This document shows positions 1-64,000 of a DNA stretch of 64,000 bases, one piece after another. The notes below the pieces were generated by a model. The model did not search any database. It saw only the letters and a program-made list of their open reading frames with translations, and was not told the origin of the DNA. The number at the start of each line of letters is the position of its first letter. Position 1 is the stretch's first letter. The translations under genes were made by a program, and so were the position numbers. The stretch comes from Amanita rubescens (lineage: Eukaryota; Basidiomycota; Agaricomycetes; Agaricales; Amanitaceae), in NCBI GenBank assembly GCA_015039365.1, contig WION01000049.1, positions 1 to 64,000 of the forward strand. The letters run 5' to 3'.

Positions 1-185
1 GGTATATTGGCCAGCTACATCCCCGGAATCCATGCTCACTTCACCAGTGCTCTAGCAAGAACGAAAAACAAAGGGCGTCTGGCGGCTCAGATTCGTCAAG
101 TCAAGAACAACGAAGGTCTTGTGTGTGTCGCGGTCAAACTTCTTGGAACGGATGTTTCCGTCTTGCAAATCGTATGGATGACCAC
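1..185 (+). pseudogene. Broken fragment of a DMT/EamA transporter gene
   Basis: Translation in this stretch gives VKNNEGL, then VAVKLLG and VSVLQIVW. These match the N-terminus of the intact DMT transporter at 4643-5823 (IKNNEGL, VAVKFLG, VSVLQIVW). About a dozen residues of the first membrane helix are missing between the two blocks, and nothing recognisable follows position 185. The fragment may continue to the left of the window. It is read as a truncated, decayed paralog, not an expressed gene. Confidence 0.65.
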
Positions 186-1895
186 TCCCCCTCTGGCAGC
201 GACAGCCCTGGCCCCCGGCGACTCTAGCTCAGGCCACGACCTGTCTCATTGCTCAAGTCGCTCTGGGATGCACGGTGCACTACTTTTAATGGTGAGTGTT
301 ATTTCCCACTGCTTTATTTACTGCTGACGGTCCCCGCACCGCGGTCCACTCCCAGCCAACACAACTTCTCCTTCGCCCTGGCCTTTGCTCACTGCTTGCC
401 GACGTGCCCAGTCCCTCCACGCTTGATGCCACGCCCCAGTGCTCCAATCCGCAATGAACGACAACTCGCTGCTTATTGATGCCACCCTTCCACGCCCAGT
501 GATTCCAGCCGCCTATGTCCCTACCAGCCGCCTGCTCACCCTCTTGTGCGGGACGCTCGCCACCGCCGCATTATCTTCACCATTGTTGCTACATGTGCAC
601 TTTCTGGCATCCACGAAACAATTTCGAAGAAAAAGATACCATTGGAAATGATATTATCTATCATTGACACTAACACGGACGCCGTAAAGGTAAGCGATAA
701 CGAACACCCATACGCGTGATAAAATTAAAATAATGGATCCTTTTTGCAGCGCATGGGTCGATCACTCGTCGTACGACCTCGAGTCAGAAACATATGGCCC
801 TCTCCTCAACGGTAAACCGGTACAACGCAGACGAATTAAGTTCCGAGGAAACACCATCAGAATTTAAAATAGATAATCGACGTGTTAGTGATTGGGTTCA
901 ATATCATATAAATCCGCAGCCTGGGGTTTCATGCCATTCGGCGAATATATTCACTTGCATGTAAAATTCGACAAATTGAACAGCCCTTTCTGATTGGATG
1001 ATGACTGGACAATGGTAACGTTGGCGGATGACTAAATAACTTGCGTATTCTTGAAATTGTATTAGTACGAAATTTGTCATGTGCTAGGAGCATGACGGCA
1101 GACTCTAAGGTTGCTGCGGATGAAGGCAGCGCTCAGAAACAAATTCCTATTATACATTGTAGTGGTCTATAACTTCATCTTGGAGTCGCACAGATTTCCA
1201 TCCAGATGATAATACAGTACTTGACTTTGAATCACGATCACGATTTGATCAAGTGATAACAATAACTAGTCACCTATTCCACGGCCGTTCACGAGCGATC
1301 ACTAATGATCACCAATGATCATTAGTGATCATTCCCCACTCACTACACCCTCCGAGGGTCATATAAACGTTGTCGATGATGAGCCGCTCAGCCGTCACTT
1401 GAGGAATGTTACGTCAGCGATTGTGATCACGCGATCACGCGACTGATCGCGTCCACTTTTGGCATGCCATCCACGACCGAGCCAGCGCGACGGTTCTTTT
1501 TTTGCAGGTCTAATAATTGTTCTCAAATTAAAATTGGTACATCACGAGCATGATGATAAATCACCAGCTTCGCTCGCTTTGCTTCTTACACTTATCTTCA
1601 CTCCTTGCCTTGTCCAAAGATAGGTTCGTTTACTTATCTCTCCGAGCCTTGATCTCCTTTGACAAAGACGGTTACACAGAATTGGGATGACTTGCCGCTA
1701 TTTATAGTCGCAACGCATTTCTTACCGAGCTCGTTATGCAATGATATCTCTCTTACTACGACGACGGCACGTGTCAACACGCCATGAAACCTCTTGCACC
1801 AATTCCTTGGTATACGCATCGGAGAAGGTCCGGAGGCGCTTTCACACTACATAAAGAGCGAAGCAGCCGACCATCTTTCCCTACAATTTCTTTCA
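186..1895. other. Intergenic stretch with no supported gene
   Basis: Short open frames occur at 249-651, but they lack family signatures and splice logic. From about 1220 to 1460 the DNA is crowded with GATC-containing words, including a perfect 34-bp inverted repeat listed separately. The last few hundred bases should hold the promoter and leader of the monooxygenase gene that begins at 1896. No RNA gene was seen. Confidence 0.5.
1297..1330. repeat. Perfect 34-bp inverted repeat (15-bp arms, 4-nt loop)
   Basis: The arms read gatcactaatgatca and its exact reverse complement, separated by ccaa. Further GATC/GATCA words lie on both sides (1225-1260 and 1425-1455). It sits about 570 bp upstream of the monooxygenase start. 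It could be a transcription-factor operator or a cruciform; the sequence does not decide. Confidence 0.7.
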
Positions 1896-4459
<2,564 letters not shown>

Positions 4460-4642
4460 TGATAGATAGCATCGTAGCCCCTATGTTGTAAAGTTAAGGT
4501 TTTGCAAAAACAGCTCGTTCCTGAATTTGATTCTCGCCAAGCCGTATACATACACTTGTCATATGTCCATGTCCCTGGCATCACATGAGACTCAGAAACC
4601 CGTATGTCCGGCATGAAAACTCACATGGGACTTCCCATCTGA

Positions 4643-5823
4643 ATGAGTAATGAGTATTCCACGTCTTATCACACCATGAAGAACCACTTCGACTCGCTCC
4701 GAGCTCATATCAAGAACAATGAAGGTCTACTCCTGATCATAGCCTCTGAAGCGTTCTTTGCCTTGGTAGGCGTCGCCGTCAAATTTCTCGGAATGAACGT
4801 TTCCGTCCTACAAATCGTATGGATTCGAATGACGATAACCTACATCTGTTCCATCGCCTACATGTTCTACGCCCAAATCCCTTCCCCCCTCCTCGGTCCT
4901 CCCGGAACTCGAATCTTACTATGCTTTAGAGGACTAACCGGGTTCTTTGGGATCTTCGGACTCTACTTTTCACTCCAGTATCTCTCGTTATCGGACGCTA
5001 TCGTGTTGACGTTTCTTACTCCGTTGTGTTCGGCGATAGTTGGGTGGGTTTTTCTCAAGGAAAAGATGGAGGTGAGGGAGGTTGTGGCGGGGTTGGTGAG
5101 TTTGGTGGGGGTGGTTTTGATTGCTCGTCCGCCGTTTTTATTTTTGAGCGCCGCGGTGCCGGGACTCGGAGGTCCTACTACTGATTTGAATTCGGAGTTG
5201 CGTCGGGCCGTGGTTGAGAAGGGAGTGACGACGGCGCAGAGGATGGTGGCGGTGGGGGTTGCGTTAAGTGGTGTTGCTGGGGTGACGTGTGAATGTGAGT
5301 GGCCAGGTCTGTTGAGGGTCGTGGCACGGATCTGACCCCGAGGTGCAAGACAATTTGATCCGCGTTATTGGAAAACGTGCGCATCCGTTACACAATATCG
5401 TGTACCTCGCGGCTTTTTGCGTCGTTTCGTCATCCATAGGGTGATTTGTTTCTTCCCATCTCGGACCGCTGTGGGCTAACTGGCATGGTTAGGATGGCTA
5501 TAGCGCGTACGCCGATCGTGGTTCCCACGCGGTGGTCGTTGATTGGTCTTTTGGTGTTGGTTGGGGTGTTTGGTCTTTTTGCGCAGACGTTAATGACGAT
5601 GGGGTTTCAAAGGGAAAAGGTGGGACGTGCGTCGATGGGGGTGTATACTGGGATTGTGTATGCATTAGGGTTTGGGTGGGTGTTTTTTGGGAGTGTGCCA
5701 GGGGTGTTGTCAATGCTTGGGACGGTGTTGATATTGGGCTCAGCGGTGTATGTTGTTTTGGCAAGGGGTCCAGAAGAAGAAAAAAGTGATGTTGAAGTGG
5801 GTTTGTTGGAAGGAGAAAAATGA
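4643..5823 (+). CDS. Drug/metabolite transporter (EamA family) membrane protein
   Basis: Three exons (4643-5294, 5350-5440, 5493-5823) join to 357 codons. Removing the two introns rejoins the second half, giving IRVIGKRAHPLHNIVYLAAF. The protein has alternating hydrophobic helices in the two-repeat EamA pattern: LLIIASEAFFALVGVAVKF early, ALGFGWVFFGSVPGVLSMLG near the end. It closes with a short acidic cytoplasmic tail (EEEKSDVEVGLLEGEK). Family members export or exchange small metabolites or nucleotide sugars across membranes; the substrate cannot be told. It lies 180 bp downstream of the monooxygenase in the same direction, so joint use in aromatic metabolism is possible but inferred. A decayed paralog is at the left edge of the window. 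Confidence 0.88.
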
Positions 5824-5828
5824 CAAGA

Positions 5829-6206
5829 TTATTTTTTATTGCTAATATCCTCGCTCTCCTGACTCGCTGCACTTCCCAAACCTTCAAAACGTCTACGAAA
5901 CCTGCCCAGTCTGCCCGTTGCCTGTTCCTCGTCCTCCATGGTGCTGTCTGTGAGCCACATGCGGGTGTTCCATACAGGGTTGTTTGTTGTGTCCCGCGTA
6001 AGACGGATACGGGAACGCGGGGATGTGGTCCAGTGAGTGAACGAGGTGCCGTCTGAGCGAATGACGAGTTGTGGGTATTTTGGCACGACTGGATTTGGAA
6101 GGGTTGGCCTGCGCCTGCGCCAGACGTGGGTACGTCCGTAGGGAGAGGACGAGACGGGACGGACGAAAGGCGGGAGGATGATGACGGGGACAGAGAATTT
6201 GAGCAT
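5829..6206 (-). CDS. MRPL36: Mitochondrial large-subunit ribosomal protein bL31m
   Basis: A single exon of 125 residues, convergent with the DMT transporter (stop codons about 5 bp apart). The core has YPQLVIRSDGTSFTHW, then RIRLTRDTTNNPVWN, then a GRLGRFRRRFEGLG block. The same order (SDGS, IRL..D..NNP.WN, G.L.RF.R) defines the fungal mitochondrial bL31 protein known in yeast as Mrpl36. The N-terminus (MLKFSVPVIILPPFVRPVSS, then RTHVWRRRR) is basic, hydrophobic and free of acidic residues, as expected for a mitochondrial targeting presequence; that favours the ATG at 6206. The open frame extends further upstream, but those residues are not family-like. It is divergent from the PH-CRIB gene at 6264, with only 57 bp between the two starts. 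Confidence 0.83.
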   Translation of the reverse strand: MLKFSVPVIILPPFVRPVSSSPYGRTHVWRRRRPTLPNPVVPKYPQLVIRSDGTSFTHWTTSPRSRIRLTRDTTNNPVWNTRMWLTDSTMEDEEQATGRLGRFRRRFEGLGSAASQESEDISNKK

Positions 6207-6263
6207 GGGATATTTGGCGTTGTTTGTGTCCTTTACAGCTGTGCGTGAGCTAAATATATCAGC

Positions 6264-6795
6264 ATGGATCTTGTAACCTATCTGGTCTGTGCTCGCCGGT
6301 CTGCGGCTGAGCCACCGTCCAACGACGAGCCACATGAGGTCGTGCGCAGTGGAATTGTGCGTATGAAGCGCGATGGACTGTTTGCAGGGTGGAGAGAAAA
6401 GTGGATGGTGCTCCAGGGCGATACTCTGACGTTCTACAATACTGGGGTGGGTGTTGCTGTGCTGAGTTGAGTTGACTTTTGCTAATTCTCCGTAGACACC
6501 GCGCCGGATAAAGACGGGTGTGATCCAGTTAAAGGATGTGGACCGAATTGAACGAGTGGATGCAAAGCCATATTGCCTCGAACTAGAAGCAAATGGGCGG
6601 CGATACTTGGTTGCATTGAAGAGCGACGGGGAGTTATATGAATGGCAAGATGAAGTTTACGTTCGAAGTGGAAGTGGTGGATTCAGTCAACCATTTGGTT
6701 TTGCTCACGTAGGTCATGTTGGATGGGACGCACCATCAGGTGGATTTACGGTCGTCGGGGCAACGGCACAGGCCGCCGCCCGCCTCCTTAGTTAG
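6264..6795 (+). CDS. Short PH-domain protein with a CRIB remnant, partial paralog of the PAK kinase
   Basis: Two exons (6264-6446, 6496-6795) give 160 residues. The PH domain reads SGIVRMKRDGLFAGWREKW, VLQGDTLTFYNT, then IERVDAKPYCLELEANGRRY and DGELYEWQDEVY. It ends in a degenerate CRIB-like FAHVGHVGWDAPSGGFT, matching [17 protein letters not shown] of the neighbouring PAK gene. No kinase domain follows; the frame stops 27 bp before the PAK start. It is either a real small phosphoinositide/GTPase-binding protein or the N-terminal half of a duplicated PAK gene. The open frame and conserved PH residues favour recent function, but expression is unknown. Confidence 0.6.
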
Positions 6796-6821
6796 CGTGG
6801 GAATGTATTGTAGCTTCTCTC

Positions 6822-9414
6822 ATGTCATTCCATCCCATCTCCGCCTCATCGCTTACTCCCTCCCGCCCCGCTCCCCCAGCTCCTAATAGGCGTCCAACTG
6901 ACCCGCTCACTGGCTCTTACTCGGGCATCGGAGCAACACCAGGCGGTGATACTTTCGCGACAGGCATCATCAGAAGTGGCTTCCTCACCATCAAAGAGGA
7001 GGGAGGCTTCTCGAGTTGGATATGGAAGACAAAATGGGTTGTTCTCAAAGAGCAGGCAATCACCATCCATAAATCAGAGGTCCGTCGCTTCTACTTTCCT
7101 TCTTTCGTCTTTCATGCCCTCCCTAGTTCGCTCCGCCTCAGCTTATCATCTACCTCCGTGACATTTCAAACATCGAGCGCATCGACCTCAAGCCCTACTG
7201 TCTGCTTCTAGAAGCAAAGGAAAAACGTTTCTATCTATCCCTTAAAGGCGACGAGGAGCTTTACGGATGGCAGGACGACGTCTACGCACGCACACCAATG
7301 GGCGCTAGCGGTCCCACCAATTTTGTCCATAAAATCCATGTCGGCTTCGACCCTATCTCAGGCGCGTTTACCGTGCGTGTTCATCTATCAAATCCCGCTT
7401 TTTTACTTACCCCCCTTCAGGGTATGCCTGATCAATGGGCCAAATTGCTCACCAAATCCAACATCACAAAGGAAGACTATGCCAGAGACCCTCAAGCTGT
7501 GCTCGACGTGCTCGAGTTTTACACCGATCATAAAAAACGCGAGATGGATGATCTAGGCGCTCCACCCCGCTTTGATCGCGGCACGGGGCTCGGCGGACTC
7601 GCCGCTACTGCCTCCCGTTCCGAGCCGACCTTGAACACAAACGAAAGTCTATCCAACTCTGCCAAAGCCGCGCTCGAACTCGTCAATGGATCGAGCAAGT
7701 CAACGGTTCCGAGGTCGCCTTTACCCCCAACGCCCCCTCAACAACATGCCACAGCAGCGGGATCTCTCCAATCTTCTAGGCCTGCTCCGCCTAGACCGAC
7801 CTATGCCGGCTCACGACCTTTACCTCCTACCTCGACTACCTCGTCTACGCCGGGTAGTGGGCCCCCGACACCCAAGCTCGAACACGTGCCCTCTGCGGCG
7901 GATCTTCAGGCTAGGCAGAAGCAGTCGGCCAAGGTCGCTGCCGTTCCGATGAGGAAGGAAACTTCGACATCGGAGAGGGATCTGATGTGGACGCAGCAGC
8001 AATCGTCGGTGGAAGATTTGGAGAGGCAGAGGAAGGAAAAGGTTTTGGAGCAGAGAGCGAGGGAGGAACAGCGGTTGCAAGAGCAGCGACAGCGGGACAA
8101 GGAGCGTGAACGAGAGCGAGAGAGAGAAAGGGAAAGAGAAAGGGAAAGGGAGAGGGACAGAGAGAGGGAGAGGGACAGAGAAAGGGAGAGGGAAAGAGAA
8201 AGGGAGAGGGAGAGGGAACGCGAAAAGGAACGCGAACGCGAACGAGCTGCCACTCCTAACATCCCTACGACGACTATTAAACCTCTTCAGCCTGTCAAAA
8301 AAGTACACATTCAACACGACGAAAAGCCCGTCAAGGTGGCGATGGCTCCTGGATCTGTGGCCGCAGCAGCAGCCGCGCTCGAGAAGCCCAAGGAGAAGCC
8401 CAAGGAACAGAGGATCAGCACGATGACCGAGGTGCAGATTATGGAAAAGCTTCATAATGTCGTGTCGAAGGATGATCCGAAGCAGCTCTACTCCAAGATC
8501 AAGAAGGTCGGACAAGGCGCGTCTGGGCACGTGTACGTCGCCAAGACGTTGCTTACGGGCAAGAAGGTGGCGATCAAGGAGATGGATCTTGCTCAACAAC
8601 CGCGCAAGGAGCTGATTGTGAATGAAATCATGGTCATGAAGGAGAGTCAACATCCAAACATTGTGAATTTTTTGGATTCGTATCTTGTGAAGAATAACGA
8701 GTTGTGGGTGGTGATGGAGTATATGGAGGGGGGTGCGTTGACGGATATTATTGAAAATAATTCGTTGGAGGAGGATCAGATTTCGAGTATTTGTTTCGAG
8801 GTGAGAGTCGGTTTTTCGTTGGTGTTCGTGGCTAATCCGACTGTGCGGTTAGACGTGCAAAGGTTTGGGACATTTGCATAGTCAGAGCATTATCCATCGG
8901 GATATCAAATCTGACAACGTGTTGCTCGACGCTCAGGGACGAGTCAAAATCAGTGAGTTCGCGCGTCCGCACTGATCCTTTTCTGACACCCTCGCCCACA
9001 GCCGACTTTGGGTTTTGCGCCAAACTGACCGACCAAAAATCGAAACGAGCCACGATGGTCGGTACGCCGTACTGGATGGCGCCTGAAGTGGTCAAACAAA
9101 AAGAGTATGGGGCCAAAGTCGACATTTGGTCTCTCGGCATCATGGCGATTGAGATGATCGAGAACGAGCCTCCGTATTTGGACGAAGAGCCACTGAAAGC
9201 GCTATACCTGATTGCGACGAACGGGACGCCGACGCTCAAGAAGCCAGACGCGCTGAGTCGGGAGCTCAAATCGTTTTTGGCCGTGTGTCTCTGCGTGGAT
9301 GTATCGAGTCGAGCGACGGCTGCCGAGTTACTTGAACACGAATTTTTGAGAAAGGCGTGTGCGCTTTCGGGGTTGGCACCGCTTTTGAGGTTTAGATCGA
9401 AGCAGGCTACATGA
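6822..9414 (+). CDS. cla4: Cla4-type p21-activated protein kinase (PH-CRIB-STE20 kinase)
   Basis: Five exons (6822-7079, 7142-7372, 7421-8800, 8853-8952, 9002-9414) encode 793 residues. A PH domain covers about residues 48-140. A CRIB motif ([14 protein letters not shown] plus [10 protein letters not shown]) at about 150-175 binds Rho GTPases such as Cdc42. A Pro/Ser-rich linker and a nearly pure Arg-Glu repeat (about 390-440) follow. The kinase domain spans about 520-770, with GQGASG loop, VAIKEMDL lysine, HRDIKSDN catalytic loop, DFGFCAKL and the activation segment [17 protein letters not shown]-kinase order is diagnostic of the Cla4 branch, which acts at the plasma membrane in polarity, septation and morphogenesis. 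All splice junctions keep frame and all catalytic residues are present. Two decayed pieces of its kinase exon lie downstream at 12744 and 17201. Confidence 0.92.
8100..8250 (+). repeat. Arg-Glu-rich coding low-complexity tract in the PAK gene
   Basis: About 150 bp of purine-only DNA (agagag/gaaagg words) encodes alternating Arg and Glu, about 45 residues, predicted to form a highly charged single helix. Its length is likely polymorphic because the DNA is a degenerate microsatellite. It separates the CRIB half from the kinase half. Confidence 0.8.
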
Positions 9415-9640
9415 AGAAGTTATTAATTTTTTTTGGAAGTGGATTTGGTACGTATAACGAGGATATACCAGATGATTGACGGTGTACGCTTGTTGTTGTT
9501 TTTTACGAGTATACCTATACCTACACCTACATATATCTCTCTTTATTTTTTTCTTCTTTGGATTTGATTGTTGTGTGAGGCGAGCTGGTTACATAAGGGT
9601 CGCTTGCGTGCATTTCGGATGTAGCCTCCGATCTTGTTCG
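9415..9640. other. 3-prime flank of the PAK gene
   Basis: AT-rich, with runs of T and the pyrimidine-rich tatacc/tacacc words seen again behind several membrane-family copies. No gene is visible. The block that is repeated later in the array starts at about 9620-9640. Confidence 0.4.
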
Positions 9641-10093
9641 TAGTTCTCCCTTATCCGTACGTCTCAGCTGGCGAGGTTATAGCTTAATCTCCCACACACA
9701 CACACGTCCGCCCCACGCCCCTGCCAAGCGGAGTTGAGCAGTTTCGCACGATCAATCAACTTCTTATTTTATTAACTTACTCGATTCAGGCGATGTTCCA
9801 GACTTCCAGTCGAATTGCAACAGAACCACGAGTTGTGCCACGGTCTTTACACACAATGCCATGGCCTGATTACAGACGGACGATTGGAAAATTTCGACGA
9901 GGTTATGAGTTGAATAGATGTTAATTACTGGTCGGTATTCATCAAGTACGCATTTAGCGCGTGCTCGGGAAAGGTACAGCACAGTTTACTAAGTAAGTAA
10001 GTGCGCACAGCCTCCCACTGTTCTAAAGAGAATAGATCCACGCTCAGGCACTCACCTATTCTTCCACATCTTCCTCTGCTCTGTAGAGCCCTG
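9640..10093 (+). repeat. Upstream block of array unit A, repeated at 13030-13438 and 17390-17600
   Basis: This block (CA-repeat, then a word with ccaagcggagttgagcag, then a stretch reading CNRTTSCATVFTHNA in one frame) recurs almost unchanged before copy B and, more diverged, at 17390-17600. It looks like the tail of an unidentified coding sequence carried along by duplication. Its last 90 bp are the leader of copy A. The shared CA and pyrimidine tracts may have helped unequal exchange. Confidence 0.6.
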
Positions 10094-11337
10094 ATGCTAG
10101 CGGCCGTCACCATCCTTGCTCAGGATTCAAGCAATGTACCAAACTGCACAGATAACCAATACAACTGGGTAAGCGCGCGTCTAGTACATTCCTCCTGCTG
10201 GATCAACACTGGCCGGAGTAGACATATAACTCGCTGGATCAGAGTCCCTGTTACGTAGCTGTCGCTCTAATCTCGATGGTCAACGCTGGACAAAGTGGGA
10301 TACTTTTCTGATAACTGTATCTATTCCTCAGTTGAGCTAATGTGGTTTTTCTAGCATATACCCTCCCCTCTGTTACATTTCTGGGACAAATCTACGGCCT
10401 CGAGCCTGGTTCAAACACCTTATACTTTTGTAATACCGTCTGGTACTCCTTGCTTTCGGCGTGTGCTCTGTGTCAGGATGGGTCCTGGTTCACGTACGTT
10501 CGCCTGCATTTCCAGGTCAGAATCGTGGACTTGACTCGTTCATCAGATGGCCGGTTTACTCACAAAATTGCAGCCAGACGTATTTGATGGAGTAAGTTCA
10601 ATCATTGGCAGTGCAAGATAGCGCTATTAAAACAGATCTCTAGGTATCCCGGTCCCATCCCTTCAAATACTAGTGTGCCAACTTGGGCTTTTTTAAATGT
10701 GACGGTGTGTACTACTGGACGACAATTTTGTGTCTTCTGATGAGTTACTGAGAAATGAAGGCAACCAACGACAATTTTGACCCTGCAAAGGCATCTAGCC
10801 TCGCTGGTGCGTCTCACTAGAATTGAAGCACAGGCGCCTTGACTAATATCTATTGGTATAGTTGCACCTAGTCCGACTTCTTCGGCATCAACTTCTTCGG
10901 CAGCGACATCTTCAACATCGACATCTTCGACATCGACATCGACATCCCATCCAACTCCTAACACATCTAAGGTTGGTGCTATCGCAGGTGGTACCATCGG
11001 AGGTTTCGTCATAGCGTTGCTCGTTCTGACACTCCTGTTCTATCTCCATAAAAGGCACAACGGGACTACTCCGGCCCCCGTTCCGCTAACCGAACGTTCG
11101 ATATCCATGCGGATAGTGCCCTCTCAGGAACTCTACGTGAGTACTTCCGTTGTCGCTGTTTTACTTGGGATGCTAGTGCAAAGACGATAGAATTCTGACG
11201 AAATCTTTCCCATCCCACCGACAAGGACACCACAGGACGAAGTGCTTTCTGGCCCTCGGCGTCCATCTGGGCAACCCCCACGACGTTTAGTGCACTCCAT
11301 ACAAACGGATTCCGGTACAACGTGGTATTCAGAATAA
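10094..11337 (+). CDS. Cys-rich single-pass membrane protein, family copy A (type-1 tail)
   Basis: Eight exons read through without stops. Order: short hydrophobic start (MLAAVTILAQ), NCTDNQYNW, then YNSLDQSPCYVA. The third coding exon holds FCNTVWYSLLSACALCQDGS; then WPVYSQNCSQTYLME, YPGPIPSNTSVPTWAFLNVT and ATNDNFDPAKASSLA follow. A Ser/Thr stalk, the Gly-rich membrane helix AIAGGTIGGFVIALLVLTLL and a basic stop-transfer HKRH come next. The type-1 tail ends QTDSGTTWYSE. The signal peptide is shorter than in copy G because upstream stops force the ATG at 10094, so secretion efficiency is uncertain. I know no characterised function for the family; the layout resembles fungal cell-surface sensors (signal peptide, Cys-rich head, Ser/Thr stalk, one helix). 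Confidence 0.7.
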
Positions 11338-11344
11338 TTCAAGT

Positions 11345-11825
11345 TGTAGTTTAAGGCATCCTTCTTTTCCAAGTGGAGCGATTGTTTCAGGGAGTATTCA
11401 CCCATCTTTAAGGATACGTGGCTGTATGTGGGGAAGTTATTGTCAGCGAAAGACAGTCCTAGTTATGTGCGAGACTCTTTGGCCTTTGTTGTGTTTTATG
11501 AGTATACCTATATACCTCAGTGTGCCTTTTTACAAATTCTGTTCCCTTTTTTTTACCAGTAGCTTGGTTTCTCAGTATCATAACAAAGGGGAGTTGTGTA
11601 TGAATATAGACGTTGAGCTTGTAACGTAACCTTGTATGATAAAACTTTATTGTCGGGCGCGGGACTCGGAATGTTCAGACGGTCATGACCTCCAGTCGAC
11701 GGCAAGTTCTTATGGACTACGCAGATTCTCAGCCAGTGGTACTATTCGGCCTGATACTGAAATTTTAACAGTGATTTGCATATTTATTCGGTATTTCGCG
11801 GGCTCGATAACGTTGTTTGTAGGGA
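11345..11825. other. Spacer between copy A and the GNAT gene
   Basis: Contains the copy-A 3-prime flank (words such as aaggatacgtggct and tatgtggggaagttatt), which recurs after copies B and C. AT-rich, with no supported gene. Confidence 0.4.
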
Positions 11826-11873
11826 ATGAATCAAGCATGTAGACAGGCTCAGGAAGTGCGCCAAAATTCGGCA

Positions 11874-12713
11874 ATGTCCAAACCTGTCCAAATAAAATAC
11901 CGTGATGGCAGTGTGCTCCCCACCATGGAGTCGCTCCTTATCGAACATTACCGCTACCTAGCTCCTCATTGTGCAACAATACCTATCCCACAGTGCCTCC
12001 AAAGTCGCATCTCCTACATACTCGACCTCCGAAACTCCACCTTTCCCCGACACTTCTCGAACGCGATTCACATCTTCCTTCGCGATTCCTTCATTGATCA
12101 TGACATATCGACCTTCGCAAGCAATCTTTTAAAGCATAGTACCTTATCCAGTGTCGAGGCCGACTCTACAACACCAGCTCAGCAGAAGGGTTGCATTCAC
12201 ATTATTTCCTCTCGTGAGCCACCCTTACTCCCACATCACGAGGGGATTTCTGTTGTCGTCTCGCATCCATCGTACGCACTGCGCTGGTGTCAAGGCAGGG
12301 TCGTATCGATGCGTTGCCAGCATCCCTCCAACGTCGTCATTCAGGACGGGACATGCTACTTTAAAGCACGCTTTCCAGCAAAATCTACACTCCCCGATAA
12401 CGAGACAACTCTGGTACTCTCCCTTTCTGGAGTTCCTGTTGCCCACATACAGTTCTTATGTATGACCTCGCACACGAATGCACATGCCAATGAGGGTCTG
12501 ACACTGATAACCGGACTGGAGGTAGAAGAGGAGTATCGTGGTCAGGGATACGCAAGACTCCTATGCGGACATGTCATTGCTGAACATAGCGCGCATGGGG
12601 ATGTGTGGGTAGCAGCAAACGTGAGCAACTTTGAGGCAGTGGGACTCTATGCTCGTATGGGATTTAGAATTGAGGGAATGTGGTACGATTTAGATGTCTT
12701 TCTAGCGGAGTAG
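11874..12713 (+). CDS. GNAT-family N-acetyltransferase
   Basis: One uninterrupted exon of 279 residues from MSKPVQIKYRDG. The frame also allows a 16-codon longer start at 11826, but the added residues look like leader sequence. The C-terminal 80 residues form the acetyl-CoA fold: LITGLEVEEEYRGQGYARLL carries the acetyl-CoA pyrophosphate loop (RGQGYA), followed by ANVSNFEAVGLYARMGFRIE, the typical beta5-alpha4 end. The N-terminal two thirds are unassigned, as in many fungal GNAT proteins that acetylate small molecules. Substrate unknown. It is the only unrelated gene inside the left array and may have been trapped by the expansion. Confidence 0.8.
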   Translation: MSKPVQIKYRDGSVLPTMESLLIEHYRYLAPHCATIPIPQCLQSRISYILDLRNSTFPRHFSNAIHIFLRDSFIDHDISTFASNLLKHSTLSSVEADSTTPAQQKGCIHIISSREPPLLPHHEGISVVVSHPSYALRWCQGRVVSMRCQHPSNVVIQDGTCYFKARFPAKSTLPDNETTLVLSLSGVPVAHIQFLCMTSHTNAHANEGLTLITGLEVEEEYRGQGYARLLCGHVIAEHSAHGDVWVAANVSNFEAVGLYARMGFRIEGMWYDLDVFLAE

Positions 12714-12743
12714 TAGTGGTGCGCACGGTTGATTTGTGGTCGC

Positions 12744-12869
12744 TGGATGGCCGGTCAAACAAAAAGAGCCCGGTGCCAAAGTCGACATCTGGTCTCTTGG
12801 TATCATCGCAATCAAGACGATCGAGACGATCGCGAACTGGAGGCATTTGGACGAAGAGCCGCAATATAC
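12744..12869 (+). pseudogene. Decayed fragment of the PAK kinase exon (fragment 1)
   Basis: Translation gives [20 protein letters not shown] and LDEEPQYT, matching [20 protein letters not shown] and [10 protein letters not shown] in the kinase lobe of the gene at 6822-9414 (parent DNA about 9055-9205). Relative to the parent it has lost a 10-bp stretch before the GGATGG word plus other short pieces. It is followed by sequence like the PAK 3-prime flank (ccaagcgga, agtttcgcacgat). No catalytic loop is present. Clearly non-functional as a kinase. Confidence 0.85.
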
Positions 12870-13029
12870 ACCTATTACTTTTGCCCTACTATTTTTTCTC
12901 TTTGGAATCTTGTCGGATTTGATGTCGTTCGGAGTCCGCCAAGCGGAATTTAGTCAGTAGTTTCGCACGATTGATCCAATGTTATGTAAGCCGCTCCAAG
13001 ACTGCTCCGTAAGACTGGGTAGGAGTCTG

Positions 13030-14925
13030 GATGTAGCCTCCGATTTTGTTCGTAGCCCAGTTCTCCCACACACACACATCCGCCCCTGCCAAGCGGAGTT
13101 GAGCAGTTTCGCACGATCGATCAACTTCTTATTTTATTAACTTACTCGATTCAGGCGACGTTCCAGACTTTCAGTCGAATTGCACGAGTTGTGCCACGGT
13201 CTTTACACACACACAACGCCATGGCCTGAATACAGACGGACGATTGGAAGATTTCGACGAGGTTATGAGTTACTTGAATAATTGGTCGGTATTCATCAAG
13301 TACGCGTTTAGCGCGTGCTCGGGAAAGGTACAGCACAGTTTAAGTAAGTGCGCACAGCCCCATTGTTCTAAAGAGAATAGATCCACGCTCAGGCACTCAC
13401 CTATTCTTCCACATCTTCCTCCGCTCTGTAGAGCCCTGATGCTAGCGGCCGTCACCATCCTTGCTCAGGATTCAAGCATACCAAACTGCACAGATAACCA
13501 ATACAACTGGGTAAGCGCGTGTCTAGTACAATCCTCCTGCTGGATCGACACTGGCCGGGGTAGACATATAACTCGCCGGATCAGAGCCCCTGTTACGTAG
13601 CTATCGCTCTGATCGAGATGGTCAGCTCTGGACAAGGTGAAATACATTTCTGATAACTGTATCTATTCCTCAGTTGGTTTGTCTATCATATAGCCTCCCC
13701 CCTGTTGCGTTTCTGGGTCAAATCTACGGTCTCCCGGCCGGTGCAACTACCATATACTTTTGTAATACCGTCTGGTACTCCTTGCTTTCGGCGTGTGCTC
13801 TGTGTCAGGATGGGTCCTGGTTCACGTACGTTCGCCTGCCTTTCCAGGTCAGAATCGTGAACTTGACTCATTCATCAGATGGCCGATTTACTCACAAAAT
13901 TGCAGCCAGACGTATTTGATGGAGTAAGTTCAATCATTGGCAGTGCAAGATAGCGCTATTAAAACAGATCTCTAGGTATCCCGGTCCCATCCCTTCAAAT
14001 ACTAGTGTGCCAACTTGGGCTTTTTTGAATGTGACGGTGTGTACTACTGGACGACAATTTTGCAACTTCTGACGAGTTACTGAGAAATGAAGGCAACCAA
14101 CGACAATTTTGACCCTGCCCAGGCATCTAACCTCGCTGGTGCGTCTCACTAGAATTGAAACACAGGTGCTATGACTGATATATACTGATATAGTTGCACC
14201 TAGTCCGACTTCTTCGGCATCAACTTCTTCGGCAGCGACATCTTCAACATCGACATCTTCGACATCGACATCGACATCACATCCAACTCATGACACATCT
14301 AAGGTTGGTGCTATCGCAGGTGGTACCATCGGAGGTTTTATCATAGCGTTGCTCGTTCTGACACTCCTGTTCTATCTCCATAAAAGGCGCAACGGGACTA
14401 CTCCGGCCCCCGTTCCGCTAACAGAACGTCCAATATCTATGCGGATAGTGTCTAGTGATGCCTCTCAGGAACTCTACGTGAGTATTTCCGTTGTCGCTGT
14501 TTTACTTGGGATGCTAATACAAAGACGATAGAATACTAACGAAATCTCTACGGCTCCTATCCCGCTGGCATTGACAAGGATCGAACGCATACCGCACTGG
14601 CGGGACGAAGTGCTTTCTGACCCTCGGCGTCCATCTGGGCGATCCCCACAACATTTAGGTACAAGAGAGATTTACAAAACCGGAGTGCGCTCCATACAAA
14701 CGGATTCCGGTACAACGTGGTTTTCAGAATAATTCAGGTTGTAGTTTAAGGTATCCTTCTTTTCCAAGTGGAGCGATTGTTTCAAAGAGTCGACTGGTTA
14801 TTCACCTATCTTTAAGGATACGTGGCTACTATGTGGGGAAGTTATTCAGCGAAAGACAGTTGCGAGACACTTTGGCCTTTGTTGTGTTTTATGAATATAC
14901 CTATATACCTACACCTAGTATTGAT
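13030..14925 (+). repeat. Tandem segmental duplicate of 9640-11610
   Basis: The stretch from the CA-rich spacer through copy B and its 3-prime flank repeats the copy-A unit in the same order and direction, with small indels. A third, more diverged unit covers about 15000-16700 (copy C). The arrangement indicates stepwise tandem duplication. Confidence 0.8.
13439..14732 (+). pseudogene. Family copy B (type-1 tail), probably splice-damaged
   Basis: A close duplicate of copy A: NCTDNQYNW, CNTVWYSLLSACALCQ, IPSNTSVPTW, the AIAGGTIGG membrane helix and a longer type-1 tail ending TDSGTTWFSE. All exon bodies except the third entry are fine. The acceptor of intron 2, cag or tag in other copies, reads tat before CATATAGCC (about 13690). 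The nearest alternative AGs give a frameshift or an in-frame stop. Unless a cryptic acceptor is used, the protein would be truncated after about 50 residues. The damage is seen; pseudogene status is inferred. Confidence 0.6.
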
Positions 14926-15127
14926 ATCTTCTTTTGAGACTTGATGTCGCAGGATGAATTATGGGTTGCGTGGGTATCGGATCGGGCCAAGCTAAATTTT
15001 CTCAGTATAGTCAACTCTGATGTAGTTTGATTGTATCACGCGTGCAACCAAACTTCAATATAATGGTCTAGACTTCAAACTTACTGCCTTCCTTATACGT
15101 TCCGCAAGCAACATATGCACAGCCCTC

Positions 15128-16480
15128 ATGTACCTCTCGAACTGGAGAATAGGCCCACATTCACCTATTTTTCGTCTGCTCCATCGAGCTCGTACGATAC
15201 TTTATCTTCAATATTGGCTTGGTCTAGTAGCTGTTCCTGTCATCGTCGCTCAGGATTCAAGTAATATAGCAAACTGCACAGATAGCCGATATGACTGGGT
15301 AAGCGCACATCTTGTATCACTGCTTGCTCAACACTGACCGGAGTAGACATTCAGCCCACTGGGTCAGAGCCCCTGTTACGTTGCCAACGTTATATCGGAG
15401 CAGTGCTCCGGACAAAGTAGGTTACTTTCTGATAACCTGAATCAGTTGAGCAACCGTGGTTCGTCCAGTGTATGGCGTCCCCCCTACTGGGCCGGAACAC
15501 AACTACAGCCCGCTCCCCTTCATACTACGCCGATTACACATGCTTTTATAATACTGTCTGGTACTCCTTGCTCTCGGCGTGTGCTCTGTGCCAGGATGGG
15601 AACTGGCTCACGTACGTTCGCCTGCCTTTCCAGGTCAGAATCGTGAACTTGACTCATTCATCAGATGGCCGGATTACTCACTCACTTGCAACAAGACGTA
15701 TTTGATGGAGTAAGTTAAATCTTTGGGAGTGCAAGATATATTAAAACAGACCTCTAGGTATCCCGATCCCATCCCTTCAAATACTAGTATACCAACCTGG
15801 GCTTATTTAAATGTGACTGTGTGTATGGATGACAATTTTGCGACTTCTGACGAGTTACTGAGAAATGAAGGCAACCAACGGCAATTTTGACCCCGCCGCG
15901 GCATCTAGCCTCGCTGGTGCGTCGCACTAGAACTAAAGCACAGGCACCATGACGGATATCTACTGGTATAGTTGCAATTGGTTCGAATTCTTCTGCATCT
16001 TTAACATCGACCTCGATATCTTCAACATCAACGTCTTCTTCGATATCGACATCCCATCCAACTCTTGACACATCTAAGGTTGGTGCTATCGCAGGTGGTA
16101 CCATCGGAGGTTTCGTCATAGCGTTGCTCGTTCTAACACTCCTGTTCTATCGCCATAAAAGGCGCAACGGGACCCCCGTTCCGCTAATCGAACGTCCAAT
16201 ATCTATGCGGACAATGACTTGGGGTGCCTCTCCGGGACTCTACGTGAGTATTTCCGTTGTCGCTGTTTTACTTGGGATGCTAATACAAAGACGATAGAAT
16301 TCTGACGAAATCTCTCCCATCCCACCGACAAGGATCGAACGCACGTCGCAGGACGAAGTGTTTTCTGACCCTTGGCGTCCACCTGGACAATCCCCACAAC
16401 CTTTAGGTACAAGAGAGATTCACCAAACCGGAGTGCGCTCCATACGAACGGATTCCGGTACAACGTGGTTTTCAGAATAA
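15128..16480 (+). pseudogene. Family copy C (type-1 tail) with frameshift and altered start
   Basis: Signal-peptide region TILYLQYWLGLVAVPVIVAQ is preserved, but the usual ATG is ACG; an upstream in-frame ATG exists at 15128. NCTDSRYDW and SPLGQSPCYVAN follow. In the third coding exon the CxCN motif (here CFYN) is in a different phase from the exon start, so translation stops soon after. Later exons remain open, down to the stalk, AIAGGTIGGFVIALLVLTLL and the tail TDSGTTWFSE. One net indel plus a lost cysteine point to a recent pseudogene. Confidence 0.6.
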
Positions 16481-16799
16481 TCCAAGTTGTAGTTTAAGGT
16501 ATCCTTCTTTTCCAAGCGGGGCGACTGTTTCAGATAGACTGGTTATTCGCTTATCTTCAAGGGTACGTGGCTACAAGTATGTGGGGAAGTTATTGTCAAC
16601 AGAGGGCAGTCCTGGTCATGTACGAGCCTTTTTTGTGTTTTACGTATATACCTACGCCTACTTTTGATATCTTCTTTAGAGATTTGATGCCGCGGGACGG
16701 ATTATGGGTTGCGTGTGTGCTTATTGGATAGGGCCGAGGGGTATTTTGGTTAAATAGTCAACTCTGAGACGCCGTAGGCTTCAAGCTTACTGCCTTCGC

Positions 16800-17190
16800 A
16801 CGTCCCGCAAGCAACATATGCATAGCTGTTCCTGTCATGGTTGCTCAGAATTCAAGTAATGTACCAAACCGCACATATTACTGGGCAAGCGCACGTCTTG
16901 CATCCCTGCTAGCTCAACACTGACCGGAGTAGACGTTGGATCAGAGCCCCTGTTGCGTTGCTGACGTTTTAATGGACCAGTAGACCGGAAAAAATGAGTT
17001 ACTTTTCTGATAACCCGAATCGGCTAAGCTGACGGTGGTTCGTCCAGTGTATGGTACCCGCTCTCTTATCCCGACAACCCGCTCCCTTCAAACTTCGCCA
17101 ACTTCACATGCTTTTGTAGTATCGTCTGGTACTCCTTGATCTCGGCGTGTGCTGCTTGCCAGAATGGGACCTGGTACTCGTACGTTTAAT
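16800..17190 (+). pseudogene. Remnant of family copy D
   Basis: Only the first three exons are traceable. NCTD has become NRTYYW, the first donor is GC in a poor context, the second exon contains an in-frame TAG, and the third exon has lost CNTV (the DNA gives tgtagtatcgtctgg). The copy breaks off at about 17185, where PAK-kinase-derived sequence begins. Non-functional. Confidence 0.7.
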
Positions 17191-17200
17191 TTGTAGTCGC

Positions 17201-17317
17201 TGGATGGCGCCCGATCAAACAAAAAGAGCGCGGTGCCAAAGTCGACATCTGGTCTCCTGGTATCATGGCGATCGAGAATGACTCCCGGAGGTATTTGGAC
17301 GAAGAGCCGCAGTATAC
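17201..17317 (+). pseudogene. Decayed fragment of the PAK kinase exon (fragment 2)
   Basis: The DNA matches the same kinase-lobe segment as the fragment at 12744 (words gccaaagtcgacatctggtc and tatttggacgaagagcc). It shares with that fragment the same 10-bp loss just before GGATGG. The two fragments are therefore copies of one another from a single capture, not two independent captures. No open frame covers the whole piece. Confidence 0.8.
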
Positions 17318-17389
17318 ACATTTTTTCTCAGTGTGGAATTTACGTAACATAGTCAGCCACTAGTTTCGCACGATCGATCAACTTCTCGC

Positions 17390-17700
17390 TTACGCCAATT
17401 ACCCAATTCAGACGACGTTCCAGCCAGATTGCAACAGAACCACAAGGTGTGTCACAGTCTTTACGCACAATGCTGTGGCCTAAATGGAGACGGAGGATTG
17501 GACGATTTCGACGAGGTTATAAGGATGGCCTCGCGTGGGTATGGTTTCCGAGTAGACCAAGCGGAGTTTTTAGCTGCCAGTACTGGTCCCGCACAACCAA
17601 TTTGAACTTGTCCTCTTCTACTTCCAAGAATGACGGCCGGGTACATGTTCAAAGGATCACCGTGAGGCACAAGTCGATGCCGAGTGGTATTTTGAAGTGA
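17390..17700 (+). repeat. Third copy of the array upstream block, with a short coding-like tail
   Basis: Related to 9775-9930 and 13140-13280. In one frame it reads CGLNGDGGLDDFDEVIRMAS, then GYGFRVDQAEFLAA, ending at a stop at about 17610. That looks like the C-terminus of a real but unrecognised protein. The same frame is broken in the other two copies. Confidence 0.45.
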
Positions 17701-17879
17701 TAATCGGACGGCGGTGTTACTCACGGTTAGTCTTTAGATGTTGAATTAGCACGAGGGATCAGTTATTCCTGAGTTTGGGTTTTAGTGCACGCAAAGCTCC
17801 GGAGCGTGCGGCCTTGCGGAGAGCCGAACTAAATGCGCATTTAGAGAAGAAGTCCACGCTTACCTTCTTTTCCTCCGCT

Positions 17880-18290
17880 CCTCAGGACTATGTCTTGCTG
17901 CTGTACCTCCTATACCAAGTGAAAACTGCACAGATCCCCAATTCTTCTGGGTAAGCCCACGTCTTCCATTTTGCTGGCTCAACTCTGACCGGAGTAGACG
18001 TTTAACTCGTTGTGTCAGAGCCCCTGTTCCGTTTCTCCTCTTTTAATCTCGCAGAGCACTGGACAACGTGGGTCACTTTTCTGACAACTTAACTGTATTT
18101 AATTAAACTAACGGTGGTTCATCCAGCGTATATCATGGCCCCAATCTCATACCCGAGAGTAGCGTACCACGTAAAAATCGAACCGGCCTTCGCCAATGCC
18201 ACGACCTTCTGTAATACGGTCACGTATTCGTTAATCTCGGCGTGTGCTGCCTGTCAGTCGGGGGTTTGCTACTTTCCTTATCTGCTCCAC
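17880..18290 (+). pseudogene. Family copy E, truncated after its third exon
   Basis: Exon 1 ends SENCTDPQFFW but has no in-frame ATG. Exon 2 is FNSLCQSPCSV and exon 3 holds FCNTVTYSLISACAACQSG. Directly after exon 3, where a donor should be, the DNA continues as the leader of copy F (tccacgaacaacatacgcac). So everything from intron 3 to the tail is missing, and the head of E is fused to the promoter of F, as expected from unequal recombination or deletion. Confidence 0.7.
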
Positions 18291-18374
18291 GAACAACATA
18301 CGCACAGCCCTTACAGCCTCTCGCTCTGGAGAATAGGTCCACGCACAGCTATTCGCCCTCCGTCCCGTGGGGCT
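18291..18374 (+). promoter_or_regulatory. Conserved leader/promoter segment shared by family copies
   Basis: A segment with cgcacagcc, then ctctggagaataggtccacg, precedes copy F by less than 85 bp. Related sequence precedes copies A, B and C, and, on the other strand, copy L (49167-49255). Because it persists in both arrays next to live and dead copies, it is probably part of the ancestral promoter or 5-prime UTR. No TATA box was assigned. Confidence 0.4.
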
Positions 18375-19840
18375 ATGATGCTTTATGTCTGTTGGCTTGG
18401 TCTAGCAGCCACGCCTGTCATCGTTGCTCTGAATGCAGCAAACTGTACAGATAGCCAATATTACTGGGTAAGCGCGTGTCTTGTATCCCTGCTGGCTCAA
18501 CACTGACAGGAATAGACATTTAACTCGCTGGGTCAGAGCCCCTGTAGCGTTGCTGACGTTTTAATGATTTATTGCACCGGACAAGGTAGATCACTTTCCT
18601 GATAACCCAAATCAGTTGAGCTAATGCCGGTGGTTCGTTCAGCGGTTATTATCCCCGCTATACCCCCGGGAGAACAATACGCCCCGCTCGGTTCAACCGG
18701 CGCCAACGTCAAATGTTTTTGTAATACTGTCTGGTACTCCTTGATGTCGGCGTGTGCTGCTTGCCAGAATGGGTACTGGCCTACGTACGTTCGATTTGTT
18801 CTCGGCCTTTCCAGGAATCGTGAACTTGACCCATTCATCAGATGGCCGAACTATTCAGCAGTTTGCCCCCAAATATATTTGATGCAGTGAGTTCAATGGT
18901 CACTGCAGACTGACCTATTAAAGGAAACCTTTAGGTATCCCAGTCCTATCCCAGTGTCAAATACCAGTGTGCCAAACTGGGCATATGTGAACGTAACGGT
19001 ATGATTGATGATTCCACCTGCTTCTAACTAGTAGTAACTGACAAATGAATTCAGGCAACCAACAATACTTTTAACGTTGCTGCTGCGTCTATCCTCGCAG
19101 GTGCGTCTCACTAGAATCAAAGCGCAGGTGCTGTGATTAACGAATTTTCTTGTATAGCTGAAGATACTCCAACCGATTCTGTATCTCTCACCTCGACATC
19201 TGCGTCGACCTCGTTTACGTCAACGTCGGCATCCACATCCACATCGACAATACCGGCATTGATATTAGCATCAATAACACCGGTACCAACATCAAACTCA
19301 ACTTCTAATTCATCTAAAACTGGTACTATCGCAGGCGGTACTGTCGGAGGTCTTGTCATAGGTTTGCTTGTTGCGACATTCCTGTTGTGGCTCCGTATGA
19401 GGCACAGGCGCTCCAGAATCGTTGTTCACGCATCGCCACAAGTGAATGTACAAGTGAATGAACGTGAACGAAGTATTATGAGCGTGCGTTGCTCATTGAC
19501 TGAGTCTCCTTCATCTCTTGTATTACGTCCTCTACCAACCGAATCTTCAACATCTATGCAGCCAATGTTTTTGCACGCCCATCGGGAGCCCTGTGTGAGT
19601 ATTTCCGTTGCTGCTGTCCGACTCTGGATGCTGATAAAAAGACCATAGGATACTGACGATATCTCTAACTCATCTCGCATCCCACTGGCAAGGGTCGAGC
19701 GCACGCCGCGGAGCGAACTGCTTTCCGACGCTTCATGTCCACTCGGCGAATCCTCGCAACCTTTAGATAGTGGAGGGTTTTACCAACCCGGAGGGGGCTC
19801 CTGGAGGGATTCCTGTGTTACGTGGGTTTCAAGGGAATGA
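18375..19840 (+). CDS. Cys-rich single-pass membrane protein, family copy F (type-1 tail)
   Basis: Eight exons, all open with GT-AG borders. MMLYVCWLGLAATPVIVA is the signal peptide; NCTDSQYYW, FNSLGQSPCSVAD, CFCNTVWYSLMSACAACQNG, WPNYSAVCPQIYLMQ, IPVSNTSVPNWAYVNVT and ATNNTFNVAAASILA follow. The stalk is a long Ser/Thr run. The helix is TIAGGTVGGLVIGLLVATFL, followed by a basic RMRHRRSR. The cytoplasmic part is longer than in A, and the type-1 tail ends VTWVSRE. A second, type-2-like tail exon lies immediately downstream at 19856. Function unknown; expected at the cell surface. Confidence 0.75.
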
Positions 19841-19855
19841 TTCAAGTTACCATAG

Positions 19856-20155
19856 GAATCTGACGACATGCTTGTCACATCCTCTACTATTAGCCCACGG
19901 TTCAGAGGCGAGGGTCCGCGTGGACTGCTTCACAACACGGTTCATAATTGGGGTCGAGTTGGACAGTACGATACTGATATCCCTAAGCTATTAGCATTTA
20001 CAAGCATGTTGATAAGCGTCGTGTCTGCATCGGCGAGGTTTATTTCAATCGTATTCATTTCATTTCGGGTTGGGGCTGGCCGTCAAGTAAGTATCTTGTT
20101 TTCTATGGTCAACTTGTGCCACACGTTGAAAGTGAAAGAACAATCATTTTACTAA
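19856..20155 (+). other. Orphan type-2 tail exon downstream of copy F
   Basis: Preceded by an AG (catag), the DNA reads in phase 0 as ESDDMLVTSSTISPRFRGEG, PRGLLHNT, HNWGRVGQYDTDIPK. This matches the type-2 tail (DPDDIPTSST.PRFR, PRGLLPNTEHHWGQVGQYYA). The usual stop after PEL is replaced and the frame stays open to 20155. It starts 16 bp after the type-1 stop of copy F. It could be an alternative last exon of F or a recombination relic. Confidence 0.6.
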
Positions 20156-20159
20156 TGCC

Positions 20160-21990
20160 CTCTGCTCTTCTCACGAGTGGAAGCGCGTGCGTTGTTAGGG
20201 TAAGCAGGATGCGTTAGACGGGCTTACGCGTGGATTTAATTTTGAAATTTTGAGTTAGTACAGGTGCCGGACTCGACTGACGGCACTGGTATGGGGTTAC
20301 ATATATGCCATGATTTTTGGTTGTTTTATGAGTGCTATACCTACTACATATTTATTTTTTTGATATATCTTGTTTGGAGATTTCAAGTTGATGTTAGGCG
20401 TCGCGTGCGCGCGTTTCGGAGTGGGCCAAGCGGCGGGGTTTAGCCCGCAGTTTTTAGCACGCTCGATTCGATTTGCTCTAGTAGGACACGGTCCTGCGCA
20501 GGCTACTCTCCTCTCTGCAGTCCCTCCACGCCCCTCCACGATCGCTACCAGCAGTCCTATCCCCGCCCCATCAACGGCAACCAAAGTCCTCCTGCCTACT
20601 ACTCAATCAACTCTGCAATCCCCATCCTGCTTCCCAGCGCCAGACTTATCTCGCTTCGACCATGGGCAAGCAGAACTCGGTCTGGGTTCATCCATGGTGC
20701 AGGCACGGTGGGACTGAACGCGACGGAGACAAGGAGTTGACGTTGCGAGCTACACTGCTCTTGCGCCCCGTCACTAAAGTCGAGGATCAAGATGCACAGG
20801 GGTAGATCTTCTCTTCTCTGAAAGCGTTGCCCCTGCGCTTACTGACGAAATTGCGGCGGGGGAGGAGCAATGAGCCAAAACGTTCAATGCTCGCGTTTCA
20901 AACAAATCATATTTCCTTCTTCTTCGAGCGCCACTCGTTCCCTCAAGGAGTCAGGGTCGGGTGTCTTGGAGAGGGTCGTGGAGTGCGGATAAAAATTGCC
21001 CTATTTAGATGCTTGGTGCATTTTGCGGATAAAAATCCACTTTCCCGGATCAGGCATCTGAAGGAATATTCGGGGGTCCTAGCCATATGCAAGTGAGCCA
21101 CACGAGAGGGTCACAGAGGCGTATGGGGATTTCATCTTTCTCCACTGAGAGAACTGATCGCGAGGCAGGAAGGCGAATTGGTCTCGCCGTTGGCAAACTC
21201 AAGACTCACCGCAAAGCTCTTTCGTTCGTCTTCCAACGCACCTCGAGTTGCAACTTAGGCTTCCCCCGACATCCGCGGGCGTTGTACCTGGCAGCGCCAT
21301 CGCGGACGGTTTTTCACTGACCCTGGTTTGCGGGTTTTCCCTCTGGATCAACAGTTCGATGCCAGCGACCTGGAGATGGCCTGGTTGGCAGAGGTCGAGA
21401 AGCTGAAAAAACTGAATGAACGCAAATGAGTGGGGGAATCGTTCTGTCTACGGAGCAGAATGACATGCTACCCCGTGTTCTCCGATTACTTCAAGGTTGC
21501 GCCGTTGCATGATGGCATCACTGGCATGGAGACTCCTGAAGGCTTTAGCCTGGTTTATGAGGGGATCAAGTCGGATGTAGCCTCTTCATCTCTCGCCACA
21601 GACAGGATCAGGGCCTGCGACCGCCACCATCTCCTCCCAGCTTCTCGCCACTCTCATCATCAGTCATTTCCGTGGAATTCGGAATCCAGTTGTAAAACCA
21701 TCACCCATGGAGGTGGTGCCCTCTTCGAAGGTCGCTTCGGCCTCGACGACATGGAGTTTCCTGGAGTAGTATGGAATCCATCTTCACTGCCGTTCACGCT
21801 GGATCACGATCATTATGTACACTTTGTCCGACACGGACCGTCATAGAACACCGTTGTTGATTGTAACGTGTAAGATGCTATACCAAAACAAGCAAACGGC
21901 GCCTATTACTGGTGGAGCAATCAAACTTAACATACACAGGAGAAAAACGTACGTACACCAACCTCTTCCTCTTCCTCGGCTCCTAGATCC
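20160..21990. other. Unassigned stretch between copies F and G
   Basis: Several modest open frames occur, none recognised. One possible gene end at 21310-21429 reads FFTDPGLRVFPLDQQFD, then LEMAWLAEVEKLKKLNERK before a stop, which looks like genuine protein sequence. Another short frame starts MGKQNSVWVHPWCRHGG at about 20661. Words such as ccaagcgg near 20425 resemble the PAK-derived flank elsewhere in the array. This may be a decayed foreign gene. Confidence 0.3.
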
Positions 21991-23393
21991 ATGATACTCC
22001 ATGTCTTTCAGTGGCTTCAACTTCTAGCTATAATAGCTCCTGTTAGCTTTGCTCAGGACACGGGCAATGTACCAAACTGCACAGATGACCAATACGATTG
22101 GGTGCGTGTCTTGCATCCCTGCTGGCTCAACACTGACCAGGGTAGACATATAATTCAATGGGTCAGAGTCCCTGTTACGTCGCTGACGTTTTAATGACAC
22201 AATGCATCGGACACCGTACGATCCTTTTTTCTGATAATCTATCCCGAGTCAGTTGAGCTGACGGTAGTTTGTCCAGCGTATTCCATGGTGCCTCTTCAAC
22301 GCCCGGGGCTAGCATATGTGATTCCCGAAGCCCCGTCCAACCCCTCATGCTATTGCAATTCGATCTGGTATTCGTTAATCTCAGCATGTGCTGTTTGTCA
22401 GAATGGGACCTGGCTCCCGTACGTTAACGTAGTCATTTGCTTCTCCGAGAATCGTGAACTTAACTGATTGCTCAGATGGCCAGAATACATACTATATTGC
22501 CACAGTGTTGTATATTTGACGGTGTGGGTTCAATTTTCGGCGCAAGACAGCACTATTAAGGGAAATCTCCAGGTATCCCTTTCATATCCCGTCAAATACT
22601 AGTGTGCCAGGGTGGGCTTATCTAAATGTGACGGTATGTTTGATTGACGATCCTGCCCGCTTCGAATGAGTAACAACAAATCAATTTAGGCAACGAACAA
22701 TAGTTTTGATCTTGGGGCGGCGTCTAACCTCGCTGGTGCGCCTCACTAGAAACGAAGCACAAGTACTATGATTAATACGTTTTCTACTTGTATAGCTGGA
22801 CTTGGTGTGACGGCTCCTATATCTTTTGTATCGACATCGGCGACATCGGCATCAGCACCGACATCACCGACATCGACATCAAACTCCTCTTTTCATTCAT
22901 CTGAAACCAATGCGGGAACGATCGCAGGTGGCGTCATTGGAGGTGTCCTTGGAGGGGCGTTAATCTCGGCATTGTTGTTCTGGCTTTACACGAAGCGCAA
23001 GGGCTCCTGGCTTGACCCTGAGATGTCGGAGCCCCCTCCATTAACTCGGTTTTCGACGGCTCCGTCGCCTCTATCTACCGAAACTCCAGCTGTTCCTTCG
23101 CCTCGTCCACCGACTGGCACTCCAGCTGGTCCCTCGCCTCCTCCGCCGACCGCCGCTTCTCCGAATCTTATGCGCCAAGAATATCAACAAGCTCTTCCAA
23201 AAACCTATGTGAGCATTTGTTACCATCATTTTGACTTGGGATACTAATATAAATGCCATAGGATCCTGACGACATCCCTACATCCTCTACTTACCCCCGG
23301 TTCAGGCCCGAAGCCCCGCGCGGGCTACTTCCCAACACGGAACATCATTGGGGTCAAGTAGGACAATACTATGCTGATATCCCTGAGCTTTGA
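21991..23393 (+). CDS. Cys-rich single-pass membrane protein, family copy G (type-2 tail)
   Basis: Eight exons, about 340 residues, no damage seen. The signal peptide is MILHVFQWLQLLAIIAPVSF. The head contains NCTDDQYDW, YNSMGQSPCYVADVL, CYCNSIWYSLISACAVCQNG, WPEYILYCHSVVYLT, IPSNTSVPGWAYLNVT and ATNNSFDLGAASNLA. A Ser/Thr stalk leads into the helix GVIGGVLGGALISALLFWLY and the basic TKRK. A Pro-rich cytoplasmic linker (PSPRPPTGTPAGPSPPPP) follows, then the type-2 tail DPDDIPTSST, PRGLLPNTEHHWGQVGQYYA, DIPEL. It is the only intact + strand copy with the tail type otherwise seen in the - strand array. Probable surface sensor or adhesin; function inferred from layout only. Confidence 0.78.
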
Positions 23394-23523
23394 GTAATTT
23401 TTATGACAATGTCGATGAGTATGACGTCTGAACTGGTGAAGGTTAAATGGTATCTACATTACTGGGTTTGTACTGGTAATATGTGCTTGAGTTTTTGGAA
23501 AAAGCATATTGTTGGGTTGACGG

Positions 23524-23553
23524 AACACAGAACACAGAACACAGAACACAGAA
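23524..23553. repeat. Short tandem repeat, 7-bp unit aacacag x4
   Basis: Four head-to-tail copies of aacacag just downstream of copy G, without spacers. A minisatellite, not a CRISPR or regulatory array. Confidence 0.85.
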
Positions 23554-23929
23554 CATGACTCATCCTTGTGAAACACATCACGACGTACTGCGCGCTATGC
23601 CGCGCCATTGTCCGCTTGGCCGCACCATTATGCGCATCACCACGTACAGCAATTGATCACCAGCTTAAAGACTGCCTCACCTTTCATCCTCATCTCTTTC
23701 ATACGCTTCTGGTTAAGCTGACAAGCTCATACACGTATAAATATGGTCTCTTTAATGTAGTCACCTCAGTCCGATATACGAGACTGAGGTGCGTTTATTT
23801 CTACCGTTTCTATCTCTTTGTTTTACTTATATTCATCCGTAGAATATCATTAGGTATTTTACCTCTAATATAGTCCGATATGAGAATATCATTAGGTTAC
23901 CCTCTTAAAAATCCTAACGGTAGTAACTC

Positions 23930-24460
23930 TTGTAATCGTTGCCCATGACCAGTTCGGCTGGGTGAGTGCTCGCCTTGCATGAATGCTGGCTAAGCACAAC
24001 TTGGTTGATATGATGTCCCGTCGCCCATCGACTAAGTCTCCAACTCTTATCTTCCCTCAACCGAATTTCCAACCGAGCCGCCAGTGTCTTTGTATGCCTT
24101 TCAAGAACCTCGTGTAAGTATTACTGTTGCCATCGTTTGACTTGTGATGCTGATAGTACAAATACCATAGAATACTGCGCTGACAATATCTCCACGTCGT
24201 CTCCCATCTCACTGATAAGGATCCGAGTCGGCTGAGCGAACCGCTTTCCGACTGTCCACCTGGACAATCACCGCAACCGACTCGAAGGGTGTTCCATACG
24301 AACGAATTCCAGTGTTACGTGGGTTTCCAGTTTGGGGTTGTTAAAGTTATCGTCCTTCCATCCGAGCGAAGCGGCTGTTTCAGGTAGACGGGTTGTGTTA
24401 CCATCTATCTTAGGAGCACATGGGTATGTGGAGAAGTTACTGTCAGTGGGAGCGAGTGAT
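23930..24460 (+). pseudogene. Remnant of family copy H (type-1), internally deleted
   Basis: An exon-1 end (HDQFGW before gtgagtgctcgcc) is joined to the end of the cytoplasmic exon, similar to copy F (SPTLIFPQPNFQPSR against SPSSLVLRPLP). A damaged type-1 tail and the usual 3-prime flank (tatgtggagaagttactgtcag) follow. All of the Cys-rich head, stalk and helix are deleted. Confidence 0.65.
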
Positions 24461-24629
24461 AGTCATCAAGTCCGAGTCAGTGACGCGCTTCGGCACGGCT
24501 GCACTACTTACATACTACCCACCAATAGTGGCGATCAGGGTGCCGTGTTGACGCGTGTCCTAGGTAGCCAAAAGGAGAGTGCGTCGTATCAAGGTCATAA
24601 TTGCGTTATTATTGAGATCCCGGAAATAA

Positions 24630-25269
24630 GCTTACTGTGTTTTTCACATCACTTGACGGTAGCCGTTTTCGAAAAAAAAAATCTCGGAAAAACAAAACTC
24701 GCCGAATTCTCAACGGAATTCAATAAAAATTAGCGGGATCGACTTGCAAAACATCCCAGTTTATTTCTACAGCAGGCCGAGCGTAAAAAACACAGTATTG
24801 AAATATCATATATTGACATATCTATGAGTGACACTCTAAATGATGCTGCTCGGTGCTCGGTCTGAACCTTTTATCAATGTCTTCCTCTTGTACTGGAAAA
24901 TGAGTACAGCAGGGCCTGCAGAAGGGGGTCAGTCAACTGTATACTACATAGAGGAAGGATTCCGAAGGAATGCCAACATCTGTAGTGGTTAGGTCTATTT
25001 CCCTTGTTTTCTAACACACCCGAGTTGCATACTGAGGTTGTTGGACACTACTGTTACAGCTGCACAGCCCAACTCTTCCTTCCCTTGAATCCCGAATTTT
25101 AAAATTGTTTATTTCATGCTCGGTCTACTCTACAAATAAACTAGCACATTTTGCGAGTTGATCCCGCTAATTTTTATTGAATTCCGTTGAGAATTCGGCG
25201 AGTTTTGTTTTCCGAGATTTTTTTTTTCGAAAACGGCTACCGTCAAGTGATGTGAAAAACACGGTAAGC
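24630..25269. mobile_element. 640-bp non-autonomous element with long terminal inverted repeats (MITE-like)
   Basis: The left end (24630 to about 24790) and right end (about 25110-25269) are reverse complements over about 110 bp with few mismatches, and recognisably for about 160 bp. They include the poly-A/T stretch next to cgaaaacggc and ttattgaattccgttgagaa. The outermost bases read gcttac-t/c-gtgttttt. The roughly 320-bp interior has no coding content. No target-site duplication was identified with confidence, so the superfamily is open. It could also be a simple inverted duplication, but the sharp ends and long arms favour a folding DNA transposon. Confidence 0.65.
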
Positions 25270-25580
25270 CCATTCGTAAATGGGCGCTGTGCCTCGGAAG
25301 GCTGCGTTTCTGCTGAAAGCGCTCCAAGAATAGAAGCGTTGTATGTGACAGTAACAGAGCGTAACAAGACGTTCGGATTTCCAACGCTCGGATCATCATC
25401 GAAGAAACCGATTGGATACCTAATGCAAGCAGTAGTCTCTTTCTTCTCAAGTGATGACGCGATAATAACCGGAATATAACTTTCAGTTTCATGAACTGTA
25501 CATCTGGGGTCCTTGTCAAGTTTCAAGTTCAACCTTCGGGCTCCATCGCGCATTCCATCAGCAAAGTCTCTGATAACCAT
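25270..25580 (-). CDS. Small hypothetical protein running into the inverted-repeat element
   Basis: From MVIRDFADGMRDGARRLNLK a frame of about 100 non-repetitive residues runs to PSEAQRPFTNG and then enters the element at 25269, where the rest of the frame is element sequence. No family is recognised. It could be a gene whose 3-prime part was cut by insertion of the element, or a chance frame. Confidence 0.25.
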
Positions 25581-25769
25581 CGCTCACCTGATGCTTGTGA
25601 CAGCGCTGGCGATATGACGTTAGTTATATGACTCGAGTCGCGCGAGCGTTCCGGCTAGGAACGGCAATGACAAGAAAGCTCTTACACAGGCAAGATCAAA
25701 GTTCTCCGGCGCGCTACTATATAATGATGGGAGTACTTATAGGTCGATGGAGATCACCCAGCCTCCAAC

Positions 25770-27462
25770 ATGGCATTGAGCAAGCCTTCCCTTGATTCTC
25801 TGTTTCCTAGCCCTTCTTCGCCGCCGAGTCTTTCTGCCCCTGCTCGTTGGTCGGGAATTACGCCCCAGACTGTAGAAGTGCTCCAGAAACTGCTCAAAGA
25901 CAATCATGAACGATGGCATATCTTCTTTAATGATCAGGGATTCCACAAGTACGTATACCTTTTTATCTTTAAATTTGGCTAACAATTCTTCATTTTCTAG
26001 TCATTCTGCCCATCGCATTTTGGCTGTGTGGGCCTTGGGAGCCGACGGCGCTATTATTCAGGCAGGTTACGACACGGACAGTTCTTATCTAAAGGAAATG
26101 TATCCCTCTCCAAACCCTATAACCATCGAAAATTTCAAAGACCATCTCGGGGACCACAAGTAAGTAAACGGACGTTTACATTTCTTGATTCAAGGTTCAT
26201 TTTCCCTTCCCTAGATATTGGAGTGCTTATTTAGAATTCTTCTCGCGTGAGACCCTTCGGCTCGGCCTTCCTGGTGTTTTGGAAAAGTACATCTTTTCTC
26301 GCGAATTCAACTTTGGTGGCAATGGAGAACCGCTTCGTATGCTGGATCGCTTCGTATCTGACCTACTGCACGCCTTCATCCATACGGGATACGGATATGA
26401 ATTTGGTTTACCTGGGATTGTTGCGGAAGGTATGTTTACATGGAGTCCCGTTCGTGCATTAGGCTAAGAATGACACCTAGGCATCGCCCAAACGGCTCTT
26501 CATGGATCCGACTTCCAAAATGTGGTCACCGCTGAGCAATTTGACAAGTACGCGGCAGAAGCTACTGCGACGACCAAACCCAAGCCGACGCATGCGCTGA
26601 CTATAGTCGCGCGCCTTATCAAGGATAAGCGCGTTGACGATGCCAAATATTTAAGCCCAGAGAGCGACTTGAGGGAAGTATACAAGAAATATGGAGATGT
26701 TATTCGTGAATACGTTGGAAAATGGGATACTGCTACGGCGGACCCGCAAGAAGTGTCACGCAAGTTTGAAGAGCTCGTGTGGATGAACGTGGCTATCTAT
26801 GGCACCTGCGGTTTCAAGAAAGGCGGGGAATTCAATAACGACTTTTTCTTGTGAGTGACGAATTAATGTTACGTACAACTCTCGAGTCTTACTAATATTT
26901 GCAACGATATAGCGTGCATCTTGTTACATCAGTTTTGTTCCTTCCCTCTGTGCTTGCGTTCCTCAAGCCATCTTCGCAAGCGCTCCTCCTTCGTTATTAT
27001 TTCACTGCCAGTCTTGCTGCGTTCATTTTACGTGGCCGACCGAATCTCAATATCAAGTCCTTCTATGAATCTCAGGAACTCGTGTACCCACTTCCAGGAG
27101 GTGCATTACCAACGCCTCACGAGAAAGCTCTCCCTCTTCCCGGTGCGGATCCGAATAGGATTAAGGCTATTACGCCCAATCCATGGCTTCCCATAATCGA
27201 AACGGGCCTTGCGCACCCAAATGAGCATCTCATCAAGCTTCAGCGGGCGCTGGCTCACTTCAGTGCATTGTTCGGCGCTAGAAGGCCAGGCGCGTGTGAA
27301 GGTGGCTTGGAAGGAGCTGCAGAAGAGATGGAGGGTGCAGAATTGCTTGATGGGACTTTGTTTATCAGGGTGGCTGGGTTGGCGACGAAGAAGATGGGTA
27401 GGGTCAGGGAAGGAGAGGCTAACGGCGATTGGGATTTCACAGGCTTCTATGCAACCAAGTAG
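25770..27462 (+). CDS. Questin oxidase-like protein (AflY/GedK family, DUF4243)
   Basis: Five exons (25770-25948, 26001-26159, 26215-26429, 26481-26850, 26913-27462) join to 490 residues. The family layout is present: HSAHRILAVWALGADGAIIQ, AGYDTDSSYLKEMYP, YWSAYLEFFSRETLRLGLPG, then the histidine-rich FVSDLLHAFIHTGYGYEFGL, and VHLVTSVLFLPSVLAFL further on. The C-terminal GLATKKMGRVREGEANGDWD, FTGFYATK is typical. AflY and questin oxidase take part in Baeyer-Villiger-type ring opening in fungal polyketide pathways, but many basidiomycete homologues sit outside gene clusters, and no polyketide genes are nearby here. Intact; the substrate is unknown. Confidence 0.83.
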
Positions 27463-28009
27463 AGTTATCGACTAACGTTTGTGTATATTTAGTAAAGGGA
27501 ATTGCTGTGTTTCGTCGATCTTGCAAAGCGCACAGTCGTCGTCGTCGTACGTCTGCACAGCGTCTGCGATCATGTGCACCTATGTTATCGTCATGAAGAT
27601 TATGTACAAGAACAATTGACAAAAAAACTTGACAACTGATGTCCCCTTACGCATCAAAGTCAATGCTGTTGTGATCAGGTTCACGTGTGCCTGAGATATC
27701 ATAGAGGATTTGGATTGCAAGTAAGAAAATAAGGGTTTCACCCATAGTTGACTAGGCTTTTCCGTCACTGACACTGGTTGCGGTACCGGTGTCGGACTTT
27801 CTAGACTAGATCGCTGAAGCGGTGAAGCCTAACGCTGACAGCTCCTGTCAGCCAGTTTTTCCTCTCTGTCCCTATCTACAACAATCTCTTTCGTCATACG
27901 GTCATCCTGTTGTCTACCTCGGAGCGCTCAAGAGCCTACGGGATCTTTAACCAAAAAAGGATCCGCCCCGCAGCGATCGACCGGCTGTTGAAATTTCGCG
28001 ATTCAATCG
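27463..28009. other. Intergenic promoter region upstream of CNOT11
   Basis: No coding signal. Pyrimidine-rich stretches near 27840-27900 may belong to the 5-prime leader of the downstream gene. Confidence 0.35.
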
Positions 28010-30114
28010 ATGCAGTCGTTTCTGGCTGCTTACCTACCGACTGTGGCTCCTCCGACCATAATGTCGACGTCGATGTCTGCAGCTCATCGCTCAGGCCATC
28101 ATATGTCTTCTGGTCACAGTACTCAGTTGGGCGGGGTGCAAGCTACAACGACGACGACGACAACGACTAGTACAGGAACAGGCACGACGACAACGACAGG
28201 GACGATGAACACGGGAATGACGACGCTGATGGCGGGAAAATTGGCAAACTCAAAGACTCCTGTGGGTATGCATGGCACTGGGAATGGAAATCCGACGGCG
28301 GCTCAGGCTACTACTACTCTCTCTCCATTATCGGCTGGCCGGGCATCAAGACCTGGTTCGAGTTTGGGTTTAGGTTCTGGGTTTGGTGCGGACTTTACGG
28401 GGACGAGCAAGTCTGGTGCGGATATGAACTTGAAGTTGGGGATCACTCAGGCTGTCGCTGCAACGGCTGGTACTCACTGGGCTATGGGCGCGGCGACGCC
28501 AGGACCAGGACAGGGAACGGGGAAACCGACCCCAGTCGCTACGCCACACCCTGTGGACCCTGTCAAAGCCTCCGTTGCCCATCTCCTGACAAAAGCTTAT
28601 TCCCTCCCCTGTTCGACCGCTGCACAGGCTTTTACGCACCTCGTGCAGCCCATGGCGCGTTTTCAGCTTGCACTGGATGCATTGTTGCCCCTGTTGGATG
28701 CAGGCGCTGTGGAGGACGGGAAGAAGCGAGGTCAGCCAGAAGGAATGGTAATGGAGGGCGCTCAAGTTCAGTTGGCCGAGGTGAGTGGATATATGCGTTT
28801 TTTATGTTGCGTGATATCGACGCGTTTGCTTGATTGGCAGCTCCCGCAACGGATATTGGTGGCGTATATCTTGTATTCGATGTATGCCCCTTATCCTATT
28901 ACGGTTAACCCGTTCAAGAGTGTTTTGTTGGTCGCGTTTATGAGGGAGCGGAATAGTGCTATACGTGCTGCTAATGAAGGTAGTGTTTCTAATAGTGAGC
29001 AACTGGTATGGGTGTTATGGAAAATTCTAAGGGGAGATGGTAATGATGTGCGTATAACGGATTCTTTGTCGTGCCTTGCTCTAATTGTGCATTTGGTAGA
29101 TTGGTCCTTATACTCCAAGCACGTTGGCGAAATCACCCTTGCCAGCCAAGCTGAGAGCTAGTAATTTAATTCTTGAAGACGCTTTGTACAATGCAATGGT
29201 TGATATGTACGCCTGGTATTTTCATCGTTCGACTGATGCTGATTATGGCACGCAGAGATGATAACACATATTCTTATTTCCAATCGCACAACCACCAAAG
29301 GGCGCGGTCGGCCTCCTCCGACTCTAATCACGAAAAGAACGAGCAAAGGATGAATACAATTTCACGAACTGTAAGGATGGTCGAAGAGGATAAACATAAT
29401 GAAAAAGTGATACATGGGATGAAACTGTTGTTGGCTGCGCGTGACCGGGTGTTGACGTTGTCTGAACAACGCGTATGTGCCTCTTTTCTTCGGGCTTCGC
29501 TTGGCTGATCTCTTTTAGTTATTGATCCCTATCATTCCTGACCTTGCTGCTTCCCAGATGGTCGCATCTCTGGATTTAGCTCCCTTGGCTGCTCTCAACC
29601 CGCAGATCACGCATCTCCTTATCGTATCCATCTTCAATAATACAGCCAAAACTGTCGATGTTGAACTCTTGTATCCATACATTGACACGCTCTCTTGCCT
29701 GCCTCCCACTCGCCCCTCGTTTGATCTCATGGGAAGGTTGATACAGGATTCGTCGCCCATCTCGTTGACGGGATACTCTACCGTGGCGGATCTTATCCGG
29801 ATGGAGGTGCTGGGTAGGTTTATACACGAATGTATAACGTGGCTCGAGAGAGCGGAAGTAGAAGAGCGAGAAGGACTCGTTAGTGATGATCGATTTGCGC
29901 AGTGCGTGCAGAATGTAAGCATGTCCGTTGATTCTTTGATTCCAAGCTGATTCGCTTGTAGCTATGTCGCTTCTTCAACTCTTTAGTTAAATTATCCATC
30001 GTTGATCCGACTTCAGACGTCGATTGTGCCGAGATGGCATACTTTAGCTTGCGCCACGCGCGATTCGAGGAGGCCAATGCGCTGTACCGGACACTCGCCG
30101 CTGGGAGGCTATGA
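28010..30114 (+). CDS. CNOT11: CCR4-NOT complex subunit 11 homologue
   Basis: Six or seven exons. A Ser/Thr/Gly-rich N-terminus is followed by LTKAYSLPCSTAAQAFTHLV, then LPQRILVAYILYSMYAPYPI and NPFKSVLLVAFMRER, then SEQLVWVLWKILRGDGNDIG with PYTPSTLA. These are the conserved block of the CNOT11/C2orf29 family. The C-terminus (PLAALNPQITHLLIVSIFNN, RMEVLGRFIHECITWLE, then LCRFFNSLVKLSIV) matches the helical end that binds the NOT1 scaffold. The complex deadenylates mRNA in the cytoplasm. Introns inferred: 28781-28840, 29048-29099, 29207-29255, 29473-29518, 29915-29961. The first is 60 nt, stop-free and in frame, so its retention would insert 20 residues. The precise start among several Met codons near 28010-28060 is uncertain. 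Confidence 0.83.
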
Positions 30115-30181
30115 TTGAGTATGCCAATTTCTTGTATGCATCCATGGGCCGTTGTTACTTATTATGTGTTACGAGTATGAA

Positions 30182-30214
30182 GTGTGTGTGTGTGTGTGTA
30201 TATTATATATTATA
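30182..30214. repeat. GT/AT microsatellite
   Basis: A run of GT dinucleotides passing into AT, between CNOT11 and the first RBR gene. Confidence 0.85.
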
Positions 30215-30348
30215 GTAGTTCATAGAATGCATAGCATCCGTTTCGGGTAAAGCCATCATCCGAACATCTGTCTCTAAATTGGTCAATGGCCTCATGACAG
30301 TCAGCGCCTCATGCGGTCTTTCTCCCTCCTTCAACCTCAATCCTATCC

Positions 30349-32245
30349 ATGACAGACATTGACATCCAGACTGCTCAGTTGATCATCCAACTTGCCCGAG
30401 ATGATCTCTATGGTCCCGATGGCTCTCCCAACGATGAATCACTATCCGATTTGGAGTTTGCTTTGGCAGCGCAGGAGCAGGAGTTTATGCAGTATTGGAT
30501 GAATTATGGAGATGCCCAAGTGACGCCTGGCAATCGTACAGGCGTGGGCCTCACTGGCAGCGGAATGGGAAACAACGTGGGGAGTCTGGGGGTCACAACG
30601 ACGTCAGTCCAGGCAACGCCTGTGTCACCTGTCCCTCAACCGGTGCCTAGCACAAGCTCGGCTAGACCTGGACCTAGTTTTCAATCACCGGCAAACTCAT
30701 CATCATCGAATGCTCCATTTTCCTTCTCTACTACTGGTCCATTCGGTCAGGCCAACCTTCTCTTAGACGAAGATGAATATGAAGAAGAATCATATCCAGC
30801 ACCGGGCCCTTCAACTTCCACTCTCTCGAATCTACGCCTACTAGCACCTCTTGCACCTGCACAGGGAGCCACGTGGGAACGGACACATTCCACTTCCTCG
30901 TCTGCGAGCTCTGGATCGCCCGTGGACGAACTACCCATTTTAGAATGGACAGTTGATGAGGCGCCAGCCTTTGGCTCAGAAACCATCGTCAGAGAACCAC
31001 TTTTCGAAGGGGAAGATTATCCTCCTGATTCACCCGCCGCCGAGTGGCATCCAAATCTGGACGACGACGAAGAACCCGTTCCTGAATGGCCTACTATCAT
31101 GACACCTCCCGTTGAATCGCCGACGACTGCGGAGGAGCCACCGTTAGTGGATTATGTGGATTATGTACAGTATACTCTTCAGGAACCTATTTCGCCGATC
31201 AGTAGTACCGGTAATTCCTCAGATTCCGAGAGTGAAGAGGAACCTAGGAATAGTCTCATTCCATTGTTCGGTAGAGAAAACTCTGAGGATGATGCCGGAC
31301 GAACGTCTCGGGTGGAAATCATTTCCAGGATACTTGAAGAGTAGTGAGTGACTTTCCTAACGAGTCTTCCCGTATTTATCTGACACCCGTCTAGTTTTAG
31401 GTCAGGCTCATTCGTCGAAGCTGTCACACCTGTTGAACCAAGGTAAGTCGACCCTTCATTTGAATCCCAAACCAAGACATATGAAAAACACACGCGACTT
31501 GATGTTGTTTCTACCACTCCCTTCATCTTTCTCGACTATGGTATTCTTGTTATGCTCACATCTGTATAAACGCAGCGTCGAATGCAACTTTTGCAAAGAA
31601 CAATCCCCAATGTCTTCGGCCCTCAGCACGTCATGCAGTCATTACGTCTGCCGCAGCTGCGTGACGCGTAACGTCGAACTCTGTCTACGGGACGAAACGG
31701 CGTATCCTCCGAAATGCTGCGACAACAGATTGCCATCCCGCGATTTGATCAATTTGCTCAAGGACAATAGTCTGATAGCGAAGTACGAATCCAAGTTTAC
31801 CGAGTACAGCACGCCGATCCGTGATCGGATTTACTGCTGCAAGTGTGCCGAGTTTCTGGGGTCGAAAGCGACAAGTACCTCGGGCGCCTCATCCTCATCC
31901 TCATTCTCATCGACGCTCGTCTCCTCTGCCGTACTGGCAAGTCCACTGGTGCACCAAGGGATGTACTGTTATCGATGTCTCCTTTACACATGCGCAGCTT
32001 GCAAGCAGGCTTCCCATCCTTATCGATCTTGCCAAGATACTCCGTCCGACATCGCTTTCAAACAGCTTACTACCGAAAAGGGATGGCAAAAGTGTCCGAA
32101 CTGCGATGCTGTGGTGGAACTCCACGTGGGGTGTTATCATATGAAATGTAGATGTGCAACGGAGTTTTGCTATCTGTGCGCGACTAGGTGGAAGGGTTGT
32201 TCGTGCCCAAACGCTGATGAGGATAGGTTGCTTTTGGCACAATGA
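30349..32245 (+). CDS. RBR (RING-IBR-Rcat) E3 ubiquitin ligase 1
   Basis: Three exons (30349-31343, 31395-31442, 31576-32245) join to 570 residues. The first ~330 residues are low-complexity, acidic and Ser/Pro-rich; they start MTDIDIQTAQLIIQLARDDL, a segment related to the third RBR gene. From about residue 348: RING1 (VECNFC, then CSHYVCRSC), IBR (IYCCKCAEFLG, YCYRCLLYTCAACKQASHP) and the catalytic Rcat domain CPNCDAVVELHVGCYHMKCR followed by FCYLC. The Cys in VGCYHM is at the position of the catalytic thioester cysteine of the HHARI/parkin class. Role: ubiquitin transfer; the target is unknown. First of three tandem paralogs. Confidence 0.86.
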
Positions 32246-32752
32246 TGTCGTAAGGCACTTCGTTTCTTCGTATTATTCGTTCTTTGTATCGGTGGAATTT
32301 GTTAGATCATCACTAACTTCTGTATCATCACTTGCAACCTGTCTATATACTGTAATACTCACATTTGGAAGATCACAAAAGGGGTACAATCACTTACGGG
32401 ACTAACTTCATAACAGGCTGGGTAAAAGCGGTCCTCGTGTCATCATATGCTTAAAACGGATATGCATCAGATACAGCTCATGTTGTGCTTCCCCGCAGCC
32501 TATCGCAGCTGAATCACAGCGTGGATCTACTACAAATACCTCTTAAACGTGTCCAACACACTTTAGCAGCGGGGGGGAGAAACTCATACCCACCCGCTCC
32601 CAACGTGTCTATCGCTAGAGACAGCCATTTCAAATCCAACTCAAACCCTCCAAGGCCAAGACCACACCACACCATCCACGTCTCTTTCCCCGATTACTGC
32701 ATTGCAAATTCGCTCCAAAACCCTCGATTATCGCGTGATCGCATATAGGGCC
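32246..32752. other. Spacer between RBR genes 1 and 2
   Basis: No gene seen. Contains the promoter/leader of the second RBR gene; a short poly-G run lies near 32570. Confidence 0.35.
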
Positions 32753-34264
32753 ATGCTTCGAAGGCTACCGGCTTTTTCATCTCAAGCTATTCCCGTGCCT
32801 AGACCTCTCTTGGGGCCAATGGTGCCTGAAACAAACGACGGTGGTGCGGGATTTAACTTTGACAATGGAAATCCTTCCAGGGACACTTCTCCTATCACTC
32901 GCGCTAAACACGGGGCTGGTACCACTAATCCTAGCAAGCAAGTCGTCGTCCCTCTGTCTCCTCTAGATTTGTCCCTTTCTCTATCCCCACCACCATATAC
33001 GGACTTTGCCAGTCCAAATCCTTTCTCAGGGGTAGTAGTCCCTCCTCCTTTGTCTTGGAACAGGAACGAGGCAGACGTAGAGTTCGACCTCAACCTCAGT
33101 CCGCTTCCCACCACTCCAAACGCGGGAGGTAAAGGAAAAGGACGCGCCGACTCGGACGACACCTTGGACGACTTTGGCTTGTTGGGGTCCTTTTCAGCAG
33201 TACCAGGCAAGAGCGCGGCGTACGTGCCGGATATATTAGACGCGTTGGACGAGAAAGATTTTGAATACGCTATTCAATTACAGATTGAAGAACTTCAAAG
33301 GGTCACAGCTGAGTTTGAGGACGAGAAGATGGCTAGAAAATTAGGAGGTGGTGGTGAAACTGTACAGGATCCTTCACCGTCGACGCCGAGGTATAATCTT
33401 CGTCCGAGGCCGTCGAGGTCAGGGACCGCGGCTGGGAATGCGAGTAGTTCTACAAAGAGAAAAACGTGAGCGTCTCTCTCCTGACATACTTATGAATGTT
33501 ATGACTTACCACCACCATCACCCAGAGGTGTTTCAGTCAATCTCACGCGCGAATGCACGAGCTGCTTTGAATCTCTCCAACTCTTCCAAGGCATTCAATC
33601 TTCTTGCGAACATTATTATTGTTTGACTTGCGTCCGAAACATGGTCAATGCAAGCCTTTCGGATAACAGCTTCGCCCTCTTCCCGCCGAAATGCTGTAAC
33701 AAGCCTTTGATGGCTGTATATGCGCAAGGCACTGCGACGGGAGTGAAGACGGACGACAACAACAAGGATTTCATGCAGATCGAGCTGTTAGGCCTCGTAT
33801 TGGACGATGCCGCGTTGAAAGGAAAGTTGGAAAGGAAGTGGAAAGAATGGAGCACAAAGGACGAGGATAGGGTGTATTGTTGCAATGCCAATTGCGCGCT
33901 CTTTGTCGCGTCAGCCGCGGATTTCGAGGCTGTGGATCCGAGCGCCCCAGAGGCGTCGACGAGTACGGCCGGGAAGAAGAGTCCACAGAATTCTCTTCTC
34001 CGTTTGTTCAATGGCAACGGGAAAAAAGCCAATAAGCCGGAGCCGGGTATCGCTAAATGTTCTGCGTGCCAAACTCCTACGTGTGTGTCGTGCAGACAGC
34101 CGGGTCATGCTGGTAAATCGTGTACGGATAGCGGGGACAATTTGTTCTGGGATACGGTTAAGGTGCGTGGATGGAAGAAATGTCCAGGGTGTACGGCTGT
34201 AATTGAGAAGAATGGTGGGTGTAGTCATATTGTATGTCGGTGCGGGAGGTCGTTTAATTATTAA
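32753..34264 (+). CDS. RBR E3 ubiquitin ligase 2, with a short Rcat end
   Basis: Two exons (32753-33465, 33526-34264) give 483 residues from MLRRLPAF; an in-frame ATG 17 codons upstream (32702) is possible. The N-terminus is Pro/Ser-rich, with a helix DEKDFEYAIQLQIEELQRVT. RING1 (RECTSC, CEHYYCLTC), IBR (VYCCNANC, CSACQTPTCVSCRQPGHAG) and Rcat (CPGCTAVIEKNGGCSHIVCR, CGRSFNY) are all recognisable, including the NGGC catalytic position. The protein stops right after FNY. The final Cys pair that closes the second zinc site in RBR 1 and 3 (FCYLC/FCYVC) is therefore missing. Either a variant ligase or a C-terminally truncated one. Confidence 0.8.
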
Positions 34265-34437
34265 TTCTTTTTGTTGTATCATCGTTATGTATAGTCTCGT
34301 GCCTTACAGAATGGTCCGAGAGAGGTTGATTTTGCGACGTGGCGTTCAAGAGCGACTCGCTCGGCTCACTTCGGCACGCTAGCGAAAGTCGAACGCATTT
34401 CAAACTCCGACGCATATCCCTATCTTTTCGATGCAAG

Positions 34438-35902
34438 ATGAGCCAAAGACCGTTTCTGTCCTCGGTATCATCGTTCTCAGCAAGTACAAGCACCTCTCAA
34501 TCGGCTTCTCTCCTCTCCTCAGGCCGCTCATCGTACTTACACGTGGATAATCAAAATTCAGACCAATCGGACATATCAACTCAACTCTTGATCGCCCACC
34601 TCACACTGTCCGACTTGACTGCCCACATTGCGTCTCTTAGACTGGGTGGTGCTCGCAATTACACTCGAGACGACCTTCTTGCTTTGATCCAGCAGGAATC
34701 GGAGCTCCGCGCCTGGATGATGTATCTACAGGATTCAGTCCTGGCGCGGAGCGTCGATACGGCGATCGAGGCGGACAGGCAAGTGTTGCGGGCTCTGGAA
34801 GTGGTCGAGGCCAGCGCACGCGAAGACAGGAGGGCTGCGGAAATGCTAGAGAATGAAGGGCGGTTACCGCTCGCTACAGATGCTCAGAAAGCAGTTGGGA
34901 GAAGAGGTTTTGTCATTCCCGAGAGGTAAGAGCGACTATCTGCTTTTGGGCTGATGTAAGTCTGAAACAAGTAGCACCGGAACGGTCTCCGGTTCTTCAA
35001 CTTCTTCTGTCAGGACTGGTTTTAGACCAGCGGTAGCTGTCAACCGCGTCGAATGCATAGGTTGCACAGAAAAGGTCCCTCAAAACAAATGCTTGACCGC
35101 ACCCTGTACCCACATCTATTGTCATGGCTGTATCATCTCGCTCGTTGAAGCCTGTATCAGAGATGAAACACTCTATCCGGTCAAATGCTGCAGGCAACCG
35201 TTCCCTTTTGCATCTCTCGCTGGGCTCCTCAACGTCAGATTACGCCAAGAATTCGAAACAAAATGTCGTGAGTATAGAGTTCCACCGGAGCGAAGAGCCT
35301 ACTGCTCCAATCCAAGATGTTCGGCTTTCCTTGGCGCATCTACTCCCGATCAAGAAGAAGACCTCATCTGTGGTACATGCCGAACGCAAACCTGCACGTT
35401 GTGCAAAGAACGCTCGCACCCAAACTACCGCTGCAAGAAATCTTTGACTCAATCGGACATTGCCCTGCAAACTCTCGCACAGGAACAGAATTGGCAAACC
35501 TGTCCCGGGTGCCGCGCCATCGTCTCACTCAACTATGGTTGTTATCACATTACCTGCCGTTGCAAGGCAGAATTTTGCTACGTCTGTGCAGCGCCTTGGA
35601 AGAACTGTACATGCCCGAATTGGGATGAGGGACGATTGGTGACTGATGCAGCGAGGCGCGTGGAGAATGAGATGGGACAAGGAGCGAGGCAGGTTGAGCC
35701 ACGCGTATTCGAAACTCATGTCAGAGCTCGGGTGGAGGAGTTACGGGTTGGGCGCAGGGAGGAGTGTACGATGCATGTGTGGCGCAATAGGAATGGAGAG
35801 GGGCAATGCGAGGAATGCAATGATTGGTTGCCGATTTTCCTCAAGATTTGCCGAAACTGCTCGATGTTGGTGTGTAGGCGTTGTGCACTTAATCGGTTGT
35901 AA
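34438..35902 (+). CDS. RBR E3 ubiquitin ligase 3, parent of the scattered RBR fragments
   Basis: Two exons (34438-34925, 34975-35902) give 471 residues from MSQRPFLSS. A helical N-terminus (STQLLIAHLTLSDLTAHIAS) precedes RING1 (VECIGC, CTHIYCHGC), IBR (AYCSNPRCSAFLG, CGTCRTQTCTLCKERSHP) and Rcat (CPGCRAIVSLNYGCYHITCR, then FCYVC). A further Cys-rich tail (CTMHVW, CEECNDWLPIFLKICRNCS, CRRCALNRL) looks like an extra zinc module. Catalytic Cys at YGCYH. This last module and the DNA after it recur as decayed fragments at 38600, 42255, 44600 and 46990, each next to a membrane-family copy. Confidence 0.86.
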
Positions 35903-35984
35903 AGAATTATGTCGTCGTTTGGCCATTATGCTTGTCTGTTGTGATTGTGATATGACTTTGTGGGAGACTTCGCATCGAGGTCGA

Positions 35985-36490
35985 TCATGCTCAGGATGCG
36001 TCACACCGCGCAGCAACACAGGCCCTCCCAGCATGCCACCAGGTGACTCCCTGCCCTTCCGCATCAACACGCCATTGCGCAGGCTTCTTGGCAGCCAACG
36101 ACCCGAAGCAAGGTGAGCCACCACCACCACTCCCTCCCTGTCCTACACCGACTAACGGAGGCCCCCGCAGGCACACTGCACCCGTGGACCACCGCGAGGG
36201 CAACACAGCCCCAGGTCACCGTCTGCCACCCGAGGTCCCTACCGTCAGCACCCCCCAATCCCGGTCAGCACCCCCCGGTTGCAGACGGCGGACGTGAACC
36301 ACTCAGGAAGGGAGGGAAATACGGTACAAGACGAACACGCGCGCCCAACAGCCCCACCCTCAGAGCTCAGAGCTCAGCGCTCAGCTGCCCCCCACATGCA
36401 GGCCTAACCCCAAGCCCAATCTCTGCCGCCGTCGTACCCTGAGCCGCGGGTACATACCCGCCACCCGTGAGCTCAAGGGATACTGGTGGG
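35985..36490. mobile_element. GC-rich insertion block of about 500 bp
   Basis: Strongly C-rich DNA, with repeats such as cagagctcagagctcagcgctcag and, near its end, gcgggtacatacccgccacccg. The flanks on both sides match the spacer found uninterrupted after RBR fragments in the other array units (for example 47160-47330), so the block appears to have been inserted after the array unit formed. A similar acccgccacccg word occurs at 53840. No coding content recognised; element class unknown. Confidence 0.45.
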
Positions 36491-36549
36491 CGAGCATGGA
36501 TCACGAAAGAGAAGGGATGCTGCGGCTGTCACACAAATACCATTATAAC

Positions 36550-36835
36550 TTATAATTAGTAACGAAGCATGTCGTCAAAAAACCGGCACTCCAAAATTGG
36601 CTTCCTTAAGCGTACGGCCGCTTTTCCGTCCGGCAAAGCATTATCAGGTGCAAGTGGTGGATGGGAAAGTCATAGTGGGCAAGAGATTGAATAATAAGAA
36701 ATGTATTGCTTTCTACAGTAAAGAGTTCGTGTGTGAGCTCGTATTTAAACAACAATGCTGTTATGAACATCTCGGTAAAGGTCCATCCGACGACACTGCC
36801 CGCGACCACACCACCGCCGAATTTAGATAAATAAA
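36550..36835 (-). pseudogene. Dead membrane-helix exon of a type-1 family copy (unit I)
   Basis: On the - strand the DNA still encodes a degenerate helix like that in the other units (GSVVGW, then TALLFK). Flanking words aacgaagcatgtcgtcaaaa, cggcactccaaa and gcttttccgtccgg are shared with 42690-43010, 45020-45360 and 47330-47700. No complete exon remains. Confidence 0.55.
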
Positions 36836-36897
36836 TGAACAGAAATCGTATTCAAACCTCACCAATTCGGATACATAGATATACTCGTAAATGCTAT

Positions 36898-38306
36898 TCA
36901 AAGTTCAGGGATATCAGCGTAGTATTGTCCAACTTGACCCCAATGATGTTCCGTGTTGGGAAGCAGCCCGCGCGGGGCCTCGTCCCTGAACCGTGGAAAT
37001 GTAGAGGATGTAGGGATATCGTCGGGATCCTACGATATTTGTATCAGCATCCAAAGTCAAGTGGCGGGAACGAATACTTGCATGGGTTTTTTGAAGAGCA
37101 TCCTGATATACTTGCTGCACAGGGGTCGGAGAGTTGGTCAGCGGAGGTGAGGGTATAGCTGTAGTATCAGTCCATGGAGGCGAGGGAACAGCTGAAGTGT
37201 TGGTCGACGGAGGAGGCGAGGGAATAGCTGAAAACCCAGTCGATGGAGGAGAATCCATTATCTTGCGTTCACTTATCTGAGGTGACATTCCAGAGTCAGG
37301 ACGGGAAGCCTTGTGCTTCGTGTGAAGCCAGAACAACAGCGCTGAGATTAATGCCCCTCCAACGACACATCCGATGACGCCGCCTGCGATGGCGCCAACG
37401 TTGGTTTTGGATGAATGAGAAGAAGGGGAACTTGATGAAGACGATGTTGATGTTGATGCCGATGTCGACGCAGAAACCGTCGAACTAGATCCAACTAATC
37501 AAGAAGGAAGTTTATTAATCACTGTGCTTGAGCTTCAGTTCTCGTGAGACGCACCGGCCAGATTATGCGCCGCGGTAGGGTCAAAAGCATCGTTAGTTGC
37601 CTAAATTCGTTTGTGGGTTACTCGTTGTAAGCGAACAGAATTTTCATTCACACGCACCGTCACATTCAGATAAGCCCAGCCCGGCACACTAGTATTTGAA
37701 GGGATAGGATCGGGAAACCTAGAGATTTCGTTTAATAGTGTTGTACTGCATTGAGAATTGATCTCACTGCATCAAATATGTTTGGTTGCAATTTTGTGCG
37801 TAATTTGGCCATCTGATAAATCGGTCAAGTTCACAGTCCGTCACTACAAATCAAACGAACGTACGTGAGCCAGGTCCCATTCTGACAAATAGCACACGCC
37901 GAGATCAGGGAGTACCAGACCGTATTGCAGTAGCACGAGCCATTGGAGAAGGATGAACTGAACGAGTATGCAGCTCCCGGGGTTGAAAGAGAGCCAATAG
38001 TATACGCTAGACGACCACCGTTAGCTCAACTGCCTCGAGATAGTTATGGTTACCAGAAAGCGCCCTACTTTGCCCAATGGATTGCATCGCTAAAACGTCG
38101 GCAACGTAACATGGGCTCTGACCCATCGAGTTGTATGTCTACACCGGTCAATTTTAAGCCAGTAGTAATGCAAAGCGCGTGCTTACCCAATTGTATTCGT
38201 CATCCGTGCAGTTTGGTATATTACTTGAAATTGAAATTGAGTCCTGAGCAACGCTGACAGGCGCCACAACTAGAATTTGAAGCCACTGAAAGACATAAAG
38301 TATCAT
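36898..38306 (-). CDS. Cys-rich single-pass membrane protein, family copy I (type-2 tail)
   Basis: Eight exons, all open. Signal peptide MILYVFQWLQILVVAPVSVA; then NCTDDEYNW, YNSMGQSPCYVADVL, CYCNTVWYSLISACAICQNG, WPNYAQNCNQTYLMQ, IPSNTSVPGWAYLNVT, ATNDAFDPTAAHNLA. The stalk is rich in Ser/Thr. Helix GVIGCVVGGALISALLFWLH is followed by the basic TKHK, a Pro/Ser-rich cytoplasmic linker (IPSPPPSTNTSAVPSPP) and the type-2 tail ending EHHWGQVGQYYADIPEL. The last intron has a GC donor (CAT/GCAAGT at 37081). First - strand copy, just beyond RBR gene 3. Confidence 0.78.
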
Positions 38307-38599
38307 GGAGTGTAGGAAGGAGAGGAGGTCCGAGGCAGTGTGAGAGGCAGTGTGTGTGTATGTTCAAACGAATAAGGAAAGGAACCATTCAAACCCAGAT
38401 ATGCATTGACTTGTTTGCGCCAGGGCTGATAGACATCATGGCTTGCTACCTATTCAACTGCACAGCGGCGATGTAGCAAATAGCGATTAAAATCAAGAAA
38501 TCAAGTCGCGATGCTCGAATGGTTCTTGCTGTGTGGTCTCGATGTGACCGTGACGCTTTAGAAGCCATCACGGCCATCAACGCATCAGGTTTTGAAAAG

Positions 38600-38720
38600 C
38601 CAATAGGAATGAAGCGGGGCGGTGCGAGGAATGCAATGATTGGATGCCGATTTTCATCAAGATTTGCCGAAACTGCTCGAAGCTGGTGCGTAGGCGTTGT
38701 GCATTCGATCGGCTGTAAGT
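38600..38720 (+). pseudogene. Fragment of the RBR-3 3-prime end (fragment 1)
   Basis: DNA words gcgaggaatgcaatgattgg, catcaagatttgccgaaact and gcgtaggcgttgtgcat correspond to the last 110 bp of the RBR gene at 34438-35902, with substitutions. No RING domain is present. It lies in the upstream spacer of copy I. Confidence 0.8.
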
Positions 38721-38998
38721 AAACATGATTATACGCCAGTTGTGTCATCGTTTGGCTATTTCCTGGTTCATTCAATATTCAGTCGAGACATACGATCTTT
38801 GACGGATCAAAGGCCGCATCTCCGAATTCACCTTCCATCGTTATCCAGATAGCTCCAAGGCCTAGTATACACCCTAAAAGATATGCGAGCACCTCATGTT
38901 ATTCAATGACGATTCATTAATACAAGTACAATCTTCCTGTTTCGTCACATCTCGTGAGTGTACACGTAGACTGACGTCCACTTCACAAACGATCCTGA

Positions 38999-41003
38999 TC
39001 AAAACTTGAACCCTCCAGTCAAGCCCATAACATCGTGCGGATCAACCCTCTCCCTCAACATGTGCAGCTTATCCACATTTGCACCATACATATTTCTCAA
39101 AGGAGTGTCGAAGATGGCGTAGTTAGGGTACAGTGGTGCGTGAGCAATCTCCTGACCGTCTTCGATCGCAACAGCGCGGATGGATTCAGCACTCTGGCGA
39201 ATGGCGTCGTAAAAGCAATCGTCGTACGCTGCGTCCAGCCACGAAAAAACGATACTGAGAGGGAGGTAGACATGGTCACGAGTTGGAGGGTAAGCCGTTG
39301 GTGTAGTGTTGTGACTCAGGATAGAGGGCAGGAATGGCTCAACGGTATACGTCACAGATCCACCCTTGTCAGATAGAGCTTGGCCCCAGAACTTAAAAGA
39401 AATGTTACCAAAATGCTACGCTTCAATACGATAAGGACGTACGCTCGTCTCGTTTTGGATTGCGGCCATGACCTTTGGGGAGTTGCTCAGCAGTGGAACA
39501 GTGTGGGATACCCCACTAAGAGTCATGATTAATCACAATTGAATATAAAGGTGAACAAAGCTCACCGATAACCAGTGAGAGAATTGAGGCTGTAAGAATT
39601 AACAAAATTGGCAAAGCTCCTGGTATGGACATCGCAGGCCACTTCGGGAATGTCGAAAAACTCAGTAAAGACTCCTGATGGCGGGCTGGGTCCATCATAG
39701 TACAATATTGGCGTGTTGAGGGTCTAGGATGACAACATTAATCTACATGTCAATGACCGGAAGGATTTAAACACTATACTGAGCCGTTGACGAAGCTGAA
39801 TGCAGACACAACATTTGCCTTGGTATCCTTGTTGTTAGCACTGAACTTGACGACAGCAGCTATCACATCCGGCACCGAAGATGGGGAGTAGCTAATTGTA
39901 CCGGCCTAAAATAGTATCGCATCAATATCCCACTCTTCTTTAAGCTGATGCCAGAAATAAATACAAAGACCGCAGGTTGCCGTAGTGCCTTCAACGTGAA
40001 ACAAGTAACCACTCCCTAGCATCAGATTAGTAGCTAGTTTCATCTCAGTGTTTCGGCGTCTCACGAAGTTGTTCAGACCACCCTAAGCAAACGTGAACAC
40101 GAGGTTAGTCGACGAAAGGAAAAGAGAGAAAAATCACCTTGAGTCCAAAGAAGAGTTCGGAGTCTGATTCTTCTGTCACTTCGATCATTTTCCCATCCGG
40201 CTTCACCAGCTCATAAGCAACAATGTTATCAATTGCGAGTCCAACCCGATTTGTTTGCCAAGCATATCCTTTGAGAGTAACATTGAGATTAAATGGGATG
40301 ACAATGTCAGGATACGTTCTACTCACCACCTCCGAGCAGCAATCCTCCAACACCTATTCCAGATATTCTACCGCCAGTGATGCTGCGGTTGTAGGGCTCC
40401 AAAGCATCATAAACATCTTCAAAACGAAGGCCAGGTCCAATTTTCACCATTTCTGTCGAAGAGTCGTATATAACTTCATTGAAACGGGTCATGGAAATTT
40501 GAATGCCCGGAGTGGATGAGAATCCAAGGTTCGTGCTGTGACCCCCGCTCTTAACCTATACAACACAGTTAATTTGCTCCTGCCCGTTGAAGAGAATGCA
40601 TTTGAAACTCACGGCGAAAGGGGTACGGGATTCGCCTAGTATTTGTAGCTGTATCATGACCATCAGCATGACACTCGACGAGAATAGCGACAGGGTTTAC
40701 AATCACTCCTACGTCCTGTGCACACCCGGGTTCAACCGTGCAAGCTGATTGTTGCGAGCTAGAGGAAAACCAGTGAGATATATCATTTTCGTAGGTTTTG
40801 CTTCCTGGGATAAGGGAGTGAGGAACTGGGTGCTGGAGAACTGACGAATACCCACCGGGATAGAAAACCGCGCTTTTGGATGAAATTGCAGCAGATATAG
40901 CTTCACATACTTGTTTGCAGTCGTTAGAATTGTGCTTGACATTGGATGGATTACCAAAGACGAGAGGTAAAAGAGCCGGAACAAGGTATAAGCTTGCTAA
41001 CAT
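38999..41003 (-). CDS. FAD-linked oxidase of the berberine-bridge/VAO family, secreted
   Basis: Starts with a signal peptide (MLASLYLVPALLPLVFG). The FAD domain has SACTVEPGCAQDVGVILQIL, then GESRTPFAVKSGGHSTNLGF; removing a short intron ending at an acag acceptor (near 40654) restores this consensus. GGRISGIGVGGLLLGG and WQTNRVGLAIDNIVAYELV follow, with VKPDGKMIEVTEESDSELFF. The substrate domain contains YPPTRDHVYLPLS; the C-terminal NYAIFDTPLRNMYGANVDKL is the typical BBE end. The His of SGGH is the probable covalent FAD site. The Cys used for a second covalent bond in plant BBE is not seen in the GVGG motif. About nine exons, apparently intact. Likely extracellular oxidation of alcohols, sugars or phenolics; substrate unknown. 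Confidence 0.82.
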
Positions 41004-41398
41004 CCCTGTGGATTTTAGACGGCATCTGAGCTGTACCGCTGTTCCTTTTATACCTCTCATAAACCGTACCTTAATTCCGCTTATATGCGTGCATTGGCAG
41101 CGACCATCCGAAATTAGTGACTTCGAAAGATGATGCGCGAACGACGGAGCATGCGTGAAGACACAATGCTGAATTGCTGATGCGATCGGCTGTAGATGTC
41201 TCCATATGTCTCCATATTTCAGCACTAGAAAGCAATCCATAACTCACCCGAAAGGATGAAAGCAGCCAAATCAGACTTTTCATCTTCGCAACTAGAGAGG
41301 TCTTGGACTTCGTTTGGCGAAACCGAGGTCACCCTAGATCAAAGTCATTTGGCCATCAGCTACTGCGCGGCCATCTGTCAAGTTATCATAACTGAAGC
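41004..41398. other. Spacer upstream of the FAD-linked oxidase
   Basis: No supported gene. Probably holds the promoter of the oxidase (which reads leftward). Confidence 0.35.
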
Positions 41399-41686
41399 TT
41401 AAGAATGCTCGCTGTCAACGATCCTCAACTGAGGTAGCGGCGGGGAGGTGGAGCCAAAATCCTCTGTGAGGTACTTCTTGATGTCCAGATCCGCTTCCAC
41501 AATCGATTCCTCGACGTCACGCAAATGTAGTACGGAACGCGAATATTCTGACGCCAAAATCGTCTCACGAATCGCGAGCTCCGGTCTACTAGTACTTGTG
41601 ATGAAGAACTTGATGGGTAGTCGCAAATAAATGCATCCATCGCGCTCGAGGACTATGTAATGATCGATCATCGAGCAATGCGACAA
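41399..41686 (-). pseudogene. Fragment of an NLR/NACHT-type STAND protein gene
   Basis: The frame reads LPIKFFITSTSRPELAIRET, then SVLHLRDVEESIVEADLDIK and KYLTEDF. In fungal NACHT proteins this corresponds to the strand-and-sensor motif (KFFITSRPE), the LHLHDI motif and the following helix. Walker A and repeat domains are absent, and a Thr-Ser insertion splits the sensor motif. A relic of a fungal NLR gene, probably not expressed. Confidence 0.55.
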
Positions 41687-41689
41687 AGT

Positions 41690-42254
41690 TCTGGTTCTGG
41701 AGACTCACGATGTGCGCAATAACTCCCAGCCAAGATAAATCGCACAAGATCCAATTAACTTAAAACAAGCCTTTCCCAGAGCGGAACTTTTTAATAGGCA
41801 CTTCCTATCTCACTGGCACCCTCGTAACTCGTAGTAAAGCGGACCGGACGTGACCGTGCCTTGCCTCGTTCAGGGAAATATAGACGGGTGGTTGCATCGA
41901 TAAAAAGCACTCCGTGGACAGTGACCCTTTAGTTCCGTGAATGCTTCTTTGTTCTTATGTCGTATGTCATTCTCTTTCTGAGGCCAAACGTAGTGGTACG
42001 AGTTCTTGTTTCGTGGTGTGATGGCAACTTACCCGCGTAACACGGCCAAATATATCCCGAGTCGTCGACCCAAAATTCACTTCAGCTTGAATATATATTT
42101 TGGGACTATGTGGTATGATAAGCGGGAGCCTTAGCTAGAGCTCAAAGAATTTTTGAAAAACCAAAACGTGTAATTACGGCAGTAATCAGGCACGACGGTG
42201 ATGATCCTCCGCGCCGGGATGCATTCCTCATCCTCATCGGCGCTTCATCCATCA
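41690..42254. other. Spacer with a short captured membrane-gene fragment
   Basis: At about 42205-42255 the + strand DNA (gggatgcattcctcatcctc, then atcggcgcttcatccat) resembles 60895-60935 (gggatgctttcctcatcctc). In that candidate gene it encodes a hydrophobic helix. Otherwise nothing is seen. Confidence 0.35.
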
Positions 42255-42615
42255 ACATGAATCAATCTTTGACTCGATTGGAAATCGCTTTGCAAGCTCT
42301 CGCACAGCAACAGAATTAGCAAATCTGTCCCGGATGCCGCGCTATGGTCTCACCCAACTATGAATGTTATTTGTTATTACATTACCTGCCGCTGTAAGAC
42401 AGAATTTTGCTACGTATGTGCAACAAGGAGTGAGGCAGGCCGAGCCGTACGTATGTGTTCGAAAACCATGTCAGAGCTGGAGCAGTTAAGGGTTGGGCGC
42501 AGAGAGAAGTGTACGATGCATGAGCGGCGCAATAGGAATGGAACGGGGCGGTGCGAGGAATGGCCGATTTTCCTCAAGATTTGCCGATAGGCGTTGTGCA
42601 TTCAATCGACTGTAA
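42255..42615 (+). pseudogene. Fragment of the RBR-3 gene (fragment 2, largest)
   Basis: Matches the RBR gene from about 35440 to 35902 with internal deletions. SLTRLEIALQALAQQQN, then an in-frame TAG where the parent has the W of NW, a degenerate Rcat (CYYITCRCKTEFCYVCAT) and the terminal module (REKCTMHERRNRNGTGRCEE) are recognisable. Frame is lost several times. Confidence 0.85.
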
Positions 42616-42689
42616 GTAAATTTACAATTATTCTGAGGAAGGGATGATGCGAGCTTCGAAGGCTGCCACGACATATAACTTCAAGTAAA

Positions 42690-43010
42690 GAAGCATGTCA
42701 TCAAAAGCCAACACTAACGACTTTCGTAAGCGTACGGCCAGAAATTCGTACGGCTTTTCCGTCCAGGGAGGTATTGTCTATCAGGTGTGCGTGATGAGGG
42801 GGCAAAAAATGGGAAAGCAATAGATTAAGCAATAAGAAAACTTAATGTACCTACTAGCTCGCATGTATTTCTTTCTACAATAGTGTTCCACGCATACGAG
42901 CGCGTATATAGGGGGCCTGGCGCTTTGTACAAAACCAGAGCAACAATGCGGTTATGAACAACCCCGCAAAGACACATCCGACGACACTGCCCGCTGATAT
43001 TAGATAAATG
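42690..43010 (-). pseudogene. Dead membrane-helix exon of a type-1 family copy (unit J)
   Basis: On the - strand it reads AGSVVGCVFAGLFITALLLW, FCTKRQ: a degenerate version of the family helix plus basic stop. The remaining exons are missing. The same relic follows copies K, L and M. Confidence 0.65.
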
Positions 43011-43077
43011 AAAAGAAAATTTTGAACCTTACCGATTCGGACACATTGGTATATTCATAAATGCTGCTCAAAGCTCG

Positions 43078-44385
43078 GGGAGATCAGCATAGTATTGCCC
43101 AATTTGACCCCAATGATGTTCCGTGTTGGGGAGCAGCCCGCGCGGGCCCTCGTATCTGAACCGTGGGATTGTAGAGGATGTAGGAATATCGTCGGGATCC
43201 TACAGTATTTATATCAGCATCTCAAGTCAAGTAGCGGGAACAAATGCTTGCATTTCTTTGTTGAAGACCATTGGTCGATGGAGGAGGTGAGGGAACAGGT
43301 GTAAGCCCAGTCGATGAAGGCGGATCCATAATTTTATGTTCACTCGTCTGAGGCGACGTTCCAGGGTCAGGCGGGGAAGTCCTGCACTTCTTGTAAAGCC
43401 AGAACAACAAAACTAAGATTAACGCCCCTCCAATGGCACACCCGATTGCGCCGCCTGCGATCGCACCAGCTTTAGCTTTAGATAAACGAACAGAGGGGGA
43501 GTTTGATTCAGACAATGCTGATGTTGATGTTGAGGCCAACGTCGACGTTATCGAGGTAAAAGACGCAGAAGCCGTCGAACTAGATCCAACTATACAAGAA
43601 AATTGATGAATTACGGAGCCTGAGCCTCAGTTCTCGTGAGACGCACCGGCCAGGTTAGACGCCGCGACAGGGTCAAAATCATCGCCGGTTTTCTAAAGTT
43701 CATTTGTCGATTACTCGTTGGAAGCAGACAGAACCGACACCCACACGCACCGTCAGATTCATATAAGCCCAGCTTGGCACACTAGTATTTGAAGGGATAT
43801 GACCGGGATACCTAGAGATTTCCTTCAATAATGTTGTGTTGCACTGACAATAGATCTCACTGCATCAAATATGTTTGGTTGCAATATTGTGAGTAACTTT
43901 GCCATCTGATAATCGGTTAAGTCCACAATCCGTCACTACAAATCAAACATACGTGATCCAGGACCCATTCTGACAAATAGCACACGCCGAGAGCAAGGAG
44001 TACCAGACCGTATTGCAGGAGCACGTGGCGTTGAGGAAGTTTTCTGGGAACTCGTATGAATCTCCCGGGACTGAAAGAGGGATGATAGTATACACTGGAC
44101 GAACCACCGTTAGCTCAACTAACTTGAAATAAATCAGAAAAGGGTCCTACTCTGTCCGAGGCACTGGTCCATTAAAGCGTCTGCAACGTAACATGGGCTC
44201 TGACCCATCGAGTTGAATGTCTACTCCGGTCGATTTTGAACCAGCAGGGATGCAAAGCACGCGCTCACCCAGTTGTAATGGACATTCGTGCACTTTGGTG
44301 TATGACTTGAAATTGAGCCCTGAGCACTGACGCTGACAGGGGACACTACTAGAACTTGAAGCCACTGAAAGACATAAGGTATCAT
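43078..44385 (-). CDS. Cys-rich single-pass membrane protein, family copy J (type-2 tail)
   Basis: Eight open exons. MIPYVFQWLQVLVVSPVSVS signal; CTNVHYNW (the NCTD motif altered to KCTN); FNSMGQSPCYVADAL; CSCNTVWYSLLSACAICQNG; WQSYSQYCNQTYLMQ; IPSNTSVPSWAYMNLT; KTGDDFDPVAASNLA. The helix AIAGGAIGCAIGGALILVLL is followed by YKKC. The cytoplasmic linker is shortened: the VQQ.YQDAL segment of the other copies is deleted, leaving NGLQQRN before the last intron. That intron has a GC donor (43251). Type-2 tail intact (EHHWGQIGQYYADLPEL). Confidence 0.72.
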
Positions 44386-44599
44386 GGATCTACGGAGTGT
44401 AGGAAGGAGAGGATGCCCAGAGTGAGTAAATGCTGTGCGTTTATGTTGTTCGAACGTGTAAGGAAAGGAAACATGTCAAACCAGTGATAGACAGGCGTGG
44501 TTTGCGGCGAGCATGATGGTAAGTATACTAAAGTGCAAGTGACCGTGACGATTTGGTCACGGCCATCAACGCATCAGCGGGTTGAAATTTAAAACTCGC

Positions 44600-44760
44600 C
44601 AATGGGAGTGGAGGGGGCGATGCGAGGAACGATGGTAATTCTAAGAGAGCCGAGGACGAGGTCGTGCCGATTTTCCCCCAGATTTGCCGAAACTGCTCGA
44701 GCGCATTACTTAACGGCTGTGTCGTCGGTTTTGGCCGTTTCCGGTATTGCCTCATGCCGA
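44600..44760 (+). pseudogene. Fragment of the RBR-3 3-prime end (fragment 3)
   Basis: Words ggagggggcgatgcgaggaa, cgattttcccccagatttgc and cgaaactgctcgag match the RBR terminal module and the gtcgtcggttttggccg flank. Frame is lost. Confidence 0.7.
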
Positions 44761-45019
44761 ACGACGTACAGTACTTATATCTGTTCAATGCTAACATTAG
44801 TTTAGCTGCTCCATATAAATGCATGGTCGTGTTCACGATATTGACAAGGACGAAACTGACTACGCATGTCTGGGATTGTGATGCGACCCAGTCGGACTGG
44901 CCATCCGCACAGTTATTGGGAGATGGTACCAGCACGAGCCAAAAGATTAAAAGTCTCATGGCTGAGCCGCCGAGGGAAGAGATTGGGTGATGCAAGACTC
45001 GGAAGGCTATACTATTATA

Positions 45020-45360
45020 AATTCAAGTAACGAAGCTTGTTGTCAAAAGCCGGCACTCCAAAGTGTGTTCAATCTATATTGACTTCCTTAAGCCTACGGC
45101 TTTTCCGTCCGGGGAAGTATTGTCTATCAGAGGCCCGGGCGGTGAGTGGGCAAGAAACGGGAAAGTCGGATGCAATAGATTAAGCAATAACTTAATGTAC
45201 CTACTAGCTTACATGTATTTCCATCTACAATAGAGTTTCCATTCCACACACATGAGCTCGTATAGGAGCCCTGGTGTTTTGTACAAAACCAGAGCAACAG
45301 TACTGTTACAAACAACCCCCCAAAGACACGTCCGACGACACTGCCCGTTGATATTAGATA
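45020..45360 (-). pseudogene. Dead membrane-helix exon of a type-1 family copy (unit K)
   Basis: The - strand reads GRVFGGLFVTVLLLWFCTKH, matching the relics after copies J and L. Spacer words ccggcactccaaagtgtg and gcttttccgtccgg are shared between units. Confidence 0.6.
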
Positions 45361-45406
45361 AATGAACAGAAAATTTTAAACCTTACTGATTCGGACACAT
45401 TGCTAC

Positions 45407-46746
45407 TCAAAGCTCAGGGATATCAGCATAGTATTGTCCAACTTGACCCCAATGATGTTCCGTGTTGGGAAGCAGTCCCCGTGGGCCCTCTTTTCTAAAC
45501 CGCGGGATTGTAGAGGACGTAGGGATATCGTCGGGATCCTACAGTATTTATATCAGTATCGCAAGTCAAGTGGAGGCAATGAATGCTTACGGAGGTATTT
45601 TGAAGTGCATCCTGATATGCTTGCTGCTCAGGGGTCGGAGAGTCGGTCAACGGAGGAGGTGAGGGCACAGGTGAAAGCCCGGTCGATGGAGGCGGATCCG
45701 TTATCTTGTGTTCAATCGTCTGAGGCGACGTTTCGAGGTCAGGCCGGGAAGCCCCACGCTTCGTGTAAAGCCAGCACAACGCTAATATTAACGCCCCTCC
45801 AAAGGCACACCCGATTGCACCGCCTATGATCGCCCTGGCGTCGGTTTTAGATGAACGAGAAGAGGGGGAGATTGATGTAGACAATGCTGATGTTGATGTT
45901 GAGGCCGACGTCGACGTCAATGAGGTCGATGTCGATGTCGACGTAAAAGACGTAGAAAGTGTCGTAGCTACAACTATACAAGAATAAAATTTGTTAGCCA
46001 TGGTGCCTAGGCATCAGTTCTCGTGGGACGTACCGGCCTGGTAATACGCTGCGTTATAGTCAAAAGCACCGGCGGTTGCCTAAATTCATTTGTCGATTAC
46101 TCCAGACAGAATCATCATCATTCACACACACCGTCACATTCATATAAGCCCAGCTTGGCACACTAGTATTTGAGGGGATATGGCCGGGATACCTAGAGAT
46201 CTCCTTTAATGGTGTTATATTTCACTGGCAATTGATCTCACTCCATGAAATATGTTTTGTTACAAAATCTTGAGTATGTTGTCCATCTGATCATGATAGA
46301 TGGGTCAAGTTCACAATTTGTCACTACAAATCGAACGTACTCGGAATAGGACCCATTCTGACAAATAGCACACGCCGAGAGCACGGAGTACACGACAGTA
46401 TTACAAAAGCACGGGTCATTGGTAGCCGTGTATGTTGACATTGTGGATGGAAGAGGGACGAAACTATACACTGGACGAACCACCGTTAGCTGAACTGACT
46501 TGGGTTATCGGAAAGTGAGCTACTTAATCCGGTGCACGGATCCGTTAAAAGTTCAGCGACGTAACAGGGACTTTGACCCAGCGAGTTAAATGTCTATATC
46601 GATCAGCGTTGAGCCAGCAGGGATACAAGACACGTGCTCACCCAGTTGAATTCGCTATCCGTGCACTTTGGTATATTTGGATCCTGTGCGAAGCTGAAAG
46701 GGGCCACTACTAGAAGTTGAAGCAACTGAAAGACATAAAGTATCAT
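45407..46746 (-). CDS. Cys-rich single-pass membrane protein, family copy K (type-2 tail)
   Basis: Eight open exons with GT-AG borders. Signal MILYVFQLLQLLVVAPFSFA; KCTDSEFNW; FNSLGQSPCYVAELL; CFCNTVVYSVLSACAICQNG; WTTYSRFCNKTYFME; IPSNTSVPSWAYMNVT; ATAGAFDYNAAYYQA. A long Ser/Thr stalk precedes the helix IIGGAIGCAFGGALILALCW and YTKRG. A Pro/Ser linker (LSPVPSPPPLTDSPTPEQQA) leads to the type-2 tail ending EHHWGQVGQYYADIPEL. The first head loop differs strongly from copies I and J; tail and helix do not. Confidence 0.76.
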
Positions 46747-46989
46747 GGATCTACGGAGCGGAGGATGTCCGAGGAAAAAGTGAGCGTGGGTGGCGGCTGT
46801 GCGTTTATGTTGTTCAACGGATGTATAAGGAAAGAAAGCAGGTTAAACCCAGTTGAATTGCTTGCGGCACCAGTTATACTGATGGACATGCTCGGTTTGG
46901 TGCCTCTTCAATTGTAACGCGATAAGCCTAGCTACTAGAGCTCAACTTAAGAATGAAACGCGGTCTCGATGTGACCGTGACGATTCGGA

Positions 46990-47140
46990 GGCCATCACGG
47001 CCATCAACGGGTCAACTGCTTGGGCGGTGCGAAGTGCGAGGAATGATTGGACTCATGCCAAATTTCCTCCAGATTTTCCGAAACTGCCCAATCCTGGTGC
47101 GTAGGCGCTGTGCTCACTTAATCGGCTGTTGGCAAACATG
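46990..47140 (+). pseudogene. Fragment of the RBR-3 3-prime end (fragment 4)
   Basis: Contains gcgaggaatgattgg, tttcctccagattttccgaa and gcgtaggcgctgtgctcact, a decayed copy of the RBR terminal module, followed by the usual spacer. Confidence 0.7.
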
Positions 47141-47329
47141 AGAATTACACAGTTGTGTTGTCGGTTTTGGCTGTTTCCGATATCATGCATGTCTGTTGTG
47201 GTTACAGTTATTGGGAAATGGTACCTGAGCACCACCAGGACGAGCCAAAAAATAATCTCATGGCTCCGCTGAGGGAAGGATGAGATGAGATGATCCAAGA
47301 CTCGGAAGGCTGTCCCGCACATACTATCA

Positions 47330-47700
47330 TAACGAAGCGTGTCGTGCGGCCAAAAGCTGGCACTCCAAAGTGCGTTCAATTTATATTGACTTCCGTAAGC
47401 GTCACGGTCCGGCCAGGGGTTCGCACTACGGCTTTTCCCTCCGGTTCCGTCCGACGAAGTACGATGAGCGTGTAGTAAGAAATAGGAAAGTCGTACTCCA
47501 AGCCAGTGGTTCTTTCTAGTAGGGCTCCAGATACAAGAGATTGAGCGATAAGAAAGCTTACATAATGTACCTACTAGAGTTTCTGTTTCCACGTATGTGA
47601 GCTCGTATATAGGAGGCCTGGCATTTTGTACAAAACCAGAGCAACAATGCTGTTGTGAACATCCGATGACACTGCCCGCAACCAGCGCTGAATTTAGATA
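47330..47700 (-). pseudogene. Dead membrane-helix exon of a type-1 family copy (unit L)
   Basis: Same relic as in units J and K: the ggcattttgtacaaaaccag word and the decayed helix are visible on the - strand. Confidence 0.55.
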
Positions 47701-47764
47701 AATGGACAGAAATACTATTTAAACCTCACCGATTCGGATACGTCGGTATACTCATAAATGCTGT

Positions 47765-49166
47765 TCAAAGTTCAGGGATATCAGCATAGTATTGTCCAAC
47801 TTGACCCCAATGATGTTCCGTGTTGGGAAGCAGTCCCCGCGGGCCTTCCTTTCTGAACCGCGGGATTGTAGAAGATGTAGGGATCTCATCGGGATCCTAC
47901 AGTATTTATATCAGCACCGCAAGTCAAGTGGAGGAAATGAATGCTTGCATAGGTTTTTTGAAGTGCATCCTGATACACCTGCTGCACAGGATTCGGAGAG
48001 TCGGTCAACGGAGGAGGTGAGAGTATAGCTGAAGTATCAGTCCATGAAGGAGAAGGAGGCGATGGAGCAGCTAGAGTGCTGGTCGCTGGAGCAGTTGGGG
48101 GAACAAATGAAAGCCCAGTCGATGGCCAGGAAGCCCTGCGCTTCTTGTACAGCCACAACAACAACGCTAAGATTAACGCCCCTCCAAAGGCACATCCGAT
48201 GGCCCCGCCTGCGATCGCGCCAGCGTCGGTTTTAGGTGAATGAGAAGAGGGGGAGTTCGGTATAGACGATGTTGATGCTGATGTTAAGGCCAACGTCGAG
48301 GTCAACGAGGTCGATGCCGGTGTCGAGGTAAAAGATCTAGACGCAGAAGCCGTTGAAGCAAATTCACCTATACAAGAGAATTTATGAATCATGGTGCCTG
48401 AGCTCCAGTCCTCGCGAGACGCACCGGCCACTGCATACGCCCCACCAATGTCAAAACCATCGCCGGATTCCTAAAATTCATATGTTGATTCCTCGTTGGA
48501 AGCGGACAGAATTGTCATTCACCACCCTCGTCACATCCAGATAAGCCCATCTTGGCACAATAGTATTTGATGGGATAGGATCGGGATACCTAGAGATTTC
48601 CTTTAACAGTGTTGTATTCCACTAGCAATTCATCTCACTCCGTCAAATATATTTGGGTGCAATTTTGTGAGTACGTTGGCCATCTGATAAATCGGTCAAG
48701 TTCACAATCCGTCACTACAAATCGAACGCACCCGTAATAGTCCCCGCTCTGACAAATAGCACACGCTGAGATTAAGGAGTACCAGACCGTATTGCAGTAG
48801 CACGAGTTGTTGGAGAAGGGTGGAGTGAACATGTATGCATGGCCGGACGGGAGAGAGGCGAAATTATATGCTGGACGAACCACTGTTAGCCCAACTGACT
48901 CGAGATAGATATGGTTGTCAGAGGAATGTCCTACTTTGTCCGGTGCATTGCTCCATTAAAGTGTTGGCAACGTAACATGGGTTCTGACCCATCGAGTTGA
49001 ATGTCTACTCCGGTCGATTTTGAGCCAGCATGGATGCAAAGCGCGTGCTCACCCAGTAGGATGCGATATCCGTGCAGTTTGGTGTATTACTTGAAATTGA
49101 ATCCTGAGCAGCATTGACAGGAGCCACCACTAGAGCTTGAAGCCACTGAAAGACATAAAGTATCAC
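47765..49166 (-). pseudogene. Family copy L (type-2 tail), start codon and one splice site altered
   Basis: All exon bodies are open: VILYVFQWLQALVVAPVNAA, NCTDIASYW, FNSMGQNPCYVANTL, CYCNTVWYSLISACAICQSG, WPTYSQNCTQIYLTE, IPSNTIVPRWAYLDVT, ESGDGFDIGGAYAVA, helix AIAGGAIGCAFGGALILALL, and the type-2 tail. However, the ATG is GTG (49166), and the donor after LDVT reads AG instead of GT (about 48534). An upstream in-frame ATG and a nearby GT (acgagG/gtggtg) might rescue either defect. The last intron has a GC donor (47948). Probably in early decay. Confidence 0.55.
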
Positions 49167-49860
49167 GGATCTACGGAGTGTAGGAAGGAGAGCATGTCCG
49201 AAGGATAGGTGAGCGTGGCCCGTAGACCTATTCTCCAGTGTGAGGTTTATGTTATTCGAACGTATAAGGAAAGGAAGTGGCATGTCCGAAAACCCAGATT
49301 TGTGATACCTGTTCAACTGGGCAGCGGCGAGTTAGCAACTATAGCGCTGATTAAAATCAAGAAATTGGCAAGACGGGGTAAGTGGGAGCCTAGTTCAAAG
49401 AATAATCCTTGTTGGGTGCGTTTCGACCGATGCATAAGGTATCGATGTGACCGTAAGGCCATCACAGCCACACTGTGGGAAGTAAAAAGTGTGAAAAACA
49501 AATGCCGTAGAGGCCGAAAATTACGTTGTGGTGATTCTTTTTTCAATGGAACCATCATATGAGAATAGACTTCTCAAGAGTGTGAAACTGAAGTATTGAG
49601 TAACGAAAATTTGATAGTCCGCATCCTTGCTATTCAAAGCCTAGCTGGGTATTGGTTTCCTCATAATCCAGCCAATTTCAATATCCTTACAGTGTGATAA
49701 TCAAGTTCCATAGTGGGTGATAATCAGGTAACGATAGCCCGAAAAATATAGTATCAAAATTACATCATTTTTATGCTTTTGTGCCACTACGGTTGATTAT
49801 GAAAATTAACTGTAATCGTATGGAGTAACGAGTTATACATGGTACGGAATGGGGTCAGTG
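49167..49860. other. Upstream spacer of copy L and flank of the right array
   Basis: The first 90 bp match the shared family leader on the - strand. Words like tcgatgtgaccgtaaggcca mark the end of the repeated unit (compare 38535 and 46965). AT-rich DNA without genes follows. Confidence 0.4.
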
Positions 49861-49869
49861 CAATTACGA

Positions 49870-50430
49870 GTGAGTAGGCAACAGTGATTAGGAGAAAGCA
49901 TGATAAGACCGAAGTGCGACGACGAATTACTGCAGGGAGGAAAAGCTAGTTAGTAGTCGTTGCGAGAAATAGAGCGGCATAACGGACCTAGTGGGAGGAA
50001 GCGAGAGCTGGATCTGAGACGACAACTCTAGCGCGGCTCCTCCCACTGAGACGAAGCATTTGATGTGCAGCGGCACCAGGTAAAGCATGTACGGACTTGT
50101 GCGCGGCACTTGTCGAGTCGAAGACGAAAATAAGCAGAGAATGCCGAGCTATCGAGCCGGGATTAAGTATTTGACGTGGTGATCAGGAGAGAGCCAGATG
50201 AGACTGAAGTGTAATGACGGATCACGGCAGGGGTTAGTAGCGGTTGCGAAGACATCAAAATCTGAATCGTTTGGTGAGCACACCGGGTGAAGAGCGTAAG
50301 AGACATTGGTTGGGCGTCAAGTCGAAAGACCGTCTGAGACAACAATATGCTTACCTAATAAGCAGAGAATGAGCTATCGAGTCAGGAACGAGTGTTTGAC
50401 GTTTTGCGAGTTTGCCTCGTGTTGTGCGTA
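49870..50430. repeat. Imperfect direct repeat, two blocks of about 270 bp
   Basis: Block 1 (about 49870-50160) and block 2 (about 50165-50400) share the order gatnaggagaaag/gatcaggagagag, then tagtagncgttgcgaga-like words, then aataagcagagaatg, ending in gtatttgac/gtgtttgac. No coding sense. Located 3-prime of the RTC4-domain gene. Confidence 0.5.
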
Positions 50431-50432
50431 TG

Positions 50433-52752
50433 CTAATCGACGGTTGTCAGAACTAAATACATCAAACCATGGATACGTACCTGTTGCTGGCTGTCACTCA
50501 CGCGCCTCTTCTTCAAGGGACGCGGCTTTGGTCTACCCTATGAGCGCGCGTCTTCAACAAGTACATGGAAATCTGAAGTTGCGAACTTATACTTACTTCG
50601 CTGTCGACGGCAGGTGGAATTTTGATTACAAGTTTCTTACTTTCGATCTCTTTGATTTTTTTCAGGGCGGCGTAAATTATTGTGTCACATTGTTCGTCAT
50701 CCTCATCTGAGCATCGGAAAGCATCAAGGCCAACTTGAGAGCTGCCGAGCATGACCACATAAGCTTCGTCGGTGGTTATCGAGAGATCCTCTGCAATGAG
50801 ATAAGTTGCCGTAAAGGGAACGAGGAAGAAGTGAATAAATGAGCCGAGGCTAAGCGGATTGAAGCCATCTCCGTGCATCTTCGCTGGTGGGAACATAAAC
50901 GTAATTATGCCTTCAATAATATGAAGGCCTTGTTCGCCGTAACTAGAATATGGTTAGAACGGCTCTAAAACAAGGTAACCGCTCACTATCCAGGTTTAGA
51001 GTTCTGATGCAGTGCACTGGGCGCATTAGAAACATGCAGCTTTGACAAAGACATATGTCCCTGTTCGAGATCTCTTTGAAGATTCTTGAAAATGGGGTGA
51101 GCGCGAAGCATCGCAGAAGAGGTAAAGAACTGAGAGAGCTGATCTGATAGAGCGATGATACGCTCCGGGAGTAAATCGAATTCGATTGGATAAGGCCACC
51201 CATTTGTTTCAAAAATCTTGTGGGTGTCTATCACGGTGGTGGGACGGCCGGTTGCCGAAACGGACTTGTCTCCATCCGAATAACTGCAACAGAATACAAT
51301 TAGTTAGATATTAGCAGTGTTGGGTCAACGTACTCATCTCCGAAGGCATCAGAAATCATTTTCATCCACTCCTTCTCTTTCTCCTTCCTCTCCCTCGCCT
51401 CCCTCCCTCTCGCTTCCTTTAGAAGCGCCTCTCTCTCTCGCCTCTCTCTCACCCTTTCCCTCGCTTCCCTTAGAAGCGCCTCTTTCGCCTCCGTCTCTCT
51501 CTCCCTTTCTCCCGCTTCCTTTAGAAGCGCCTCTTTCGCCTCTCTCTCTCGCCTCTCTCTCTCCCTTTCCCTCGCTTCCCTTAGAAGCGCCTCTCTCGCC
51601 TCCGTCTCTCTCTCCCTTTCTCCCGCTTCCTTTAGAAGCGCCTCTTTCGCCTCTTTCACTCGCCTCTCTCTCTCCCTTTCCCTCGTTTCCCTTAGAAGCG
51701 TCTCTCTCACCTGTCTCACCGCCTCTCTCACTTCTCTCTCTCTCTCCCTTTCCCTCGCTTCCCTTAGAAGCGTCTCTCTCACCTCTCTAACCGCCTCTCT
51801 CACGTCCCTCTCCGCCTGTCCGCCTGTCCGCCTTTCCCTCGCTTTTCTTAGAAGCGCCTCTCTCACCTCCCTCTCCGCCTCTCTCACCTCCCTCATTCTC
51901 GTCTCTCTTGCTGCCCTTTCTTCGCTCTCGGTGTTATCAACGTTGTCAGCAGCACTGTCTTCGTCTGAGAGCTCTTCGTCTGAGAGCTCTTCGTCTGAAA
52001 GCTCTTCGTCTGAGAGCTCTCGTTGTCCCCCTTTGGGGCCACGATTAGCATTTGGACAAGCAACTAGTAGTGCAACTCACCTTTTACGAGTTTCTGGGGC
52101 TTGTCGTACCTACGGTGATCCCCCTCTGGCTCTCCTGCGCCAAATTCGATGCCTTCTTCTACTTTCTTCCGATAGCTGATGCGGTTCGACAAGTACTGTC
52201 GCAACAGCTCTCGTATAGGCCAGCCATTATGGAATTTTTTCAGTTCTGGGAAATCTCTCTGAACCTTCGGAGGGAATAAGTGGTCAAATAGACAAAATGA
52301 GATCACGACTCACCAAGGCAACGACCCTTAATACCTCAAGGTCACCTTGCGCGCTGATGCGTTTCCTTACGTCAAGTTTCTTGATCGCGTATTCATGAAC
52401 TTTCGACTGTCCATTAACGATTTAGTAAAGGTCAAAAGAGTAGATATATGCGCATATACGTACCCTAATGCAGTCATATTTTCGCTTGTTGTCTATCAGG
52501 CCCATAAGATCGCACAAGTTCCAATCGCGCCCTGCTTTTCCAGGTGGGCGCGTGACAAGCTCGCTTGGGCGACGACGAGCCGCTTCCAACCTCCGGCGCT
52601 TTTCTTGTTTTTCAATTTCTGGCGGGCGGCGCAATGAATAGAAACAACTAAAGGAACATCAACTCACCCTTCAATTTTGCCATCTTTCGCCGCAGCCTTT
52701 CCATTTTGCTCCGTGTATCTAGTTTATGCTTCTTGGATTGATTGCGTGACAT
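50433..52752 (-). CDS. Putative RTC4-like domain protein with a coiled-coil repeat region
   Basis: About nine exons. N-terminus: basic helical MSRNQSKKHKLDTRSK, then EIEKQEKRRRLEAARRRPSE and GRDWNLCDLMGLIDNKRKYD. A middle exon has FPELKKFHNGWPIRELLRQY. Acidic LSDEE repeats (four) and a 130-residue Arg/Glu/Ala coiled coil built from REALLREARERE-like units follow. The C-terminal domain reads YGEQGLHIIEGIITFMFPPA, then LSLGSFIHFFLVPFTATYLI, AEDLSITTDEAYVVMLGSSQ. This pattern (GxxG, P-L-S, FLVP, LI.EDL, A..VM..SS) fits the RTC4-like domain common in Agaricomycetes. A basic PKPRPLKKRR near the end may be a nuclear signal. The last exon and stop are uncertain. Function unknown. Confidence 0.55.
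51400..51880 (-). repeat. Coding minisatellite in the RTC4-like gene
   Basis: Pyrimidine-rich (+ strand) units of about 50-60 bp, each containing cttcccttagaagcgcctct or close variants, repeat about eight times. They encode an Ala/Leu-rich heptad-like unit spaced by Arg/Glu runs. The number of units is probably variable between strains. Confidence 0.75.
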
Positions 52753-52759
52753 GGTGGAT

Positions 52760-53940
52760 AAGGACTAAGAAGGGGGAGTGCGGGGACGCACTTTACATAG
52801 ATGGGGCGAATCACGTGATGGTGACAGCGGACTCCCCAGATTCTGCCTTGGCATACGCGTAGTGTTCTATGCCCTGCTCGAGCTTGTCAAGCAAAATGGA
52901 TTCTGGTCCGTGCGGGACATGTTTTTTCTTGTATGCCGCCCTCTATGTCCAAGCGCACGTGGTGCGAGGGGTGCTCAGCCATAACGGGACACGTGGTCAA
53001 GCATGACACGCGCAACGAGACAACAAGCGTCGGGGTGTAGTTTGAGGCCAGTGAGGGAGGTGCATGGGTCGGAGGATGTGGATGAGATGGATGAGAGTTA
53101 GACTTTGGCGATCAATTTCGCAAGCAACTTTCCGAGCTATTATATAAAGTATCAGAGTCCAAGATAATGGAAAGCTCCTGCAACTGTAGTGCCAATTGAG
53201 GCGGAGACGGAGGTAAGTTCAATGAACGTCTTGGGAGGTTTCAGTTCTGGCATTGATAAGACGCGACTTCGGTGCAACAACGGTATCGGGATCATAGCGC
53301 ACCTGGCAGGAACACGGTCGGGTCCAGACTGACGATCATCCCGATATCCCAAGGCTTACCCGTACCCGCAGGCACGGGTGCGGGTTGAGACGCGTTGCGG
53401 GGACAACGTTGTGGAGGTTTCGTCGGTTCGACGCTGTGTCACAGTTAGTTTCGGTGAACAACGGTCATGTTATCCAAGAGACTGACTTTGTACAGTGGAT
53501 ACCCGCTGTTTGAAGACGCTATTTTGACGACGACTGTGCCAACAGAAGGGACAGTGAAGAGGTGCCTGGCGATGTATTTGATGGAGGAAGTTCCGGTTTT
53601 GGGATAGGCTGTGAGGAGATAGATGTGAGACAGTGCCAGGCCTTGAAGTGCTGGGCATCCGAGCGCGGGCAGAGGGCATTGGTGAGCAATTGATGGGGTT
53701 ATAAGCAGTGGAGGATAATAGCGGTGATAGCAGAGCGTGCGAGCGAGGTGAGTTGGGCCAGCATTCCATATTAGGAAAGTCGTACCCCGTACGGGGTCAC
53801 AGAAGTACTGACCCGTACCCGTACCCGCCACCCGTGCGGGTTTGCGTAACCCGTGCAGAGCCCTACAGGTCCTGCATAGTAGCTGCTGGCTTGGTGGGTC
53901 TGACGGCTAAAGTGGCTGAGGAGGACGATGGCGGGAGGGT
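52760..53940. other. Repeat-rich spacer with acccgtaccc-type motifs
   Basis: At 53356-53390 and 53795-53850 GC-rich words (acccgtacccgc, cacgggtgcgggt) form near-palindromes, and gcagagccctac follows the second. Such motifs look like element termini, so a relic of a transposon may lie between them. Short open frames on both strands show no recognisable domains. Confidence 0.35.
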
Positions 53941-53941
53941 T

Positions 53942-54887
53942 TCAAAGTTTTGCGGGCGTCAGTCGAGTCGTCAGTGTCAAGCTTGATGATGATGGGGTTA
54001 GTGCGGTCTGGGAAGTGGCGTGTGCTGCTAGTAAACGGGCCTGGACACGACATGCAGGGACATGATCATCTAGGTGGTAAAAAATACCATAGTCGGGCGG
54101 TTCGGCGCAGTTCAAATAGGTGAAAGGTTTCTGAGATTCCGTTCGCTCTTGTGCGCTGCGAGAGCGTAGCATGAGGGTTTGGAACCTCTCGTTCCATTCT
54201 GTAGCCTTGTGAAGCGATTCCGCGTTAAGACCATCACGAATTTTAAGAGTGCAACTCTCGTCGAGATCTTCGGAAGAGTACACGCGATCCCCCATACCCG
54301 CAGCATCATACATTTCAGCCTCAAACGGCTTCTGATCTGGATCTTTGGCCACTTTCCGCGATCTAATTCGTCGGTCCTAAGCGGCCGCCAAATTTGTTTT
54401 AATATAAATATCTACGGAACGGTCAATGAGAGCCACGATGGAAGTATGACTCTGTCATGATTCATCTCACCTTCTTGTTCGCATTTCCCTCTTTGAAGTC
54501 CTTCAGCTTGACGACTTGCCACACAATGGTTCCAGGAGTACATAAATCATATGTGCTCGCCGCAATAGCCGCCTGGAGCGTGACAAAGTCTTCACGTTGA
54601 TTAGGATCGCCTTTCGTAGGCATGGAGATGACCCAATTAACTTGATACGAATCCGTTTGGAAATCCTTATCAGTTGGCGCCATCTTGTAAGAGGGGATTG
54701 GTTCTCGGTTCCGACCTCTCGACCGGGATTGATAAATACGTATGGTAGGATCCCAGCCTGGTTTTTTCGCCGGGAGTGTAGCGAATGCTAGAAGAACTTT
54801 GATAAACATTTCAGGGTCCTGCGACTCCCTGTTAATGGACTGTGGGAAAGACGGTGAAAAGCGGGATCGGTGTCGTGTTGGGGCCAT
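53942..54887 (-). pseudogene. Possible N-terminal remnant of a fungal-specific (FunK1-type) protein kinase
   Basis: From MAPTRHRSRFSPSF the frame has FIKVLLAFATLPAKKPGWDP, TIRIYQ, then GTIVWQVVKLKDF; after a short intron it gives RKVAKDPDQKPFEAEMYDAA. The GWDPT motif, the (T)xVW.(A)xKL.D strand and the K-D-x-D segment resemble the N-terminal half of FunK1 kinases. No HRD-like loop or other catalytic motif follows; the sequence runs into repeats. Assignment is tentative. Confidence 0.4.
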
Positions 54888-54959
54888 GGTCCTGTGATAG
54901 GCAGATATCATACTAAGTAGCAGTGTGGGACCGGTTGTTGAAATGCACATAACACGCGG

Positions 54960-55600
54960 GCGAAAGTGACACTGGTGACGGGGTAAGCTTGTTTAATGAC
55001 GCACACAGGACGTGTTCCCCACTTCAGATTTGGACTTGCAGCGCTTCGGCTTCTCTCGACACTCGGTCTCGTTCGCGTGCGAAATCCGTGTTCTGCATTG
55101 TTTCCGAGTCTAGGTGAAAGATGTCAGAACAAAAAAGGGTAAAAGAACAGCCAGGCCGCACCCTCTCTTCATCCTTTGCCCGTTGAGTCATTTGCACCGC
55201 TAATGAACCAACAACTTCAACAAGCGGTTTAATGTTCTCGCTGAACCACTCTTGAACGAAGTTTACAACCCTCAGGTCAAAGAGATTGAGCCATTATTGA
55301 AGGCATATGAAGTGTGGGTCAATGCCGACAATAAGTCTGGTCCATCGTGTCTTCTCGCTGTCCGTAAGCGAGAGTCTGAGGACGCAGCACACGAGGGAAG
55401 AAAGAACCTATGACAAATTGTTACTGTCGTGACTCGTCATTTGGAACACGACACACTCACCGGTTCCTAGTACAATCTGAGGCTTTGGGCGACAGCCTCA
55501 CCCAATTGTGCTAAGGCACGTCACGGTGGCTGTGCGACAATGATCGCTGTTTACTAATACTTGGCTTACAATTACAATTACAATTACGTGTACATCCATC
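54960..55600. other. Spacer left of the Tnp2 transposon
   Basis: Host-like GC content, no supported gene. A short ttacaattacaattacaatt repeat at 55565 precedes the transposon gene. Terminal inverted repeats of the transposon were looked for here and not found. Confidence 0.35.
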
Positions 55601-55608
55601 CTACCACC

Positions 55609-58600
55609 ATGCCGCCAGATCGTCACAAGAAGAAGCGATGCTGGTGCAATCCCAGCTGTGGCAAGCTTCTGAGCCGGGCACAACGTGATCGTCACTATAA
55701 GAGAGCAAAGGGTCACATTATCATGTCTGATTCACAATCAAGCAGCAATGACCCTGGCAGCATGTCAGTAACATCTCTGGCTTTAGTATCTCATTTGCTG
55801 ATAGTAACTCCAGCTCAGATGGAAGTGATCATGAGATTACTGACCGGGAAGATGATGAAGTATGCTCTGAGTATGTTGTGTGAGCCTATATGTATTGTTC
55901 ACCATGAATCTAACATCATTACATGATAGTGCCAATAGTTACAGTGGTGAAAGAAGAGGCAGTCCTGCCCAACAGTCTGACAATATCATGTTTGTTGTTC
56001 TTATAATTTGTTTATATTGCCTGATTGCATTTGCACATCAGTTCTGATATAGAATATGTCACTGATGAAGAAAGTGAAGGCAATCCCATTGAAGATATGG
56101 AGTAAGTGCTAGATATTGTTGTAATGTCTGCGCCTCATTGTTTGAAGATTTGATGCTGAAAGAGGGAATCCTGACAATATGTCTCTGGATATTGATGATC
56201 TGTCACAGCAGCAGATACACAGATATGTGAATCATGAAGATCAGGATTCAGATAATAACCAAATCCATATGGTTGGGGATATCAATATGGCCCAGGATAG
56301 TGCAGGTCCAGATCCAGAGATTGAGTCAGATGATGATGGGAATGAGTCTGAAATATCAGAATGTTCAGACATTGAGCCAATTCCATATTCAGAGGAAGAA
56401 GAAGATCAAATTCATGTTTTAGATCTGCTTGGATTAGGTGCCCTTGACCCAGACCAGGAGGCTCAATCCTATGATATCAGTAAGTCTTGTATCCTGCATA
56501 TTTATTTCAGATACATACATATTGTTATTACCAGGGAATGATATCATCAGTGATGAGGACAGAGATAACATTCGTGCTTTCAAGCTGTGGATAAAGTCAA
56601 AGATGCCAAGGGATGCATTCAACATGATGAGGGATTCATTTTCTCACAAGATGAAGATTGGTTCACAATGGATCATCTCACAGAGGATTGCAATCCTTTC
56701 AGAAATCAAGCCAATATTTTATGACTGCTGTATAAACTCATGTCTTGCATACACAGGGGCTTATGAATATGACTTGCACTGCAAGTTCTGCAGGGAACCA
56801 CGATTTAAGGGTCACAAGACAATTCCAAGAAGAACATTTTGTTATTTTCCAATTATCTCCCAGTTGCAAGGCTTTTTTCAGAGTGTTGAAATGATAGAAT
56901 TGCTGTCATACAGACAGACATATGTTTCATCATCTGAAACAATTGGGGATGTATTTGATGCAAAGCATTACAGGAAGCTTTGCCAGAAACATGTTGTCAT
57001 CAACGGAGTTCAGCAGCCACATAAATATTTCTCCTGCCCTGAGGATATTGCTCTTGGTCTATGTGTTGATGCATACCTTCTTTTCAACAGAAGGAGAGCA
57101 GGCCCATGTGGAACACCAATTCTTCTCCAAAATTATAACCTACCACCAAAGATCAGAACCCATCTTGACAGCCTTATCTGTGCTGGGATAATACCAGGCC
57201 CCAGACAACCAAAAGATATTGCATCATTCCTTCTCCCTTTGGAGGAAGAGTTGATTACACTTGCTCAGCCTGAGGGGGTGGAAACATATCATCCTGTCAA
57301 AAATGATGTTTTTCCATTGCATGCCTATAACATATTCATCATGGGTGATATTATTGCAATTGAAAAGTTGCTAGGCCTGAAAGGTCACAACAGTTTCAGT
57401 CCTTGTCGATCATGCAAACTGAAGGGAGTACGAAATAAGGCTGGAGGCATTAAAGTATATTACTTGCCACTCAAGTTGCCAAAAAGAAAAGAATATGCAG
57501 CCTTGCAACAGGAGGGTGATCGTGATCCAAAGAATCTGCCATTGAGGAAACATTCTGACTGGGCAGCAGTGATGAAGAACATTGAGACAGCTGAATCTAA
57601 GAAGAAGAAAGAAGAAATTGCAAAGCAGCATGGTATCAAAGGACATGCAGCATTGCAATGTGTTACTTCTGTCAATTTGGCCATGTCTGTTCCATGGGAT
57701 TGGATGCATTTGTTCTTAGAGAATGTAATCCCAAATCTGGTAAAACTCTGGACTGGTTCTTTCAAAAATTTGGATGCTGGATCAGGGCAATATGAATTAG
57801 CCCCTATTGTTTGGGAAGAAATTGGAAAATTGACACAGAAAGCAAACCAGACCATTCCATCTTGCTTTGTGCGAGCATTGGGCAATATCTCAGAAGATAG
57901 AAGAAACTTTGTTGCAGAATCTTGGTGTTTTTGGTTTATCTACTTAATGCCCATCCTTTTCAAAGGCCGCTTCCCAGCAAATAAATACTATAAACATGCT
58001 TGTGAGCTTGTGGAGATAATGAAGATAACACTGCAGTACACCATCACCCATGATGAGATTGATGAGCTCGAGGAGAAAATAATTAAATGGGTAAACAACT
58101 ATGAAAGGTATGGGACTCAAAAGAGAAATGAAAGACATTGATTGATGTACAACAATGGTAGATATTACTATCAACATAAAGAACAGCGCTTATCAGCTTG
58201 TACTCTCACTATCCATGGATTGTTGCATGTTGCAGACAACATTCGTACTTGTGGTCCAGTGCACACTGCCTGGACTTTTTTTATGGAACGCTTTTGTGGC
58301 TTTATGAAGCAATCACTAAAATCAAAGAAAATGCCCTGGGCCAATCTAAGCAAACAAATCTTACATAGGGCATACCTCAATCAGCTTTCCTACCGTTATG
58401 ACCTGAAGCAAGAACTTGGAGAGCTGGCTAAAGATGCAGCTGATCATGTAGGTAAAAATGCAAAGGTCTATGATCAGTGTATGTCATTTATGTTTCCATT
58501 TGCTCAAGAAGAATCTCACATAAAACAGATCCACTGCACATATTGAGAACACCATGCAATGTAAATTACCACCCTGACAATGGTCTTCGTACTCGAATTG

Positions 58601-59186
58601 CACTCTATCTGCATGAGCTGACAGGTTTACGCCAAGATCATATTAAAACAAAGCTGCCTGAAGTAATGCCTGTCTGGGGAAAAGTACATATATGTATGGG
58701 TGATAGCATCCGAAGTGCTATGGCTTCCTCAAAGCACAAGGAAGAACGTGATGCATCATACATCAGGGTAAGTTGCACTTGTAATAGTAATGCAAGCAAC
58801 TTTGTTAATGATCACAGTATGAACTTGAATACCAGGAAGAAGACAATGACAGAGGAATTCAGTATGTTGGTTATGGGCAATTGCAGAAGATTATTGTATG
58901 CCAATTGCCAAACCATAATTTCTTTGGGGATTATCAAAGCAAAACTTTGCTTCTGGCACTTGTGACACCCCTCCAAACCAAAGGCCAGGATGCAACAAAG
59001 AGATTGACAAGTTATACTAAAAAGTTGGCCCCAATAGTCATGGATCTTCGTAGTGTCAAAGCCTTGATTGGAAGAGTGGAAACCAATAGTCAGTGGTGGA
59101 TCATTGATCGACATATACCTACCTTACCTGATGTGGCAAGTGACAATGGTGAGTTAGTTGATGATGATGACTTCTTAGGCATTTGA
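55609..59186 (+). mobile_element. DNA transposon gene, Tnp2-type transposase (CACTA/CMC-like, Plavaka-style), apparently complete
   Basis: N-terminus MPPDRHKKKRCWCNPSCGKL, RDRHYKRA (Cys/His finger), then acidic spacer exons. From about 56530 the Tnp2 domain: FKLWIKSKMPRDAFNMMRDS, YTGAYEYDLHCKFCREPRF, LGLCVDAYLLFNRRRAGPCG, TPILLQNYNLPPKIRTHL, PAYNIF-type HAYNIFIMGDIIAIEKLLGL, KGHNSFSPCRSCKLKG, and VPWDWMHLFLENVIPNLVKL. A 54-nt intron (58108-58161) removes an apparent stop and joins NNYER to YYYQHKEQRLSACTLTIHGL. C-terminal exons run to DDDDFLGI at 59186. No internal stop or frameshift remains after splicing. The region is clearly more AT-rich than its surroundings (AT-rich to about 59330). Ends of the element were not determined. 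Confidence 0.85.
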
Positions 59187-59330
59187 TTCTTCCCTTTCAT
59201 TAACTCATCAAATCATTCAACTGAGCCTGTGATTTACATAAGTGCATTCAACTGCACATTACATTCTTGTTATTTGCATATGCCCTATTACTTGGATTGC
59301 AGAATATCATATCTATATTTCTGATTTGGA

Positions 59331-59650
59331 CTATACTCTGATGCACCAGTGCTCCTTGCCACTGACGAAGGCACAAACCATCCTCGCCTTCCCGCTAGAG
59401 CCGCAGTTCATCACACTCGTAGCCACGCTCTCCTGCTCCTCTCCCGCGAATAGCATGTGATGTAGTGAACACGTACTTGTCTTGCTCTCCACCATCCATA
59501 TCCCAGTCGCGGCCCCAGTCATCGTCCAGCAATCCTGCAGCGCGCAAAGCCTTCACAGCTCTTGGCCCAAGCCAATCATGCTGCGGCCGTCAAAATTGGT
59601 CCATCTCATGTCAAAACACAGTTGTACGCTGCGCAGAGCAACATCGGCGA
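59331..59650 (-). pseudogene. Decayed fragment of an unidentified host gene
   Basis: The - strand reads LGPRAVKALRAAGLLDDDWG, then DMDGGEQDKYVFTTSHAIRG, RGAGERGYECDEL, but with stops on both sides and a TAG soon after. Composition is host-like, in contrast to the AT-rich transposon just to the left. Family unknown. Confidence 0.35.
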
Positions 59651-59659
59651 TGGTAATTC

Positions 59660-60475
59660 ATAAGCGATGCTTATATTGACTAGTTTCGTTCACAGTCTGT
59701 GCTTCAGCTCTGCAAGAGAGGGAGGTAAGGGTTGTTGTCGAATATGGGGAAGTAGGCAAGGTACCAGATCTGGGGTGAGATGATGGGTGGGGAAAGACGG
59801 GGGGAAAGACGCGCTCACGTTTGAGAAAGGCAGATTTAGAAGTTGGAGGCCGCGTATGCTGATTTTTTACCAAAGTCCATGGAAGGTGCAACCAAGGTCG
59901 AGTGCATCTGCCAAACGAGCCTATATTGTTCGCTTTCTGCATGGTTGGAGTGGGACCGGTTGAAGGGGGAGTTGGCGGGAATGATTGGAGTTAGCGAAGG
60001 AAGGGCAGAAGGCGAATCGACATGAAGTGGGCATATGCGTCGAATGTGGGAAGGGAAAGGACTTGTGGCAGCAGCTGGGGCAGGACAGGCGGCGGAGAAC
60101 TTGCTGGGCATCTCAGATCCGTGCTGGGAGGCAGGATGTTCATCGTACCTGGGTGTTCTGGGTGAGATGAGCGTGAGATGAGCGTGAGTTGGAGTGCTGA
60201 GCATGAGTGGCAGGTGTCGGTGGGCAGTTGAGGGACTGAGAACAGGCGGTGGGCATCGTTCAAGCCACACTTGAGTAATGCAGCGCCACAGAAGAGAACC
60301 GTAACGGCGGCAGCCAGAGATGGCCAAATTTACCACAGCAAATACATCAGATTGACACCAAGATAAGATATTGGCGCTCACAGGACGACGACGTAGGTGG
60401 TCGAGAAGCTGAAACGTAAGCTCGGATCTGCTCGGCTCCACGGCTCCGAGCCGAGCCGTTACAACACTAATTGAT
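59660..60475. other. Stretch ending in a GC-rich element-like terminus
   Basis: Frames here look random. At 60420-60470 the sequence tccgagccgagccgttacaa, then cactaattgatc, resembles the end of an hAT-like or MITE element, but no matching opposite end was found in the window. Confidence 0.3.
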
Positions 60476-60479
60476 CCTA

Positions 60480-60834
60480 CTAATTCTCGTCTGATTTTGA
60501 AGGCATTGGACGTTTAAAAGCAAGATATCTTATCTCATTTTCAGTCTTTGAGCTTGTTATTTTCACAATCTAAAATGAATGTTTTTCAATAACTTATAAG
60601 AGTTAATTTCAAAATTACATGAATAAAAATCAGTATCCAAAATTTAGGCTTTGATTTTTGACGCCCGTCGGATGGGCACTGAAAAACACAGACCCAACAT
60701 TCACACTCCGAACCATTGATTTTAAACGAATCAAAGTCCAGGTCATTGATTTTCAGGCTATTTACTTCCCACAGTGGCCATCAACGCATCAGGTTTTTCA
60801 ATGTTAGAATAGTAAAGCGAAACATGAAATTACC
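60480..60834. other. AT-rich spacer
   Basis: No gene. At 60775-60800 the word agtggccatcaacgcatcagg matches the spacer before RBR fragment 1 (38570), marking another broken end of the right-array repeat unit. Confidence 0.4.
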
Positions 60835-61590
60835 GTGGCAGTCGGGTTTCGACATGCTAGTGAAGCTGTGATGGTCTTCCGTCCGATTACTCGCTGGGAT
60901 GCTTTCCTCATCCTCTTCGGCGCTACGTCCATGCAAGTTGGGTCAATTTTATTCAACCTGCTTCCTGAGACAAACATGGTCATCAGCACCGATCTCACTC
61001 CCGATCTATCCACCACCACGACAATAACTACAACCACTACCCTCCTGGAAACTGTTTCCCCAACTCCCACCGTATCTTCAGAAAAAGGACCTCCTGGTTG
61101 ATCCATTGGAACCGCTCTTTCACATGCTCCAGCTCAGGGAGGGACTCTCTTCCAGGATCTCTACTTGTCAAACGGCACGTCACCCTCCTCATAGTGTCTC
61201 CATCAAAAGAAGACTTTCCAGAGACTCGAATGACGACCTCTACTGACCTTTCAGCTGAAAACACACCGGAAAACATCGCTCTTCGGGAACCGACCAAGGA
61301 AACTATGGACTTTCTAACACCAGAGCAGGCACAGCAACGTTGGGGGTCTGAGGACGAAAGCGCCTACGAGGTATTGTCGGCTAAGGGCAACACTGTAAGC
61401 TCCCTGCGTTCTTCTCGCTACTCGGCTTATAATATCGCGACAGATCTTGTATAGCCGCCACCGTAGCGGAAGTTTTCCTCGGTACATGGGCATTCTGGCT
61501 AGGAGCGTTCACGCAATCATCACCTTCCCTCTCCCTTTCTCTTTCGCTCCCAAGACGATTCCGCCCCACCACCCATTCACCGCGCCATCT
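60835..61590 (+). CDS. Candidate small membrane protein, unrecognised
   Basis: Possible exons read MAVGFRHASEAVMVFRPITR, WDAFLILFGATSMQVGSILF, a Thr-rich stretch, then ENTPENIALREPTKETMDFL, TPEQAQQRWGSEDESAYEVL; after an intron near 61393-61440 they read ATVAEVFLGTWAFWLGAF. Two hydrophobic helices are visible. Junctions between the first two parts are unclear, so this may be a decayed gene. A fragment of the first helix region recurs at 42205. Confidence 0.3.
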
Positions 61591-61599
61591 TTGTTAAGT

Positions 61600-62080
61600 T
61601 CCAAAGAAGGACAGTATGACAGGCCTGGCTTCAACGGCTACTTCTTATGCGCCACGTTTCCAATTCCATCTCTCCCCGTCGAATCGCAGTTTTCAAGACC
61701 CCGTACGTTCTACCCGTTCCGTCGACGACTCGGACAAGTTTTTCATTACGCGTTCGGGAGGCTGTGTGGCGATTCCGGCGTTAGGAGCGGATGCGGCCGT
61801 CAACTGGATGGCTGACTTGACAAGGAGGTGACACCAGATTTAGTCCGGAGCGGCGCGTTTCACGCTTTGCTGCTCAGGTCGAAGAAGATTACAATCCCGC
61901 ACATCTCCCCCTTCCAACCATCACCTTTCCTACCATATTCCCGGCGTGAGTTGGAGAACTCACATCCCGAAAGTTAGTCTCATGAAGCGCCGTTTGAACG
62001 AGACCTGGTCATGAACTCATACTGGTATCTAATATAAAAGAATGGAGATGAAACAGTCCAAACTGCAACTGCAACCATTC
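61600..62080. other. Unassigned stretch
   Basis: One short frame (61616-61831, DSDKFFITRSGGCVAIPALG then ADAAVNWMADLTRR) has protein-like composition, but no family is recognised and no exon context was resolved. Confidence 0.25.
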
Positions 62081-62084
62081 CCTT

Positions 62085-62525
62085 GAAATCCATGTAGCGC
62101 TGGAACTTGACCATATGGAGCCCCTTTCGAGTCGGTAAAACTCTGTATCACCTAAAGGTTGTGGGGATTCCCTAGGTGAACGCCAGGGGTCCGAAGGCAG
62201 TTCGCCCTGCGGCGTACGCTCGACTCCTGCAGGTGGCACTGGGATGGGAGACGACTCGGTAGAGATTCCGTGGGTATTCTATCGTCTTTTTATCAGCACC
62301 CTGAATCAAGCAACACGGAAGGCGCGAGCGATGAGTGGGCAAGAAATGGGAAAGTCGAATGCAATAGATTAAGCAATAAGTTAATGTACATACTAGCTCG
62401 CTGTATTTCTATCTACAATATAGTTTTTGTTCCACGCATACAAGCTTGTACGGCGCTTTGTACAAACAATGCTGCTATAAACAACCCCGCAAAGACACAT
62501 CCGATGAGACTGCCCGCTGGTATTA
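62085..62525 (-). pseudogene. Dead type-1 family copy: membrane-helix relic plus type-1 tail exon (unit M)
   Basis: On the - strand, 62525-62400 carries the same decayed helix as units J-L (AGSLIGCVFAGLFIAALF). It is followed at about 62290-62085 by a type-1 tail exon: VERTPQGELPSDPWRSPRES, PQPLG, ending ATWISRE. This identifies the dead partner downstream of each - strand gene as a type-1 copy. Confidence 0.65.
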
Positions 62526-62558
62526 GATAAATGAACAGAAAATTTTAAACCTTGCTGC

Positions 62559-63882
62559 TTAAAGCTCAGGGATATCAGAATAGTATTGTCCAACTTGACC
62601 CCAATGATGTTCCGTGTTAGGGAGCAGTCCCCGTGGGCCCTCGTATCTGAACCGCGGGATTGTAGAGGATGTAAGGACATCGTCGGGATCCTACAGTATT
62701 TATATCAGCATCGCAAGTCAAGTGGAGGCAACGAATGCTTACGTATGTATTGTCAAGTGCATCCTGATACGCTTGCTGCACAGGGGTCGGAGAGTCGGTC
62801 GACGCAGGAGGTGAGGGTACAGGTAAAAGCGGAGTCGATGAAGGCGGATCCGTTATCTTGTGTTCAATCGTCTGAGGCGACGTTTCAGGGTCAGGCCGGG
62901 AAGCCCCACGCTTCGTGTAAAGCCAGAACAACAACAACGCTAAGATTAACACCCCTCCAAAGGCACACCCGATTGCAACGCCTATGATCGCGCTGGCATT
63001 GGTTTGAGATGAATGAGAAGAGAGGGAGGTTGATGTTGATGTTGATGTTGAGGCCGACGTTGACGTCAATGAGGTCGATGTCGGTATCGAGGTAAAAGGC
63101 GCAGAATGCCTCGAACTAGGTGCAACTATACAAGAATAAAATTTGTTAATCATGGTGCCTGGGCTTCAGTTCTCGTGAGACGTACAGGCCAGGTAATATG
63201 CTGCAGTACAGTTAAAAGAACCGGCGGATGCCTAAATTCATTTGTCGATTACTCGTTGGAAGCGGACAGAATTCACACGCACCGTCACATTCGTATAAGC
63301 CCAGTTTGGCACACTAGTATTTGAAGGGATATTGCCGGGATACCTAGAGATTTCCTTTAATAGTGTTGTATTACACTGGCAATTGATCTCACTCCATGAA
63401 ATATGTTTGGTCGCAAAATCTTGAGTATGTTTTCCATCTGATAAGATGGGTCAAGTTCACGATTTGTCACTACAAATCGAACGTACTCGGAAAAGGACCC
63501 GCTCTGACAAATAGCACACGCCGAGAGCATGGAGTACACGACAGTATTACAAAAACACGGGTCATTGGTGGCCGTGTATGCTGATGTTGTGGATGGAAGA
63601 GAGACGAAACTATACGCTGGATCATACGTTAGCTGAACTGACTTGGGTTATCGGAAATTTGGTTACTTAATCCGGTGCATGGATCCGTTAAAAGTTCAGC
63701 GACGTAACAGGGGCTTTGACCCAGCGAGTTAAATGTCTATTTCGATCAGCGTTGAGCCAGCAGGGATACAAGACGCGCGCGCTTACCCAGTCGAAACTGC
63801 TATCAGTGCACTTTGGTTTATTTGGGTCCTGAGCAAAGCTAAAAGGGGCCACTTGAAGCCACAGAAATACATAAAATATCAT
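62559..63882 (-). CDS. Cys-rich single-pass membrane protein, family copy M (type-2 tail)
   Basis: Eight open exons. Signal MIFYVFLWLQVAPFSFA; KCTDSSFDW; a FNSLGQSPCYVAEL-type second exon; CFCNTVVYSMLSACAICQSG; WKTYSRFCDQTYFME; IPSNTSVPNWAYTNVT; ASAGSFNCTAAYYLA. A Ser/Thr stalk precedes the helix IIGVAIGCAFGGVLILALLL and WLYTKRG. The linker is PVPSPPASTDSPTPVQQAYQ. The type-2 tail ends EHHWGQVGQYYSDIPEL. Closest to copy K. The 3-prime neighbour is a dead type-1 copy. Confidence 0.76.
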
Positions 63883-63884
63883 GG

Positions 63885-64000
63885 ATCTACGGAGGGGGGG
63901 GTAAAAATGAGCGTGGGTGGCGGCTGTGCGTTTATATGTATAAGGAAAGAAAGCACGCCAAACCCAGATTGACTTGTGTGCGGCATCAATGATACTGATG
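63885..64000 (-). promoter_or_regulatory. Upstream region of copy M, shared with copy K
   Basis: The words ggcggctgtgcgtttat and tataaggaaagaaagca match 46790-46850 upstream of copy K, so this is the same ancestral promoter/leader. The repeat unit is cut by the window edge and probably continues. Confidence 0.45.

Follow-up and report, generated by a model that had tools for sequence, protein, structure and literature searches.

The window analysed here, a stretch of 64,000 nt of contig WION01000049.1 (assembly GCA_015039365.1) of Amanita rubescens, contains two arrays of related genes, which we refer to as the CNTV family. An earlier reading based on the letters of this DNA (the sequence-only reading) had counted at least 13 copies. 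A profile search of the window identified 12 CNTV exons, with all other rows having E values of 0.2 or worse. The opposed orientation of the arrays was borne out, with seven left copies (A to G) on the + strand and five right copies (H to L) on the - strand. The blocks described as shared by the copies, i.e., NCTDxxYxW, NSLGQSPCYVA, CNTVWYSLxSACAxCQ, IPSNTSVPxW, a Ser/Thr stalk and a Gly-rich helix, were also found to recur. The proposed eight-exon plan applies to ten of the 12 copies, the exceptions being D and E, which are both 5' fragments; the TM exon is likewise present in ten of 12. The right limit assigned to the arrays, 63882, is exact. The left one, placed near 9640, has to be moved: a search for a first exon near this position found none, and copy A begins at 10094 in our own model as well as in the database model.

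Two types of tail are present, type 1 in copies A, B, C and F and type 2 in copies G to L. Copy A (10094..11337, + strand), whose tail reads ..ELY/NSDEI..TTWYSE, and copy B (13439..14732, +) have short leaders of only about 10 residues. Copy C (15194..16480, +) has ACG where ATG is usual. Copies D (16819..17183, +) and E (about 17924..18263, +) consist of exons 1-3 only. Copy F (18375..19840, +) ends with a type 1 exon at 19649-19840, and the last copy of the left array, G (21991..23393, +), has its type 2 exon 8 at 23262-23390. The right array, on the - strand, is composed of copies H (36898..38306, exon 8 at 36901-37029), I (43068..44385, exon 8 at 43071-43199), J (45407..46746, exon 8 at 45410-45538), K (47765..49166, exon 8 at 47768-47896) and L (62559..63882, exon 8 at 62562-62690). 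Like C, copy K lacks ATG at the usual place and has GTG instead. The frames of G to L contain no internal stops.

Our gene models are identical to the database models in four of the eight cases compared, namely A (P0010), H (P0001), I (P0003) and J (P0005). The database models of B, C, F and K are shorter than or different from ours; P0109 spans the 3' part of B, and P0019 agrees with our model over the 3' part of C. The script-made models are faulty in detail for exon 2 of B, the end of which is uncertain, and for exons 7-8 of F, which were read by hand. Three spliced-looking proteins encoded on short JGI contigs suggest that copies of the family are expressed.

The family occurs across the Agaricomycetes, and no Pfam domain is specific to it. 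Its head contains eight near-invariant Cys (96 of 100 or more non-gap rows at each of the eight columns); H lacks the third, and A also lacks the fourth. A set of ten distinct type-2 sequences shows no variation at seven of the eight. Structure modelling confidently predicted an ordered, helical head, for which no match was found in the PDB, and one membrane helix, at residues 202-224 of copy H. The gene models also contain a Ser/Thr-rich stalk. In our reading, the copies encode type-I single-pass proteins, probably located at the cell surface. Within the head, sequence varies at the end of exon 1, in the initial part of exon 3, in the residues that follow ACAxCQ and continue into exon 4, and in exon 6.

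The type 2 tail exon encodes DPDDIPTSSTIPRFRYEGPRGLLPNTEHHWGQVGQYYADIPEL followed by the stop, or a sequence close to it. The open frame that continues past QDALQKTY is intronic; in H, I and K, the donor of this intron is GC. Most Agaricomycete relatives have a YDPxDPSTFP-like block followed by YxGxPE[LVI]-COOH. Among the matches listed, the C-terminus [PAG]E[LVI]-COOH is present in 75 of 120 hits, and it forms the exact end of 67 of the 105 hits not named A. rubescens, where shuffled sequences would give 0.09. Within the window it is present in copies G to L and absent from the gene models of A, B, C and F.

The sequence-only reading had described diverse heads on a constant tail, and had named uniform evolution over all exons as one of three findings that would refute a diversifying surface family. 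Evolution of the exons is not uniform. In the six type-2 paralogues, the last exon (43 codons) has an omega of 0.14 (0.04-0.32) and the head an omega of 0.82 (0.60-1.15), at equal dS. Maximum likelihood estimates were 0.225 and 0.849, respectively, and fixing omega at 1 costs 23.8 log units for the tail and 1.8 for the head. Conservation does not extend to the cytoplasmic part encoded upstream of the last exon, for which counting gave an omega of 0.55 and maximum likelihood one of 1.18. For the variable exons, omega >1 is not significant family-wide.

We also compared haplotypes, which differ in copy number (14 versus 12). Of the seven loci for which heads were compared, six show conservation between haplotypes. 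Head omega between haplotype counterparts is 0.21 when the K outliers are left out (0.30 in a 15-pair version), and therefore most copies look like fixed specialists. Copy K has a hyperdivergent head, a feature newly found here: its exon 3 differs by 10-30% between haplotypes, whereas the flanks differ by only 2-4%. Head omega was 3.5 in one of the three K pairs and exceeded 1 in the pair K-L002.

Another new result is a chimeric gene, present on three contigs, in which a CFEM head is joined within the stalk to the stalk, helix and tail of the CNTV family. Its product P0012 matches the CFEM profile above the cut-off (41 bits versus 22), and its tail has an omega of 0.16 (0.05-0.34) when measured against the tails of CNTV genes. 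The tail was seen on other heads only in A. rubescens. The occurrence of one inner tail with two unrelated heads suggests that these surface detectors or anchors are exchangeable and connect to a common partner inside the cell; such a partner, which the sequence-only reading had proposed, gains support from this re-use. The CNTV head itself resembles CFEM (PF05730), which is likewise a secreted helical domain with eight Cys, the last five of which are similarly spaced. Profile comparison detected no homology between them, with an hhalign probability of 0.4% against a small CFEM profile of six sequences, and CFEM is not among the 25 families listed of the 96 touched by 104 CNTV members.

In our best reading, to which we give a probability of about 0.5, the family is a repertoire of receptors or adhesins whose heads differ in ligand and whose type 2 tails dock on one cytoplasmic partner. 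The architecture, the predicted fold, the contrast in constraint, the tail on a CFEM head and the hyperdivergent K alleles are computed results. A small, disulphide-locked helical head would display the variable stretches atop the Ser/Thr stalk, the Gly-rich helix would span the membrane, and the last exon would supply the tail ending in the fixed peptide. Different heads may bind different ligands, outside or on neighbouring cells, and the common partner of the type 2 tails would turn binding into signalling or anchoring. New specificities could arise by duplication of a head or by its swap onto the constant tail. We counted for this reading the constraint contrast, the CFEM chimera, the exact C-terminus, the ordered helical head with one helix, the copy-number difference between haplotypes and the K locus. 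Counted against it were the type 1 copies without the conserved tail end, the heads conserved between haplotypes and the lack of family-wide significance for omega >1, as well as the restriction of other-head tails to A. rubescens, the damaged starts of C and K and the short leaders of A and B.

It is possible, though rather doubtful, that the tail directs the sorting or endocytosis of cell-wall or adhesion glycoproteins that do not signal, the shared partner being a trafficking adaptor. An exit or retrieval signal could also take the form of a short, fixed C-terminal peptide attached to unrelated heads, and the remaining cytoplasmic part is not conserved. However, most sorting motifs are shorter than the tail exon, which is constrained throughout its 43 codons.

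Sensors of cell-wall integrity like yeast Wsc1 or Mid2, with a stalked head that senses wall stress and a tail that recruits a Rho GEF, are an improbable explanation. In outline descriptions, yeast Wsc1-3 have a Cys-rich head, a Ser/Thr stalk, one helix and a cytoplasmic tail, the same layout as the CNTV family, and the Wsc/Mid2-type reading proposed earlier stands as an analogy. It does not extend to membership. Unlike Wsc1-3, the CNTV family is a large tandem family, its eight-Cys head is of another, all-helical kind, and no WSC domain was found: PF01822 is not among the matches of two window proteins or four relatives, nor among the 25 listed families mentioned above. With Mid2/Mtl1 (PF04478) the family shares a mucin-like stalk and a Gly-rich helix; we know of no eight-Cys head in Mid2 comparable to the CNTV head. 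Some database entries for relatives are labelled Mid2 domain-containing, but profile matches to Mid2 were weak and found in three of 104 members (best E 0.023), and the fused-looking protein P0029 (E 0.0017) scored 18.6 bits against a cut-off of 23.2. Entries named Mid2 domain-containing, Transmembrane protein and Epidermal growth factor receptor-like (PF21314) represent the same family in other mushrooms; the last label, precomputed on some hits, rests on the membrane helix and is below cut-off in members scanned singly. Moreover, diversifying heads with hyperdivergent alleles at one locus are easier to reconcile with a ligand that varies than with a wall polymer that does not.

It is very unlikely that the copies are for the most part tandem duplicates decaying under relaxed constraint, with drifting heads and a head/tail contrast that has no functional bearing on recognition: fragments D and E, the lost start codons, the short leaders and a paralogue head omega near 1 would fit, but the intact frames of G to L, the constrained tail, the heads conserved between haplotype counterparts, the invariant Cys and the K-L002 pair do not.

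A broader form of the receptor or adhesin reading, which we regard as unlikely, is an undescribed modular receptor system of mushroom-forming fungi: a constant docking tail, with a C-terminus fixed across Agaricomycetes, would carry unrelated heads (eight-Cys CNTV, CFEM or a bare mucin stalk) exchanged through recombination within the Ser/Thr stalk, the tandem arrays would be a repertoire of specificities, and the hyperpolymorphic K would serve to recognise self, a partner or a microbe. To our knowledge, surface receptors for recognition of non-self, partner or host are poorly known in these fungi. Entry points are offered by a class-wide family whose predicted head fold has no PDB counterpart, by a constant tail that also occurs behind another head, and by one head with hyperdivergent alleles. 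A single tail peptide could serve to isolate the partner of a whole set of surface proteins in one step, and K is one locus to type in populations.

Directly 3' of the type 1 tail exon of copy F lies a diverged type 2 tail exon in which the stop is no longer present (19853..19999, + strand; 73% identity over 19865-19990). The existence of two tail types looks like the outcome of a last-exon duplication, which is also a new observation.

Spliced alignment placed 12 copies (A to L) of the Cys-rich CNTV surface-protein family in the window, and not the at least 13 counted in the sequence-only reading. The opposed orientation that it described was recovered, with A-G on the + strand (10.1-23.4 kb), H-L on the - strand (36.9-63.9 kb) and other genes between the two arrays; its eight-exon plan holds for 10 of the 12 copies and fails for D and E, which are 5' fragments. 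Exons 7 and 8 of copy F were read by hand. Eight database models were compared with ours: those of A, H, I and J agree letter for letter, and those of B, C, F and K are shorter or different. Copy K lacks the usual ATG, and P0008, the database model of the related gene at locus L002, starts at an upstream ATG that is absent from K. Three database proteins of 302-322 residues (P0002, P0006 and P0011) cover the eight genomic exons without interruption; they come from JGI contigs of 1,100-2,207 bases, and the records behind them are probably transcripts.

Some minor features of the window were also recorded. Within 36901-37082, 43071-43252 and 47768-47949 (- strand), the final intron of H, I and K, respectively, has a GC donor (GCAAGT or GCAAGC); the corresponding donor in G, J and L is GT. 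In I, J and L, a second, weaker membrane-helix segment follows directly 3' of the tail exon (42914-42994, 45265-45345 and 62464-62517, - strand; E 0.039 for the third) and may be left over from duplication of a 3' module. Between the arrays, 31433-36116 (+) contains at least two neighbouring IBR-domain genes, which we read as RBR-type ubiquitin ligases.

A first homologue search returned 143 proteins, 120 of which were listed. The named homologues span many mushroom genera, including Amanita, Laccaria, Tricholoma, Suillus, Russula, Mycena, Armillaria, Trametes and Schizophyllum. The outlying Sphaerobolus and Coniferiporia were checked and are Agaricomycetes, as is A. rubescens; the remaining named genera we take to belong to the same class. 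In a further search, one match carrying a willow name (P0124) was taken as contamination. Cys occupies 96 of 100 or more non-gap rows at each of eight head columns. No Pfam family scored above cut-off in the two window proteins scanned. Among the weak Pfam matches, the commonest was the ErbB membrane segment (83 of 104 members), which is precomputed for some of the homologues and which we put down to the Gly-rich helix. Profile matches did not place the family in WSC or Mid2, and homology of its head to CFEM was not found; by analogy, a mode of working like that of Wsc sensors is possible. Literature searches brought up nothing on this family. Snowball (PMC10949477) is a seven-helix protein and hence belongs to a different one.

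In the AlphaFold2 model of copy H (alignment A1, 104 sequences), the head (residues 31-160) has block pLDDT values of 82-97 and residues 202-224 form a helix; the tail is modelled with low confidence. The head of the Laccaria relative P0040 reached 90-98 (alignment A2, 89 sequences). Foldseek returned no significant PDB match for either model, which does not prove a new fold, because matches are difficult to obtain for helical domains that are small and rich in disulphides.

Constraint was estimated by Nei-Gojobori counts with a codon bootstrap over all 15, non-independent, pairs of the six copies with a type-2 tail (G-L). The variable head and near-constant tail proposed earlier stood up to this per-exon analysis: omega was 0.14 (0.04-0.32) for the last exon versus 0.82 (0.60-1.15) for the head. 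The first part of exon 3 together with exons 4 and 6 gave 1.32 (0.85-2.06), and exon 2, CNTV and exon 5 gave 0.51 (0.29-0.89); values for the helix, the stalk and the cytoplasmic part of exon 7 were 0.52, 0.96 and 0.55. Since dS is alike in head and tail, the tail has been kept by selection and not by copying. Maximum likelihood on 20 sequences gave 0.849 for the head, 1.350 for the variable exons, 0.225 for the tail, 0.705 for the helix and 1.177 for the cytoplasmic part of exon 7. Fixing omega at 1 lowers the fit by 23.8 log units in the tail, by 1.8 in the head and by 2.2 in the variable exons (approximate values, kappa also being fixed in the second fit), so that family-wide positive selection is not demonstrated.

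Of the listed matches, 105 carry no A. rubescens label. The C-terminal end [PAG]E[LVI] is found in 67 of these, a strict Y[DN]PxxPxTxP block in 61 and the two together in 46, some of the matches without a motif being truncated gene models; shuffles of the same proteins give expectations of 0.09 for the end and 0.000 for the block. Conservation of the very C-terminal residue suggests a partner that would read the free end. This end is missing from the type-1 tails (A, B, C and F). In copy F, the type-1 exon (DTDDISNSSRIP...) is immediately followed by a diverged type-2 exon whose stop has been lost. Because both exons begin with DxDDIxxSSxIP, we interpret the two tails as products of a tandem duplication of the last exon, of which one would have taken over in the type-1 copies.

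The type-2 tail exon has 41 matches in the whole assembly. At three of these loci (L021 on C497, L024 on C65 and L025 on C568), no CNTV exon was found, and a leader and a CFEM domain lie upstream of the re-used tail; the corresponding protein P0012 scores 41 bits with the CFEM profile (cut-off 22). In blastn, the first part of L021 and L025, as far as position 990-1077, is 77-79% identical to the CFEM genes L071 and L074, and the part that starts at position 1092-1144 is 72-81% identical to six CNTV genes. Judged from these alignments, their gene is a chimera of CFEM and CNTV genes. The hydrophobic C-terminus of L071 and L074 looks like a GPI signal. Compared with the six window tails, the chimera tail has an omega of 0.16 (0.05-0.34) at a dS of 0.366. 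At L018 (C468), a short mucin-like leader is joined to the family's stalk, helix and tail (tail omega 0.17, 0.05-0.48). The database model of this locus, P0014, carries a questin-oxidase fragment ahead of the leader and appears to be a fusion of two genes made by the annotation. The helix and tail at L061, L062 and L063 are more distant, and no CNTV head was detected there within the 2.7-2.8 kb examined. Separately, a second CNTV array, with about seven CNTV exons per contig version, is present on C332, C418, C476 and C234; its tails are absent among the type-2 tail matches.

The 75.7-Mb assembly contains several versions of the locus, on C10, C77, C703 and C778 besides the window, and 14 copies were counted by CNTV exon on C778 versus 12 in the window. 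Between haplotype counterparts (14 pairs, leaving out K-L002 and K-L003), omega was 0.21 (0.11-0.38) for the head and 0.33 (0.12-0.80) for the tail; one further pair from another locus raised the head value to 0.30, the same two pairs being left out. Heads are thus conserved within the sample at most loci, where the tail is no more constrained than the head.

Seven loci were compared over 12 pairs (A, G, H, I, J, K and L), and copy K alone departs from this head conservation. Against L003 (C778), it diverges most in exon 3 (30.2%) and exon 6 (28.3%), followed by exon 4 (20.0%) and exon 1 (16.7%); exons 2, 5 and 7 show 10-13%, the introns 10.0%, the tail exon 5.4% and the two flanks 2.9% and 2.0%. 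Against L002 (C77), exon 6 (26.1%) diverges more than exon 3 (10.8%) and exon 1 (7.9%); exons 2, 4 and 5 show 1.6-6.7% and the two flanks 3.9% and 2.4%. K is near-identical to L009 (C703). Head-exon divergence at the other loci is 0-6.7%, apart from 11.5% in exon 1 of L versus L010, a suspected alignment fault because the predicted proteins are identical; their 3' flanks may diverge more, by up to 37.6% (G-L022). The head omega of K-L002 was 3.53 (1.53-22.85; 0.2% of bootstraps at or below 1), or 3.01 (1.2%) without exon 6, and that of the rest of the gene 0.44; since K was chosen as the outlier, the K-L002 head value is a lead and no proof. Head values were 0.99 for K-L003 and 1.10 for L002-L003. 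The exon-3 stretch of L003 has no match elsewhere in the assembly closer than 65%. The raised intron divergence would be expected if the allelic lineages are old or if sequence was transferred from a copy outside the sample.

The interval between K and L is about 11 kb longer in the window than on C778, C77 and C703, the CNTV exons being 14.8 kb versus 3.0-3.4 kb apart. Within the long interval (about 49400-61000) lies an open frame (56438-58141) in which a tnp2 transposase domain (PF02992) was recognized, and the extra sequence is likely a transposon insertion in the window haplotype.
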